Assembly (NCBI GenBank): GCA_024036415.1
Contig: JAMWET010003135.1
Coordinates: 1 to 64,000 of the forward strand
Length of the DNA stretch: 64,000 bases
Source of the DNA: Prochilodus magdalenae
Taxonomy: Eukaryota > Chordata > Actinopteri > Characiformes > Prochilodontidae
Direction: 5' to 3'
The position numbers and the translations under genes are program-made. The notes below the pieces were generated by a model. That model saw nothing but the letters and a program-made list of their open reading frames with translations, did no database searches and was not told the DNA's origin. Below are positions 1-64,000 of this stretch, piece by piece. The first letter of the stretch is position 1, and the number at the start of each line of letters is the position of its first letter.

Positions 1-978
1 CACTCTACATATAATCCACATAACATCTCTCACTCTTCATCTACATTCAAAACATCTCCACTCCCACATACAGCAACATACATCTCTCACTCTCATATAA
101 CAATCACGATACATTCTCTCCTCTACATATACATCCATACATCTCTCACTCTCACATACATCACATTACATCTCTCACTCTACATATACATCACATACAT
201 CTCTCACTCTACATATAACATCACATACATCTCTCACTCTCTTTCATATCCCACATAAACATCTCACACATCTCTCACATCTACTCACCTCATATACATC
301 ACATACAATCTCTCACCTACATATACATCACATCACATACAATCTTCTACTCATTCACATATACACTCACATACATCTCACTCTCACTCTTACATATACA
401 TCACATACATCTCTCACTCTTCATATACATCACATACATCTCTCACTTCTTACATATACATCACATACATCTCTCACATTATTTTCTTCTATCATATACA
501 TCACATACATCTACTCACTACTCTACATATACATCACATACAATATCTCTCACTCTTCTACATACAGCACATACATCTCTCACTCTACATATACATCAAA
601 CACACATCTCATCTTCATATACATCACATACATCTCTCACTCTTCACATTCATATACATCACATATACACATACATCTCTTCATAATACTCTTCACATAC
701 ATCTCTTACTCTTCATAGACATCACATACATCTCTCACTCTTCATCTTACATACACACATACATCTCTCACTCTTCATATACATCACATACATCTCTCAC
801 TCTTCATAATACATCACATACATCTCTCCACTCTACATATACATCACATACATTCTTCTCACTACTTCATAATACATCATATAATCACATAAATCTCTCA
901 CTCTCTCACATACATCAAACACATCTCAGACTTCATATACATCACATACACATACTCTTACTCATCATACATCTCTAT
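1..978. repeat. 29-bp minisatellite, degraded mirror copy
   Basis: Repeats of CATACATCTCTCACTCTACA and ATATACATCA are the reverse complement of the regular array at 27,420-29,510. Unit lengths here are irregular, with inserted and lost bases in most copies. The array runs off the left edge. Confidence 0.9.
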
Positions 979-1690
979 AATCAATGTTTTTTTTGCCTGG
1001 CTAAAAATACAAATAACCACCAAATTTTTAAAAGTGCCATAGCTTTTAACACAGGCCACATTTTGCCTCCACATCTAATTTCAATACAAACAAAGAGTAA
1101 ATATGCTGTAAAATGTGCAGAAGTGTGATCTGTGTATAAGATTTATTTATGTTGTCTTACAGCACTGCTGTAAACTTCTACAAATATTTACATTTATATT
1201 CTGTCAAAATTTTCACCATGTGCTCTTTGCTTTGGATGCTGAAAACTGCAACTACAGCTTAAGGCAAACAGAACAGAGAGGGAGACGGGAACCTGTGTCA
1301 TAACATCAGAGCTGGTATAAAGTCACGCGTACGAGCTGTTTGCTGTTTGTTAGTTTTGGTCAGGATCACCGGACAGGTTTTCCAGTCACTCTCTTCTTCA
1401 GACTCTGACTGCAGGTAAAATGTAATCTCTCAGAGATCACCTAACGTGAACCTTTACTCTTTATACAGGCCAAGAATCATATTATCACAACAGTCAGCTG
1501 GGCTAGAAACACTGCACAGGAGATGTTATTATAAAATACATTAATAAGATTTATTTAGGAACCTCCTTCTCCTCCATTCTCCTCCTCCACTCCTAGTGTG
1601 GTATGAACTGAATGTCTTGGAGAGGTGAAACTGAAACGGGGGACACACTGTGTGACAAAAACTAAGATGTACGATAAACAGGAGTCACTT
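979..1690. other. Non-repetitive mirror sequence, no gene seen
   Basis: This stretch mirrors about 26,730-27,410. Short open frames occur in both arms, but the two copies differ by frame-breaking indels and show no splice-site context or recognisable domain. No gene is supported. Confidence 0.6.
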
Positions 1691-2665
1691 AAAACTCTCC
1701 AAACATGTCCCAGAGAAAGAGAGGAAAGAGAGAGAAAGAGATGAGACGAGAGAGAAGAGAGGAGAGAGAGAGAGCGAGAGAGAAGAAAGAGAGAGAGAGA
1801 GAGAAAGAGGAAAGAGCGAGAGGGTCAGAGAGAGAGAGAGAGAGATAGAGAGAGAGAGAGATAAAGGAAAGAAGGATAAAGGCAGAGATGGAGAGACACA
1901 GATGGAGGGGGGGACAGGTATGGGGTAAGAGATGAAGAAAGAGAGAGGTAAAAAGATGGAGAATAAGAGATAGAGATGGCATAGATATGAAGAAAGGGAT
2001 GGAGAGGGATAGAGGGATGGTAGAGACGGGGAGACGAGAGAAAGATGGAAGGGAATAGATAGGATGGCGTAGAGACGGAGAAAGGGATGGAGGGGGATAA
2101 GAGGGATGGTTAGAGACGAAGAGAAAAGATGGGGAAGGGGATAGAGCGATGGCGTAGAGACGGAGGAAAAGGATGGTGGAGGGGGAAAGAGGGATGGTTT
2201 AGAGATGAAGAGAAAGCTGGAAGGGGATAGAGGATGGCGTAGAGGACGGAGAGAAGGGATGGAGGGGGATAGAGGGATGGTAGAGACGGAGAGAAAGATG
2301 GAAGGGGATAGAGCGATGGCGTAGAGACCGAGAAAGGGATGGAGGGGGATAAGAGGGATGGTAGAGACGGAGAGAAAGATGGAAGGGATAGAGGGGTGGC
2401 GTAGAGACGGAGGAAAGGGATGGAGGGGGATAGAGGGATGGCTTAGAGACGGAGAGAAAGATGGAAGGGGATAGAGGGGGTGGCGTGGGGGTAGAAGACG
2501 GAGAAAGGGATGGAGGGGGATAGATGAATGGTAGAGACAGAGAAAAAGATGGAAGGGAAATAGATAGATGGCGTAGAGACGGAGAAAGAAAGGATGGAAG
2601 GGGATAGAGGGGTGGCGTAGAGACGGAGAAAGGATGGAGGGCGATTAGAGGGGACAGGGTAGAGA
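1690..2665. repeat. Purine-rich GA tract and 80-bp minisatellite, mirror copy
   Basis: A (GA)n-rich tract (about 1,700-1,870) is followed by repeats of GGGATAGAGGGATGG and GGCGTAGAGACGGAG. They mirror the array at 25,790-26,705. Indels break the register here. Confidence 0.9.
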
Positions 2666-3189
2666 TGGAGAGAGGCAAGTTTAAAGTGGTGACTGTTATG
2701 TAAACCCGCAGTTCTGAGGAAGTGTCCTTGATAGCGTCAGTACCTGCATTAATCTCCCGCTGTTGTTCCATATCATGGAGCGGCTGGGAAGGCGCAGCAG
2801 GGAGCCGACAGAAAAACCTGGCGCTTTATTGTAACCCAGCTTTAGCACTGAAACAGGTCCCTACACATCAGACCCACAGGAGGAGCTCTGAGGCCACACT
2901 CAACACCACACACAGCACAGAGCCCCACACAGCAGCAGCGCCTGGGACTGCAGGTTTCATGGCCTAACGCTGAACTCCACAGTGGAGCTGATCAGATGAG
3001 ATCCTGTTTATTCCGTCTGTAAATGTATGGATACAGCAAGAATAAACAGCTGCAGCACAATTTCATCTCTCCTAATAAAGAAATTGATACAGCATGATAT
3101 GTTTCATGTTGTGTGTAAAAAGCACACTCCCCAAAACAGCTTTATTCTCACCACAGCTCCTGTAGATTGTTGCAAGTAGGGGTGGAGGT
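2666..3189. other. Non-repetitive mirror sequence, no gene seen
   Basis: Mirrors about 25,345-25,790. The open frame at 2,722-2,967 is not preserved in the other arm and has no recognisable domain. Confidence 0.55.
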
Positions 3190-3305
3190 GGAGTGACACC
3201 AGGCCTTCTGGACGCGGACATGAGGACAACAAACCACACACAGATCGTTGGTCAGCTCCACCAAGTCAAAAAGTGGGGACTGGTCCCTGAAGATGACCTG
3301 CTGCT
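3190..3305 (-). mobile_element. Tc1/mariner-like transposase relic, mirror copy
   Basis: Mirror of the relic at 25,190-25,345. Read on the minus strand it carries the stretch CAGTCCCCACTTTTTGACTT, which aligns with copies at 42.5 kb and 48.0 kb where it encodes an FSD-SHF-L-like transposase core. It abuts the 21-bp array. Confidence 0.7.
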
Positions 3306-5580
3306 AAGCACAACCAAAACCCCTACGCAGTACAACCAAAACCCCCTACCAGTACAGCAAAACCTTACCAGTACAGCCAAAACTCCTACCAGTACAAACC
3401 AAAACACCCTACCAGTACAGCCAAAAAACCCCTACCAGTACAGCCAAAACCCCTACCATTACAGCCCAAAACCCCCTACCAGATACAGCCAAAACCTTAC
3501 CAGTACTGCCAAAACTCCTACCAGTACTGCCCAAAACTCCTACCAGTACAGCCAAAACCCACTACCAGTACAGCCAAAAACCCCTACCAGTACAGCCAAA
3601 AACCCCTACCAGTACAACCAAAAAACCGTCTACCCAGTACAGCCAAAACCCTTACCAGTACTGCCCAAAACCCCTACCAGTACAGCAAAAACTCCTACCA
3701 GTACAGCCTATATACCCCTACCAGTACTGACCAAAAAAACCCCTACCAGTACAGCCAAAACCCCTACCAGTCAACCCAAAAACCCCTACCAGTACAGCCA
3801 AAACCCTTACCAGTACTGCCAAAACTCCTACCAGTTACTGCCAAAAAACTCCTACCAGTACAACAAAAACCCCTACCAGTACAACTAAAACCCCTACCAG
3901 CACAACAAAAACCCCTACCAGTACAACCAAAACCCCTACCAGTACAACAAAAACTCCTCCCAGTACAACCAAAACCCCTACTAGTTTAACAAAAACTCCT
4001 ACCAGCACAACCAAAACCCCTACCAGTACAACAAAAACTCCTACCAGTACAACCAAAACCCCTCCCAGTACAGCCAAAACCCATACCAGTACAGCCAAAA
4101 ACCCCTACCAGTACAACCAAAAACCCCCCCCTACAGTACTAGCCAAAAACCCCTACCAGTACAGCCACAAACCCCTACCAGTACAAACCAAAACCCCTAC
4201 CAGTACAGCCCAAAAACCCCTACCAGTACAGCCAAAACCCCTACCAGTACAGCACAAGGACCTCTCCTATTACAACCAAACCTCTCCCAGTGCAGTCAAA
4301 AAACCTCTCTTATTACAACCCAAACCTCTCCCAGTACAGTCAAAACCTCCTCCTATTACAACCAAAACCCCTACCAGTACAGCCAAAACCCTTACCAGTA
4401 CTGCCAAAAACCCCTACCAGTACAGCAAAACTCCTACCAAAACTCCTACCAAATACAGCCAAGACCCCTACCAGTACTGCCAAAACCCCTACCAGTACAG
4501 CCAAAACCCCTACCAGTACAACCAAAACCCCTACCAGTACAGCCAAAACCCTTACCAGTACTGCCAAAACTCCTACCAGTACTGCCAAAACTCCTACCAG
4601 TACAGCCAAAACCCCTACCAGTACAACCAAACCTCTCCCAGTACAGTCAAAACCCCTACCAGTACAGCCAAGACCTCCTCCTATTACAACCAAACCTCTC
4701 CCAGTACAGTCAAAACCTCGACCTATAACAACCAAACCTCTCCCAGTACAGTCAAAAACCTCCTCCTATTACAACCAAACCTCTCCCAGTACAGTCAAGA
4801 CCCTCCTCCTTTTACAAACCAAAACCTCTCCCCGTACAGTCAAAGACCTCCTCCTATTACAACCAAACCTCTCCCAGTACAGTCAAAACCTCCTCATTAT
4901 TACAAAACCAAACCTCTCCCAGTACAGTCAAAAACCTCCTCATATTACAATCAAAACCTCTCCCAGTACAGTCAAGAACCTCCTTCCTATTACAAACCAA
5001 ACCTCTCCCAGTACAGTCAAGAACCTCCTCCTTTTACAACCAAACCTCTACCCAGTACAGCCTAGACCTCCTACTATTAAAACCAAACCTCTCCCAGTAC
5101 AGTTCAAGACCTCCTCCTTTTACAACCAAACCTCTCCCAGTACAGCCTAGACCTCCTCCTATTACAACCAAAACCTCTCCCAGTACAGCCAAGACCGCCT
5201 CTATTACTAACCAAAACCTCTCCCAGTACAGCCCCCCCAAGACCTCTCCTATACAACCAAAACCTCTCCCAGTACAGTCAAGACTCCTCCTTTTACAACC
5301 AACCCTCTCCGTGTACAGGCTAGAACTCCTCCTATTACAACCAAACCTCTCCCAGTACAGTCAAGACCTCCTCCTTTTACAACCAAACCTCTCCCAGTAC
5401 AGCCTAGACCTCCTCTCATTACAACCAAAACCTCTCCCCAGTACAGCCAAGACCTCCTCCTATTACAAACCAAACCTCTCCCAGTACAGTCAAGACCTCC
5501 TCCTATTACAACCAAAACCTCTCCCAGTACAACCAAACCTGTTCCCAGTACAAACCAATACCGCTACCAGTACAACCAGC
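3300..5580. repeat. 21-bp/42-bp minisatellite, mirror copy
   Basis: Tandem CCTACCAGTACAGCCAAAACC units give way to 42-bp composite units with CCTCCTCCTATTACAACCAA and CCTCTCCCAGTACAGTCAA. It is the mirror of 22,925-25,190. Numerous one-base indels break the register, so only short stretches stay open in any frame. Confidence 0.93.
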
Positions 5581-6547
5581 CAATTGGTTCCATGTAACAT
5601 ATGGATTTTTTATATTTAGTCCTGTGCAGCTCTCGGATTTTTCGGATGTATTTTCAAATGATCAGGATTCAGGGCCAGAATGTTAGTCAGAGGAAGTGAC
5701 CAGGTGCAAACTAGGGTCAGTAAGGCTGGAGCTGTAACAGAGCTGAAACTGAGGCGAGTCAGTTAAAACAGAGATCGCCAGCTCCTCTGCTGCGGTCGTG
5801 TGTGGCTGTTTAGTCCTCTGCTGACAAAGAGCAGACATGCCCAGACCAGACATGCTTATAATATCCCCACTGAGGTTCAGCCTGCTTAATAATGGGATCA
5901 GACCGAAGCAGCAGCTCTGACGGCTCTGTTCTCCGTACTGTCACTGCACAGTCATTACCCTAAACCTGATTTGCTGCTTTAATGTTAATGGAGGTTGGTA
6001 AGCTTCGGCTTGTCTCACGGACTTTACTTCATTAAAGCACAAACAGTAAGTGGACATGAACTGATGTGAACAGCATTCTGGAATCTAGGCTGTACCTGAC
6101 AAAACAGAAAAAGCTGAGTGATGGAAGGGTTTAAAAACTCCTGAATCACCTTTCTACGGTTTGTAGACGGTTTTGCTATGATTTCGTCTCTACAGGGGTG
6201 TGGGGGAAGAACCAACAAATAGAACCGGTCCAAACTGCCTGCTTATAAAACAGCGTCTCAGACATCAGGCAGCGTAGTCATAACCATCCCATGTAGTAAC
6301 TTTCTGTAAGGGAGCTTTTGGAGGTGGGACGGTCTGGGTTCATTCACCCCCACTGTAAACAGTTCTGATTGTCTTTCACTTCTCCTTTAAGGTCATCATG
6401 TTGGGTTAATGAAAGTAACTGTTATATGATAGATGGTTATATCAAGAGGAGCATTTCACACTCTGCAGAAACCTCTGAGACTAATACAACATGTTTGTGT
6501 ATTGAGAGGGATACATACCCTGGATGGATCCTTTAAGGAACCTGCAG

Positions 6548-6578
<31 letters not shown>

Positions 6579-7194
6579 TTGATTAAAGGCAATGGATCTA
6601 TAACAATGAGTCAACTGATTTTAAAGACATATATGCCCACAGATAGACATTTCTGGATCACAGTTGTAATGCTGACTAAGACAGTTCACAGGACGACAGC
6701 ACATCTGCAGTTCACATATCATCCACGCAAGTGCGCTAAAACGTGTTAAAGCTTCATTAACAGACTCCCACACAGTCTAATCGAGTATCAGACAGCATAA
6801 CCAAAAGGCCATTTCTGTCTACACAGCTTTCCGAACATGCAGAGGATCCAGGATCTGTATAAGCAGCTCAGTCCTGAGCACAGCACTGCACCCACAGGTC
6901 TGCCAACCACAGCAGCGCACCTCGCCCCGCCCCGAGTGCATTCAACCAGTGCGGCTCAACAACTGCATCATAATGTGGTATTAATGCAGGACCCCACCCA
7001 TCATATTTCACAGCAGGAGATAACAGACTCATGCTGTGGTTTATATACAAGAACACAGGCCTACTACAACCACTCAGTACCTCAGGTCCAGAATCCTTCC
7101 TCAGGAGGAACTAACAGTGGCTAGCAGCAGTGCACGCTGTGTGTGTGAATGAAGAGAGTGTCCATTACCAGTCGTCATTAAGGTCTGTATGGCC
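5581..7194. other. Mostly unique mirror sequence
   Basis: Mirrors about 21,290-22,925. It holds a (GA)n run at about 6,554-6,578, the mirrored candidate microexon at 6,519-6,541, and a dispersed-repeat segment near 6,240-6,330 (mirror of 22,180-22,270, also seen at 47,555-47,640). The open frame at 6,837-7,124 diverges in sequence from its mirror at 21,370-21,684 and is not supported as a gene. Confidence 0.6.
6519..6541 (-). other. Mirror of the candidate RIM microexon
   Basis: Reverse complement of 21,980-22,002, again with a CAG acceptor and a GTATGT donor on the minus strand. It is presumably the same exon seen twice because of the fold-back. Confidence 0.3.
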
Positions 7195-8750
7195 TGGGTA
7201 TGGTGGGAAGGAGGTAGGTAGGTAGGGTGGGTAGGTTAGGAGGGAGGTAGGTAGATAGGTAGTAGGTGGCCAGGCTGGGTAGTATGGGAGGGAGGTTGGT
7301 AGGTAGGCGGGTAGGTAGGTAGGTTGGTGGGTACGTGTGGAGGTAGGTAGGCTGGGTAGGTAGGTAGGTAGGTTGGTACGTGTGGAGGTAGGTAGGCTGG
7401 GTAGGTAGGTAGGTAGGTTGGTACGTGTGGAGGTAGGTAGGCTGGGTAGGTAGGTAGGTAGGTAGGTGTGTAGGTAGGCTGGGTAGGTAGGTAGGTAGGT
7501 GTGTGTGTAGGTAGGCTGGGTAGGTTAGGAGAGAGGTAGGTTAGTAGGTAGGCAGTTAGGAAGGTTGGTTGGTGGGTAGGTGTGGAGGTAGGTAGGCTGG
7601 GTAGGTAGGTGTGTGTGTAGGTAGGCTGGGTAGGTAGGTAGGTAGACTCAGTAGGTTAGGATGGAGGTAGGTTGGTAGGTAGGCGTGTAGGTAGGTAGGT
7701 TGGTGGGTTGGTGTGGAGGTAGGTAGGCTGGGTAGGTAGGTAGGCTGAGTAGGTTAGGAGGGAGGTAGGTTGGTAGGTAGGCGTGTAGGTAGGTAGGTTG
7801 GTGGGTTGGTGTGTAGGTAGGTAGGCTGAGTAGGTTAGGAGGGAGTTAGGTTGGTAGGTAGGCGTGTAGGTAGGTAGGTTGGTGGGTTGGTGTGTAGGTA
7901 GGTAGGCTGAGTAGGTTAGGAGGGAGGTAGGTTGGTAGGTAGCCGTGTAGATAGGTAGGTTAGTGTGGAGGTAGGTAGGCTGGGTAGGTAGGTAGCCTGA
8001 GTAGGTAGGGTGGGTAGGTAGGTGTGTGTGAGGTAGGCTGGGTAGGTAGGTTGCCTGAGTAGGTTAGGAGGGAGGTAGGTTGGTAGGTAGGTAGGCTTGT
8101 AGGTTGGTAGGTTGGTGTGGAGGTAGGTAGGCTAGGTAGGTAGGTAGGCTGAGTAGGTTAGGAGAAAGGTAGGTTGGTAGGTAGGCGTGTAGGTAGGTAG
8201 GTTGGTGGGTTGGTGTGGAGGTAGGTAGGCTAGGTAGGTAGGTAGGCTGAGTAGGTTAGGAGGGAGGTAGGTTGGTAGGTAGGCGTGTAGGTAGGTAGGT
8301 TGGTGCGTTGGTGTGGAGGTAGGTAGGCTAGGTAGGTAGATAGGCTGAGTAGGTTAGGAGAGAGGTAGGTTGGTAGGTAGGCGTGTAGGTAGGTAGGTTG
8401 GTGGGTTGGTGTGGAGGTAGGTAGGCTAGGTAGGTAGGTAGGCTGAGTAGGTTAGGAGGGAGGTAGGTTGGTAGGTAGGCGTGTAGGTAGGTAGGTTGGT
8501 GGGTTGGTGTGGAGGTAGGTAGGCTAGGTAGGTAGGTAGGCTGAGTAGGTTAGGAGGGAGGTAGGTTGGTAGGTAGGCGTGTAGGTAGGTAGGTTGGTGC
8601 GTTGGTGTGGAGGTAGGTAGGCGTGTAGGTAGGTAGGTTGGTGTGTAGGTAGGTAGGTGGCTGAGTAGGTTAGGAGGGAGGTAGATTGGTAGGTAGGCGT
8701 GTAGGTAGGTAGGTTGGTGGGTTGGTGTGGAGGTAGGTAGGCTGTATCGT
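7195..8750. repeat. (GTAG)n-based array, regular copy
   Basis: Long runs of GTAGGTAGGTAGGTTGGTGG with recurring GTGTGGAGGTAGGTAGGCT and TTAGGAGGGAGGTAGGTTGG segments show a tetranucleotide core and a longer unit. It mirrors 19,545-21,285. This is one place where the left copy is the more regular of the two. Confidence 0.93.
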
Positions 8751-9974
8751 GAGACGCTGGCACTCGTGTACTGATGTTCCGTGACTGCAGGAACACAGTG
8801 TCAATATCACACGTTAGCTCGACTCTCCAGCGCGTTACTGCTCAGTCATGCACGTGAGTAGATCTCTGTCTTAATGAGGTAACCTACTTTCCTGTGGCTG
8901 TTGTGATTCACGGTTCACTATCAGCCACTTGTTTAAGTGTTCTGAGTGCTGGTAAATGCTGAACACATGATCTTCTTGTCACATATGTGACCTGTGGCTC
9001 GGCTTAGTGAACATTTACTGATTCCCTGTTTATTTTAAAGCTGCAGGCTTTCCCGCACACATGCACACACATACCATCCATCATACTGACACTCCATGAT
9101 TACAAATGAAGAACGTTCAGGGACAACACACCAGAACACAGCAGCACAGAAACATCCATAATATTCACAATTATTACATATATCATTTTAGGGTGAAACA
9201 AAATCACCCCAGAACACTGCACTGAAGAAGATAGCCTGAGAAATGTATAAAACGTATGCATCTATCAAGTTTCCTCTGTACTGCAGGTATTCCACTCATT
9301 CTTCACACTTTCTGCATAATTAAAGGAGCGATCTGTAAAATAACCACAGCTTATAATAACCTGTGCAGATTTGTTTACTCAAGCTTGTTAGGCTTAAAAC
9401 TGATTATATATTCAGGTAACAAAAAAATACAGTGATCACACACACACACACACACACAGCATGCATATTAACTGCACTCAGTCACTCCATGGACAGTGAA
9501 AACGTTTTGAGGTAAAGCACGCAGCAGAAAAGGATCTCAAAAAACACCAGTGGGCCAAACCAGTGCCAAGTTCCTTAGATGTAAAACTATGATAGGTATA
9601 GAGTATCCACACGGTAAGACAGTACGATACCGGCATCTCCGTGTTCTGGCACTGCCTCTACTGCCACCGGCGTGAGATGGTGGTGAAAGATGAAAACACA
9701 AAATGAGGACCAAAGCAAACAAAAACAAAACAAACAAAACATTTAAGCAGGAACTGAGGATCTGTCACTATCAACCATGCGAATAATCCATTCCCACATA
9801 CTATTACAGAGTTCCTAAAAACGCCCAGACATACCTCAGTGAAGGAAAAGTATCAAGGAAGACTCACTAGTATAAATAAGCATGATGGATGCATAAAGTC
9901 ATGCATCTACCAGGCTTTCGCTACAGTATCTGTCAGGTATTCCACTCATTCTTTCAAACTTTCCGCATAACTTA
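8751..9974. other. Mirror sequence, no gene seen
   Basis: Mirrors about 18,345-19,545. It contains a (CA)n run at about 9,437-9,459. No splice-consistent coding sequence or recognisable domain is present. Confidence 0.55.
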
Positions 9975-10160
9975 AAGGAGCAATATTGCAATTAAAGGAG
10001 CCTCAGCCATTCCTTGTGTTTACTGTTCTTTAATGCGTTCAGTGATCTAACAGGGAGCAGCACCCAGCGTATTTCTAACTGTTTTCTATCATTCATGTTG
10101 AAATTTGGAATGGTTTACACTGAAAAATACTTACATCTTGCTCCTTTAAAAGGCCAAGAA
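9975..10160. mobile_element. Small TIR element (MITE-like), mirror copy
   Basis: Ends carry AAAGGAGCAATATTGCAATT and, inverted, TTGCTCCTTTAAAAGG. It mirrors the element at 18,173-18,345. Confidence 0.55.
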
Positions 10161-10845
10161 TGTAAAACAAAGTTCACTGTTAGGCCAACCACAGATTTAC
10201 AATAACATGTGAGACTTGCAGAAATATTTTACTAGGCCAGTTAGCTTTAACTGATTATAATCATATTATATATATATGATATATAATAATCTAACTGACA
10301 GTCCTACAAAAAAGCAAACAACACCATTACAGGGGATCACACGCACAACACAGACACAACACACACACACACACACACCCCACACACACACAAAGCATGC
10401 ACATTAAACTGCACTCGTCAGTCCTACTGACAGGGAAACAGTGTTCTAAATACACCAACAGCCAGAAACAGACCAACAGTAACAACTAACACAGGCAGCT
10501 TCCTAAACAAACACCTCTACTATGTGCTGCCAATCTACAAGCACTGGTGAACACTAGGGTGGCACTGATATTGATACCCGCACTGGTAGCAGTGCCTGCA
10601 GTAATCAGGTATGTGCTACCAGAAGGATGTTAATCTGTATCAGTGCATTCTTAGTGAACACTGAACACGGCATTAGTGTGCTCAGTAATATGGCAGTTGA
10701 GGAAGCACACGCGGTGGGGTTTATTCCACATTACTGTCATGAATGGTAGACGACCGGTGGGAAGCAATCTATCTGCGTGTTTCATTCACTTGTGCCACTC
10801 AGCTTATAGTGCTCGCTAATCACGTTACAACATATCCGGTCATTT
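10161..10845. other. AT-rich and CA-rich sequence, no gene seen
   Basis: It contains TATATA-rich sequence near 10,262-10,288 and an interrupted (CA)n tract at about 10,340-10,395. Mirrors about 17,535-18,170. Confidence 0.6.
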
Positions 10846-11095
10846 AGCCCGATGACTCCGTCCAGTACATTGGTACGACTCTGGCCTGAGCACATACATC
10901 CAAGCGTTTAGCGTGACCTATCCTGTCCCCAGTCAGTGGTACAACATCTGGGCCTGAGCACATACCATCCAGTCGTTTGCGTGGACTCTGTCCAGTTCCA
11001 GTGGTCCGATCTGGGCCTGAACACACTCATCTGGTCATTTTAGCGTTACTATGTCCAGTCCAGTGGTGCACGACTCTGGACCCTGAGAATACATA
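10846..11095. repeat. 61-bp minisatellite, mirror copy
   Basis: About four units containing GGCCTGAGCACATACATCCA and TCCAGTCCAGTGG. It mirrors 17,290-17,535. Confidence 0.8.
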
Positions 11096-11794
11096 TTTAC
11101 ACCTACAGTTTTTTCCTTCCTTATCGGACATTCAGATTTGAGACAACTCACCACCGTCTATGGTTATCTACTGTTGCCTCAGTAAGTATGGTCACAGTGA
11201 TTTTCATTGACTGCGTACTACACATAGTGGTAGCAACAACTTCCAAAAGCCATTTAGATGCTGGCAACATTGCCCCACAACTGGGACAATACAGCAAACT
11301 AGGACAGTATGTCAGGGCCAAGGACCCAGCCTAATTCGAGGTCGACATTATTTATCCCCCAGATAATGATGGAGATGTTAGTTTTTCGCTTGAGTTGCCA
11401 CAGCACACAGGAAAGAAGAAATCGGGACAGCTCCATAACTGTATTAAGGTTCAAGCTAGACAGCGTAGCGAAACCACACAGCATTGAGATCTGGAGCTAA
11501 TAATAACCGACACTCTGAATGCACAGGCGCCGCAAATCCTGAAAGCTGTTCTCTGTCTGGAGGGTTTGTTTGTGATGTTCGAGGACGCTCACGAAAGCAG
11601 GAGTGTAGTGAGACCGAACAGATAACCGTGGATTAAACCATGCGGGTGTTTTATTGTGGTTCTGACTCTAGTGTTGTATTTCACAGCTCAGAAAACAAAA
11701 AGGTATGACCGATGGAGAGCTTTCTCCGACAGAGCTTTCTCCAACCTCAAACTTCCATCTTAGCAATGAGTGTGTGTTTGTCTATACACAGGTC
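11096..11794. other. Mirror sequence, no gene seen
   Basis: Mirrors about 16,640-17,285. The short open frames here and in the mirror do not match each other in frame. No domain is recognised. Confidence 0.5.
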
Positions 11795-11990
11795 TGAGTC
11801 ACATTATTATGACCAACAGCATATATAGAGCAAAACGCGACGATGGAGATGATGCCCACAGATGCTTCATTGGGTTCAAGTCTGGGGAATTAGGGGGCCA
11901 GGGTAGTAAAAAAATTGGAAGTCTTGCCCTCCACCTCCAATCTGGGGTTATGCGTATGTAAGCATTCCCCCCCCCATGACCAATCACAAG
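11795..11990 (-). pseudogene. Tc1/mariner transposase C-terminal relic, mirror copy
   Basis: The minus strand encodes LPWPPNSPDLNPMKHLWASS, which resembles the WP-x-x-SPDLNPIE-x-LW signature around the third catalytic residue of Tc1-like transposases. The catalytic Glu position (NPIE) is Lys here, so the domain would be dead even without the frame damage around it. It mirrors 16,500-16,635. Confidence 0.8.
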
Positions 11991-12039
11991 GCTAAATCTT
12001 TGGCCCTGCCACAGAACAGTTTTCAGAGTCAGAGAGACT

Positions 12040-12250
12040 TAGCGAGCAAAGGCGTAACCAGCATAACCCCAAAAGCTAGCAAGCTACAGCATCCCCTTCA
12101 ATTCCTTAATCCATCACCAACCTTGTTCCTTCATTTACATTTTATGCCATTTAAGCTGACGCTATTATCCAGAGCGACTTACAAGGTAATGATTACAGGT
12201 AGGCCAGTGTAGTGTTAGGAGTCTTGCCAAGGAACTTCTATTGGTGTAGC
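12040..12250. mobile_element. Teleost interspersed repeat, SINE/LINE-tail-like (mirror copy)
   Basis: TTTACATTTTATGCCATTTA followed by GCTGACGCTATTATCCAGAG and CGACTTACAAGG is a motif I recognise as widespread in fish genomes. The class is not certain. A single unit of the 40-bp minisatellite family lies next to it (12,085-12,130). It mirrors 16,205-16,365. Confidence 0.6.
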
Positions 12251-12299
12251 ACAGCATAGTCACCGAGACTGGGATTCATCCAATGGCATACCCTTGCCA

Positions 12300-12385
12300 T
12301 TCAATAATTTAATTTGTCCATCTGTTTATTCGTTTATCTGTCCGTCTGCCTGTTTGTTCGTCCAAATGTCAGTTCATCTGTCTTT
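12300..12385. repeat. Degenerate CTGT/CTGTTTGTTC simple repeat
   Basis: A run of TCTGTTTATTCG, TCTGTCCGTCTG and similar tetranucleotide-based units. It mirrors about 16,065-16,140. Confidence 0.7.
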
Positions 12386-14239
12386 TGGTCCGGTTATCCA
12401 GTGGATGAGGTCTGAAAACCGAGAAGTGGAGTGAAAGGTATGGGGGTCCTAAAACAATGTGAATGTATATGTGAACCACTGATATACTATGACTCCAGTG
12501 CAGCATACTGCAGTCTGTGGGACTGTTCCAGGCATGTTCTGTGTTTTAGGAGCAAAGTCAGGATAGAAGAGCTTGGAGGTCTAGCAGTCTTTCGAAACCA
12601 CAGTGATGTAGAGCAGGAGAGGGAGTGAAGCACAGCACTACACAGCACTTAAGAGACTCAGAGCACTTCTTAAAGGCAAAACGGACTACAGATACTAAAC
12701 AGCACTAGAGGCTCCAAGCTTGGGCCTCTGAGCCCCCAACTGCACGTCGTACCCGAAGCCTTTCTTCTGCTGGTCCTCCCACGTCACCTATGGTGTTACA
12801 ACACAAAGAGGAAACAGCGGGGGTTAACAGGTCTGAGCTGGAAAAACTGCATCATGAGGCTGGCAGTAGTACGATGCAGGCTCAGGACACACTACAGCAT
12901 TCACTGCTCAAACTGATTGATGCTTGTAGGTGGTCATGCTCGCCCCCCACAGCAGTTCTCCTATGGTTCCTTACACTGAAATCTCCTAAAACGAATTATA
13001 TTAGTTCTAGAAATAAGCTACATATGCCTTATAATATAGCGTAGAAAAAAGACTTTTGCGAATATGTCAACAAAATATGGTGTATTTTATTATCTATATT
13101 TATTTATCTAATAACTGTACATCTGCTGCTGTAAGCTGTTTTAGCGTGTTCACCTGAACACTGAGATGAATTCTCACTACTGCACTGTAACCATCACATT
13201 ATACTGTATATCTACTGTTTACAACCACATACTGCACACCTGCCTACCTCAACCACACTGGAATGTCCTACATGTACACAACACAACATGAGGCTGTATT
13301 TAACTCTGCTGTCTAGGGCTGTATAGCTACTGCTCTTGTTTCTACTATTTTACTATCTTACTTTTCTACTATTTACTATACATTTCTATAACCATTTATT
13401 CACGGGGCTGAAGAAGTAGCCTGACTGAGTTGCGTTATTACTGTACAGCCCACTGTTTGGTATAACGCACACTATAACGTTGAACTTAACGAATATGAGA
13501 TCATTTTATTTGCAAATACGTTCTTTTTTGCAGTTGCAAGCGAAACTTAGCTTGCTGCGAGGTGTGCAGAGGAATTCATACACCATTGAAAAGCAATCAC
13601 TACAGTGAAACCACCAAACATGACATAACTTCTCTATAGAGGAGAAGAAGAAAAAAGAATAGGTGTACACAGCTCTATCACACTTTCACCACTGCTTGAC
13701 CTCTCTTACTGGAAAAAACCTACATGAGGATTTAACATTATAATAAACTGCCTGAATTGGGTGGGTTTTTTTTTTTTTTTTTTTAAACCCATATTTAAAA
13801 CCATCCTTAAAAGTAATAAGTAGAGTATGGACTTACACTGCTGCCATTCTGTTGGACATTCCCGGGCGGCCTGAACCACGGGCAACTGGACCCACCACCA
13901 ACTACTGGTGTGACGACACACCACTTCCTGACTGTGTTCAGGTTATTTACTAACTCTCACATTTTCTCTAAACAGCTGACTAACATGAACTGACCAATGA
14001 GAATTAGATGAGTTTTAGATGGTAGTGCGAACATTAGCCCAACAGTGGAGCCTTGGGGGCGGGGTCAGTTTGAATAGTTCTTACTGCAGCTCAGTACTTG
14101 AAGTGGTAATAAAGAAGTGCCGACGTTACCCTTTTTCAGATGTTGCCGTGTGTATCAGCAAATCAGCAATTAATATTTTTTTATATTCAGAATTTCTACA
14201 GGGGATTAAAGATACACTGTACAAAATCTCTCGGCAAGT
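12386..14239. other. Inner left arm, no gene seen
   Basis: Mirrors 14,254-16,065 up to the palindrome centre. A poly-T run of about 20 (13,765-13,785) is absent from the mirror position near 14,715, an example of the differences between arms. Short open frames differ between the copies and no domain is recognised. Confidence 0.6.
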
Positions 14240-14253
14240 AAAATGATCTTATG
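14240..14253. other. Spacer at the centre of the giant palindrome
   Basis: The left arm ends in CTCTCGGCAAGT at 14,239 and the right arm begins ACTTGCCCGAGAG at 14,254, leaving only 14 bases (AAAATGATCTTATG) unpaired. The flanking bases already show a homopolymer difference (CGG against CGGG). So short a spacer between 14-kb arms is typical of fold-back chimeric reads and would be very unstable as real DNA in most cells. Confidence 0.9.
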
Positions 14254-14970
14254 ACTTGCCCGAGAGATTTTGTACAGTGTATCTTTAATCCCCTGTAGAA
14301 AGTAGGAATATAAAAAAAATATTAATTGCTGATTTGGCTGATACCACACGGCCAACATCTGAAAAAGGGTAACGTCGGCAATTCTTTATTACCCACTTCA
14401 AGTTACTGAGCTGCAGTAAGAACTATCAAACTGACCCCGCCCCCAAGGCCTCCACTGTTGGGCTTAATGTTCGCACTACCATCTTAAAAACTCATCTAAA
14501 TCACATGCGTCAGTTCATGTTAGTCAAGCTGTTTAGAGGAAAATGTGATGAGTTAGTAAATAACCTGAACACAGTCCAGGAAAGGATGGGTGTCGTCACA
14601 CCAGTAGTTGGTGGTGGGTCCAGTGCCCCGTGGTTCAGGCCGCCCGGGAAGGTCCAACATAATGGACAGCAGTGTAGTCATACTCTACTTATTACTTTTA
14701 AGGATGGTTTTAAATATGTAACACAAATTCAGCAGTTTATTATAATGTAAATCCTCATGTACGGTTTTTCAGTAGAGAGGTCAAGCAGTGTGAAAGTGTG
14801 ATAGAGCTGTGTACACCTATTCTTCTTCTCTCTATAGAGAAGTTATGTCATGTTTGGTGTTTCACTGTAGTGATTGCTTTTCAATGGTGTATGAATTCCT
14901 CTGCACACACGCAGCAGCTAAGTTCGCTTGCACTGCAAAAAAAAGGACGGTAATTTGGCACAATAAAATG
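14254..14970. other. Inner right arm, no gene seen
   Basis: Mirror of the last part of the left arm. Small open frames only, none preserved in the mirror copy. Confidence 0.6.
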
Positions 14971-15070
14971 ATCTCATATTCAGTTCAGTTCAACGTTAGT
15001 GGCGTTATACCAAAACAGGGCTGTACAGTATAACGAAACTCAGTCAGGCTACTTCTCCAGCCCCGTGAAT
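14970..15070. mobile_element. Retroelement-tail-like repeat
   Basis: GTACAGTATAACGAAACTCA followed by GTCAGGCTACTTCTCCAG matches a second copy at 55,240-55,290 in this window. The shape (TTTATTGTCATTATACC-type sequence before it at 55 kb) is familiar from 3' ends of fish non-LTR elements; the family is not certain. Confidence 0.5.
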
Positions 15071-16064
15071 AAATGGTATATAGAAATAGTAGTAGTAAAT
15101 AGTAGAAATAGTAGAAAGAGCAGTAGCTATACAGCCTAGACAGCAGAGTTAAATACAGCCTAATGTTAATGTAGTGTACATGTAGGACAGTCCAGTGTGT
15201 TGAGGTAGGCAGGTGTGCAGTATGTGGTTGTAAACAGTAGATATACAGTATATGTGATGGTTTACAGTGCAGGTAGTGAGGAATTAGCAGGACTCAGTGT
15301 TCAGGTGAACAGCTAAAACAGCTTCCCAGCAACAGATGTTACAGTATATAGATAAATAAAAATATAGATAAATAAAAAATACACCATATTTTGTTGTGAC
15401 ATATCGCAAAAGTCTATTTTTCTACGCTATATTATAAGCATATGTAGCTTATTTCCTCTAGACTATATATAATCTGTTTTAGGAAGATTTTTCAAGTGTA
15501 AGGAACCATAGGAAACTGCTGGGGGGGCGAGCATTAACACCTACAGCAGCTCAGTTTGAGCAGTGATGCTGTAGTGTGTCCTGAGCCTGCATGTACTACT
15601 GCCAGCCTCATGATGCAGTTTCCAGCTCAGACCTGTTAACCTCCCGCTGTTTCTCTTTGTGTTGTAACACCAGAGGTGACGTGGGAGGACCAGCAGAAGA
15701 AAGGCTCGGGTACGACGTGCAGTTGGGGGCTCAGAGCCCAAGCTTGGAGCCCTAGTGCTTTGTAGTCTGTGTTTTTCCAGTTTGCCTTTAAGAAGTGCTC
15801 TTGAGTTTCTTTAGTGCTGTGTAGTGCTGTGCTTCACTCCTCCTCCTGCTCTACATCACTGTGGTTTCAGACCTGCTAGACCTCCAAGCTCTTCTACCTG
15901 ACTTGCTCCTCAAACACAGAACATGCTGGAACAGTCCACAGACTGCAGTATGTGCACTGGAGTCATAGTATATCAGTGTTCACATATACATTCACATTGT
16001 TAGGACCCCCATACCTTTAACCTCCACTCTCTGGTTTCCAGACCTCTCCACTGGATAACCGGAC
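15071..16064. other. Right-arm sequence, no gene seen
   Basis: AT-rich in the first 350 bases, with repeated TAGTAGAAATAGTAG-like sequence at 15,085-15,120. No supported coding sequence. Confidence 0.55.
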
Positions 16065-16145
16065 CAAAAGACAGATGAACTGACATTTGGACGAACAAAC
16101 AGGCAGACGGACAGATAAACGAATAAACAGATGGACAAATTAAAT
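16065..16145. repeat. Degenerate tetranucleotide simple repeat
   Basis: GGACGAACAAACAGGCAGAC and ACAGATAAACGAATAAACAG units; mirror of 12,300-12,385. Confidence 0.7.
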
Positions 16146-16204
16146 TATTGAATGGCAAGGGTATGCCATTGGATGAATCCCAGTCTCGGTGACTATGCTG
16201 TGCT

Positions 16205-16320
16205 ACACCAATAAGAGTCCTTGGGCAAGACTCCTAACACTACACTGGCCTACCTGTAATCATTAACCTTGTAAGTCGCTCTGGATAAGAGCGTCAGCTA
16301 AATGGCATAAATGTAAATGA
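16205..16320. mobile_element. Teleost interspersed repeat, SINE/LINE-tail-like
   Basis: CTTGTAAGTCGCTCTGGATA and AGAGCGTCAGCTAAATGGCA, followed by TAAATGTAAATGAAGG, form a repeat core common in fish genomes. I recognise the motif but cannot assign the family without a library search. Confidence 0.6.
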
Positions 16321-16500
16321 AGGAACAAGGTTGGTGATGGATTAAGGAATGAAGGGATGCTGTAGCTTGCTAGCTTTTGGTTATGCTGGTTAGCCTTTGC
16401 TCGCTAAGTCTCTCTGACTCTGAAACTGTTCTGTGGCAGGGCCAAAGATGTTAGCCTTGTGATTGGTCAGGGGAATGCTTACATAAGCATAACCCCAGAT
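16316..16500. repeat. Single unit of the 40-bp minisatellite family with its flank
   Basis: One unit, ATGAAGGAACAAGGTTGGTG followed by ATGGATTAAGGAATGAAGGG, is followed by a flank containing AGCTTTTGGTTATGCTGGTT and CTTGTGATTGGTCAGGGGAA. The same flank follows the expanded array at 56,270-56,850 (flank copy 56,865-57,000). The unexpanded and expanded states of one dispersed element are therefore both present. Confidence 0.75.
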
Positions 16501-16635
16501 TAGGACGGGCAAGACTTCCAAGTACTACCCTGGCCCCCTAATTCCCCAGACTTGAACCCAATGAAGCATCTGTGGGATCATCTCCATCGTCGCGTTGCTC
16601 TATATTAGCTGGTGGTCATAATAATGTGACTCGAC
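16500..16635 (+). pseudogene. Tc1/mariner transposase C-terminal relic
   Basis: Broken frames encode PNSPDLNPMKHLWDHLHRRV-like sequence, resembling the conserved end of the Tc1-like DDE domain. The catalytic Glu of NPIE is replaced by Lys. The upstream catalytic Asp region is not seen next to it, so this is a short decayed fragment. It mirrors 11,795-11,990. Confidence 0.8.
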
Positions 16636-16639
16636 TGTG

Positions 16640-17285
16640 TAGACAAACACACACTCATTGCTAAGATGGAAGTTGAGGTTGGAGAAAGCTCTGTCGGAGA
16701 AAGCTCTCCATCGGTCACATTTTGTTCTGAGCTGTGAAATAAACACTAGAGTCAGAACCACAATAAAAAACACCACGCATGGTTATCCAATCCACGGTTA
16801 TCTGTTAGGTCTCACAGGCACTCCTGCTTTCGTGAGCGTCCTCGAACATCACAAACAAACCCTCAGACAGAGAACAGCTTCAGGATTTGCGGCCCTGTGC
16901 ATGCAGAGTGCGGTTATTATTAGCTCCAGATCTCAATGCTGTGTGGTTCTGCTACTCTGTCTAGCTGAAACCTGAATACAGTTATGAGCTGCCGATTCTT
17001 CTTTCCTGTTGCTGTGGCAACTCAAGCGAAAACTAACATCTCCATCAGTTATCTGGGGATAAATATGTCAGACCCGAATTAGGCTGGGTCCTTGGCCCTG
17101 ACATACTTCCTAAGTTTGCTGTATTGTCAGTTGGCAATGTTGCAGCATCTAAATGGCTTTGGAGTGTTGCTACCAAATATGTGTAGTACCAGTCACTGAA
17201 AATCACTGACCATCTTACTGAGGCAACAGTAGTAACCATAGACGGGGTGAGTTCTCAAATCTGAAGGTCCAACTGTAGGTGTAAA
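16640..17285. other. Right-arm sequence, no gene seen
   Basis: No domain is recognised. The open frame at 16,658-16,975 is disrupted in the mirror copy. Confidence 0.5.
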
Positions 17286-17289
17286 TATG

Positions 17290-17535
17290 TATTCTCAGGT
17301 CCAGAGTCGCACCACTGGACTGGACATAGTAACGCTAAATGACCAGATGTATGTGTTCAGGCCCAGAGTCGGACCACTGGACTGGACAGAGTCACGCAAA
17401 ACGACTGGATGTATGTGCTCAGGCCCAGAGTTGTACCACTGGACTGGACAGAGTCACGCTAAACGGCTGGATGTATGTGCTCAGGCCCAGAGTCGTACCA
17501 CTGGACTGGACAGAGTCACGCTAAATGACCGGATA
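17290..17535. repeat. 61-bp minisatellite, about four units
   Basis: Units repeat at about 61 bp (for example 17,341 and 17,402) and contain GTATGTGCTCAGGCCCAGAG and CCACTGGACTGGACAGAGTC. Two frames stay open across it only because of the repeats. Confidence 0.85.
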
Positions 17536-17943
17536 TGTGTAACGTGATTAGCGAGAAAGATAAGCTGAGTGGCACAAGTGAATGAAACACGCAGATAGAT
17601 TGCTTCCCACCGGTCGTCTCCCATTCATGACAGTAGTGTGGAATAAACCCCACCGCTTCCTCACTGCCATATTACTGAACACTAATGACGTGTTCAGTGT
17701 TCACTAGGAATGCACTGATACAATTACCTCCCTTCTGGTACACATACCTGATACTGCAGGCACTGCTACCAGTGCGGTATCAATATCAGTGCCACCCTAG
17801 TGTTCACCAGGGCTTGTAGATGGCAGCATGGTAGAGGTGTTGTTTAGGAGCTCCTGTGTTAGTGGTTACGTGTCTGTTTCTGCTGTGGTGATTTAGAACA
17901 TGTTTCACTGTCATAGACTGAAGAGTGCAGTTAATGTGCATGC

Positions 17944-17945
<2 letters not shown>
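17536..17945. other. Right-arm sequence, no gene seen
   Basis: No coding signal. Contains short imperfect inverted motifs around ACCAGTGCGGTATCAATATC. Confidence 0.5.
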
Positions 17946-17983
<38 letters not shown>

Positions 17984-17998
17984 TGTGTGTGTGCGTGT
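17946..17998. repeat. (GT)n microsatellite
   Basis: About 25 GT units with one CT interruption. The left-arm mirror (10,340-10,395) is broken differently. Confidence 0.9.
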
Positions 17999-18172
17999 GA
18001 TCCCTGTATGGTTTGTTTGCTTTTTTGTAGGACTGTCAGTTAGAATTAATATATCATCTATATATAATATATATAATCAGTTAAATATAACTGGCCTAGT
18101 AAATAGTCTGCAAGTCTACAGGTTATTGTAAATCTGTGGTTGGCCTAAGTGACTTTGTTTACATCTTGGCCT

Positions 18173-18345
18173 TTTAAAGGAGCAATATGTAAGATTTTTC
18201 AGTGTAAAACATTCCAAAATTCAACATGACTGATGAGAAGTTAGAATACGCTGGGGTGCTGCTCCCTGTTAGATCACTGAACGCATTAAAGAAACAGTAA
18301 ACACAAGGATGGCTGAGGCTCCTTTAATTGCATATTGCTCCTTTA
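18173..18345. mobile_element. Small TIR element (MITE-like)
   Basis: The left end TTTTAAAGGAGCAATATGTA and the right end TTGCATATTGCTCCTTTA are inverted copies about 170 bp apart. The internal sequence is non-coding. The AAAGGAGC end motif recurs, inverted, near 18,955-18,970. Confidence 0.6.
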
Positions 18346-19540
18346 TTTATGCGGAAAGTTTGAAGAATGAGTGGAATACCTGCAGATACTGTACGAAAGC
18401 CTGGTAGATGCATGCTTTATGCATCCATCATGCTTATTTATACTAGTAAGCTTCCTTGATATCTTCTTCACTGAGGTATTCTGGGAGTTTTTAGAGACTC
18501 TGTATAGTATGTGGACTGGATTATTCGCATGGTTGATAGTGACAGCTCCTCAGTTCTGCTTAAATGTTTGTTTGTTTGTTTGTTTGTGCTTTGTCCTCAT
18601 TTTGTGTTTCATCTTCACCACCATCTCACGCCGTGGCAGTAGAGGCAGTGACAGAAAACGGAGATGCAGGTATCGTACTGTCTTACCGTGTGGATACTCT
18701 ATACTATCATAGTTTACATCAAAGGAACTTGGCACTGGTTTTGGCACTGGTGTTTTGAGATCCTTTTCTGCTGCAGTGCTTTACCTCAAAACGTTTCACT
18801 GTCATGGAGTGATGAGTGCAGTTAATATGCATGCTGTGTGTGTGTGTGTGTGTGTGATCACTGTATTGTTTGTTTACCTGAATATATAATCAGTTTAAGC
18901 CAACAAGCTTAGTAAACAATCTGCAGGTTATTATAAAGCTGTGGTATTTTACAGATCGCTCCTTTAATTATGCAGAAAGTGTGAAGAATGAGTGGAATAC
19001 CTGCAGATACAGAAGGAAACTTGATAGATGCATACGTTATACATTTATCAGGCTATCTTCTTCAGTGAAGTGTTCTGGGGTGATTTATGTTCACCCTAAA
19101 ATGAATAATATGTAATAAATTGTGAATATTATGGATGTTTCTGTGCTGCTGTGTTCTGGGTGTGGGTCACTGAACGTTCTTCATTTGTAATCATGGAGTG
19201 TCAGTATGATGGATGGTATGTGTGTGCATGTGTGCGGGAAAGCCTGCAGCTTTAAAATAAACAGGGAATCAGTAAATGTTCACTAAGCCGAGCCACAGGT
19301 CACATATGTGACAAGAAGATCATGTGTTCAGCATTTACCAGCACTCAGAACACTTAAACAAGTGGCTGATAGTGAACCGTGAATCACAACAGCCACAGGA
19401 AAGTAGGTTACCTCATTAAGACAGAGATCTACTCACGTGCATGACTGAGCAGTAACGCGCTGGAGAGTCGAGCTAACGTGTGATATTGACACTGTGTTCC
19501 TGCAGTCACGGAACATCAGTACACGAGTGCCAGCGTCTCA
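18346..19540. other. Right-arm sequence, no gene supported
   Basis: It includes a (TG)n run (about 18,835-18,856). An open stretch near 18,600-18,690 contains Arg/Ser-rich codons followed by CAGGTATCG, but acceptor quality and frame are not convincing and it is not conserved in frame in the mirror. Confidence 0.5.
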
Positions 19541-19544
19541 CGAT

Positions 19545-21285
19545 ACAGCCTACCTACCTCCACACCAACCCACCAACCTACCTACCTACACGCCTACCTA
19601 CCAATCTACCTCCCTCCTAACCTACTCAGCCACCTACCTACCTACACACCAACCTACCTACCTACACGCCTACCTACCTCCACACCAACGCACCAACCTA
19701 CCTACCTACCTACACGCTACCAACTACCTACCTACCAACCTACCTAACCTCCCTCCTAACCTACTCAGCCTACCTACCTACCTAGCCTACCTACCTACCT
19801 CACTCCAACAAACCCACCAACCTACCTACCTACACGCCTACCTACCAACCTACCTCCCTCCTAACCTACTCAGCCTACCTACCTTACCAACAGCCTACCT
19901 ACCTCCACACCAACCATCCCACCAACCTACCTACCTACAACGCACTACCTACCAACCTACCTCTCTCCTAACCTAACTCAGCCTATCTACCTACCTAAGC
20001 CTACCTACCTCCACACCAACGCACCAACCTACCTACCTACACGCCTACCTACCAACCTACCTCCCTCCTAACCTACTCAGCCTACCTACCTACCTAGCCT
20101 ACCTACCTCCACACCAACCCCATCCAACCTACCTACCTACCTACACGCCTACCTACCCAACCTACCTACCTTCCCTAACCTACTCAGCCTACCCAACCTA
20201 CCTACCTAGCCTACCTACCTCCACACCTCCAACCTACCCAACCTACACACAGCCTACCTACCCTAGCATCCAACCTACCTCACCTCCTAAACCTACTCAG
20301 GCCTACCTACAACCTACCTCCAGCCTAACCTCTCAGCCTCCAACCTACCTACCCACCCACCTACTACTACTCACGCCTACCTACCTACCCATCCCTACCT
20401 AACCCTCACCTACCACTACCAACCTACACACACACCTACCTACCCAGCCTACCTACCTCCACACCTACCAACCTACCTCCCTCCTCCTAACCTACTCAGC
20501 CTACCTACCATACCTACCTACACACCAACCCACCAACCTACCTACCTACACGCCTACCTACCAACCCAACTCCCTCCTAACCTACCAGCTACCTCTACCT
20601 ACTACTACCTACACACCAACCCACCAACCTACCTACCTACACGCCTACCTACCAACCTACCTCCCTCCTAACCTACTCAGCCTACCTACCTACCCAGCCT
20701 ACCTACCTCCACACCAACCCACCAACCTACCTACCTACACGCCTACCTACCAACCTACCTCCCTCCTAACCTACTGAGTCTACCTACCTACCTACCTACC
20801 TACCCAGCCTACCTACACACACACCTACCTACCCAGCCTACCTACCTCCACACCTACACACCAACCAACCAACCTAACAGCCAACCTACTAACCTACCTC
20901 TATACTAACCTACCCAGCATACCTACCTACACACACACCCTACCTACCTACCTTACCCAGCCTACCTACCCAGCCTACCTACTCTACCTACCTACCTACC
21001 CAGCCTACCTACCTCCACACACCCAACCCTACCTACCTACACCTACCTACCAAGCCTACCTCCCTCCTACCTCCAGACACGTACCTACCCACCTACCTAC
21101 CTACCTACCCAGCCTACCTACCTCCACACGTACCCACCAACCAACCTACCTACCTACCCGCCTACCTACCAACCTCCCTCCCATACCTACCCAGCCCTAC
21201 ACACACACCACCTACTACCTATCTACCTACCTCCCTCCTAACCTACCCAGCCACCTACCTCTACCTACCTACCTTCCCACCATAC
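19545..21285. repeat. (CCTA)n-based array, irregular copy
   Basis: CCTACCTACCTACACGCCTA and CTCCCTCCTAACCTACTCAG recur throughout. Between about 20,100 and 21,000 units are heavily scrambled by small indels compared with the regular mirror at 7,195-8,750. It is about 190 bp longer than the mirror. Confidence 0.93.
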
Positions 21286-21289
21286 CCAG

Positions 21290-21935
21290 GGCCATACACA
21301 TAGACCTTAATGACGACTGGTACCATGGACACTCCATACTTCATTCACACACACAGCGTGCTACTGCTGCTAGCCACTGTTAGTTTCCTTCCCACCTGAG
21401 GCCATAGGATTCTGGTAACCTGAGGTCTCACACACACAGCGTGCACTGCTGTAGGCCTGTTGTTCTCTTCTGGATGATAAACCACAGCATGAGTCTGTTA
21501 TCTCCTGCTGTGAAATCTGATGGGTGGGGTCCTGCATTAATCCCACATTATGATGCAGTTGTTGAGCCGCACTGGTTGAATGCACTCGGGGCGGGGCGAG
21601 GTGCGCTGCTGTGGTTGGCAGACCTGTGGGTGCAGTGCTGTGCTCAGGACTGAGCTGCTTATACAGATCCTGGATCCTCTGCATGTTCGGAAAGCTGTGT
21701 AGACAGAAATGGCCTTTTGGTTATGCTGTCTGATACTCGATTAGACTGTGTGGGAGTCTGTTAATGAAGCTTTAACACGTTTTAGCGCACTTGCGTGGAT
21801 GATATGTGAACTGCAGATGTGCTGTCGTCCTGTGAACTGTCTTAGTCAGCATTACAACTGTGATCCAGAAATGTCTATCTGTGGGCATATATGTCTTTAA
21901 AATCAGTTGACTCATTGTTATAGATCCATTGCCTT
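21290..21935. other. Mostly unique sequence upstream of the candidate microexon
   Basis: A 104-codon open frame on the minus strand (21,370-21,684) shares only its first part with the mirror copy and diverges after indels. It has no recognised domain, so it is not called a gene. Confidence 0.5.
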
Positions 21936-21942
21936 TAATCAA

Positions 21943-21969
<27 letters not shown>
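21936..21969. repeat. (TC)n microsatellite in a polypyrimidine tract
   Basis: An uninterrupted TC run immediately precedes TGTTTCTGCAG, so it serves as the pyrimidine tract of the candidate microexon's 3' splice site. The copy in the other arm is shorter. Confidence 0.9.
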
Positions 21970-21973
<4 letters not shown>

Positions 21974-21979
21974 CTGCAG

Positions 21980-22002
21980 GTTCCTTAAAGGATCCATCCA
22001 GG
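21980..22002 (+). CDS. Candidate 23-nt microexon, possibly of the RIM gene
   Basis: A (TC)n polypyrimidine tract and TTTCTGCAG acceptor are followed after 23 nt by a strong AGG|GTATGT donor. With two bases completing an upstream codon, the exon reads SLKDPSR and ends in phase 0, exactly the phase required by the first recognised RIM exon at 29,670. The TGC next to the acceptor resembles motifs upstream of neuronal microexons. The sequence is present in both arms with splice sites intact. I cannot confirm from memory that RIM proteins contain this peptide, and 23 nt is short enough to occur by chance. It would need an upstream exon ending in phase 1, which is not seen in this window. Confidence 0.35.
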
Positions 22003-22924
22003 GTATGTATCCCTCTCAATACACAAACATGTTGTATTAGTCTCAGAGGTTTCTGCAGAGTGTGAAATGCTCCTCTTGATATAACCATCTATCATATAAC
22101 AGTTACTTTCATTAACCCAACATGATGACCTTAAAGGAGAAGTGAAACAATCAGAACTGTTTACAGTGGGGGTGAATGGAACCAGACGTCCACCTCTAAA
22201 AGCTCCCTTACAGAAAGTTACTACATGAGATGGTTATGAATACGCTGCCTGATGTCTGAGACGCTGTTTATAAGCAGGCAGTTTGGACCGGTTCTATTTG
22301 TTGGTTCTTCACACTGTAGAGACGAATCAGGCAAAACCGGCTAAAACAGTAGAAAGGTGATTCAGGGTTTAAACCCTTCATCACCTCAGCTTTTCTGTTT
22401 TGTCAGGTACAGCCTAGATTCCAGAATGCTGTTCACAGAGTTCATGTCACTTACTGTTTGTGCTTTAATGAAGTAAAGTCCGTGAGACAGCCCGAGCTAC
22501 CAACTCCATAACATTAAAGCAGCAAATCAGGTTTAGGGTATGACTGTGCAGTGACAGTACGGAGAACAGAGCCGTCAGAGCTGCTGCCTTCGGTCTGATC
22601 CATTATTAGAGCAGGCTGAACCTCAGTGGGGATATTATAAGCATGTCTGGGTCTGGGCATGTCTGCTCTTTGTCAGCAGAGGACTAAACAGCCACACACG
22701 ACCGCAGCAGAGGAGCTGGCATCTCTGTTTTAACTGACTCGCCTCAGTTTCAGCTCTGTTACAGCTCCAGCCTTACTGACCCTGTTTGCACCTGGTCACT
22801 TCCTCTGACTAACATCTGGACTGAATCCTGATCATTTTGAAATACATCCGAAAAATCCGAGAGCTGCACAGGACTAAATATAAAAAAATCCATATGTTAC
22901 ATGGAAACCAATTGCTGGTTTGTA
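22003..22924. other. Unique and dispersed-repeat sequence, no gene seen
   Basis: A segment at 22,180-22,270 with ACCAGACGTCCACCTCTAAA and TACGCTGCCTGATGTCTGAG is repeated almost exactly at 47,555-47,640, so it is a dispersed element. No splice-consistent coding sequence is seen. Confidence 0.6.
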
Positions 22925-23955
22925 CTGGTAGCGGTATTGGTTGTACTGGGAAAGGTTTGGTTGTACTGGGAGAGGTTTGGTTGTAATAGGAGGAGGTCTT
23001 GACTGTACTGGGAGAGGTTTGGTTGTAATAGGAGGAGGTCTTGGCTGTACTGGGAGAGGTTTGGTTGTAATAGGAGGAGGTCTAGGCTGTACTGGGAGAG
23101 GTTTGGTTGTAAAAGGAGGAGGTCTTGACTGTACTGGGAGAGGTTTGGTTGTAATAGGAGGAGGTCTAGGCTGTACTGGGAGAGGTTTGGTTGTAAAAGG
23201 AGGAGGTCTTGACTGTACTGGGAGAGGTTTGGTTGTAATAGGAGGAGGTCTTGGCTGTACTGGGAGAGGTTTGGTTGTAATAGGAGGAGGTCTTGGCTGT
23301 ACTGGGAGAGGTTTGGTTGTAATAGGAGGAGGTCTAGGCTGTACTGGGAGAGGTTTGGTTGTAAAAGGAGGAGGTCTTGACTGTACTGGGAGAGGTTTGG
23401 TTGTAATAGGAGGAGGTCTAGGCTGTACTGGGAGAGGTTTGGTTGTAAAAGGAGGAGGTCTTGACTGTACTGGGAGAGGTTTTGGTTGTAATAGGAGGGA
23501 GGTTCTTGACTGTACTGGGAGAGGTTTGGTTGTAATAGGAGGAGGTCTTGACTGTACTGGGAGAGGTTTGGTTGTAATAGGAGGAGGTTTTGACTGTACT
23601 GGGAGAGGTTTGGTTGTAATAGGAGGAGGTTTTGACTGTACTGGGAGAGGTTTGGTTGTAATAGGAGGAGGTCTTGGCTGTACTTGACTGTTTTTACTGG
23701 GAGAGGTTTGGTTGTAATAGGAGGAGGTTTTGACTGTACTGGGAGAGGTTTGGTTGTAATAGGAGGAGGTCTTTGGGTTTTAGGGGTTTTGACTGTACTG
23801 GGAGAGGTTTGGTTGTAATAGGAGGAGGTCTTGACTGTACTGGAGGAGAGGTTTTGGTTGTAATAGGAGGAGGTCTTGGCTGTACTGGGAGGGTTTGGTT
23901 GTAAAAGGAGGAGGTCTTGACTGTACTGGGAGAGGTTTGGTTGTAATAGGGTTAG
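22925..23955. repeat. 42-bp higher-order minisatellite
   Basis: Each 42-bp unit is a pair of 21-mers, TACTGGGAGAGGTTTGGTTG(T) and AATAGGAGGAGGTCTTGGCT(G). Units alternate by small variants (AATAGG against AAAAGG, CTTGAC against CTAGGC). A few insertions near 23,480, 23,690 and 23,780 disturb the register. Because 42 is a multiple of 3, frames stay open on both strands without coding meaning. Confidence 0.95.
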
Positions 23956-25190
23956 GGGTTTTGACTGTACTGGTAGGAGGTTTGGCAGTACTGGTAGGAG
24001 GGTTTTGGCAGTACTGGTAGGGGTTTTGGCTGTACTGGGAGTGGTGTGGGTGTAATAGGAGGTGGTTTTGGCTGTACTGGTAGGGGTTTTGGCAGTACTG
24101 GTAGGGGTATTGGCTGTACTGGTAGGAGTTTTGGCTGTACTGGTAGGGGTTTTGGCAGTACTGGTAAGGGTTTTGGCTGTACTGGTAGGGGTTTTGGTTG
24201 TAATAGGAGGAGGTTTTGACTGTACTGGGAGAGGTTTGGTTGTAATAAGAGGAGGTTTTGACTGCACTGGGAGAGGTTTGGTTGTAATAGGAGGAGGTCT
24301 TGGCTGTACTGGTAGGGGTTTTGGCTGTACTGGTAGGGGTTTTGGCTGTACTGGTAGGGGTTTTGGTTGTACTGGTAGGGGTTTTGGCTGTACTGGTAGG
24401 GGTTTTGGCAGTACTGGTAGGGGTTTTGGTTGTACTGGTAGGGGTTTTGGCTGTACTGGTAGGGGTTTTGGTTGTACTGGTAGGGGTTTTGGCTGTACTG
24501 GTAGGGGTTTTGGCTGTACTGGTAGGGGTTTTGGTTGTACTGGTAGGGGTTTTGGCTGTACTGGTAGGGGTTTTGGTTGTACTGGTAGGGGTTTTGGCTG
24601 TACTGGTAGGGGTTTTGGTTGTACTGGTAGGGGTTTTGGCTGTACTGGTAGGGGTTTTGGCTGTACTGGTAGGGGTTTTGGCTGTACTGGTAGGAGTTTT
24701 GGCAGTACTGGTAGGAGTTTTGGCAGTACTGGTAAGGGTTTTGGCTGTACTGGTAGGGGTTTTGGTTGTACTGGTAGGGGTTTTGGCTGTACTGGTAGGG
24801 GTTTTGGCAGTACTGGTAGGGGTATTGGCTGTACTGGTAGGAGTTTTGGCTGTACTGGTAGGGGTTTTGGCAGTACTGGTAAGGGTTTTGGCTGTACTGG
24901 TAGGGGTTTTGGTTGTACTGGTAGGGGTTTTGGCTGTACTGGTAGGGGTTTTGGCTGTACTGGTAGGGGTTTTGGCTGTACTGGTAGGAGTTTTGGCAGT
25001 ACTGGTAGGAGTTTTGGCAGTACTGGTAAGGGTTTTGGCTGTACTGGTAGGGGTTTTGGCTGTACTGGTAGGGGTTTTGGCTGTACTGGTAGGGGTTTTG
25101 GTTGTACTGGTAGGAGTTTTGGCTGTACTGGTAAGGGTTTTGGCTGTACTGGTAGGGGTTTTGGTTGTACTGGTAGGGGTTTTGGTTGTG
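23955..25190. repeat. 21-bp minisatellite
   Basis: About 58 units of TACTGGTAGGGGTTTTGGCT(G), with variants GGCAG, GGTTG and GGAGTT arranged in longer blocks that recur (24,660-24,790 and 24,960-25,030). It merges into the 42-bp form on its left. The 783-, 487- and 314-codon open frames here are all consequences of a 21-nt period. Confidence 0.95.
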
Positions 25191-25345
25191 CTAGCAGCAG
25201 GTCATCTTCAGGGACCAGTCCCACTTTTGACTTGGTGGAGCTGACCAACGAATCTGTGTGTGGTTTGTTGTCTCATGTCACGCGTCCAGAAGGCCTGGTG
25301 TCACTCCACCTCCACCCCTACTGCACAATCTACAGGAGCTGTGTG
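25190..25345 (+). pseudogene. Tc1/mariner-like transposase relic at the array edge
   Basis: CATCTTCAGGGACCAGTCCC followed by CTTGGTGGAGCTGACCAACG and, further on, CAGAAGGCCTGGTGTCACTC and CCCTACTGCACAATCTACAG aligns with the relics at 42,555-42,715 and 48,000-48,060. The transposase part upstream of this point is missing, replaced by the 21-bp array. Confidence 0.75.
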
Positions 25346-25789
25346 AGAATAAAGCTGTTTTGGAGTGGGCTTTACACAAACATGAAATATCAGCTGTATT
25401 TCTTTATTAGAGAGATGAAATTGTGCTGCAGCTGTTATTCTTGCTGTATCCAATACATTTACAGACGGATAAACAGGATCTCATCTGATCAGCTCCACTG
25501 TGGAGTTCAGCGGTTAGGCCCATGAAACCTGCAGTCGGGCGCTGCTGCTGTGTGGCTCTGTGCTGTGTGTGTGTTGAGTGTGGCCCTCAGAGCTCCTCCT
25601 GTGGGTCTGATGTGTAGGGACCTGTTCAGTGCTAAAGCTGGGTTACATAAAGCGCCAGGTTTCTGTCGGCTCCCTGCTGCGCCTTCCCAAGCCGCTCCAT
25701 GATATGAACAACAGCGGGAGATTAATGCAGGACTGACGCTATCAAGGACACTTCCTCAGAACTGCGGGGTTACATAACAGTCACCACTT
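25346..25789. other. Unique sequence, no gene seen
   Basis: Moderately CpG-containing sequence (GCGCCAGG, CTGTCGGC, CTGCGCC) between two arrays. No splice-bounded open frame or recognised domain. Confidence 0.5.
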
Positions 25790-26475
25790 TAAACTTGCCT
25801 CTCTCCATCTCTACCCTGTCCCTCTATCGCCCTCCATCCCTTTCTCCGTCTCTACGCCACCCCTCTATCCCCTTCCATCCCTTTCTCCGTCTCTACGCCA
25901 TCTATCTATTCCCTTCCATCTTTTTCTCTGTCTCTACCATTCATCTATCCCCCTCCATCCCTTTCTCCGTCTCTACGCCACCCCTCTATCCCCTTCCATC
26001 TTTCTCTCCGTCTCTACCATCCCTCTATCCCCCTCCATCCCTTTCTCCGTCTCTACGCCACCCCTCTATCCCCTTCCATCTTTCTCTCCGTCTCTACCAT
26101 CCCTCTATCCCCCTCCATCCCTTTCTCTGTCTCTACGCCATCGCTCTATCCCCTTCCATCTTTCTCTCCGTCTCTACCATCCCTCTATCCCCCTCCATCC
26201 CCTTCTCCGTCTCTACGCCATCCATCTATCCCCTTCCAGCTTTCTCTTCATCTCTACCATCCCTCTTTCCCCCTCCATCCTTTTCTCCGTCTCTACGCCA
26301 TCGCTCTATCCCCTTCCATCTTTCTCTTCGTCTCTACCATCCCTCTATCCCCCTCCATCCCTTTCTCCGTCTCTACGCCATCCATCTATTCCCTTCCATC
26401 TTTCTCTCCGTCTCTACCATCCCTCTATCCCTCTCCATCCCTTTCTTCATATCTATGCCATCTCTATCTCTTATT
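25790..26475. repeat. 80-bp pyrimidine-rich minisatellite (2 x 40 bp)
   Basis: CCCCTCTATC recurs at 25,981 and 26,061, an 80-bp period made of two related 40-mers, one with CCTTCCATCTTTCTCTCCGT and one with CCCTCCATCCCTTTCTCCGT. About eight 80-bp units. The 319-codon open frame across it is Pro/Ser/Leu-only and artefactual. Confidence 0.93.
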
Positions 26476-26622
26476 CTCCATCTTTACCTCTCTCTTTCTT
26501 CATCTCTACCCCATACCTGTCACCCCCTCCATCTGTCTCTCCATCTCTGCCTTTATCCTTCTTTCTTTATCTCTCTCTCTCTCTATCTCTCTCTCTCTCT
26601 GTCCCTCTCGCTCTTTCCTCTT

Positions 26623-26691
<69 letters not shown>

Positions 26692-26705
26692 TTCCTCTTT
26701 CTCTG
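26476..26705. repeat. (CT)n-rich polypyrimidine tract
   Basis: Nearly uninterrupted pyrimidines with long TCTCTCTC runs and scattered TTT or CGC interruptions. Such homopurine-homopyrimidine sequence can form triplex DNA in vitro; that is a property of the class, not shown here. Confidence 0.92.
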
Positions 26706-27415
26706 TGGACATGTTTGGAGAGTTTTAGTGACTCCTGTTTATCGTACATCTTAGTTTTGTCACACAGTGTGTCCCCGTTGTTCACCTCTCCAAGACATTC
26801 AGTTCATACCACACTAGGAGTGGAGGAGGAGAAGGAGGAGAAGGAGGTCCTAAATGAATCTTATTAATGTATTTTATATAACATCTCCTGTGCAGTGTTC
26901 TAGCCCAGCTGACTGTTGTGATAAATGATTCTGGCCTGTATAAAGAGTAAAAGGTCACGTTAGGTGATCTCTGAGAGATTACATTTTACCTGCAGTCAGA
27001 GTCTGAAGAAGAGAGTGACTGGAAACCTGTCGGTGATCCTGACCAAACTAAACAAACAGCAAACAGCTCGTACGCGTGACTTTATACCAGCTCTGATGTT
27101 ATGACACAGGTTCCCTCTCCCTCTCTGTTCTGTTGCCTTAAGCTGTAGTTGCAGTTTTCAGCATCAAAGCAAAGAACATGGTGAAAATTGAAGAATATAA
27201 ATGTAAATATTTGTAGAAGTTTACAGCAGTGCTGTAAGACAACATAAATAAATCTTATACACAGATCACACTTCTGCACATTTTACAGCATATTTACTCT
27301 TTGTTGTATTGAAATTAGATGTGGAGGCAAATGTGGCCTGTGTGAAAAGCTATGGCACTTTTAAAAATTTGTGGTTATTTGTATTTTTAGCCAGCAAAAA
27401 ACATTGATTATAGAG
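26706..27415. other. Unique sequence, no gene seen
   Basis: The clean mirror of 979-1,690. The open frame at 27,082-27,279 (minus) has a counterpart at 1,115-1,303 whose reading differs after indels, with no domain. Confidence 0.55.
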
Positions 27416-29512
27416 ATGTATGATGAGTAAGAGTATGTGTATGTGATGTATATGAAGTCAGAGATGTGTTTGATGTATGTGAAGAGTGAGAGATGTATGT
27501 GATGTATATGAAGAGTGAGAGATGTATGTGATGTATATGTAGAGTGAGAGATGTATGTGATGTATATGAAGAGTGAGAGATGTATGTGATGTATATGAAG
27601 AGTGAGAGATGTATGTGATGTATATGAAGAGTGAGAGATGTATGTGATGTATATGAAGAGTAAGAGATGTATGTGAAGAGTGAGAGATGTATGTGATGTA
27701 TATGAAGAGTGAGAGATGTATGTGATGTATATGAAGAGTGAGATGTGTTTGATGTATATGTAGAGTGAGAGATGTATGTGCTGTATGTGAAGAGTGAGAG
27801 ATGTATGTGATGTATATGTAGAGTGAGAGATGTATGTGATGTATATGAAGAGTGAGAGATGTATGTGATGTATATGTAAAGTGAGAGATGTATGTGATGT
27901 ATATGAAGAGTGAGAGATGTATGTGATGTATATGAAGAGTGAGAGATGTATGTGATGTATATGAAGAGTAAGAGATGTATGTGATGTATATGTAGAGTGA
28001 GAGATGTATGTGATGTATATGTAGAGTGAGAGATGTATGTGATGTATATGAAGAGTGAGAGATGTATGTGATGTATATGTAGAGTGAGAGATGTATGTGA
28101 TGTATATGTAGAGTGAGAGATGTATGTGATGTATATGTAGAGTGAGAGATGTATGTGATGTATATGAAGAGTGAGAGATGTATGTGCTGTATGTGGAGAG
28201 TGAGAGATGTATGTGATGTATATGAAGAGTGAGAGATGTATGTGATGTATATGTAGAGTGAGAGATGTATGTGATGTATATGTAGAGTGAGAGATGTATG
28301 TGATGTATATGTAGAGTGAGAGATGTATGTGATGTATATGAAGAGTGAGAGATGTATGTGATGTATGTGGAGAGTGAGAGATGTATGTGATGTATATGTA
28401 GAGTGAGAGATGTATGTGATGTATATGAAGAGTGAGAGATGTATGTGATGTATATGTAGAGTGAGAGATGTATGTGATGTATATGTAGAGTGAGAAATGT
28501 ATGTGATGTATATGAAGAGTGAGAGATGTATGTGATGTATATGTAGAGTGAGAGATGTATGTGATGTATATGTAGAGTGAGAGATGTATGTGATGTATAT
28601 GTAGAGTGAGAGATGTATGTGATGTATATGAAGAGTGAGAGATGTATGTGATGTATATGTAGAGTGAGAGATGTATGTGATGTATATGTAGAGTGAGAGA
28701 TGTATATGAAGAGTGAGAGATGTATGTGATGTATATGTAGAGTGAGAGATGTATGTGATGTATATGTAGAGTGAGAGATGTATGTGATGTATATGTAGAG
28801 TGAGAGATGTATGTGATGTATATGAAAAGTGAGAAATGTATGTGATGTATATGTAGAGTGAGAAATGTATGTGATGTATATGAAGAGTGAGAGATGTATG
28901 TGATGTATATGTAGAGTGAGAGATGTATGTGATGTATATGTAGAGTGAGAGATGTATGTGATGTATATGTAGAGTGAGAGATGTATGTGATGTATATGAA
29001 GAGTGAGAAATGTATGTGATGTATATGAAGAGTGAGAGATGTATGTGAAGAGTGAGAGATGTATATGAAGAGTGAGAGATGTATGTGAAGAGTGAGAGAT
29101 GTATGTGATGTATATGTAGAGTGAGAGATGTATGTGATGTATATGTAGAGTGAGAGATGTATATGAAGAGTGAGAGATGTATGTGATGTATATGTAGAGT
29201 GAGAGATGTATGTGATGTATATGAAGAGTGAGAGATGTATGTGATGTATATGTAGAGTGAGAGATGTATGTGATGTATATGTAGAGTGAGAGATGTATGT
29301 GATGTATATGAAGAGTGAGAGATGTATGTGATGTATATGTAGAGTGAGAGATGTATGTGATGTATATGTAGAGTGAGAGATGTATGTGATGTATATGTAG
29401 AGTGAGAGATGTATGTGATGTATATGAAGAGTGAGAGATGTATGTGATGTATATGAAGAGTGAGAGATGTATGTGAAGAGTGAGAGATGTATGTGATGTA
29501 TATGTAGAGTGA
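27416..29512. repeat. 29-bp minisatellite, about 70 units
   Basis: Units of AGAGTGAGAGATGTATGTGA followed by TGTATATGT or TGTATATGA repeat every 29 bp with very little divergence; occasional units lose 10-19 bp. The 703-codon minus-strand open frame arises because three 29-bp units are 87 nt and none of the phases contains a stop. The array ends about 160 bp before the RIM exon at 29,670. Confidence 0.95.
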
Positions 29513-29669
29513 TAAATCAGTGTGATATATAAACCATGCAGGCCGAATTAGCATATATAATCTGCTCATTAAGTCGTACTGGTTGTGCTGAAGGTGTAAT
29601 GCAGTGTGTCAGTACTGGAGTCTGATAAACAGAGTCTGATAAACACTGTTTGTCTTGATGTTTGCGCAG

Positions 29670-29809
29670 CGAGGGATGGACAGTCTGTCCATGAAGTCGT
29701 CAGACAGTGATGTAAGCGACGTGTCCGCTATGTCGAGCGCATCTCGGCTTAGCAGCGCGAGCTACATGTCTGTCCAGTCTGAGAGGGCGCGGGCCACTCG
29801 CAGGATCAG
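29670..29809 (+). CDS. rims2: RIM exon with Ser-rich SSDSDVSDVS segment
   Basis: The exon begins after TTTGCGCAG and ends at a CAG|GTAGGT donor. It reads in phase 0 as 46 codons starting RGMDSLSMKSSDSDVSDVS and ending ATRRI, plus two bases (AG) that complete a Ser in the next exon. The SSDSDVSDVS...SRLSS..YMSVQSER pattern is characteristic of RIMS1/RIMS2 linkers before the C2B domain. It is low-complexity, Ser-rich and presumably disordered. It joins directly to 38,785 (giving RRISEFTSKM) or through the cassette at 32,054. The upstream partner is outside the recognised exons; a candidate 23-nt microexon 7.7 kb upstream ends in the right phase. Confidence 0.88.
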
Positions 29810-31059
29810 GTAGGTGCATTCTGACCTTCGATCTTTTGTTGTTGTGGAGTCATGGACCACGGAACAGAGGAGGTGTAGAACAACCATACCCCTGAATAAA
29901 ACACATACCTATCCCCATATAACAAATACAGTTTAAGATATGAATATATTAACCTTTCCATTCTGTTAGATGATAATAGAGGTGGGTAATATATAGCAGT
30001 GGTGGAAAATAAGACAATATATAATATTGATAAATTAAAAATAGCATCAAATTATGCCTTTATTATACACCTGTACACTGACACTGACACAGCATATTTT
30101 AGAGAAGTATATTGTCCTGTTTTATTCAATTTAGTTCAGCAAAGTACATAGAGTGGTAAATTAAAAAAAATAATAAATAAATACATCATTTATATTAGAA
30201 TGAAATAATTTCATTTTCTTTACAGCATTTGTATGTCTGTTCTAACTGCTCACATTAAACACCAGGATGCATATTTATACCAAGATGTCTTAGAGTATCA
30301 TGATATTGCCATATCTGCCACCCATAAACTTGACCACACCCCTATTTGATTCAGCTCTGTGAGTATTTGAATTGAGCGGATTCATAATACATCTAAACTG
30401 AGCAGCTGATGCATCTCCTAGTTATCAAAGACATGTTCCGTGGTCCGTTTAGGGAGTGACATGTCTTAAGCTGATTCCAGCCATGAGCATCGTCTCTCTG
30501 TGCTTGTAATGAACTCCTCGGTCTGATTCTGGTGGAGATCAGGTTTGGTTCTATTTGTTTTAAACTGAACCAAGCATGAAGATCAATGAGTGTCTGCCCC
30601 TGGCTGGGAGAGCAGCAGGCCTGAGCTGGGTTAGGCTTAAAGGAACAGTTGCCTTTTTGAACCTCTTACCCCAAAATGTAGTCATCAGCCAAGACGTTTG
30701 GTGTCTGAATTAGACAGGAGGCTAATTTAGCTAACGAGATGTGTATGCTTCTACCAACCCATTAGCATTGTGCTAACTGCATGACTAAGTCATCACACAC
30801 ACCTGTATAGAAAACAGTTTTTCCTGCAGTGTCAGTGTCACATAATCAAGTCAGGCGAAGTTGTGATGATTTAGGTGTGCAGTTAGCACCATGCGAATAC
30901 AGCCGGTCACGCCCCTTTTCAAACGCTGCTGCTTCCATTAAGAGAATGGAAAAGCCCAGTCTGATATCCTCAGTAAGGACAGAGGTGGTAGTAAATCAGC
31001 CATCAGAGGAGGTTTTAGTAAGGAGCATGTGAATGCCTGATTTTCCACCACACCGTTAG
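29810..31059. other. Intronic sequence
   Basis: AT-rich intron with no exon-like open frame. Sequence around 30,635-31,030 (GGCTTAAAGGAACAGTTGCC and onward) looks like an old dispersed element but I could not find both of its ends. Confidence 0.5.
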
Positions 31060-31622
31060 CATTGTGGGACATCACAGCAACCTCCTGGGTTACCATAACA
31101 GCCTCCTAGCAACACCCAAGCAACCACCTGGCATACCATAGCAGGCATGTAGCAACACCCTAGCAACAGCTTGATATCATAGCAACCTCATAACAACAAT
31201 TCATTCGATGCCACAGCAACCTCATCGGAACACCTTAGCAGCAACTTGATTCTATAGCGACCTTAGCAAACATTTGCTACCATAGCAACCACCAACCTGG
31301 GATACCATGGCAATCTGATAACACTATAGTAACCACCTGGGATACCATAGCAACCAGCAAGCAACACACTAGCAGCCATCTGGGATAGTGTAGCAACCAC
31401 CCAGCAGCATCTTTGCAACAATTTGATGCCATAGAAACCTCATATGAAAATCATAGCAACCTTAGCTGTCCTAGCAATCACCTAGCAGTACCTTTGTAGC
31501 CAACTGATACCATACAACTTGCTACCATAGCAACCACCTCACAACACCTTTGCAACCCCTTGAGATACCAATACAACTGATTTTAACACCCTAGTAACCA
31601 CCTGGGACACCATAGCAACACA
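31060..31622. repeat. Degenerate minisatellite (CCATAGCAACCACCTAGCAAC-type)
   Basis: Variants of GGATACCATAGCAACC, CCTAGCAACACC and ACCACCTGG recur irregularly for over 500 bp. Unit length varies and the copies are well diverged, so the array is old. Confidence 0.75.
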
Positions 31623-32053
31623 GCAGCCTCAGACATAAATGCAGGAAGCTTCTGTAATATGATCCAGAATCCGTTCTGTGTTCTCCGAGTATGAATTTCA
31701 GTCAGTATCCGTATATAGTCCATATTCAACATCTGTGAAGTCAGGGCACCTGTTAGCAGCACGAGCCTTGTAGCTCCAGCGTTACGGAAACACACTTCAG
31801 ACACCGGACACGTCTTGTCTGATCCACTACGTTTAAAGGAAGTAGGAATTCTGTAACTTTCCCACTAAATGTTTTTCTCTCGGGCGCTTGTTACTCACTC
31901 ACTCCTAACTGTTCTGATTGATGTTGTCATGTTTCATAAACAGATTGTTGTCTGCATGTCTGCATGCTCACTGCCGTCTCTCTCCTTTGTTCTGCATGCT
32001 TCCTCTCGGCCCGTGGTTTCTGTCTGCATCTCTTTGTGTTTGTGTGCATGTAG
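31623..32053. other. Intron upstream of the cassette exon
   Basis: The last 70 bases are pyrimidine-rich (TCTCTCCTTTG, CTTCCTCTCGG, TCTGCATCTCTTTGTG) and end in GCATGTAG, a plausible 3' splice site. Confidence 0.6.
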
Positions 32054-32221
32054 TCGTGCTGAGGCGCTTCAACAGAGTCAGTCTCAGGGGGAGGAGAACG
32101 CTGGAGCTGCAGCAGAGGGGGGAACGGGAACAGCCGGAGGAGCAGAGGGGGGTGGGTCCGGAGGGGCAGAAGAGGGAACTGTGGAGGCTGCTGAGGAGGA
32201 AGCAGAGGAGGAGCCGGACAG
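32054..32221 (+). CDS. rims2: Predicted symmetric cassette exon, Glu/Gly/Ala-rich
   Basis: A pyrimidine-rich tract and GCATGTAG acceptor precede 168 nt (56 codons), ending at GACAG|GTCAGC. The exon enters in phase 2 and leaves in phase 2, so it can be included or skipped between the 29,670 and 38,785 exons without changing frame: AG + T completes a Ser at both junctions. Inclusion would add SRAEALQQSQSQGEENAG, then a Gly/Ala-rich stretch and an acidic end (EEEAEEEPD). The GC-rich, codon-like composition stands out against the AT-rich intron. I do not recall this insert from mammalian RIM proteins, so it may be teleost-specific, or it may be a chance GC-rich open stretch. Transcript evidence is not available here. 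Confidence 0.55.
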
Positions 32222-33084
32222 GTCAGCATCAGTAGAGGACGACAGACTGAACATAGAGTTCAATCTTGTCTGTTCTGCTATAGCTGACCACAGCCATTCC
32301 CAGGATAGTTAAAGTGCTGCAGGACGTATAGACATTTCTGAGTCAACTTGCTGGATTAGGTCGAGTCTTGGACTAAACTGTCATGTCAATGTTGGTTCAG
32401 CATTGAAACGTCCATGTGCTATGTGATATGTGTTTGGTGGGCTACATAAAGGGTTCCCAGAATTTCTGGGATGTATCTCGGAATTTTAAAGTCTATTCCA
32501 GACCTGGAATATAAAGCCGTTTGATCCTTTTTTGTGCCAAGTCATGGAATATCAGGAAATTTTCTTTGTAGCATCATTATATGTTAAGGTTCTGTGTAAC
32601 AAAATATTAAATTTTCACTTTTTTCTGAATTTAATATAGAAAATTAAGGAGAGCAGGAGTTTTTTTCTGTGAAAATGAGTGAATTAAGTCCATAGATTGA
32701 TGGGTTTGGAAATCTGTGACTGATGCTGAGAATTCGGCATTTTAATATGGGAATTTGGTTGTTTTTGTGATGTCACGTCACATTTGCATACATCCACCAA
32801 TTCTAGCTGCAGCAGTAGTCCTGCCCATCCATGCCGAAAACCCAGACTGCTTTTTAAATGGGACACTACTAATCAGAACAGAGCTTGTGTCTTAAAGGCA
32901 ATTCTAGAAGGTAAAGAAAGGTTGGAAGATGGTCATATGTATAAATGGACCTTGCTGGGCAAATCTAGTCTCAAGGTAACCTGTCATATCAATGCTGAAC
33001 TAACATTAAACAGCCTTTTAGTCCAGATATAGACATGATCTGGGTCAAGGAACCAGCCTTCAGTACTTGAATGGCACTGTGTCC
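32222..33084. other. Intronic sequence, nothing recognised
   Basis: The open frame continues past the cassette donor to 32,312 but with no further splice signal. The rest is AT-rich intron. Confidence 0.5.
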
Positions 33085-33490
33085 ATTCACTGGCCACTCT
33101 ATTAGACACACCTACCTTGCTGGTCCACCTTGTAGATGTACAGTCTGAGACGATAGCTCATCTCCTGCTGCACAGTGCAGTGTTGGTCATCCTCTTCTTC
33201 AGTGGACACAGGACGCTGCCCACAGGACACTGTTGACTGGATAGTTTAGGTTGGTGGATGATTCTCAGTCCAGCAGTCTGATCCACTCACACCAGCACAA
33301 CACACACTAACACACCACTACCATGTCAGTGTCACTGCGGTGCTAAGAATGATCCACCACCCACGTAATGTGCTCTGTGGGGGTCGTGTAGGGGTGCTGC
33401 CCATTGAAGAACAGGGTAATACAGTATACAGAGAAACAGACAGACTCCAGTCTGGAACTGTAGAACTACAGAGTGTCCTATATGGTTAGT
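33085..33490. mobile_element. Foldback/MITE-like element, copy 1
   Basis: It contains CACTGGCCACTCTATTAGAC at the left, CCAGCACAACACACACTAAC, GTCAGTGTCACTGCGGTGCT and GAACAGGGTAATACAGTATA. The same blocks in the same order form the right half of the element at 62,610-63,165. Non-coding. A familiar dispersed repeat of fish genomes. Confidence 0.7.
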
Positions 33491-36357
33491 GAAGATGATA
33501 ACATGGACACTGAGTGTAGATACAAGGAGGTGGACGTAATGAAGTGGGCAGTGGAAGTAGAGCCATACAAAATCCCTGCGCCAGCCATGTATTCATCTCC
33601 ACGGACACTGGAATGGACACGCAAAACATTGCCTACAGGTAGCCTTACAAAGTTGGCTCAGGACAAAACAACATAGTCTAGATCTTATCTAGAACAGCGA
33701 CGGTGTTGCTTGAAGCATCTGGGCGACTGGACGATTGGTGCTTGTGTAGTATGCATGTATGTGTATGTGTTATATGTGGTATGATCATGTTATGTTTTCT
33801 CTATGTCCTGTGTTCTCAGTCTACTTGTCCTCCTCTCTCTGCAGTCCCTCCCCAAAACGCTGCACCCTGCATCACTAACGTCTTACATCCCTGCTGAATG
33901 TTGCACAACCAGCTGTTAGCTGCTTTTAGTTCATTCAAGTTCAGTTCAGTTTCAGCCCTTTACAAGCACCAGCTGATGTACATTCAGCGTAGCTGCTAAA
34001 CTGAATTATTCATTTTTGACTTTGTGTTTTAATGATGACACATTCAGTCGCTAAAACCGTCTGCAAGTCTTATATAACGTGCAGCCGTTGCAGATCGTTC
34101 CTCAGTTCCTCTGAACAGGGTGAGAGAGTGCCGGTTCCAGATACATCAGGACACAAAAAGTGAATGAGGGACGTAGCAGTGTGGACAGAAAGCAGGTCGC
34201 TGTTAGCGATGTAGCATTACCAATAACAGACAGTGTAATTCAGTTTGATTAGGTGTCACCTCTATACGTTTCACTGAGCTACTGTTCCAGAGACTGCGCT
34301 GTATGTTGATGTTCACATGTTTATGCTTCCACTTTCAGTTTATTAGAGCCTCTCTTCCGCTGGCTCCGGTAACACACACACACCTGTTTGGGATGAGATG
34401 TAAACGTTTGCTTGAGCTGTATGTAAACACCAGTTTATAGACCCTTCAGCCCGTCCTGCTTTAGTAATCCTGAAACCTGAACCAGCCTATGTCTGAACTT
34501 ATGTACAGCTAATGCAGCCAAATCCTGACATAGAGTACCAGCCCAGTCTAATACACTAGCCAGCCTACAACAACACTGTGTGATACGTAGGCTATGTTCA
34601 CACAGCAGAAGTGTCCCGAAATCCAGAATCCTTGTTAAGCTCTGTACACTGTATTTTAAATGTGATGTGTGTTTGACATCAACCTAAACCCACATATGGC
34701 TCATCCAGAGGTAAACACTCTCGAGCCAAATGACTCTCAGGGCCATACTGTGCCATTTCATGCTGAGTGGCTAAATCAGAACCAGGAAATACCAGGAAGA
34801 CACGTAAAACTACATAAAGGACTTGCTCTGATGCTAACTGGCTAATCGCTACACATATCACAAAACACATCTGACTCTGTCCGTCACCCCAACACCGGTC
34901 TTCTGCCTTGTCCTTAAGTTATTTATCCTCTAAACAGGGTTATTTAAAATCAGCTACTGAGACTGAGCTTGTACTGCTGTGGGCTGCACATGTAGCTGGT
35001 TAACTTTGTTAGCATTAGCTGATTTCAGCAGGGTACAGCTTACAGCACCACAGAACATTTCTGTTTTTTATCCTTCCATCACTTCAACAATAGATTTTCA
35101 GATATATGTTCTAAGGTATGATGCTTTAACACCTGAACAGGTGTTATTAAGCTTCGATTTACTGGAACTGACCCTGTACTTTGTGGGGAGCATGGTACGC
35201 TTGCATTAGCTTAGCTTAGCAGGTTACGAGTTGAACACAGCAGAACAGTCCCTCCAGCACCAATCAGTAAACTTTTACACGCTGTTGTGTGGTTTTAGTG
35301 TGAATACTTATCAAATATATCTAATCAAACCTGTACCGGGGCATTTGGGTCTCTTAAGCTAAGCTAGCTAAGTTAGCTCAGGGAAAGGAACATGCTAGTT
35401 TTAACTACAGCTTAGAACACTAAGTAGGTTTAATTTCTGCTTTCTGTCCCTCCGATATCAGACACTTAGGTTTGTTTTGTCAGAGTAAAGCATTTATCAT
35501 CTAAACTTGTGTCAGTAAAGCTTTTGTTAGACAGAATTAAACCTGTTCTGTGGTAACAGCATGCAAGCTGAACTAATGCTAACCATGGAAGCAGCTAATC
35601 TCTCCTGGTTTAGCAGCGCTGTTTAGAATTTAGAAGCTGAATTTGCTGTCATTGCTGTCATTTGCTGTCAATTTGCGCATTGCTGTCATTTATTTGGTGT
35701 CTGTGTGAGAGGACTGAACTTAATTGATTGCCGTCTGGTTTGTAATATGCAGCAGGCTACGGTGGCACAATACCAACATAAAAGTAGGACCAGTCAGTGA
35801 ATAGCTACGTCATTACGTCAAACCACCAAGCAGTTCTGTATACCAGGGCTACATTCTTCGTTTGGGCTTGGGCGCTTTGTCAATAAGAACAGCGGATGTT
35901 CCAAGCTTTTCTCACTAACCCTCCCAGATGTACTGTTTGTCACTGTGTTTGCACTGTCAGTGTACAGCATGTGTCCTTCGTATCCATCAGCCGACATCGG
36001 AAGCGGGAAAATATTCGGTCAGCGCTCCTCCTCCCCCTCCACCATTCATCTTCATTCATTTTCACAACAACACTTAGCAGCTCCTACTTGTTGATTTCAT
36101 GCCAAGGAAAGATTTGATGGAGGCGGCTTTTCAAAGAAACAATTAGCCGCGTTCCTTCTCTCTAATGCTGAAGGAGCGCAGGATGCTGAACTCCAGCTAC
36201 CTCTCCATCCGCCTACGTGCAGGCATCGGGACTTTGATCACGCCAGTCCATCCTCTTCTTATGAGTGGCTGCATGGGGAATGATGATCAGCATGCTAAGA
36301 TATGCACTTATAAGACATCTGGAGTGGATTTGTTGATGAGCATTAGTGTCCTGTCTG
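33491..36357. other. Intronic sequence, no exon supported
   Basis: Several short open frames but none with good splice sites or RIM-like residues. Repeated TTAGCTTAGCTTAGCAGG and AAGCTAAGCTAGCTAAG near 35,200-35,380 are weak, old inverted motifs. Confidence 0.5.
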
Positions 36358-36380
36358 GTGTGTGTGTGTGTGTGTGTGTG
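36358..36380. repeat. (GT)n microsatellite
   Basis: About 11 GT units followed by GCATACTG. Confidence 0.9.
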
Positions 36381-36884
36381 CATACTGTGGCTGTATTCAG
36401 TCAGAGACTTGTCGTTGGTGCAAGTCTGTTTCAGCCCATCAGTGTTGTTACTGTGTGCCTTATAAGTGTTTAACAGCCATCAGTTCCTCTGGAAGACGCT
36501 TTATTTATGTGCATTAATGTCTTATAAGTGTGTAATAGTCCAGTGGGTAAAGGGTCACAAGAGTTTACTGCAGATGATCCTGAAGCGTGCAAAGGCAAGC
36601 ACTGAGGACAGAGTTACCATAGAAACAGGTTTATCTTCTCCGTCACAGCCATAGAAACACTCCCATCCAGCCATCTGCGGAATCATCCTTCAGTGGTCCC
36701 ACTGCTGAATGCACACAATGGCAGCACAAACTAGTCTGATTAGCTCAAGTGCTGGAGAACGTCCGCCGTGCTGTTTAGCTCATTATGAACACGTTCTTTA
36801 CTCAGGGTTACCAGCGTCACGCTGCTGCGCTCACTGCTCAGACTGCACTGCGCTGTATTTGTAAACACAGGGTTTGAGGTGGAC

Positions 36885-37505
36885 CCAAAAGCACTAACTG
36901 GTCACTTTATTAGAAACACATAACTTGTGGTTCAACTTGCAAACCTTGTATAAAAAGACTCATCTTGTGGTTTCACACACTGGATCCTTTATAAAAACAC
37001 CTGTGTAACGGTTCCACTAACTGGCCACTTTATCAGAAACATCCACATTGTACTTCAGTTAACTTTTGTTAACTGGTTAGAAACACCTGCCGTGTACTTA
37101 AACTAGACTGGCCACTCTATTAGAAAGACCCTTTCAAACACTGGCCACTTTACTAGAAACGCAGCACTTGTGGTTACACACACTGGCCACTTTGTTAGAA
37201 ATCACATCTTGTATTTTCACTACCCAGCCACTTGATTGGAAACACCTACCTTGTGGTTCCACCATCTGGCCACTTTATTAGAAACACCTACCTTGTACTT
37301 CCACTAACTGGCCACTTTATTAGAAATACAGAACTTGTGGTTAAACTTGCTGGCTGGCCAGTTTATTAAAAAACACCTACCTTGTACCTCAACTAGACTG
37401 GACGCTGTATTAGAAACACCCACTTTGTGGTTCCACACCCTGGCCACTTTATTAGCAACACCTGCCTTGTACGTCCACTAACCTTCTACTTTATTCGAAA
37501 CACCA
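36885..37505. repeat. Minisatellite with CTGGCCACTTTATTAGAAACAC units (copy 1)
   Basis: About a dozen diverged units of roughly 40-50 bp share ACTGGCCACTTTATTAGAAA followed by CACCTACCTTGTACTTCCAC. The same unit family occurs at 46,465-46,735. The CTGGCCACTCTATTAGAC piece also forms part of the foldback element at 33,085, which may be its origin. Confidence 0.8.
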
Positions 37506-38357
37506 ACCTTAATAATTGTCAGTAGTTGTGAAACTGTACTGTATATGGCAATGGAGACAAGTTAATGCATTCAATTGGTCATCAAATCACTGTGGACTGT
37601 GTCTGTGGCACTCAGTGTCCCTCTGTGTCAACTAAAAAGGTTATTATATAACCCCCCTCTGCTCCTCGCGGTTTGCTGTCAGCAGCGTTTTGTCTTCATA
37701 GATGGAATAGAGTCCTTCAGATAAAAATACCGGGCAGGATGAGTGTGAATCAGGAACACACTGTTCCAATAACGAGCAGAAATCCCTGGAGAACACTGAC
37801 ACGCTCCCCCCTCACACAAGCCGTGACTGTGGGACGCAGTGGCTGGGGGCCCATCGAGGCCCTGTGAGGAAATCCAATATGTCACTGAAATGGCAGAGAG
37901 CCAAAAAGAACATCAGTATCATAACACGGTCCCGACCGACAGCACGCCTGACATTTCCTAAACGCTGGACTGGAATGATCATCTTCAGTCGCAGTCAAAT
38001 GTTTGGGCTCACATTATCAATGGGTTTCCTTTATTGTTGCTGTTTCCCACAATTTAGGATCAATCTTAATAGCAACCAGCAAGGTAGGAGTGTTTCATAG
38101 AGTGGACAGTGAGTGGACACAGTGTTTAAACGCTCACCTGGAACGTTTTGAGTTTCCTCAAGAAGAGGAAGAAGATTATTAAACAGGGACTCTGGGATCA
38201 TACAGAGGAAAGACCCACACCAGCGACTAAGGTCTGCAGGTCCTTTAAAGACAGTTAGGAAAGATAATCAAGACAGACACAGCAGGGCTGTAGATGTACG
38301 ACCTTTCCTGTGCGTCTATGTGCAGGGGTCTTTGGTGCTCAGTTCTCAGTGCTCGTT
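37506..38357. other. Intronic sequence, nothing recognised
   Basis: No RIM-like exon. Small open frames at 37,673-37,867 and 37,864-38,100 lack acceptor/donor context. Confidence 0.5.
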
Positions 38358-38588
38358 CAGAGTGGTTTGATGTAAAAGACTTCAGTGTAGAGAAACTTAA
38401 CGACTCTGATGTTCTTTACAGTGGTGGTGATGGGAACCGGGGATCACCATGTCTACAACACACACATTTTATATACTATCTAAACCACCAGTGAACCTAG
38501 ACATGTCTCTGAGAGGTTCCTATCAGCACCACTGTGAACAACTCTGAGCTTGGTTAGAAACTGGAGCGCTTCACACCAAACCACTCTG
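38358..38588. mobile_element. Palindromic TIR element (MITE-like)
   Basis: The left end CAGAGTGGTTTGATGTAAAA and right end TTCACACCAAACCACTCTG are inverted copies. Internal halves (CTTTACAGTGGTGGTGA against CAGCACCACTGTGAACAA) also pair. A related half-element is at 47,492-47,555. No transposase; no clear target-site duplication. Confidence 0.75.
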
Positions 38589-38690
38589 ATTGACTGCTTC
38601 AGATTCCCTTTAGTCTTTGACCTTTACCTCTCACCCTGTCCTGAAGCCTGTAGCTGAACCCTGTCTCTTGCTTCCTCTTTCTTTCCTCTG

Positions 38691-38734
38691 TCTCCTCTCC
38701 TCTCCTCTCCTCTCCTCTCCTCTCCTCTCCTCTC
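38691..38734. repeat. (CTCCT)n pentanucleotide microsatellite in a splice-site tract
   Basis: About eight TCTCC units sit about 50 bp upstream of the acceptor of the exon at 38,785, making up much of its upstream pyrimidine tract. Confidence 0.92.
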
Positions 38735-38784
38735 TGTATGTTTCTGTCCTTCTTGTTCTCTGTGTCCACCTGCTTTGCTGACAG

Positions 38785-38999
38785 TGAGTTTACGTCCAAA
38801 ATGAAACACAGGGCTCAGACAGCAACGCCCGGGTCCAACATCACCAAGAGCTCCAGCGTCGGAGGAGACATGTGCTCACTAGGCCGGAACGACGACGACG
38901 AGGATGACAAGAAGAGGCGTTCCAGCTTTGGGGCCAAGATGGCCGCCATGGTGGGACTGGGGAAGAAGAGCCAAAGCACCTCACAGCTGGATCCCGAGG
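38785..38999 (+). CDS. rims2: RIM exon: FTSKM...KKRRSSFGAKM linker
   Basis: The exon starts after CTGACAG and ends at CCCGAGG|GTAAG. One base (T) completes the Ser begun at 29,809, then 71 codons follow and one base (G) is left over. The peptide runs EFTSKMKHRAQTATPG, then SSSVGGDMCSLGRNDDDEDD, then KKRRSSFGAKMAAMVGLGKK and SQSTSQLDPE. Vertebrate RIMS2 has the same series of motifs (FTSKM, ITKS-S-GDMCSL, KKRRSS-GAKM-A-VGL, SQL). The DDDEDD stretch is more acidic and shorter than what I recall in mammals. The leftover G joins AG of the 61,111 exon to give Glu. This exon belongs to the long isoforms; the alternative first exon at 54,283 ends in the same phase. Confidence 0.9.
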
Positions 39000-39489
39000 G
39001 TAAGCCCCCAGGCCTGGGCAGCATTTCTGTTGTTGTTGTCGATGTTAGCTTAATGGCTAAAGGTCTAGCTAATGCAGTTAACTGGGTGAAGAACATGAAA
39101 CATCAATGTTGTTATTACCTGGTTTCACTGTTCAGGGACTCATAAACACAGGGGTCACATAATCCTAATTCCACCTAATAGGTCCCATAGAATTAAACCA
39201 TGTTTAACGCTATGTTAAGTTTCTAGTCTACAATCGTTTTTTGTAGCGTGTCAGGACTGCAATCTAGACTCCTTCTAAGATGATTTCCCATCATGCTCCT
39301 GGTGAAAATGTACATGTAGGGAAACTGTTGAACAGTGGAGCAGGAAAAGAAGCGCTGTTTGGCCACAGCTGCCCTTGTGTCTGCTGCAGAAAAAAGTCCA
39401 AGGAAAAAGACAATAGTTAAAAAAAAAGGTGCTGCAGAATGTGGACACAGCTAGCTCAGTAATTCATAGTTTTCTCATAAAGTGTTCTA
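39000..39489. other. Intron after the 38,785 exon
   Basis: The frame stays open beyond the donor to 39,145, but the residues after 38,999 no longer resemble RIM and a strong GTAAGC donor ends the exon. Confidence 0.6.
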
Positions 39490-40154
39490 CCACTAACACC
39501 AACAGTTGAGATAATGTATTTACTGAGATTTAATGTTGTAGAACGTTCATGTTGTTTAACAGTAGTTAACGCTAACAGCTGAGGTGAAGTATTTATGGAG
39601 ATGTAATGTTCAGTTTTGCTGTTTAACAGTAGCTAACGCTAACACCTGAGGTGAAGTATTTATGGAGATGTAATGTTCAGTTTTGCTGTTTAGCACTAGC
39701 TAACGCTAACACCTGAGGTGAAGTATTTATGGAGATGTAATGTTCAGTTTTGCTGTTTAGCACTAGCTAACGCTAACACCTGAGGTGAAGTATTTATGGA
39801 GATGTAATGTTCAGTTTAGCTGTTTAGCACTAGCTAACGCTAACAGCTGAGGTGAAGTATTTATGGAGATGTAATATTCAGTTTAGCTGTTTAGCACTAG
39901 CTAACGCTAACACCTGAGGTGAAGTATTTATGGAGATGTAATGTTCAGTTTTGCTGTTTAGCACTAGCTAACGCTAACACCTGAGGTGAAGTATTTATGG
40001 AGATGTAATGTTCAGTTTAGCTGTTTAGCACTAGCTAACGCTAACACCTGAGGTGAAGTATTTATGGAGATGTAATGTTCAGTTTTGCTGTTTAGCACTA
40101 GCTAACGCTAACACCTGAGGTGAAGTATTTATGGAGATGTAATGTTCAGTTTTG
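39490..40154. repeat. 67-bp minisatellite, about nine units
   Basis: Units with CACTAGCTAACGCTAACACC and TGAGGTGAAGTATTTATGGA repeat at exactly 67 bp (for example 39,644, 39,711 and 39,778) with one or two differences each. The first two units (39,490-39,600) are more diverged. The near-identity of the rest implies recent expansion. Confidence 0.94.
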
Positions 40155-40759
40155 AAAAGGGACTCATACGACAGCAGGAGAAGGAGCTGTGCTGCTATAT
40201 CCTTCTGCTGTTCTGACCAAAGCATGTCACACATTTCAGTAAGACCACAGAGAGATGAAGTTCACTGTGGAAGAGGGGAGAATACTTCACCTATAGAGCT
40301 ACAGTTCTCTGCTGTACTTTTAAAAGCGTTCAGTAGTTCAGACCAGAGTCTCCACACAGTTTAAGGTCCTATTTACAGATGCTGAGGGGTCATGCAAGCT
40401 TACTGTACAGCCAGAGCAGAGCACTCAGAATATGACCACTCCATTACCTGCTGTTGGAGGGGCAGGAGAGTGTTCGGTTAGGGTGTGTGTGTGTTTGTGT
40501 GTCACAGACAGCGAGAGAAACTCGTTGCACGTGAGTTGGAGCCTCATGGCAGGAACACTTTCCCTAGTTCTGAATCTGCAGTAAACAGCAGGTGTGCTCC
40601 CTCTGTAGGATCCAATATAACATAATTAAATGAGCTAATTAAATAGTTTGACACATAATTACTGGGCTTATTAACTGGGACAGTACTGAACAGTTCACCG
40701 CAGTGTGCATTTACACCAGACACACACAAACGCTACAGCTACATATGTGCTACAGTGTT
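40155..40759. other. Intronic sequence, nothing recognised
   Basis: Includes a short GTGTGTGTGTTTGTGTGT run near 40,483. No exon signal. Confidence 0.5.
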
Positions 40760-41320
40760 TTAGTGACAGTGGAATGCCTTGATTGGACTTTTCTCCAAAA
40801 TGCTACTCAAACCAGTTCCGAATAACTTGGGCCCAATGGCATGGTGCATTATCCTGTTGGAGTATTCCATCTTTGTGGAGGTACATGAAGGGCTCCAAAT
40901 GGTCACCAAGCAGTGAAACATAGCGACCACCAGTCAATGACGTGTGGACCTAACCCATGCCATTAAGTGTCTTGTTGACAACTGGGGTTAATGACTTCAT
41001 GGCGTTTGCACCACACACAAACCCTACCATCAGCCCAAACAACTGGTACTGTGACTCAACGGACCATGCCACATGTTTCCAGTCCTCTACGGTCCGATTA
41101 ACAACCTCACAAGCCAAGGTGAGGCACTATGTTCGGTGTGGCGGTGTTCTGGAGGGTCTTCTGCTCCCATATCCCATGGAAGCTAAAGAAAGCTGCACTG
41201 ACCTATGGGATATGTGGGTCCTCCTACATTGAACGTGGACTTAATTTCTGGCAGAGTCGATTGTCTGTTTGCATGGACGATTCTAGGCAGAGGCCACCGG
41301 TCATGATCATTTAGCACCTG
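40760..41320 (-). pseudogene. Tc1/mariner-like transposase relic
   Basis: GGCATGGTGCATTATCCTGT at 40,838-40,858 is, on the minus strand, the codon series for QDNAPCH-like residues, a signature of Tc1-like transposases that includes the second catalytic Asp. A related copy is at 51,560-51,610. Sequence to about 41,210 (CATGCCACATGTTTCCAGTC, CTACGGTCCGATTAACAACC) continues the same relic. Frames are broken throughout. Confidence 0.7.
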
Positions 41321-42234
41321 TGGGCGGCCACTGCTCATACCATCATATGTTTCGTAATATGTTATATGTAACGTATTCCAGGTCCACACATAACACTGTG
41401 GATTGAGAAATGTTAAATGCCCAGTCCTAAAAGACTCCCTGCCCATGAGCACTCTGTCCCCCTAAAGGAACACCACTTCATCATCAGTTTACATACTGAT
41501 ATCAAATTATCTTCTGGTCTGTGAGTGTATATGGAGTTAATGGCAGCTCGCTATTTGCCCCATATTCCTTCTCCACTGAGACACTTTAATTCAACCTGCG
41601 TTTTCTTTGAAGTATTTTCATGACCTAGTTTTTCTCTCAGAGGTTTTAAAGTTTGTGTGACTAAGTTTTCACATGTAGCCAGTGGCCCAGTGGCCTGCAC
41701 ACCCTTTGTTCCATTTTCCCTCCTCATTTGACACCATTTTCGCCGGTTTGGCTTTCATTTATCCCAACGCTGAGAGTCGTGAGTCATGTTCGTCTGACTG
41801 AAGCATGCGGCCTCGTTTGTTGTGCTCTTTGGCAACCCAATGAGCTCTCGGAGAGAGGAGTCGGTAGTTTTTCCCCCCGCTGAAGCTGCTGAGGTAAATG
41901 TAGAAGATACTTTGCAGTAGATGGAATCGGAGTGCTTTAAGGACAGAGGTAGTTGTTTGGGCTGTTTTATTTTTGCTCTGGTGAAGAACTGGGTCTGGTT
42001 CCTGTGAGGTCAGTCATGTTTTAGCGTGTGGGCTGCGATGCAGTTCTGAGTGCATATGAATATTTCACTGTGCACTTGATGTCCACTGGCCAGACAAGCA
42101 TTTAAATGTCTTTTAAATGTCTGAGTCAATGCTCTGCTGCAGAGACATCTCTGCCCTCCAGTGTCTTTGTTTAACCTGACCAAAACCAGAATGTAGGAAC
42201 TTTGAGTGAGGTGCACCCAGAGAGAAACAGTCGA
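41321..42234. other. Intronic sequence, nothing recognised
   Basis: No exon with splice signals. The residues of the short open frames show no RIM similarity. Confidence 0.5.
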
Positions 42235-42829
42235 CAGAAATTAAACTTGGTTTTTGGGTTTAACATCATGAGACATGCTAATGATTCTTGTTTCATGCTC
42301 GACTTGCATGTGAGGCAAGCCAGGTCTGGCCTTATCACTATACCTGAGTGACCCAACAGCCACAACTGCAGACAATCAGTGACCAGTGATGAGTCATCCT
42401 GTTAGTGCAGCACCATTGGCAGACGACTGCACCACACAGGACTACATGCACATGGACTATTACGACGACTGTCCTTAACACCACATCAACGTCACTACAA
42501 TGGTGTCAAGCCAGATTATCATGGAGTGACTCAGAATGGCAGCAAGGCATCTTCAGTGACAAGTCCCACTTTTGTCTTGGTGGAGATGACCGTGTGAGTC
42601 CGTGTGTGGAAACACCATGGTCAGCGCCGAGATGAACAGTGTGTTGTCACATGTCATATGTCCGGAAGGCCTGGTGTTATTCCTTCACCCCCCCTACTGC
42701 ACAATCTGCAGGATTTCTTTATCTTGCTGCCCAATAGCATTGCAATCCTACACATCCTTCTGGATGAAGCTGTGCTTTTGATGATGAGTGTAAAGGCACC
42801 GGTTTGTAAGGTTTGGGGAATTGAAGAGA
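42235..42829 (+). pseudogene. Tc1/mariner-like transposase relic
   Basis: A short frame encodes SWSDSEWQQGIFSDKSHFCL-like sequence followed by GGDD, resembling the (V/I)FSDES(R/H)F-L region of Tc1-like transposases. The first part (GAGACATGCTAATGATTC onward) matches the copy at 47,785, and the later part (GTCCGGAAGGCCTGGTG, CCCTACTGCACAATCTGCAG) matches 25,290-25,335. Stops and frameshifts make it non-functional. A second, unrelated TIR element abuts its right end. Confidence 0.8.
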
Positions 42830-42831
42830 TA

Positions 42832-43364
42832 CAGGGGTTGGACAATGAAACTGAAACACCTGGTTTTAGACCACAATCATTTATTAGTATGGTGTAGGGC
42901 CTCCTTTTGCGGCCAATACAGCGTCAGTTGGTCTTGGGAATGACATATACTGCGTCCTGCACAGTGGTCAGAGGGAGTTTAAGCCATTCTTCTTGCAGGA
43001 TAGTGGCCAGGTCACTACGTGATGCTGGTGGAGATTTGTCGTTCTTGGTGGTATGCTGACATTACCCTGGATACCGTGGCTCTTGATACATCACAAAGAC
43101 TTGCTGTCTTGGTCACAGATGCGCCAGCAAGACGTGCACCAACAGTTTGTCCTCTTTTGAACTCTGGTATGTCGCCCATAATGTTGTGTGCATTGCAGTA
43201 TTTTGAGCAGAACTGTGCTCTTACCTGCTAACTGAACCTTCACACTCTGCTCTTACTGGTGCAATGTGCAGTTAATGAAGATTGGCCACCAGGCTGGTCC
43301 AATTTAGTCATGAGACCTCCCACACTAAAATGACAGGTGTTTCAGTTTCATTGTCCAACTCCTG
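42832..43364. mobile_element. 533-bp TIR element with TA target duplication
   Basis: The left end CAGGGGTTGGACAATGAAAC and the right end, inverted, CAGGAGTTGGACAATGAAAC are about 30 bp of near-perfect terminal inverted repeat. TA dinucleotides flank both sides (42,830-42,831 and 43,365-43,366), as expected of Tc1/mariner-type insertion. No intact transposase frame is present; the interior has ORF debris only. It looks like a non-autonomous or deleted copy. Confidence 0.88.
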
Positions 43365-43366
43365 TA

Positions 43367-44779
43367 TGTGTTTTGTGAGAACATTGTGAAACTTTGGTTG
43401 TGCTTTGAACCCCCATAAACAGATATATCTTGACTTTTGTAAGCAAATTGAAAGAGAATTGGATCTGAACTTGGTGCAGGCTGTGTCTTCTGAGGATGTG
43501 ACACAATTATCTACTATTTATCTTTAGGTCTTTACCTGTATGCTGTGGTTTTTGAGATCATTTAATCTAAACATTGAGCCGTATCTTCTTTTTGAGCCCT
43601 GCCAAAGACAGAAAGCCCCGGTAGATCCCACCACAGTCAGTCTTTTAGGTACACAGACCTCAGTTAACACTACAGTCCAGTCATCTTCAGCTCATTACCA
43701 GAGAGCTGTCAGTAAATCAGTAAACCGATGCCCAGCATGATTAATCATGGTGAATCAACTTTCATCAGCAAAAAAGTGTGGTGATGACGGTAATGAGCTC
43801 CACACTATAGTAGGCATCACATGACCACGTTATTGCACTAACACAGTTATTATCCCAGCTCAACTAACATGATTCCTGCCTCGTGTTCAGATCTTCCAGT
43901 TGGTTCTTCACTCACTTTCCTCTGACATGTCTTACAAATGTCCAGCCACACTGGACGGCTCTCCGCTGGCTTTCAGGAAAACAGTCCTCTGTTTCTGCAC
44001 CACGCACAGGAAGGACACAAGAAGCCCTGTTGATGCAGGCGTGCTCAGAGACACTGAGCATCTGCTTAAGACCTGCTGAGACTGGAGGATAAAACAAACC
44101 GAGCTGCTTCACCACGCTGAGAATCATTACCGGCTGATTAGGGGCTCTGTGCTCAAAGCAAGTTGTTCAATTAAACTGAGATGCCCCTCTGATGTCTGTT
44201 GAAGAAAGACAAAGGAGGGGTGTTTAACGAGGGCTGCAGGTCAGCGGGAAGCTGGTCTCTGTTAAAAACAGCGCATCATAAAGCAGCAATGAGCTGATCC
44301 TCCAGGTGGCCTTAGCTGAGTTACATGTGGTTGTAATGAGGTCGCTCTGTGCTGTCTAAGATGCTTTAGACACATGTACTGTTTATTTGGGGGGTAGAAA
44401 AACATGAGCCTTTCCAAAATGTCAAAATCAGCAAATAAGCTGATTGTTGTGCATTAAAACTAGCAGGAAATATGTAAATGTGTTCTCTGTGGAGGATGCG
44501 TTAACGTACTTTGACTTATAGAATGAGCGATATATAGTGTTATTGTAGTACCTACCCCACTTCATGTTCATCCTTGTCCCTTCCTCGTGTGTAGAACAGG
44601 ATATGATGTACTGATTTGTCAGCTTTCCTTTTTGATCTACTGTTAACAGGGCTATTTATAAAGTGAAGCAACCTCTCAAATGTATACTCCATACACCAGG
44701 GGGGAGCATATCTAGAAACTGCTCCCCCAGCCTCCTCCCTCTTCATATCTTAGCAGCCTACCATCCCTACCATCCCTTC
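43367..44779. other. Intronic sequence, nothing recognised
   Basis: Several short open frames on both strands without splice context or recognised domains. Confidence 0.5.
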
Positions 44780-45265
44780 CGCAAAGGGAGATAGGGGTTA
44801 CCAGGAACAATAAATGATGATACATTTAGACTGATATGGAGAACACTTATTGAGCTACACATACAGAAGTAGTGTCTCTCAGTATGGTGTCGGGCCGCCA
44901 TGTTTGCTAACCCAACATACCAGACGTCTAGGCATGGAGCTGTAGCTTCTGGAGTTGTGACAACAAACCACTCATCTTGGTGCTGACCATGGTGTCTCCA
45001 CACACCGATTCGTTGGTCGGTGGAGTGGGACAATAGTGGAACAACACTGAAGATGACCCGCTGCCATTCTGAGTCACTCTATGATTGTCTGGCACGACAC
45101 CACTGCAGTCTTTGGTGACGCTGACGAGGTGTTAAGGACGGTTGTTGTAACGGTCTGTGTGCGTGTAGTCCTGCATCGTGCACCCGCCTGCCAAAAGTGC
45201 TGCCACTAACGGTATGACTTATGAAGGTATTACTGCTCGCTGAATGTCTGCAGTTGTGGGCGTTG
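44780..45265 (-). pseudogene. Tc1/mariner-like transposase relic (same family)
   Basis: The minus-strand frame carries GVWRHHGQHQDEWFVVTTPE, resembling the VWR-...region that follows the FSDES motif in Tc1-like transposases. Nucleotide blocks (CACCATGGTCAGCACCAAGA on the minus strand, GACGTTGACGTGG-like sequence) align with copies at 42.6 kb and 48.0 kb. Multiple frameshifts. Confidence 0.75.
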
Positions 45266-46260
45266 GGTCATAAGCGCGACTGAACGTGAAACGTGAATCA
45301 TTAGCCTCTCTCACAGTGTCAAACATACCCACCAAGTTTCATTGCTCTTGGTTAATTCCTTCTGGGGGCAGCTATTGTTTTGACGATGAGGTTTCATGAT
45401 TCACTGGCACTGACTGCACTGTGAGAAGATTGGAGGACTAGTGATTGGATTATAGACCCTCAAAATGAATCTGGGAAGATCATTGTTCAACATCAGCCTG
45501 ATATCGGGAGACTTTTTGCGATTGCCTGGAGAAACAGATCAGCCTAATGATGCCGTAGTATGGGCCAGGCTTAAGAAGGCTTTGGGCTTCTGATTCACAG
45601 TGTCTCCTAATACTAAACCACCCCTGCTTTGCAGATGTACACAACTCAAAATCCGGCCTCAGCTTTCCAAATCCCCTTGCTTCTCTTATGTTTAGAGCGA
45701 CTCAGTATTGCCACGGTCTCTGTTGGAGGATGGCAGCGGTATTAAAACGGTTCACAGTTGTGTCTTTAAGGTGGCTTTCTGAAAGCCACAAGCCTCTTAA
45801 TGTGAGCAGTGACTCATGAAGCAAGCGCATGTCTGGAAAAGTGGGGCATCTATTTGGATAGGTGGGGGTGTTCTGGGTTGTGTAAAGCCCTCCCTCGGTG
45901 GTCCCCAGAGACTGTTGGATGAGGATGCAGATCCATTATTTCATTTAGAGCATCTTTGCACGCTAGTGCATTGACCCACATTCGGTTCCGCTAGGGAAGG
46001 CTCTGTTTTCTGGTTTGTCATGGTCATGCTGCAGCTGACTCAGGGAAGGTAGAGGCCTGTAGGGACTCATGTACACCAACTCTTTCATTTCTTAAAATAA
46101 CAGCAGCTTGCAGAGATCCAGGCATCTGCCCTCGCTGCCGGATCAACAGGTGACATTAGTTTTAGCTTAAGTTTAATATATGGGAAGTATACGTGTATCA
46201 TTTTGGTCATACAAACCTGCAAAGAGAGCAGATTTTCATACTTCCAGACAACCCTGCGTG
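45266..46260. other. Intronic sequence, nothing recognised
   Basis: No exon or element ends recognised. Confidence 0.5.
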
Positions 46261-46262
46261 TT

Positions 46263-46304
<42 letters not shown>

Positions 46305-46345
46305 CTTTATTGATCCCAGAGGGAAATTCACATTTACTGCACCAC
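46261..46345. repeat. (GATA)n microsatellite joined to a retroelement-tail-like repeat
   Basis: About ten ATAG units lead into TACTTTATTGATCCCAGAGG GAAATTCA, a sequence I know as a very common fish non-LTR element 3' end with a tetranucleotide tail. Read on the minus strand this is an element end followed by its simple-repeat tail. Confidence 0.7.
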
Positions 46346-46464
46346 GTTTACTGCACCACGTTTACTGTTATTTAGATGTGTATATTTAAACACAAACTAA
46401 GTAGAAGAGAATATGAAGACCTCTTCATGAAGTCCTGTTTTAGCCATGTGTGATCAGTTTCTAC

Positions 46465-46735
46465 ACTCCTCATCCACTAACTGGCCACTTTATCAGAAAC
46501 ATCTGCTTTGTACTTCTACCTGCTCGTCACTTTTAGATTAGAAACACCTACCTTCCACTTCCACCCTCTGACTACTATATTAGAAATACCTACCTTGTAC
46601 TTCCACTCACGGTCCATTTTATTAGAAACACCTTCTTTGTACTTCCATTTACTGGTCACTTTATTGGAAACGCCTACCTTGTCTTTCCACTAACTGGCCA
46701 CTTTATTAGAAACACCCACCTTGTACTTCCTCTGA
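46465..46735. repeat. Minisatellite with CTGGCCACTTTATTAGAAACAC units (copy 2)
   Basis: About six units of roughly 44 bp; the same family as 36,885-37,505, 9 kb upstream in the preceding part of the intron. Confidence 0.8.
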
Positions 46736-47484
46736 TTGTTGGAATGAGGTTTGAGGAGCTGTGAAATGTGCATTACCTGCTCTTTCGTAATGGTGATGAT
46801 GTGAGCTAGCCACAGCGCTAACAGGCTAATTAGGGCTAACTGAACAGTGAGCAGTGCTGAGCTCAGATTTTTCTTTGTACTGCAGTGGGTGGTGGGAGTG
46901 TATAGTAGCAATAATAGTTTCTGCCTGAGTAAGTTAGACAGGTGTCACACTGTTAAGTTAATCGTCCGGATCCTATACAAATCAGCATGCACCCCAAATA
47001 GCTCCGGAGATGCTTATGTAGAGTTAAAAGAGCAGAGTGGATGCAGAAGTGAGTCATCCTTCTCTTGACACGGCAGCGTTTTTCAGAAAGTGTCCTGCTG
47101 TGACTTCACACACATCTAAAGATGCTCTCCTCTCCACGGCTGTGGATCAGTCACACTTGGCTAAGAATACTCTGCACCGTCCTGGCTCTCACACACAGAG
47201 GCTCGGTTCGTAGGAGGACGGACTGGCAGAGGACGTCATGTGACTATTAATAGCCCCACAGCCTGTTGGTATGTGTCTGTGTGTTATCGTACTGCACTTT
47301 TGCACTTAATGACAAGACCTCAGAAATGGGACATCAGGATGTTCACTGCTGGCCGAGTGAGGAACTGTCCTTAAGGCCCTTCGTTAGAGGCTGGTGGTCT
47401 CGCGCAATACAGCAGCAGTGAGGAAAGGAAGAGCAGTAGCAGTAGACTCAAATAGCAGCATATGATGCAACCAGAGTCATTCAG
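46736..47484. other. Intronic sequence, nothing recognised
   Basis: No exon-like signal. Confidence 0.5.
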
Positions 47485-47650
47485 AGTGGGTTTGGCGTGA
47501 AACACTCTGTCCTAGAGAAACTTACAGAGTCAGAACTATTCATAGTGGTGGTGAAGGGACCAGACGTCCACCTCTAAAAGCTCCCTCATAGAAAGTTACT
47601 ACATGAGATGGCTATGAATACGCTGCCTGATGTCTGAGATGGAGTTTTTA
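47485..47650. mobile_element. Dispersed-repeat composite
   Basis: The first half (CAGAGTGGGTTTGGCGTGAA) matches the TIR half of the element at 38,358. The second half (GACCAGACGTCCACCTCTAA and onward) matches 22,180-22,270 closely, including TACGCTGCCTGATGTCTGAG. Confidence 0.7.
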
Positions 47651-47724
47651 CTGTAAGGTTTCAGCATAAAACATCAAATTGAATCCGTATATAGAACAGG
47701 GATGCAGAATGCAAAATGCACACA

Positions 47725-48130
47725 TCGTTAATACAAGAAGGAAGCAACCTTGGTGGGTGGGATTGACATTGTGAGACATGCTAATGATTCAAGTTCCATG
47801 CTCAGTACGTCACTCATATGACGTAAGCAAGTACAGGCCTTATCACTGTACCTGCCAGCACCATTGGCAGACGGCTGCACGATGCAGGACTACATGCATG
47901 CAGACAGTTACGTCAACTGTCCTTAGCACCACGTCAACGTCACCAAAAACTGCAATGGCGTTGTGCCAGACTGTCATGAAGTGACTCAGAAGGGCGGGTC
48001 ATCTTCAGTGTCGAATCCTGCTTTTGTCTTGGTGGAGACGACCAACAAATCCGTGTGTGGAGGCACCGGGGTCAGCGCCAAGATCAACAGTTTGTTGACA
48101 CGCCTCAAACGGACTCTCTCACTCTGGTCA
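47725..48130 (+). pseudogene. Tc1/mariner-like transposase relic (same family)
   Basis: GAGACATGCTAATGATTC, CAGCACCATTGGCAGACGGC, GACTACATGCATGCAGACAG and GTCTTGGTGGAGACGACCAA occur in the same order as in the 42,235 copy. The frames are broken and no end repeats could be fixed. Confidence 0.75.
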
Positions 48131-49589
48131 AATGTGTGGATGAACATCATTTCTTAGGCTTGTGTACAGCTAACACAGCAAACCCATTCCGTGAAGCACC
48201 AGATACACAGCTCCTGTGCTGATGTTGCTTCTAGAGGTAGATTGGAGCTCTGTAATGAGTACTATAGAATGCCTTGTGGCAAGTAGAGCAGCAGTCTCTG
48301 AGCTCCAGTGTCTTCAGCGCCTTTTCGATGCCGTGAGCTTCTTCTCCTTGAACTATGGGTGCCACCTCTGTGTTAAGAGGCTCAAATATGTAGATGAACA
48401 TAAACAAGCGCCTCGCTCCTTCTCCCTCCCTGCTCTTTTAGGGAAGTGGGACAGCGGTGTAAAGGGGGCAGGGACACTGTAAAGAGACTATAACTATAAA
48501 CCTGGAAAAGATCTCCACTATAAAACTACGCTGACCAAACAAGTGGCTTAATTAGAGTTTTACAGGCTGCTTCGCTGGCGTTTGCGTAGCCTGTATTTAT
48601 GCTCGTGCGCACTTAAAAACAGAAGCAGAGCACGCGAGAACGTTCCCAGGCAGCACTGGGACTGGAAACGCTGGTTGTGTAATCATGCTGTCGTGGACGC
48701 TGTTTGAAGGTAGAGAGAGAAATGGGTCTGGAGTGACAGGAATGATGCTGGCAGTGAGTGGAGAGACTTCTTTGGGAGAGGCACAGTTCCAGGCTGAGCT
48801 ATAGATACTATCCTTCTGGCCTGAGGGACGTTAGGAAGACGTTAGGAAGACGTTAGGAACCAATGCAGATTGCCTTATGCTGCCTGCTGTCTGGGCTTAA
48901 TCCTATCTTGTTGCCAGTGAAGTGGACCTGGCTTTGAATCCAGTTCTCCACCATACAAGGACGGATAAAACACACTCAGCTACACTGAATGCAATGCACT
49001 GACTGGATTATATGTTTTGGGTATATATGTATAAGGGTGGTGTCTAGCAGTGTAAGTTGGTGTAAAATATCTTTACATTGTACAACAGTCATAAACAGAG
49101 CTGAACAGTATGTAGACAAACCTGTGTGGTGTAAATGTGAGCACCCAGCAGGTTCTCTGGCTGTATAAACCGGATCTAAATGTTTCACCTCCCAATTCCT
49201 CAAGTCATTTGTCTTGTATGTGTGTCTCCTTCGCTTGCGCTGGATCTCTGAGCGTCACACTCTACTGGAGTTCTGTAAATATCACTCTCACTCATGCGGT
49301 CAGCAGCAGATACCTGCAGTATGTTCCAGCCAAGGTGAATCCGCAAGACCCCGCTGCTGAGCGATCTTCAGATACTGCAGTTACAGATTCAGACATCAGC
49401 CATTTTACGGCTGCTCGTCTCCAACGATAAGTTTTGTCTACTGGAGCACATGCGTATGCCAGCATATATACCCATCGCCGATTTATGTGCCAGTATCTGA
49501 ACTGGTGTTGATACAGTGCTGCTGGATGCAGTAATTCTGACCACCTGTGTCATGTTCTCATCAACAAAGCATTTAAATGAATAATTCTT
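48131..49589. other. Intronic sequence, nothing recognised
   Basis: A short triplicated GACGTTAGGAA motif at 48,829-48,860 is the only local structure noted. Confidence 0.5.
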
Positions 49590-49700
49590 CAGCTTTGGAC
49601 CCGGTGAGGAACTCAGGCGGCCTGTATGCAGGGATAGGCTACACCACCCCCAATGACCCAGAAGGATAAGTGGCTCAGAAGATGAATGAATGCATGAATG
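49590..49700. mobile_element. 3' tail of a widespread fish repeat
   Basis: CAGGGATAGGCTACACCACC and GACCCAGAAGGATAAGTGGC TCAGAAGATGAATGAATG match the end of the copy at 53,045-53,110 and a consensus I recognise from many fish loci. Confidence 0.65.
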
Positions 49701-51354
49701 ACATTACAGTCCTTATGGTCTTTCTCATTTCCAGAATTCTGAGCAGCAGGTCAGCGATGTGATTAAACATGGAGGTGTAGTACAACGCCTCATTTCTACA
49801 CCTCTAAATCCACACTAACGAGTGGAGTATGACAGGAAATGTGCGTATAAAATCATATTGTCTTATTATTTCCATTTTCAGCCCCTTAAAATTCTATCAG
49901 CCACAGGTTTTCACGTTGCTCAGGCACCGTTATGGCTATTTGTGTGTCATGCAGTGTTAAGTAATGGACGAACACTTGAAAGAAGTCTGACAATAGTTTC
50001 CACTCGCATACTTGCACTGCTTGTATCAGCAGGCTGTTCAGTTCAGCAGCTATTTCTGTGTCTGTGTTTGAGTAACACTGCTGTGTTTGTGCTGGCTCTG
50101 CTCACTCGCCTGTCACATTCAGAGCCGTTCTCTATGCATCTGTATTAGCTGCTAGTGCACCGGTATAGAGACGGCGGTTTAGATTACAGCATTCTAACCC
50201 ATCAGAAATGATCACATATACCCGGCTCCGAATTATGAATCTTGTCCTTAAAGTAATAATTGAAAAGTATATGTTTAGTTTAGGTTCTGTAGTTTAGGTT
50301 AGGTTCTGTGTGCCGTGTTTGGGTTTCTGTGAGTAATGCTGCGGTCAGGAGCGAGCGGTAGGCAGAGTGAGTCACGGCTGGATCTTCTGACTTTGAAATG
50401 AAGGATTGCACACTTGCTGTATCACCCTGAAGTGTGCAGGGCTTTGCTGCAGTGAGCTAGCCACACTCAGTCTAGCAGAGTGAGTGCGGCTGCTTCCAGG
50501 TAAAAATCAAAATGCCATGTTTGTTTAAAGTTACTGGTTCTAGGCAACGCTGGTTTTCACTGCAGACAGCATAATCTGTACGTTTTGGTGATTTTCCTGC
50601 TCTGGCACACCTGCTTGGAATCATTAGCACATCGCCAAGGATTCTTGGGTGAACATGGACTAGTAGGGGCAAAACAAAGCAATAGGTTTTTATCAATCAG
50701 TCAACCAATCAGTTAGTCAGTCAATTAATCGCTCAATCAACAAGTCAGCATTTATTTTCACTTCGACCTACATCGAGGTTGACCCTCATTTTCAACACAG
50801 CTGCCCAGCTGAGCATTTTAAGCTCAAATGGAAATTAATCTGTTTAAACTAAAATAAAAAAAGAATCCTTATGCAAATAACAGTAAAACCAACAATTTAA
50901 AAATGATTTAATTAAGAAAAAATTCATTATAAAGCAATATATAAGATAAACCAAGATGTTAAAACCAACTAAGATTAGAACATAGAGGAATAAATAGGCT
51001 AAGATAAATGATAATAATATAATTGACTGGACTGGAATTGAGAAAAAAATAATAATAATAAAAATGAAAGTAGGAATGCAGAAAGGAAACATTAAGTGCA
51101 GTAAAAACAGCTACAGGCTGTCCGGAGGGGTTAGAAACTGAAATATTAGATTTAGTGAGGCCTGCGAGCCATGTTTTAGAGACCCCTGTAGTGAATTCCA
51201 GCTCACTGGTGTACTTTGAGCCTGCATCTGTTTAACGTACAGAGCTGAGTATTCCACAGGTCCACATGAGTGTTAATGAAGCTTGTTTGCGGTTCTTCCT
51301 GCATACTCTACACTGACATACCATACCAGTAATGTGATATCAGTGTGTAGATTA
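49701..51354. other. Intronic sequence, mostly AT-rich
   Basis: Degenerate TCAATCAGTCAACCAATCAG repeats at 50,692-50,745 and an A/T-rich stretch at 50,845-51,085. No exon-like signal. Confidence 0.55.
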
Positions 51355-51640
51355 GTTATGGACTGGTGTTGTCGCAGGGAACGCCCACACCTGTGAGGTG
51401 TTATCTTGTGAGTGAGGTTGAACACTGGTCAATGTGCTCATGGCAAGGGGACAGGAATTATCAGAGTCTGAACGAGACATGCCTTGATTGGGCTCATGTT
51501 GGGTGAATACACACACCACACCATTCCTCTCAACTTTTCAGGATACTCCTCAGACCAGTTCTGGACAGCTGGGGCCTATTGGCACGGTGCATTATCCTGC
51601 TGGAGTATCCCATCACTGTACTACTGTACTACACAATCCC
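51355..51640 (-). pseudogene. Tc1/mariner-like transposase relic
   Basis: GGCACGGTGCATTATCCTGC at 51,576-51,596 reads on the minus strand as LQQDNAPC, the signature around the second catalytic Asp of Tc1-like transposases. Neighbouring GCCTTGATTGGGCTCATGTT and CAGACCAGTTCTGGACAGCT align with 40,770-40,830. Confidence 0.75.
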
Positions 51641-52154
51641 ATAGTATATCCCGAAATCTGCACCATCTCGTGATTTTCTCCCCCGTCCTTCCCAAAGTGG
51701 CTGTAAAGACGAGCGGAAAACACTTACTCCCAGTGAAAACAGCCTCGTCTGTTTCTGCCTCTGCGGCCGGTGAAACAGTAGCGGTGGTAAATATTTGTCC
51801 CCTTATTCATTAGGGCTGTTTTGACTCCTATGGGTCAGTAGTTAATGTTTAGCACCAAGCTGCGTTTGTTTACTCAATTAAGCACACACCACCCAAGAGC
51901 GAGCCAGAACAGATGTAGACTCACCTGTGACACAGTGTTTACATCCTTATCAGGTAACATCGTTGTGAATTTACAGAGCATGAATCCTGATTTAAGTGTC
52001 TGTGGCTTTAAGGCTGCGTGTTGCTGTTCTGTAGCTACATGTAAGAGAACAATAGCACTATGAGTGCTGTCATGCAGAAGCATGCAGATGTGTACATCAT
52101 TTACACATGAATAATGAAATGATTCCCTGGGTACTAAAAAGCTTCAGGCTTCAT
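51641..52154. other. Intronic sequence, nothing recognised
   Basis: No exon-like signal. Confidence 0.5.
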
Positions 52155-52470
52155 TTAAAGGCACAGTCTATAAGAACTGGGAGGGTCTGTTATCAGAAAT
52201 GAAGTATAATGTTGCCATTAGTGTATTATTACCTGTAAATACAAGTTGTTGTGTTTTCCTTTGCTTGGATGAGTCTTCATATCTAGTGGCTGTGTATTCA
52301 TGGGCTCAACAAATAAAGGAAAACAGCTTGTTTTATTCTAGGAGCAAACTGTAGGGGGTATATGAGCACTGTGTAAAACCGCATCTGGGGGAATAAAGTC
52401 ACATACATTCTATGTAGAACACCAGAGTACAATTTAAAACACAGAATAATTCTCATATGGCACCTTTAAT
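52155..52470. mobile_element. MITE-like element with AAAGG(C/T)(A/G)C ends
   Basis: The left end CATTTAAAGGCACAGTCTAT AAGAA and right end, inverted, CATTAAAGGTGCCATATGAG AA are diverged inverted copies. The interior is non-coding. Confidence 0.6.
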
Positions 52471-52819
52471 GAGTCTGTTATGTAGTAGTTTAGGATTTTG
52501 GAATCGGCCTGTTTTACCGTGCTCTTTTGCAGGACTTGTATCTGTAGAAGTGTTTGAGGGGACAGCATGGCAGCACTGTGGGTAGTCGCCTCAATGTAAG
52601 AAGGGCTATTAAAGAATACCTTACCACACCTTGTATGTATCAGTTTTACAGTGAGTAAAGAGTCCTAACATAGAGCTGCCGCCGCTGTTCAACGTTCCTA
52701 ACAACCACCCGGAACCTGCTTACACTACCATCCGTGTTCACAGGCAGTGACATTTGCAGAACCTCCAGAGAGCCTAGAAGGGCATTTTCTTCAAGATCAG
52801 TCCCACTGTAAATTGTTCC

Positions 52820-53115
52820 CAGCTGGGGTGTGCTGTGTGGGCTGGGGTGTGCTGTGTGGAGCGTGCACATTCTCCCTGTTTCTGTGTTGGTTTCCTCTGG
52901 GTGCTCTGGTTTCCTCCCACAGTCACACATGCATGCAGGTGAACTGGAGATGCTGAATTGCCCCCCTAGGTGTAAGTATGTATGCCTGCTCTGTGATGGA
53001 CTGGTGGCCTGTCCAGGGTGTTTCCTGCCTTCCACCCAATGAGCGCTGGGATAGGCTGTAGCTCCCTCCTGATCCTGAAGCGTAAGCGGCTCAGAAGATG
53101 ATTGAATGAAGGAAA
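52820..53115. mobile_element. Widespread fish interspersed repeat
   Basis: CACATTCTCCCTGTTTCTGT, GGTTTCCTCTGGGTGCTCTG GTTTCCTCCCACAGTC and the tail GGGATAGGCTGTAGCTCC followed by AGCGGCTCAGAAGATGATTG are parts of a repeat I recognise as near-universal in fish genomes. It is complete enough to show both head and tail. The 163- and 69-codon open frames here are within it and not genes. Confidence 0.7.
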
Positions 53116-53188
53116 GAATAAATTCATGAATGAACAACAGTGTTTGATGTTCACAGTGTATCAGTTCTGAACCGCTCTTAATGTACTA

Positions 53189-53189
<1 letters not shown>

Positions 53190-53259
<70 letters not shown>

Positions 53260-53302
53260 CATATATATATATATATATATACATACATATATATATATAT
53301 AT
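53190..53302. repeat. (AT)n microsatellite
   Basis: About 110 bp of AT dinucleotides with two ACATAC interruptions. Confidence 0.95.
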
Positions 53303-53490
53303 TGTTTTTTACATTCTGTGGTACTTCTTCAGGGTTTGGTATTTAGATACACTGAAGTGAGCCACTCTAGGCGTTCTGAGCGTTCTAGCTACGTCACTGC
53401 TAGTGAATAAGGGGGAGAGTGTAAGCAGGTTCCAGATGGTTGTTAGGGATGTTATACAGCGACAGCAGCTCTGTGTTAGGACTGATGCAT

Positions 53491-53839
53491 ACAAGATCAT
53501 GCATATTATAATGTCTGTCACAAGCTTCTAATAAAGCATATACAGTGTGGTTTACTGGTGTTTCATCTAGCATAGCCACTGTAAGCTAAGCACCGACATG
53601 CTAGAAATCCCACAGGGGTGCTAGTGGGAATTAGCATCATCGTAGAGGTTGTTTTGCCTTGTGTTCTGAGCAGGTTTTGACATGTATGGCCTAGACGGAA
53701 GGCTCAGCTGTAATAGTCCCGGCTGTGACTGATATTGATATAAATATGGCTGTTTTAGTCATTTGGAAGTAAACACGTTATTGATGTACATGTGCGCCAA
53801 TACACACTCGTACGTTGTGTGCGTAGACCCATATCTCTG
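53491..53839. other. Intronic sequence, nothing recognised
   Basis: No exon-like signal before the putative promoter region. Confidence 0.5.
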
Positions 53840-54282
53840 GGTAGAGCTCTGGATGCTGAAGTCTGGGATTGGCTGCTGCTTCACGCACATGCTGCATCTC
53901 CTCCCCCTCCTTTCTGAAGATGAGGGAGAGCAGAGAAGAGCGAGACTCAGACAGCAGCACTCGCTCTGTCTGAAGCATCCTCTCTGCAGCATCACCAGCA
54001 CAGAGCAACAGAAGAACATCTGCATGAGGGTCGAGGGTTAGAGGCGGTTTGGGAGGCGGCTGAGACGACGCTAGTGCCTCCACTCCTTCACATGCACACT
54101 CGCTCTTTCTTTCTATGTTTCGAGACGTTTGATCTCAACAGAAGGACACCTGGACTAGGAGCCTTTGGCAGCAGTATTGGAAGCTGATAGCTGCTGTACT
54201 GGATAAGGACTGAACCGTCACTCTCTGCACACCTCTGTGTGTGTTTGCGGTTGCTGCAGTCTGTGCGTGTGAGGGTTGTGAA
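53840..54282 (+). promoter_or_regulatory. Putative internal promoter and 5' leader of the short RIM isoform
   Basis: The stretch is more GC- and CpG-containing than the surrounding intron. It holds an inverted CCAAT box (GATTGGCTGCTG at 53,868) and a purine-rich leader-like segment (GAGGGAGAGCAGAGAAGAGC), and it leads into the coding start at 54,283. An in-frame TGA at 54,211 precedes the ATG. A possible acceptor (TTGCTGCAG, ending 54,260) means the leader might instead be spliced on from upstream. No TATA box is evident. Confidence 0.4.
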
Positions 54283-54427
54283 ATGGGCAGACAGGGTCAG
54301 GATGGCAGTGCAGCGCCTCCTGGCATGCGCATGCAGCGCTCCCAGAGCAAACTCAGCCTGTCGGCCTCCTTCGAGGCTCTGGCCGTCTATTTCCCCTGCA
54401 TGAACTCGTTTGACGAGGCCAATGGAG
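54283..54427 (+). CDS. rims2: Alternative first coding exon of a gamma-type RIM isoform
   Basis: The exon runs from ATG to a GGAG|GTAAG donor and codes for 48 residues plus one base. The core MQRSQSKLSLSASFEALAVY then FPCMNSFDE closely resembles the N-terminus of RIMS4/short gamma-type RIM proteins, which consist of a brief unique head plus C2B. An in-frame TGA at 54,211 and no RIM-like residues upstream make this a start exon. Three in-frame ATGs are available (54,283, 54,325, 54,331); the family similarity starts at the last, so the true start could be any of them. The leftover G joins AG at 61,111 to make Glu, exactly as the 38,785 exon does. This implies a second promoter inside the gene. 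Confidence 0.82.
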
Positions 54428-54479
54428 GTAAGAAGTAATGCACACCCAGTACACTTCAATATGCACTCATGGTTCATAT

Positions 54480-55190
54480 GGTGTCGCTAGCGTTAGTGAT
54501 AAAACTAAAACTTAGTTATAAAATTGAGGGCTAATACTAGAACCTTAAATCTAGCTCTAGAACACCACCATTTACATTCTGCTAACTAACAGTAGAATCA
54601 ATTCTAGAACTGAAACTAAAACCTCAGGCAAGAATTGAAAACTAATGCTAAAAATTCTAAAGTTGAAAATCTGGAAGTGAAAACTGGACTTGAACACTAA
54701 AACAAATGCTAAAACTGGAAACTTACACTAAAACTACTGCTAGAACTAAAACCTAATGCTAAACTGAAATATAGAAATGAACACTTATTCTAGAGCAAAA
54801 ACATAGTGCTAGATTTAAAAAAAACACTACAGCTAAGTACCAAAATGAGTGCTGGAAATAGACTAATTTTAGAAAGGAAATCTATGGCTAAAAATGAAAA
54901 GGAGTGCTAAAATGAAATTCTAATTTTAAACTAAAAACCTAGCTTTAGAACTGAAGATTAATGAACAGAAAACCAACACTAAAATTATTGCTGTAACTTC
55001 AAACTGACAGCACAGATATAATACAAATATCTATGGTATAAATAATGAGAATGAACGAAACACTAGATTTGAAAACTAACACTGGAATGGAACACTAACA
55101 CTAGACTGGAATACTAACACTAGAACATAAAGATAAAATGGTAAAGTAATGCTAAAACACTCAACTGTAGACCTGAAAACTGACATTCCA
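54480..55190. repeat. Degenerate CTAAAACTGAAA/CTAGAACT repeat
   Basis: Variants of AATGCTAAAACTGGAAAC and ACACTAGAACTGAAAACT recur irregularly for 700 bp. Spacing is variable (about 20-30 bp) and the copies are old. Confidence 0.65.
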
Positions 55191-55194
55191 AAGA

Positions 55195-55325
55195 ACTTAA
55201 TTCAATTCAACTTTATTGTCATTATACCAATTGTACAGATGTACAGTATAACGAAACACGACTCACGGTCAGGCTCCTTCTCCAGTGCAGTTGAAGAATA
55301 TGTGTGTGTGTATATATATATATAT

Positions 55326-55369
<44 letters not shown>

Positions 55370-55460
55370 ATAGTGTGGTGCCAAGACAAATAGACAAAAA
55401 CAATGTGTGCAAACAGTACAGTATGTGTGCAGGACATGTGCAAGGAGTAAGAGCAGTCAG
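55195..55460. mobile_element. Retroelement-tail-like repeat with internal microsatellites
   Basis: TCAACTTTATTGTCATTATA then GTACAGTATAACGAAACACG matches 14,990-15,040. The copy is interrupted by (TA)n and (GATA)n at about 55,311-55,370, after which GACAAAAACAATGTGTGCAA and GTGTGCAGGACATGTGCAAG continue the element. Confidence 0.65.
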
Positions 55461-56269
55461 ATGTTCAGAATGCTGAACTGTGAATTTTCCTGGTGCAGAT
55501 CATGCAAGATGTTTACACAGCCTGGGGGATGTCTCTCTTAAATATATTCATAAAAGATGTTTCTTAAAACAATGTTCCCAAACTTTTGACAGGCTGTATG
55601 TTAGAGTTGACTGTTTGACCTCGAGCTGCTGGTGATTTAGCACAGCATGCTATGTGGTATTTTGGGTTTGCTGCAGTTTGCTGAGTGCGGTGAGCTTTGT
55701 GTGTGAGTTTGAGTCCAGACACTAGAGTCCAGGTCCAGTCCATCAAACGGAACATGTTCGGTATCTGAGTCACATCACCAAAACATCTCCTCCTGCCTAA
55801 TCCACTCTCAGGTCTTCATTAAGGTCGTGCTGATGTGGTTCAGGACTGAAGATGCCTTACTGTGAACTTCAAGCAGCTGTTTGGAACAGCGCCAGGATAG
55901 GATGTGTTTATAATAGTAACTGTCATAAAACCTGATTCTAGATCAGCGCTCCATCTCGCGGGGTGGTCTGTGAACACAGAGCCTGTTGTCTGAAGTGGCT
56001 GCTGACAGTTTGATTCCCGTTTCTAGCTCACAGAAAGCCTTGAACATCAACAACTGAGCCATGTTGCTGACCCAGGGAAAAATAAACCTGATACAGTTGA
56101 CCAGACATATCTGAGAACTGTGTGGGTGTGGCTAATGAGCAGCTTGATTGACAGTTCTCTGTCCAACACTCTTAGCCTGCTCCGCCCCATACAGAATTAT
56201 CATCATTATCCAGCTTTAATGTGATGATAACTGGACCAACAACACAACTAACAAACGGACGGACGCAGC
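55461..56269. other. Intronic sequence, nothing recognised
   Basis: No exon-like signal. Confidence 0.5.
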
Positions 56270-56850
56270 AATGCGTAAATGAATGAACGGATGAAGGAAC
56301 AATGTTGTTGTATGGATAAAAGAATGAACGAATGAAGGAATAATGCCAGTGTGTTGATATAGGAGTTAATGGATGAAGGAACAGTGTTGATGTATGGATA
56401 CAAGAATGAGTGGATGAAGGAACAAGGTTGGTGATGGATGAAGGAACAATGTTGGTGATGGAGTAGCAATGTTGGTGTATGGATGAAGGGATGAAGGAAC
56501 AATGTTGGTGAGGGATGAAGAAATACTGTTAGTGATGAATAAAGGAATGAATGAACAATGTTGGTGATGGATAAAGGAATGAAGGGATGAAGGAGCAATG
56601 TTGGTGATGGATAAAGGAATGAAGGGATGAAGGAACAATGTTGGTGATGGATAAAGGAATGAAGGGATGAAGGAACAATGTTGGTGAGGGATAAAGGAAT
56701 AAAGGGATGAAGGAACAATGTTGGTGAGGGATAAAGAAATGAAGGGATGAAGGAACAATGTTGGTGAGGGATAAAGAAATGAAGGGATGAAGGAACAATG
56801 TTGGTGAGGGATGAAGGAACAGTATTTGTAATGGATAAAGGAATGAAGGG
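56270..56850. repeat. 40-bp minisatellite, array 1
   Basis: Units of ATGAAGGAACAATGTTGGTG followed by ATGGATAAAGGAATGAAGGG, about 14 copies with variable length. The flank that follows (56,865-57,000, AGCTTTTGGTTATGTTGGTT, CTTGTGATTGGTCAGGGGAA) is the same as after the single unit at 16,316. Confidence 0.9.
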
Positions 56851-57552
56851 GTCAGCAACAGTCAGGAGGTTTGGCTCGCAAGCTTTTGGTTATGTTGGTT
56901 AGCTTTAGCTTGCTGAGTTTCTCTGACTCTGAAACTTGTATGTGTGGGTGGGGCCAGAGATATCCACCTTGTGATTGGTCAGGGGAATGCTCACAGAAAC
57001 GCTACCCAAGTTACTCATTTAGAAAGATAGTCTCTTAGAGATAATAGTTTAAAGTTAAAATGTGACTCCTAACAACCACCTGGAAGGCCTGGTAGATGGC
57101 CAAAACTGCAGAGGTCAGAACCTCAACACCACTGAATGTGTTGGGGGTTATTTGGATGGGGGAGAAGAAGCAGGAAGTGCTAAACCAGCTTCTAAGACTG
57201 AACTTGGGAGTTGCGTCTCTGTGAGGAACTGAAAGTCTCCTGAGAAGAATGGAAGCTGGAATGAAGGGAAAGAGTGGACACAACAACAATTATACTGAGC
57301 TGGCGAGGCTTCTGTGTACCTAATGGCTGGAAGGGGGCGAGCCCGAATGTGCACCAGTCCTGGGTCCTGGGTATGTGTAAGACTACAGCTGATCAAATGC
57401 TTTGACCCAGTGACTGTCCTGCCCCAGGGACACCTATCATACAGTGCTGGTGTTTGCCTGGCAGGTGTCTGTCACAGGCTGCAGCTAATTGACCAATAGT
57501 GTTTACACACAGAGGCATTTGTTCTCCCCCATTAAACCCATCAGTGAAGAAA
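56851..57552. other. Array flank and intronic sequence
   Basis: The first 150 bp are a dispersed repeat shared with 16,350-16,500. The remainder has no exon-like signal. Confidence 0.6.

Positions 57553-57616
<64 letters not shown>
57553..57616. repeat. (CA)n microsatellite
   Basis: About 32 CA units with a single CC interruption. Confidence 0.95.
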
Positions 57617-57621
<5 letters not shown>

Positions 57622-58405
57622 TAGGGGGCAGTAATCACACTTGTCCAGAGCGGTCGGCAGCCCTATTGATGGTCACCCAGGGAGCAGTTGTTGCGGGGTT
57701 AGGTGCCTTGCTCAATGGCACTTCAGTCATGTCCTGCTGATTCAGGGTCCAAGTCTGGTTCCCAAACCTTCAACCCATCACTACCCCAGTCCTGGATAGT
57801 GAACAGTGCGAGTGAGAGAGCAGGTCATGTGGAGGGAGGGAGCTGAATCTCATACCATAATAAAGAGTCTCTCTCGCTCACAATGGCCCTCTGTTCACTG
57901 AAACACAAGTACTGAAACGCAAAGTACTTCCTGAAACCCACTTCCACAGTTTTCACCGGGATTCTGACATTCAGCAGAGTTTTTGAATTTGGCATTTGTT
58001 CTTAGTTAGGAGCCAAATCCTCACACACTCAGAAACACAACGCTGCCAGCAGTTCTAGATGAGCCTGGCGTGGACTTTTCACCAGAAGACTTTCCTCTAA
58101 AACTGAGTTAAGGAAAAACAGAAAGAGATTTGGGTGAATAAGGCCCAGGGAGTGCTGTGTGTAGAGTGCATACTGCCCTCTGGTGGCTAAAAGCAGTCAC
58201 TGCAAACAGATCTTCATGATTCAGAATCAGAGAAAATGATTTACTCTTCAGTGATCACAGGATGTACGTCAGTGTGTTGATTTATTTAGTTTGTTTGTGT
58301 AAAGGTGTTACCACAGTCAGTATAATTTTAGAGATGCTGAAACACTGCAACATTTTGCCCCAGGAAAGGATTAGATCAGTCTGAGAAGTGTAAACATCAG
58401 TTACA
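57617..58405. other. Intronic sequence, nothing recognised
   Basis: No exon-like signal. Confidence 0.5.
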
Positions 58406-60918
58406 GTTCTAATGGTAATAACAATGAGATGAATGAACAGTGTTGGTGATGGATAAAAAAATGAAAGGATGAAGGAACAATGTTGGTGTATGGATAAAGG
58501 AATGCAGGGATGAATGGAGAGTGTTGGGGTATGGGTAAAGGAATGAACAGATGAATTATAGTGTTGGTGTATGGGTGAACAGTGTTGGGGGATGTGTGAA
58601 GGAATAAATGGATAAATTAACACTGTTAAGGTATGTGTGAAGGAATAAATGAACAGTGTTGGAGTATAGGTAAAGGAATGAATAGATGAATGAACAGGAT
58701 GGGGTATAGGTTAAGGAATGAATGTATGAATGAACAATGTTGGGGTATAAGTGAAGGAATAAATGTATGAATGAACAGTGTTGGAGTATAGGTAAAGGAA
58801 TGAATGGATGAATGAACAGAATGGGGTATAGGTGAAGGAATGAATGGATGAATTAACAGGATGGGGTATAGGTGAAGGAATGAATGGATTAATGAACAGG
58901 ATGGGGTATAGGTGAAGGAATTAATGGATGAATGAACAGGATGGGTTATAGGTAAAGGAATGAATGGATGAATGAACAGGATGTGGTATAGGTGAAGGAA
59001 TGAATGGATGACTGAACAGTGTTGGGGTATAGGTGAAGGAATGAATGTATGAATGAACAGTGATGGGGTATAGGTGAAGGAATGAATGTATGAATGAACA
59101 GGATGGGGTATAGGTGAAGGAATGAATGTATGAATGAACAGGATGGGGTATAGGTGAAGGAATGAATGGATGAATGAACAGTGTTGGGGTATAGGTGAAG
59201 GAATGAATGGATGAATGAACAGAATGGGGTATAGGTGAAGGAATGAATGTATGAATGAACAGTGTTGGGGTATAGGTAAAGGAATGAATGGATGAATGAA
59301 CAGTGTTGGGGTATAGGTGAAGGAATAAATGGATTAATGAACAGTGTTGGGGTATAGATGAAGGAATGAATGGATGAATGAACAGTGTTGGGGTATAGCT
59401 AAAGGGATGAATGTATGAATGAACAGTGTTGGGGTATAGGTGAAGGAATGAATGTATGAATGAACAGTGTTGGGGTATAGGTGAAGGAATGAATGGGTGA
59501 ATGAACAGGATGGGGTATAGGTGAAGGAATTAATGGATGCATGAACAGGATGTGGTATAGGTGAAGGAATGAATAGATGAATGAACAGTGTTGGGGTATA
59601 GGTGAAAGGAATGGATGAATGAACAGTGTTGGGGTATAGGTGAAAGGACTGAATGGATGAATGAACAGTGTTGAGGTATAGGTGAAGGAATGAATGTATG
59701 AATTAACAGTGTTGGGGTATAGCTAAAGGGATGAATGTATGAATGAACAGTGTTGGGGTATAGGTAAAGGAATGAATGTATGAATGAACAGGATGTGGTA
59801 TAGGTAAAGGAATGAATAGATGAATGAACAGTGTTGGGGTATAGGTGAAAGGAATGAATGGATGAATTAACAGTGTTGGGGTATAGGTAAAGGAATGAAT
59901 GTATGAGTGAACAGTGTTGGGGTATAGGTGAAGGAATGAATGTATGAATGAACAGGATGGGGTATAGGTGAAGGAATGAATGTATGAGTGAACAGTGTTG
60001 GGGTATAGGTGAAGGAATGAATGTATGAATGAACAGGATGGGGTATAGGTGAAGGAATGAATGTATGAATGAACAGGATGGGGTATAGGTGAAGGAATGA
60101 ATGTATGAATGAACAGGATGTGGTATAGGTGAAGGAATGAATGGATGAATGAACAGTGTTGGGGTATAGGTGAAAGGAATGAATGGATGAATGAACAGTG
60201 TTGGGGGATAGGTAAAGGAATGAATGGATGAATGAACAGAATGGGGTATAGGTGAAGGAATTAATGGATGAATGAACAGGATGGGGTATAGGTGAAGGAA
60301 TGAATGTATGAATGAACAGGATGGGGTATAGGTGAAGGAATGAATGGATGAATGAACAGGATGGGGTATAGGTGAAGGAATTAATGGATGAATGAACAGG
60401 ATGGGGTATAGGTGAAGGAATGAATGTATGAATGAACAGGATGGGGTATAGGTGAAGGAATGAATGGATGAATGAACAGGATGGGGTATAGGTGAAGGAA
60501 TGAATGTATGAATGAACAGTGTTGGGGTATAGGTGAAGGAATGAATGTATGAATGAACAGTGATGGGGTATAGGTGAAGGAATGAATGGATGAATGAACA
60601 GGATGGGGTATAGGTGAAGGAATGAATGTATGAATGAACAGGATGGGGTATAGGTGAAGGAATGAATGTATGAATGAACAGGATGGGGTATAGGTGAAGG
60701 AATGAATGGATGAATGAACAGGATGGGGTATAGGTGAAGGAATGAATGGATGAATGAACAGGATGGGGTATAGGTGAAGGAATGAATGGGTGAATGAACA
60801 GGATGGGGTATAGGTGAAGGAATGAATGGATGAATGAACAGGATGGGGTATAGGTGAAGGAATGAATGGGTGAATGAACAGGATGGGGTATAGGTGAAGG
60901 AATGAATGGATGAAGGTA
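58406..60918. repeat. 40-bp minisatellite, array 2 (about 60 units)
   Basis: Units of GGATGGGGTATAGGTGAAGG followed by AATGAATGGATGAATGAACA at 40 bp alternate with 41-bp forms (GTGTTGGGGTATA). The first units (58,434-58,500, GTGTTGGTGATGGATAAA) resemble array 1, so both arrays come from one family. Homogeneity rises toward the right end. It stops about 190 bp before the exon at 61,111. The 514-codon minus-strand open frame is repeat-derived. Confidence 0.95.
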
Positions 60919-61110
60919 ATAAATATCAGTTATAGTTTTGATGGTAATGAAAGTGAGATGCTTACACACTAATGGTGTTGTGGTTTTACCATGTCTGTGT
61001 GTGTCACTGCAGCTGACTGTATCTGGGTTATTGTTACTCCTCGTGTTTCTGAGAATTATCATCTTGTCTAACATTCTCTCTCTTTTCTCTCTCTCTCTCT
61101 TGCTCTACAG

Positions 61111-61252
61111 AGGATGGAAAGAAGAAGAAGCCGGTGCGTCTGGCCATCCAGAGGAGTGTGGAGACGGGATTGGCCATCGAGATGAAGAGCAGGATGACTC
61201 GACAACCCAGTAGAGAAACAGCCGAGGAGGGGGAGAAGCCCAAGCCTGGAAA
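61111..61252 (+). CDS. rims2: RIM exon: IQRSVETGLAIEM region
   Basis: A strong pyrimidine tract (TCTCTCTCTCTTGCTCTACAG) precedes it and GGAAA|GTAAGC ends it. Two bases (AG) complete a Glu with the G left by either 38,785 or 54,283; then 46 codons read DGKKKKPVRLAIQRSVETGL followed by AIEMKSRMTRQPSRE and TAEEGEKPKPG; two bases remain. The (I/V)QRS-ETG-A-EM...TRQ-SRE block is one of the most conserved pre-C2B segments of all RIM proteins. The KKKK run is basic and might contact acidic partners or membranes (inference). This is the common acceptor exon of both isoform types. Confidence 0.93.
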
Positions 61253-61663
61253 GTAAGCATTCCCTTTTCTCTGCAGCTCACAAAAACTAACCTGAGATTA
61301 AATCTATAGTTTGTTTTACAGCACAGGATTAATCTAACATGGGATTATTAATATATGTCATTTTGTAGCACTGGATTATTATAATTTGAGGTTTGTTATA
61401 TAGTCATTTTTTAGCACTGGGCTGATTGATTTTTTTGTTCATTTTATGGCACTTTTTTAATCTAACCTGGGATTAATTATATAGGTAATTTTATTGTACT
61501 GGATTATTAAAAGATGGGATTCATTCTGTAGTTTATAGCACATTGTTAATAATAATAAAAAAAAACAATTTAATATTCCTACAGTTTATTTTATTGCATG
61601 GATGGGACACCGAGATCCTCCCAGTAATATTTAAGAGTGTTTGTCGCTCTGCTTGCTCCCTAG
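61253..61663. other. Short intron
   Basis: AT-rich, with TTTTAGCAC-ACTGG-ATTATT-type degenerate repeats (61,320-61,560). Ends in GCTTGCTCCCTAG. Confidence 0.7.
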
Positions 61664-61776
61664 TCTCATCTTCCCTGGTGTAAAGATCTCCACAGACAGT
61701 CAATTCACAGAGTTTTTGGATGGCTTAGGCCCGGCCCAGCTCGCTGGGAGACAGACACTGGCCACGCCTCCAATGG
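61664..61776 (+). CDS. rims2: RIM exon: IFPGVKISTDSQFTEFLDGLGPAQ
   Basis: It starts after GCTCCCTAG and ends at ATGG|GTAAAA. T completes an Asn, followed by 37 codons LIFPGVKISTDSQFTEFLDG then LGPAQLAGRQTLATPPM, plus one base. (L)IFPGV-...SQF-(D/E)FLDGLGPAQL-GRQTLATP-MG is near-invariant in RIM proteins and leads directly into C2B. LAGRQ in place of the LVGRQ I recall is a mild change. Highly confident as RIM. Confidence 0.95.
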
Positions 61777-61927
61777 GTAAAACACCATGGATTCTATTCA
61801 TTATTCACCCCTCCATAACAGCAGCCTCGCAAAACCTTGTTTATTTTACTGACCTGCACTAAGAGCTGCTGTTCCATCTGTTTTACCTGCCGATGGATGA
61901 GCTCTGAGGGTGTGTTTTTTCTGACAG

Positions 61928-62029
61928 GTGACATCCAGATCGGGATGGTGCACAGGAAAGAGCGGCTGGACGTGGAGGTGATTCGGGCCAGAGGTCTGGT
62001 GGGCAAGCCAGGGAACAAGCAGACTCCAG
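61928..62029 (+). CDS. rims2: RIM exon: start of the C2B domain
   Basis: It starts after TTTTCTGACAG and ends at CCAG|GTAATT; 2 + 33 codons + 1. It reads GDIQIGMVHRKERLDVEVIR then ARGLVGKPGNKQTP, the first two beta strands of C2B. RIMS2 has the RARGL-V-KPG form, while RIMS1 has RARSL, so this supports rims2. VHRKERLD, where mammals have a DKKGQLE-type turn, is an unusual substitution. RIM C2B domains lack the full set of calcium-binding Asp residues and bind lipids, liprin and other partners without calcium, from general family knowledge. Confidence 0.95.
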
Positions 62030-62053
62030 GTAATTCTTCACATGCCTCCATTC

Positions 62054-62347
62054 TTAGACTGTATTCGAAATGGGGTACTACATACTACTGCATACTAAAG
62101 CCACCTAAAAGTAGTATGTAGTATGCAGTATGTGACCAAACTGAAGATCTGTAGTGCACTGAAGATACCGCTGCTTCAGTCAGAGAGAATGGTGGCGGGT
62201 AACACTGGGGTATTATTATTAGTATACCACACTGTAGGACAGAACCTGTTACTGTACTGTATACTACACACAGGGGTGTATACAGTGTACAGCACATACT
62301 ACTGTAGTGTGCAGTGTAGTAGTGTACCATTTTAAATACAGCCTTAG
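62054..62347. mobile_element. Small TIR element (MITE-like) in a RIM intron
   Basis: The left end TTAGACTGTATTCGAAATGG and the right end, inverted, TCTAAGGCTGTATTTAAAAT GG are inverted copies. The interior has TAGTATGTAGTATGCAGTATG palindromic sequence. It begins only 25 bp after the donor at 62,029. Confidence 0.65.
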
Positions 62348-62443
62348 ACCCTTTAAAATGCTCAAACGTGTTTCTGTACTGGTGATGGCTCTGTAACGAC
62401 AGAACAGCCCATCTGAACCTGTAACACTGGTATGTTTTTACAG

Positions 62444-62583
62444 CACCCTATGTTAAAGTCTACCTACTGGATAACGGGAAATGCATCAACAAGAAGAAGA
62501 CGCGGCTGGCGAGGAAAACGCTGGATCCTCTGTACCAGCAGCAGCTGCAGTTTGAGGAGAACCCCGAGGGAAAGGTCTTACAG
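62444..62583 (+). CDS. rims2: RIM exon: C2B middle, YVKVYLLDNG...DPLYQQ
   Basis: It starts after TTTTTACAG and ends at TTACAG|GTAACA, phase 0. CA completes an Ala; 46 codons follow, reading PYVKVYLLDNGKCINKKKTR then LARKTLDPLYQQQLQFEENP and EGKVLQ. The polybasic KKKTR-ARKTLDPLYQQ strand is the conserved C2B core that binds partners and phosphoinositides. YLLDNG is the RIMS2 form (YLLENG in RIMS1). KCINKKK, where mammals have -CIAKKK, and QQQLQF look lineage-specific. The next exon (IVWGDYGRMDHK in mammals) is not in this window, so the gene runs off the right end. Confidence 0.95.
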
Positions 62584-62609
62584 GTAACATGCACCAGTCA
62601 TAACAGTTA

Positions 62610-63165
62610 TTAGAGGCACCGTAAATGTAGGGTAAGGTTCAATGGTCAGGACCCCCACAGAGCAGCTACTATGTGGGTGGTGGATCATTCTTAGCACTGC
62701 AGTGACACTGACGTGGTGGTGGTGTGTTAGTGTGTGTTGTGCTGGTGTGAGTGGATCAGACACAGCAGTGCTGCTGGAGTGTTTAAACACTGTGTCCACT
62801 CACTGTCCACTCTATTAGACACAGGACACTGCTGGCTGAACAGTTTTGGTTGGTAGACAATTCTCAGTCCAGCAGTGACACCGAGGTGTCCAGCAGCACT
62901 GTTTTGTCTGATCCACTTACACCAGCACAACACACACCAACACCACTACATCAGTGTCACTGCAGTGCTGAGAATGATCCACCACCCACATTGTCCCTGC
63001 TCTGTGGTGGTCCTGTTGGGGTCCTGACCATTAAAGAACAGGGTAATACAGTATACAGAGAAACAGATGGACTACAGTCTGTACCTGTAGAACTACAGAG
63101 TGTCCTATATGGTCAGTGGAGCTGATAAAGTGGACAGTGAGTGCAGATACAGGGAGGTGGTTTTA
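62610..63165. mobile_element. Foldback/MITE-like element, complete copy
   Basis: The left half (GTTCAATGGTCAGGACCCCC, GTGGTGGATCATTCTTAGCA CTGCAGTGACACTGAC) is the inverse of the right half (GTGTCACTGCAGTGCTGAGA ATGATCCACCACCC, GGGGTCCTGACCATT). The halves meet near 62,850. It starts about 25 bp after the exon ending at 62,583. The right-hand half is also present at 33,085-33,490. Confidence 0.8.
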
Positions 63166-63562
63166 GAGTTGTGGCTAATCTGTGTATGTTACCGATATTG
63201 TGACCTCATGTGACTGACCTTTTATAGTCTTATAACTGACACCTTATCGTCGTCCTTTAATAGGATCTAGGTCTGGGCTGTTACAGGTTAAGTAAGAAGT
63301 ACTAATGCAAACTTTCCACACATGCTAAAATACCAACAGGTATTAGCAAATAAGTCTCCAGACGACAACAGAGCAGAAACATCGTAATGACCTCATATAG
63401 GTGGTGGATAGTGGAGGGTATTTTTGGCTTTGTCAGCCCTCGGGCTATTGGCAGGTAACTAGTCTTAAATATTAAATCCATGTATTTGATGGAGTACTAG
63501 TGCGGGCATAAGGCGCAAACTGTGGCAGTGTGAGGGATGCTTTCCACTTTGGAAAAGCAAGT
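63166..63562. other. Intronic sequence, nothing recognised
   Basis: No exon-like signal; the next C2B exon is not found here. Confidence 0.5.
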
Positions 63563-63870
63563 CAAGTCAAATTTATGTATTTAGCGTATACAGCGTATAT
63601 ATGTACACAGCCTATATATGTATACAGCCTATATATGTATATAGCGTATATATATGTATATGTATTTGTATGTAGATTTTTACAGATGTTGTCACAAAGC
63701 AGCTTTAAAGAAAGTCCAGGTCCAAGCCCCCAATGAGCAAGCAAAGGGGCAACAGTGGCAAGAAATAAACCTTTAGAACAAGAAGAAGTTCCCTCCAGAG
63801 GAACCAAGAACCAAGATCAAACAGAGAACCCATCCTGTTAAGGTTGACCCCGGATAGCAACAAACGCTAA
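63563..63870. mobile_element. Widespread fish interspersed repeat with a TATATG satellite insert
   Basis: CAAAGCAGCTTTAAAGAAAG then TCCAGGTCCAAGCCCCCAAT GAGCAAGC and AACCCATCCTG...CCCGGATAGCAAC are blocks I recognise from many fish genomes. TACAGCCTATATATGTATA units at 63,590-63,660 interrupt the start. Confidence 0.7.
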
Positions 63871-64000
63871 GAGGATCAGAGTTTATAATTATAGGCAATG
63901 GACAGGACACGTGTTGAGTGTCACGCAACAGCATCAGCCCGCATGGGGTTTCTCCACTTCAGATAAAACTCATGGTTGGGGTGATGCAGCTCCACATGAT
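63871..64000. other. Right edge, intron
   Basis: No coding signal is seen up to the window edge. Confidence 0.5.

Follow-up and report, generated by a model that had tools for sequence, protein, structure and literature searches.

Fold-back reads, in which a strand and its near-complete complement are concatenated as a duplicated inversion, account for approximately 0.55-0.6% of ONT genomic reads and for virtually none in PacBio HiFi data according to the part of PMC12870357 drawn on here, which also warns of assembly-graph tangles caused by such reads and in which fewer than half of them keep more than 11 bp between the two segments. In the sections of PMC6218980 that we use, a PacBio control prepared without amplification had palindromes in 0.5% of its reads, and missed adapters are described as able to harm assemblies; the same sections quote arm lengths of 8.7-1450 kb for the human Y palindromes P1-P8.

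The window analysed here, by which we mean the whole stretch of 64,000 nucleotides, comprises bases 1-64000 of contig C3111 (633,627 bp) of Prochilodus magdalenae, and its first base is the first base of that contig. An initial annotation had described a near-complete palindrome with a 14-bp spacer at this end, and such a structure is present in the sequence: the left arm can be aligned end to end with the reverse complement of the right arm (Table 1), with 90.5% identity across the 14,719 columns of a global alignment that contained 13,321 matches and 264 mismatches. The left arm carries 654 extra bases in 404 events and the right arm 480 in 230 events, and two alternative scorings returned identities of 90.5% and 90.4%. 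Given its length, chance is no option as the source of the mirror. The end point, earlier placed at about 28,400, is corrected by the alignment to 28318 or 28347, depending on the scoring, and falls within a 29-bp satellite that itself extends to 29512. Small indels outnumber substitutions between the arms as had been claimed, but the part of that claim that placed them mainly in homopolymers does not hold, since the 404 left-extra events comprise 71 in runs of at least four bases, 176 in runs of two or three, 97 isolated bases and 60 mixed cases.

Within the limits of the sections cited, the locus resembles the fold-back reads of PMC12870357 in its near-complete concatenation of strand and complement and in a turn of less than 200 bp, here 14 bp, the second segment mapping back onto the location of the first in opposite orientation; unlike those reads, it is fixed in an assembly contig and is known from the assembly alone. 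With the palindromic reads treated by Pacasus, which arise from whole-genome amplification and missed SMRTbell adapters (PMC6218980, same sections), it shares a palindrome at the level of the read, arms rich in errors and a disturbing effect on assembly, but unlike the missed-adapter reads described there an adapter remnant was not found at the present centre. Long arms, a short spacer and tracts of full identity are features that it has in common with biological palindromes that undergo gene conversion, such as the human Y palindromes P1-P8, whereas its insertion-heavy differences in one arm, its position at the end of a contig and its absence from a second contig of the locus set it apart from them. 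The initial annotation had taken the structure for a likely fold-back chimera at the end of a contig, a reading supported by the position at the contig start, by a second contig that crosses the centre without folding and by insertion-heavy changes private to the left arm; judged from the sequence, positions 1-14253 are very probably a fold-back sequencing artefact rather than genuine genomic sequence.

Table 1. Features of the mirrored region, in window coordinates.
Feature	Position	Strand	Basis or remark
Left arm, noisy mirror of 14254-28318, probably not present in the genome	1-14239	-	Arm alignment, contig start, private changes relative to C5329
Identical block, left arm	6374-6978	-	605 bp equal to right arm
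AGGT-type array, left arm	7212-8741	-	Shorter than its mirror, 19549-21286
Identical block, left arm	8581-9120	-	540 bp equal to right arm; ends abruptly in noisy sequence
UnaL2 LINE 3' element, left mirror	12141-12195	-	44.7 bits; one insertion, one deletion, lost stem pair
T run of about 20 bases, left arm	13766-13788	+	Missing from right arm and C5329
Spacer AAAATGATCTTATG	14240-14253	.	14 bp at the turn
Right arm, probably the true genomic copy and continuous with the remainder of the contig	14254-28318	+	Arm alignment, few right-only changes beyond 15,755 outside arrays
Noisy first 1.35 kb of right arm	14255-15604	+	75 right-only columns
UnaL2 LINE 3' element, right arm	16258-16311	+	59.0 bits
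29-bp satellite, contains the mirror end	27438-29512	+	Inserted-base count relative to unit

As the window begins with the first base of C3111, the left arm ends where the contig ends. Examination of the first 10 kb of 20 other contig starts, one of which was half N, revealed a palindrome in none, a test that arms of 14 kb like the present ones would escape; the assembly is therefore not full of such ends. A search of the assembly (1.18 Gb, 7790 contigs) with a probe spanning the centre identified C5329:66166-66394, which beside the centre is 97% identical to the left arm and 91% to the right arm. The match of this contig (78,711 bp) to the two arms begins at base 66166, which corresponds to the palindrome centre, and extends over 12.5 kb to the end of C5329, reaching 77609 among the BLAST matches listed and 78711 in the multiple alignment. 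To the left of 66166, across the 19.7 kb retrieved (46501-66165), it carries other sequence and does not fold back; no window match at E 1e-20 other than a dispersed repeat was found in that interval, nor any inverted self-match of at least 250 bp in C5329 46501-78711. The 744 bases adjoining the junction (query 523-1266) had no other match in the genome among the best 40 of 1075 candidates. The turn is thus not repeated at the locus in C5329, the one contig seen crossing the junction, which passes the centre in other sequence.

A 1.6-kb probe from the arm gave three full-length matches among the best 40 of 212 candidates, namely the right arm, C5329 (96%) and the left arm (93%), while its remaining matches, the other 40, were all short. 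Together with the crossing by C5329, these three matches suggest that the locus is present once per haplotype; one contig passes the turning point without turning. C5329:66166-78711 and window positions 14255 to approximately 26,600 constitute a 12.5-kb allelic overlap between contigs that are unjoined, likely due to the fold-back. Just left of the junction, at approximately 62538-64950, C5329 also contains a tandem satellite with relatives in C243, C958, C2720, C3963 and other contigs.

With C5329 as referee, a three-way alignment yielded 1092 columns in which the left arm alone differed, 304 in which the right arm alone differed, 1256 in which C5329 alone differed, much of this last class being array length, 110 in which all three differed and 10,847 in which all were the same. 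Events were then counted over right-arm positions 15755-26600, which start over 1.5 kb beyond the centre, with tandem arrays and 20 bases on each side of them excluded. Changes private to the left arm comprised 132 insertions, 19 deletions and 43 clean substitutions, those private to the right arm 13, 3 and 2, and those private to C5329 6, 36 and 27, respectively. The half with errors like those of raw reads is thus the left arm, apart from two places, one next to the centre and one next to the AGGT array, and its private changes have the appearance of insertion-heavy raw-read noise. Insertions exceed deletions in PacBio reads. The excess of insertions in the left arm speaks for early PacBio reads and against the nanopore profile described in PMC4719071, in which deletions outnumber insertions about two to one; section 8 of PMC4719071 puts indels at about 15 times substitutions in PacBio reads.

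An assembler error, in which a walk through the graph left the right arm and re-entered it on the other strand in the absence of any chimeric read, would suit a contig end, where such walks happen, and a mirror that spans from the centre to that end; both copies would however share one consensus in that case, and instead the left arm carries most of the private errors, so that we give this account hardly any weight. A fold-back of a single read would also be expected to place both arms on one haplotype. Across seven 500-base bins (15755-19254), the left arm agreed with the right arm against C5329 at 34 substitutions and with C5329 against the right arm at 5, so the left arm appears to derive from the right-arm haplotype.

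The shared haplotype would equally be found in a real inverted duplication on one haplotype, with C5329 as the uninverted allele and gene conversion keeping tracts of the arms identical, and this account is in keeping with the 605- and 540-bp identical tracts and with the allele-like differences that separate C5329 from the two arms. Against it, the left-only changes are mostly insertions (132, versus 43 clean substitutions), the left arm stops at the first base of the contig, and noise in the right arm is confined to the AGGT array and the neighbourhood of the centre. Over 15755-19540 the ratio of indels to clean substitutions was 112:37 for left-only changes versus 7:12 for the allelic C5329 changes (Fisher p 0.002), and the isolated mismatches between the arms comprised 30 transitions and 94 transversions, neither of which is the natural mutation spectrum of a biological palindrome; the transition to transversion contrast with the allele, 8:35 versus 11:16, was not significant (p 0.056). 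We therefore regard a real inverted duplication as very improbable. There is a similarly slender chance of a very young 28-kb palindrome on one haplotype, formed here by snap-back of a broken end, with a left arm that would have been badly sequenced since hairpin-forming DNA defeats the polymerase.

The preference for a fold-back read with errors in its left half agrees with three yardsticks within the arms that are independent of C5329, the UnaL2 element, the 29-bp satellite and an 80-bp array, all of which indicate a noisier left arm. Relative to the 29-bp unit, which was taken from the right-hand array and so favours the right arm, inserted bases numbered 0 in 27438-28318, 71 in the left mirror at 1-952 and 0 in 28348-29430, a segment that lies outside the mirror and serves as a check. 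Indels affected 0% of the 80-bp array in the right arm and 11% in the left arm. Other potential referees were set aside. Ten stop-to-stop frames of the window, five from the right arm and five from beyond it, gave no match at or above the curated cut-off in Pfam, and coding frames were rejected because they offered no means of polarising the arms. As outgroups, dispersed repeats located beyond 28,500 were usable but short, and were superseded by C5329; a copy at 47530-47650 resembles the right arm at 89% and the left at 85%.

At the turning point, the spacer includes the heptamer ATCTTAT, with which C5329, read outward, continues beyond the arm. This shared motif suggests that the end of the molecule may have lain a few bases beyond the arm, although 105 of 5000 random 20-mers of the genome match the spacer as well as the seven-base match does. 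The initial annotation had offered a missed hairpin adapter as one form of the fold-back. In that variant, two passes over one PacBio insert would have been read with the SMRTbell adapter unrecognised between them, which would suit insertion-heavy noise of the early PacBio kind, and missed adapters are named as a cause of palindromic reads in the sections of PMC6218980 used here. The 14-bp spacer is however shorter than the 45-base adapter, and a comparison of the 54 bases round the centre detected nothing adapter-like. The score against the letters that we take to be those of the SMRTbell adapter was 14 of 90, a value that 9-11% of shuffles also attained. A missed adapter is thus less favoured than strands joined or read in succession, and we consider it an unlikely variant within the fold-back explanation. 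Rfam matches at the centre, including mir-384 and mir-255, were below their gathering scores and were rejected as microRNAs, as they reflect the hairpin shape.

The distribution of noise is patchy and fits a simple fold-back less well. Neither of the two identical blocks in the left arm (Table 1) contains a single difference from the right arm, although the longest difference-free gap in 2000 shuffles of the 853 difference events was 260. Such tracts of full identity are what a gene-converting palindrome would have; patchy consensus correction would also explain them. Beside the centre the polarity of the noise is reversed, as within 300 bp of it the left arm has no private changes and the right arm has 23. 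Right-only columns in successive 150-base bins from the centre numbered 11, 12, 6, 2, 12, 7, 3, 12 and 10, followed by 0, 2, 0, 0, 0 and 0, so that right-only noise persists to approximately 15,600 and almost none is seen thereafter. Beside the AGGT array, the bins at 21305 and 21455 hold 39 right-only columns and no left-only ones. A negative correlation between left and right noise was not found in bins of 100, 150 or 250 bases (Spearman -0.13, -0.11 and +0.13, none significant; bins with less than 80% of columns left out), and the idea of one read pool split between the two copies is unsupported by this result. Patches of consensus correction on either copy could account for both the patchy noise and the identical tracts, an explanation that, with no negative correlation to draw on, we infer. 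The identical blocks could also represent gene conversion in a real palindrome, against which the insertion-heavy, one-sided character of the differences would speak.

For the fold-back, we envisage that a long read passed along one strand of a DNA fragment and returned on its complement, and that the return half would have been kept as further genome, becoming positions 1-14253 of the contig. The turn would have been made by a single read, either on a molecule with its two strands joined at the end or on strands read in succession, and patches of consensus correction may have produced the identical stretches in the left arm. The right arm would then be the probable real locus, and its predicted true left neighbour is C5329 to the left of base 66166.

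The tandem arrays at 58648-60914 (40-bp unit, 92% matches) and 39553-40154 (67-bp unit, 97% matches) are clean, and the contig beyond the palindrome is therefore not noisy. Copies of a dispersed repeat occur in both orientations and with 73-74% identity at approximately 42349-42651, 44957-45270 and 47734-48101, and stretches near the first and last of these also match C5329:61550-61823. A self-palindromic element of approximately 370 bp at 62647-63015, with halves that are 76% identical, is probably a fold-back or MITE-type transposon.

Left unmasked, the fold-back would lead to approximately 14 kb being counted twice, including five tandem arrays and the LINE tail, and a giant palindrome might be reported. 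The likely consequence is that positions 1-14253 should be dropped or masked, after which C5329 becomes the natural left neighbour of C3111. The fold-back probably keeps these two contigs apart, and once positions 1-14253 are removed they would overlap by approximately 12.5 kb as alleles. The case may also provide a recipe for other draft genomes, in which a palindrome at a contig end would be suspected when its outer arm alone proves insertion-noisy with a second contig as the referee.
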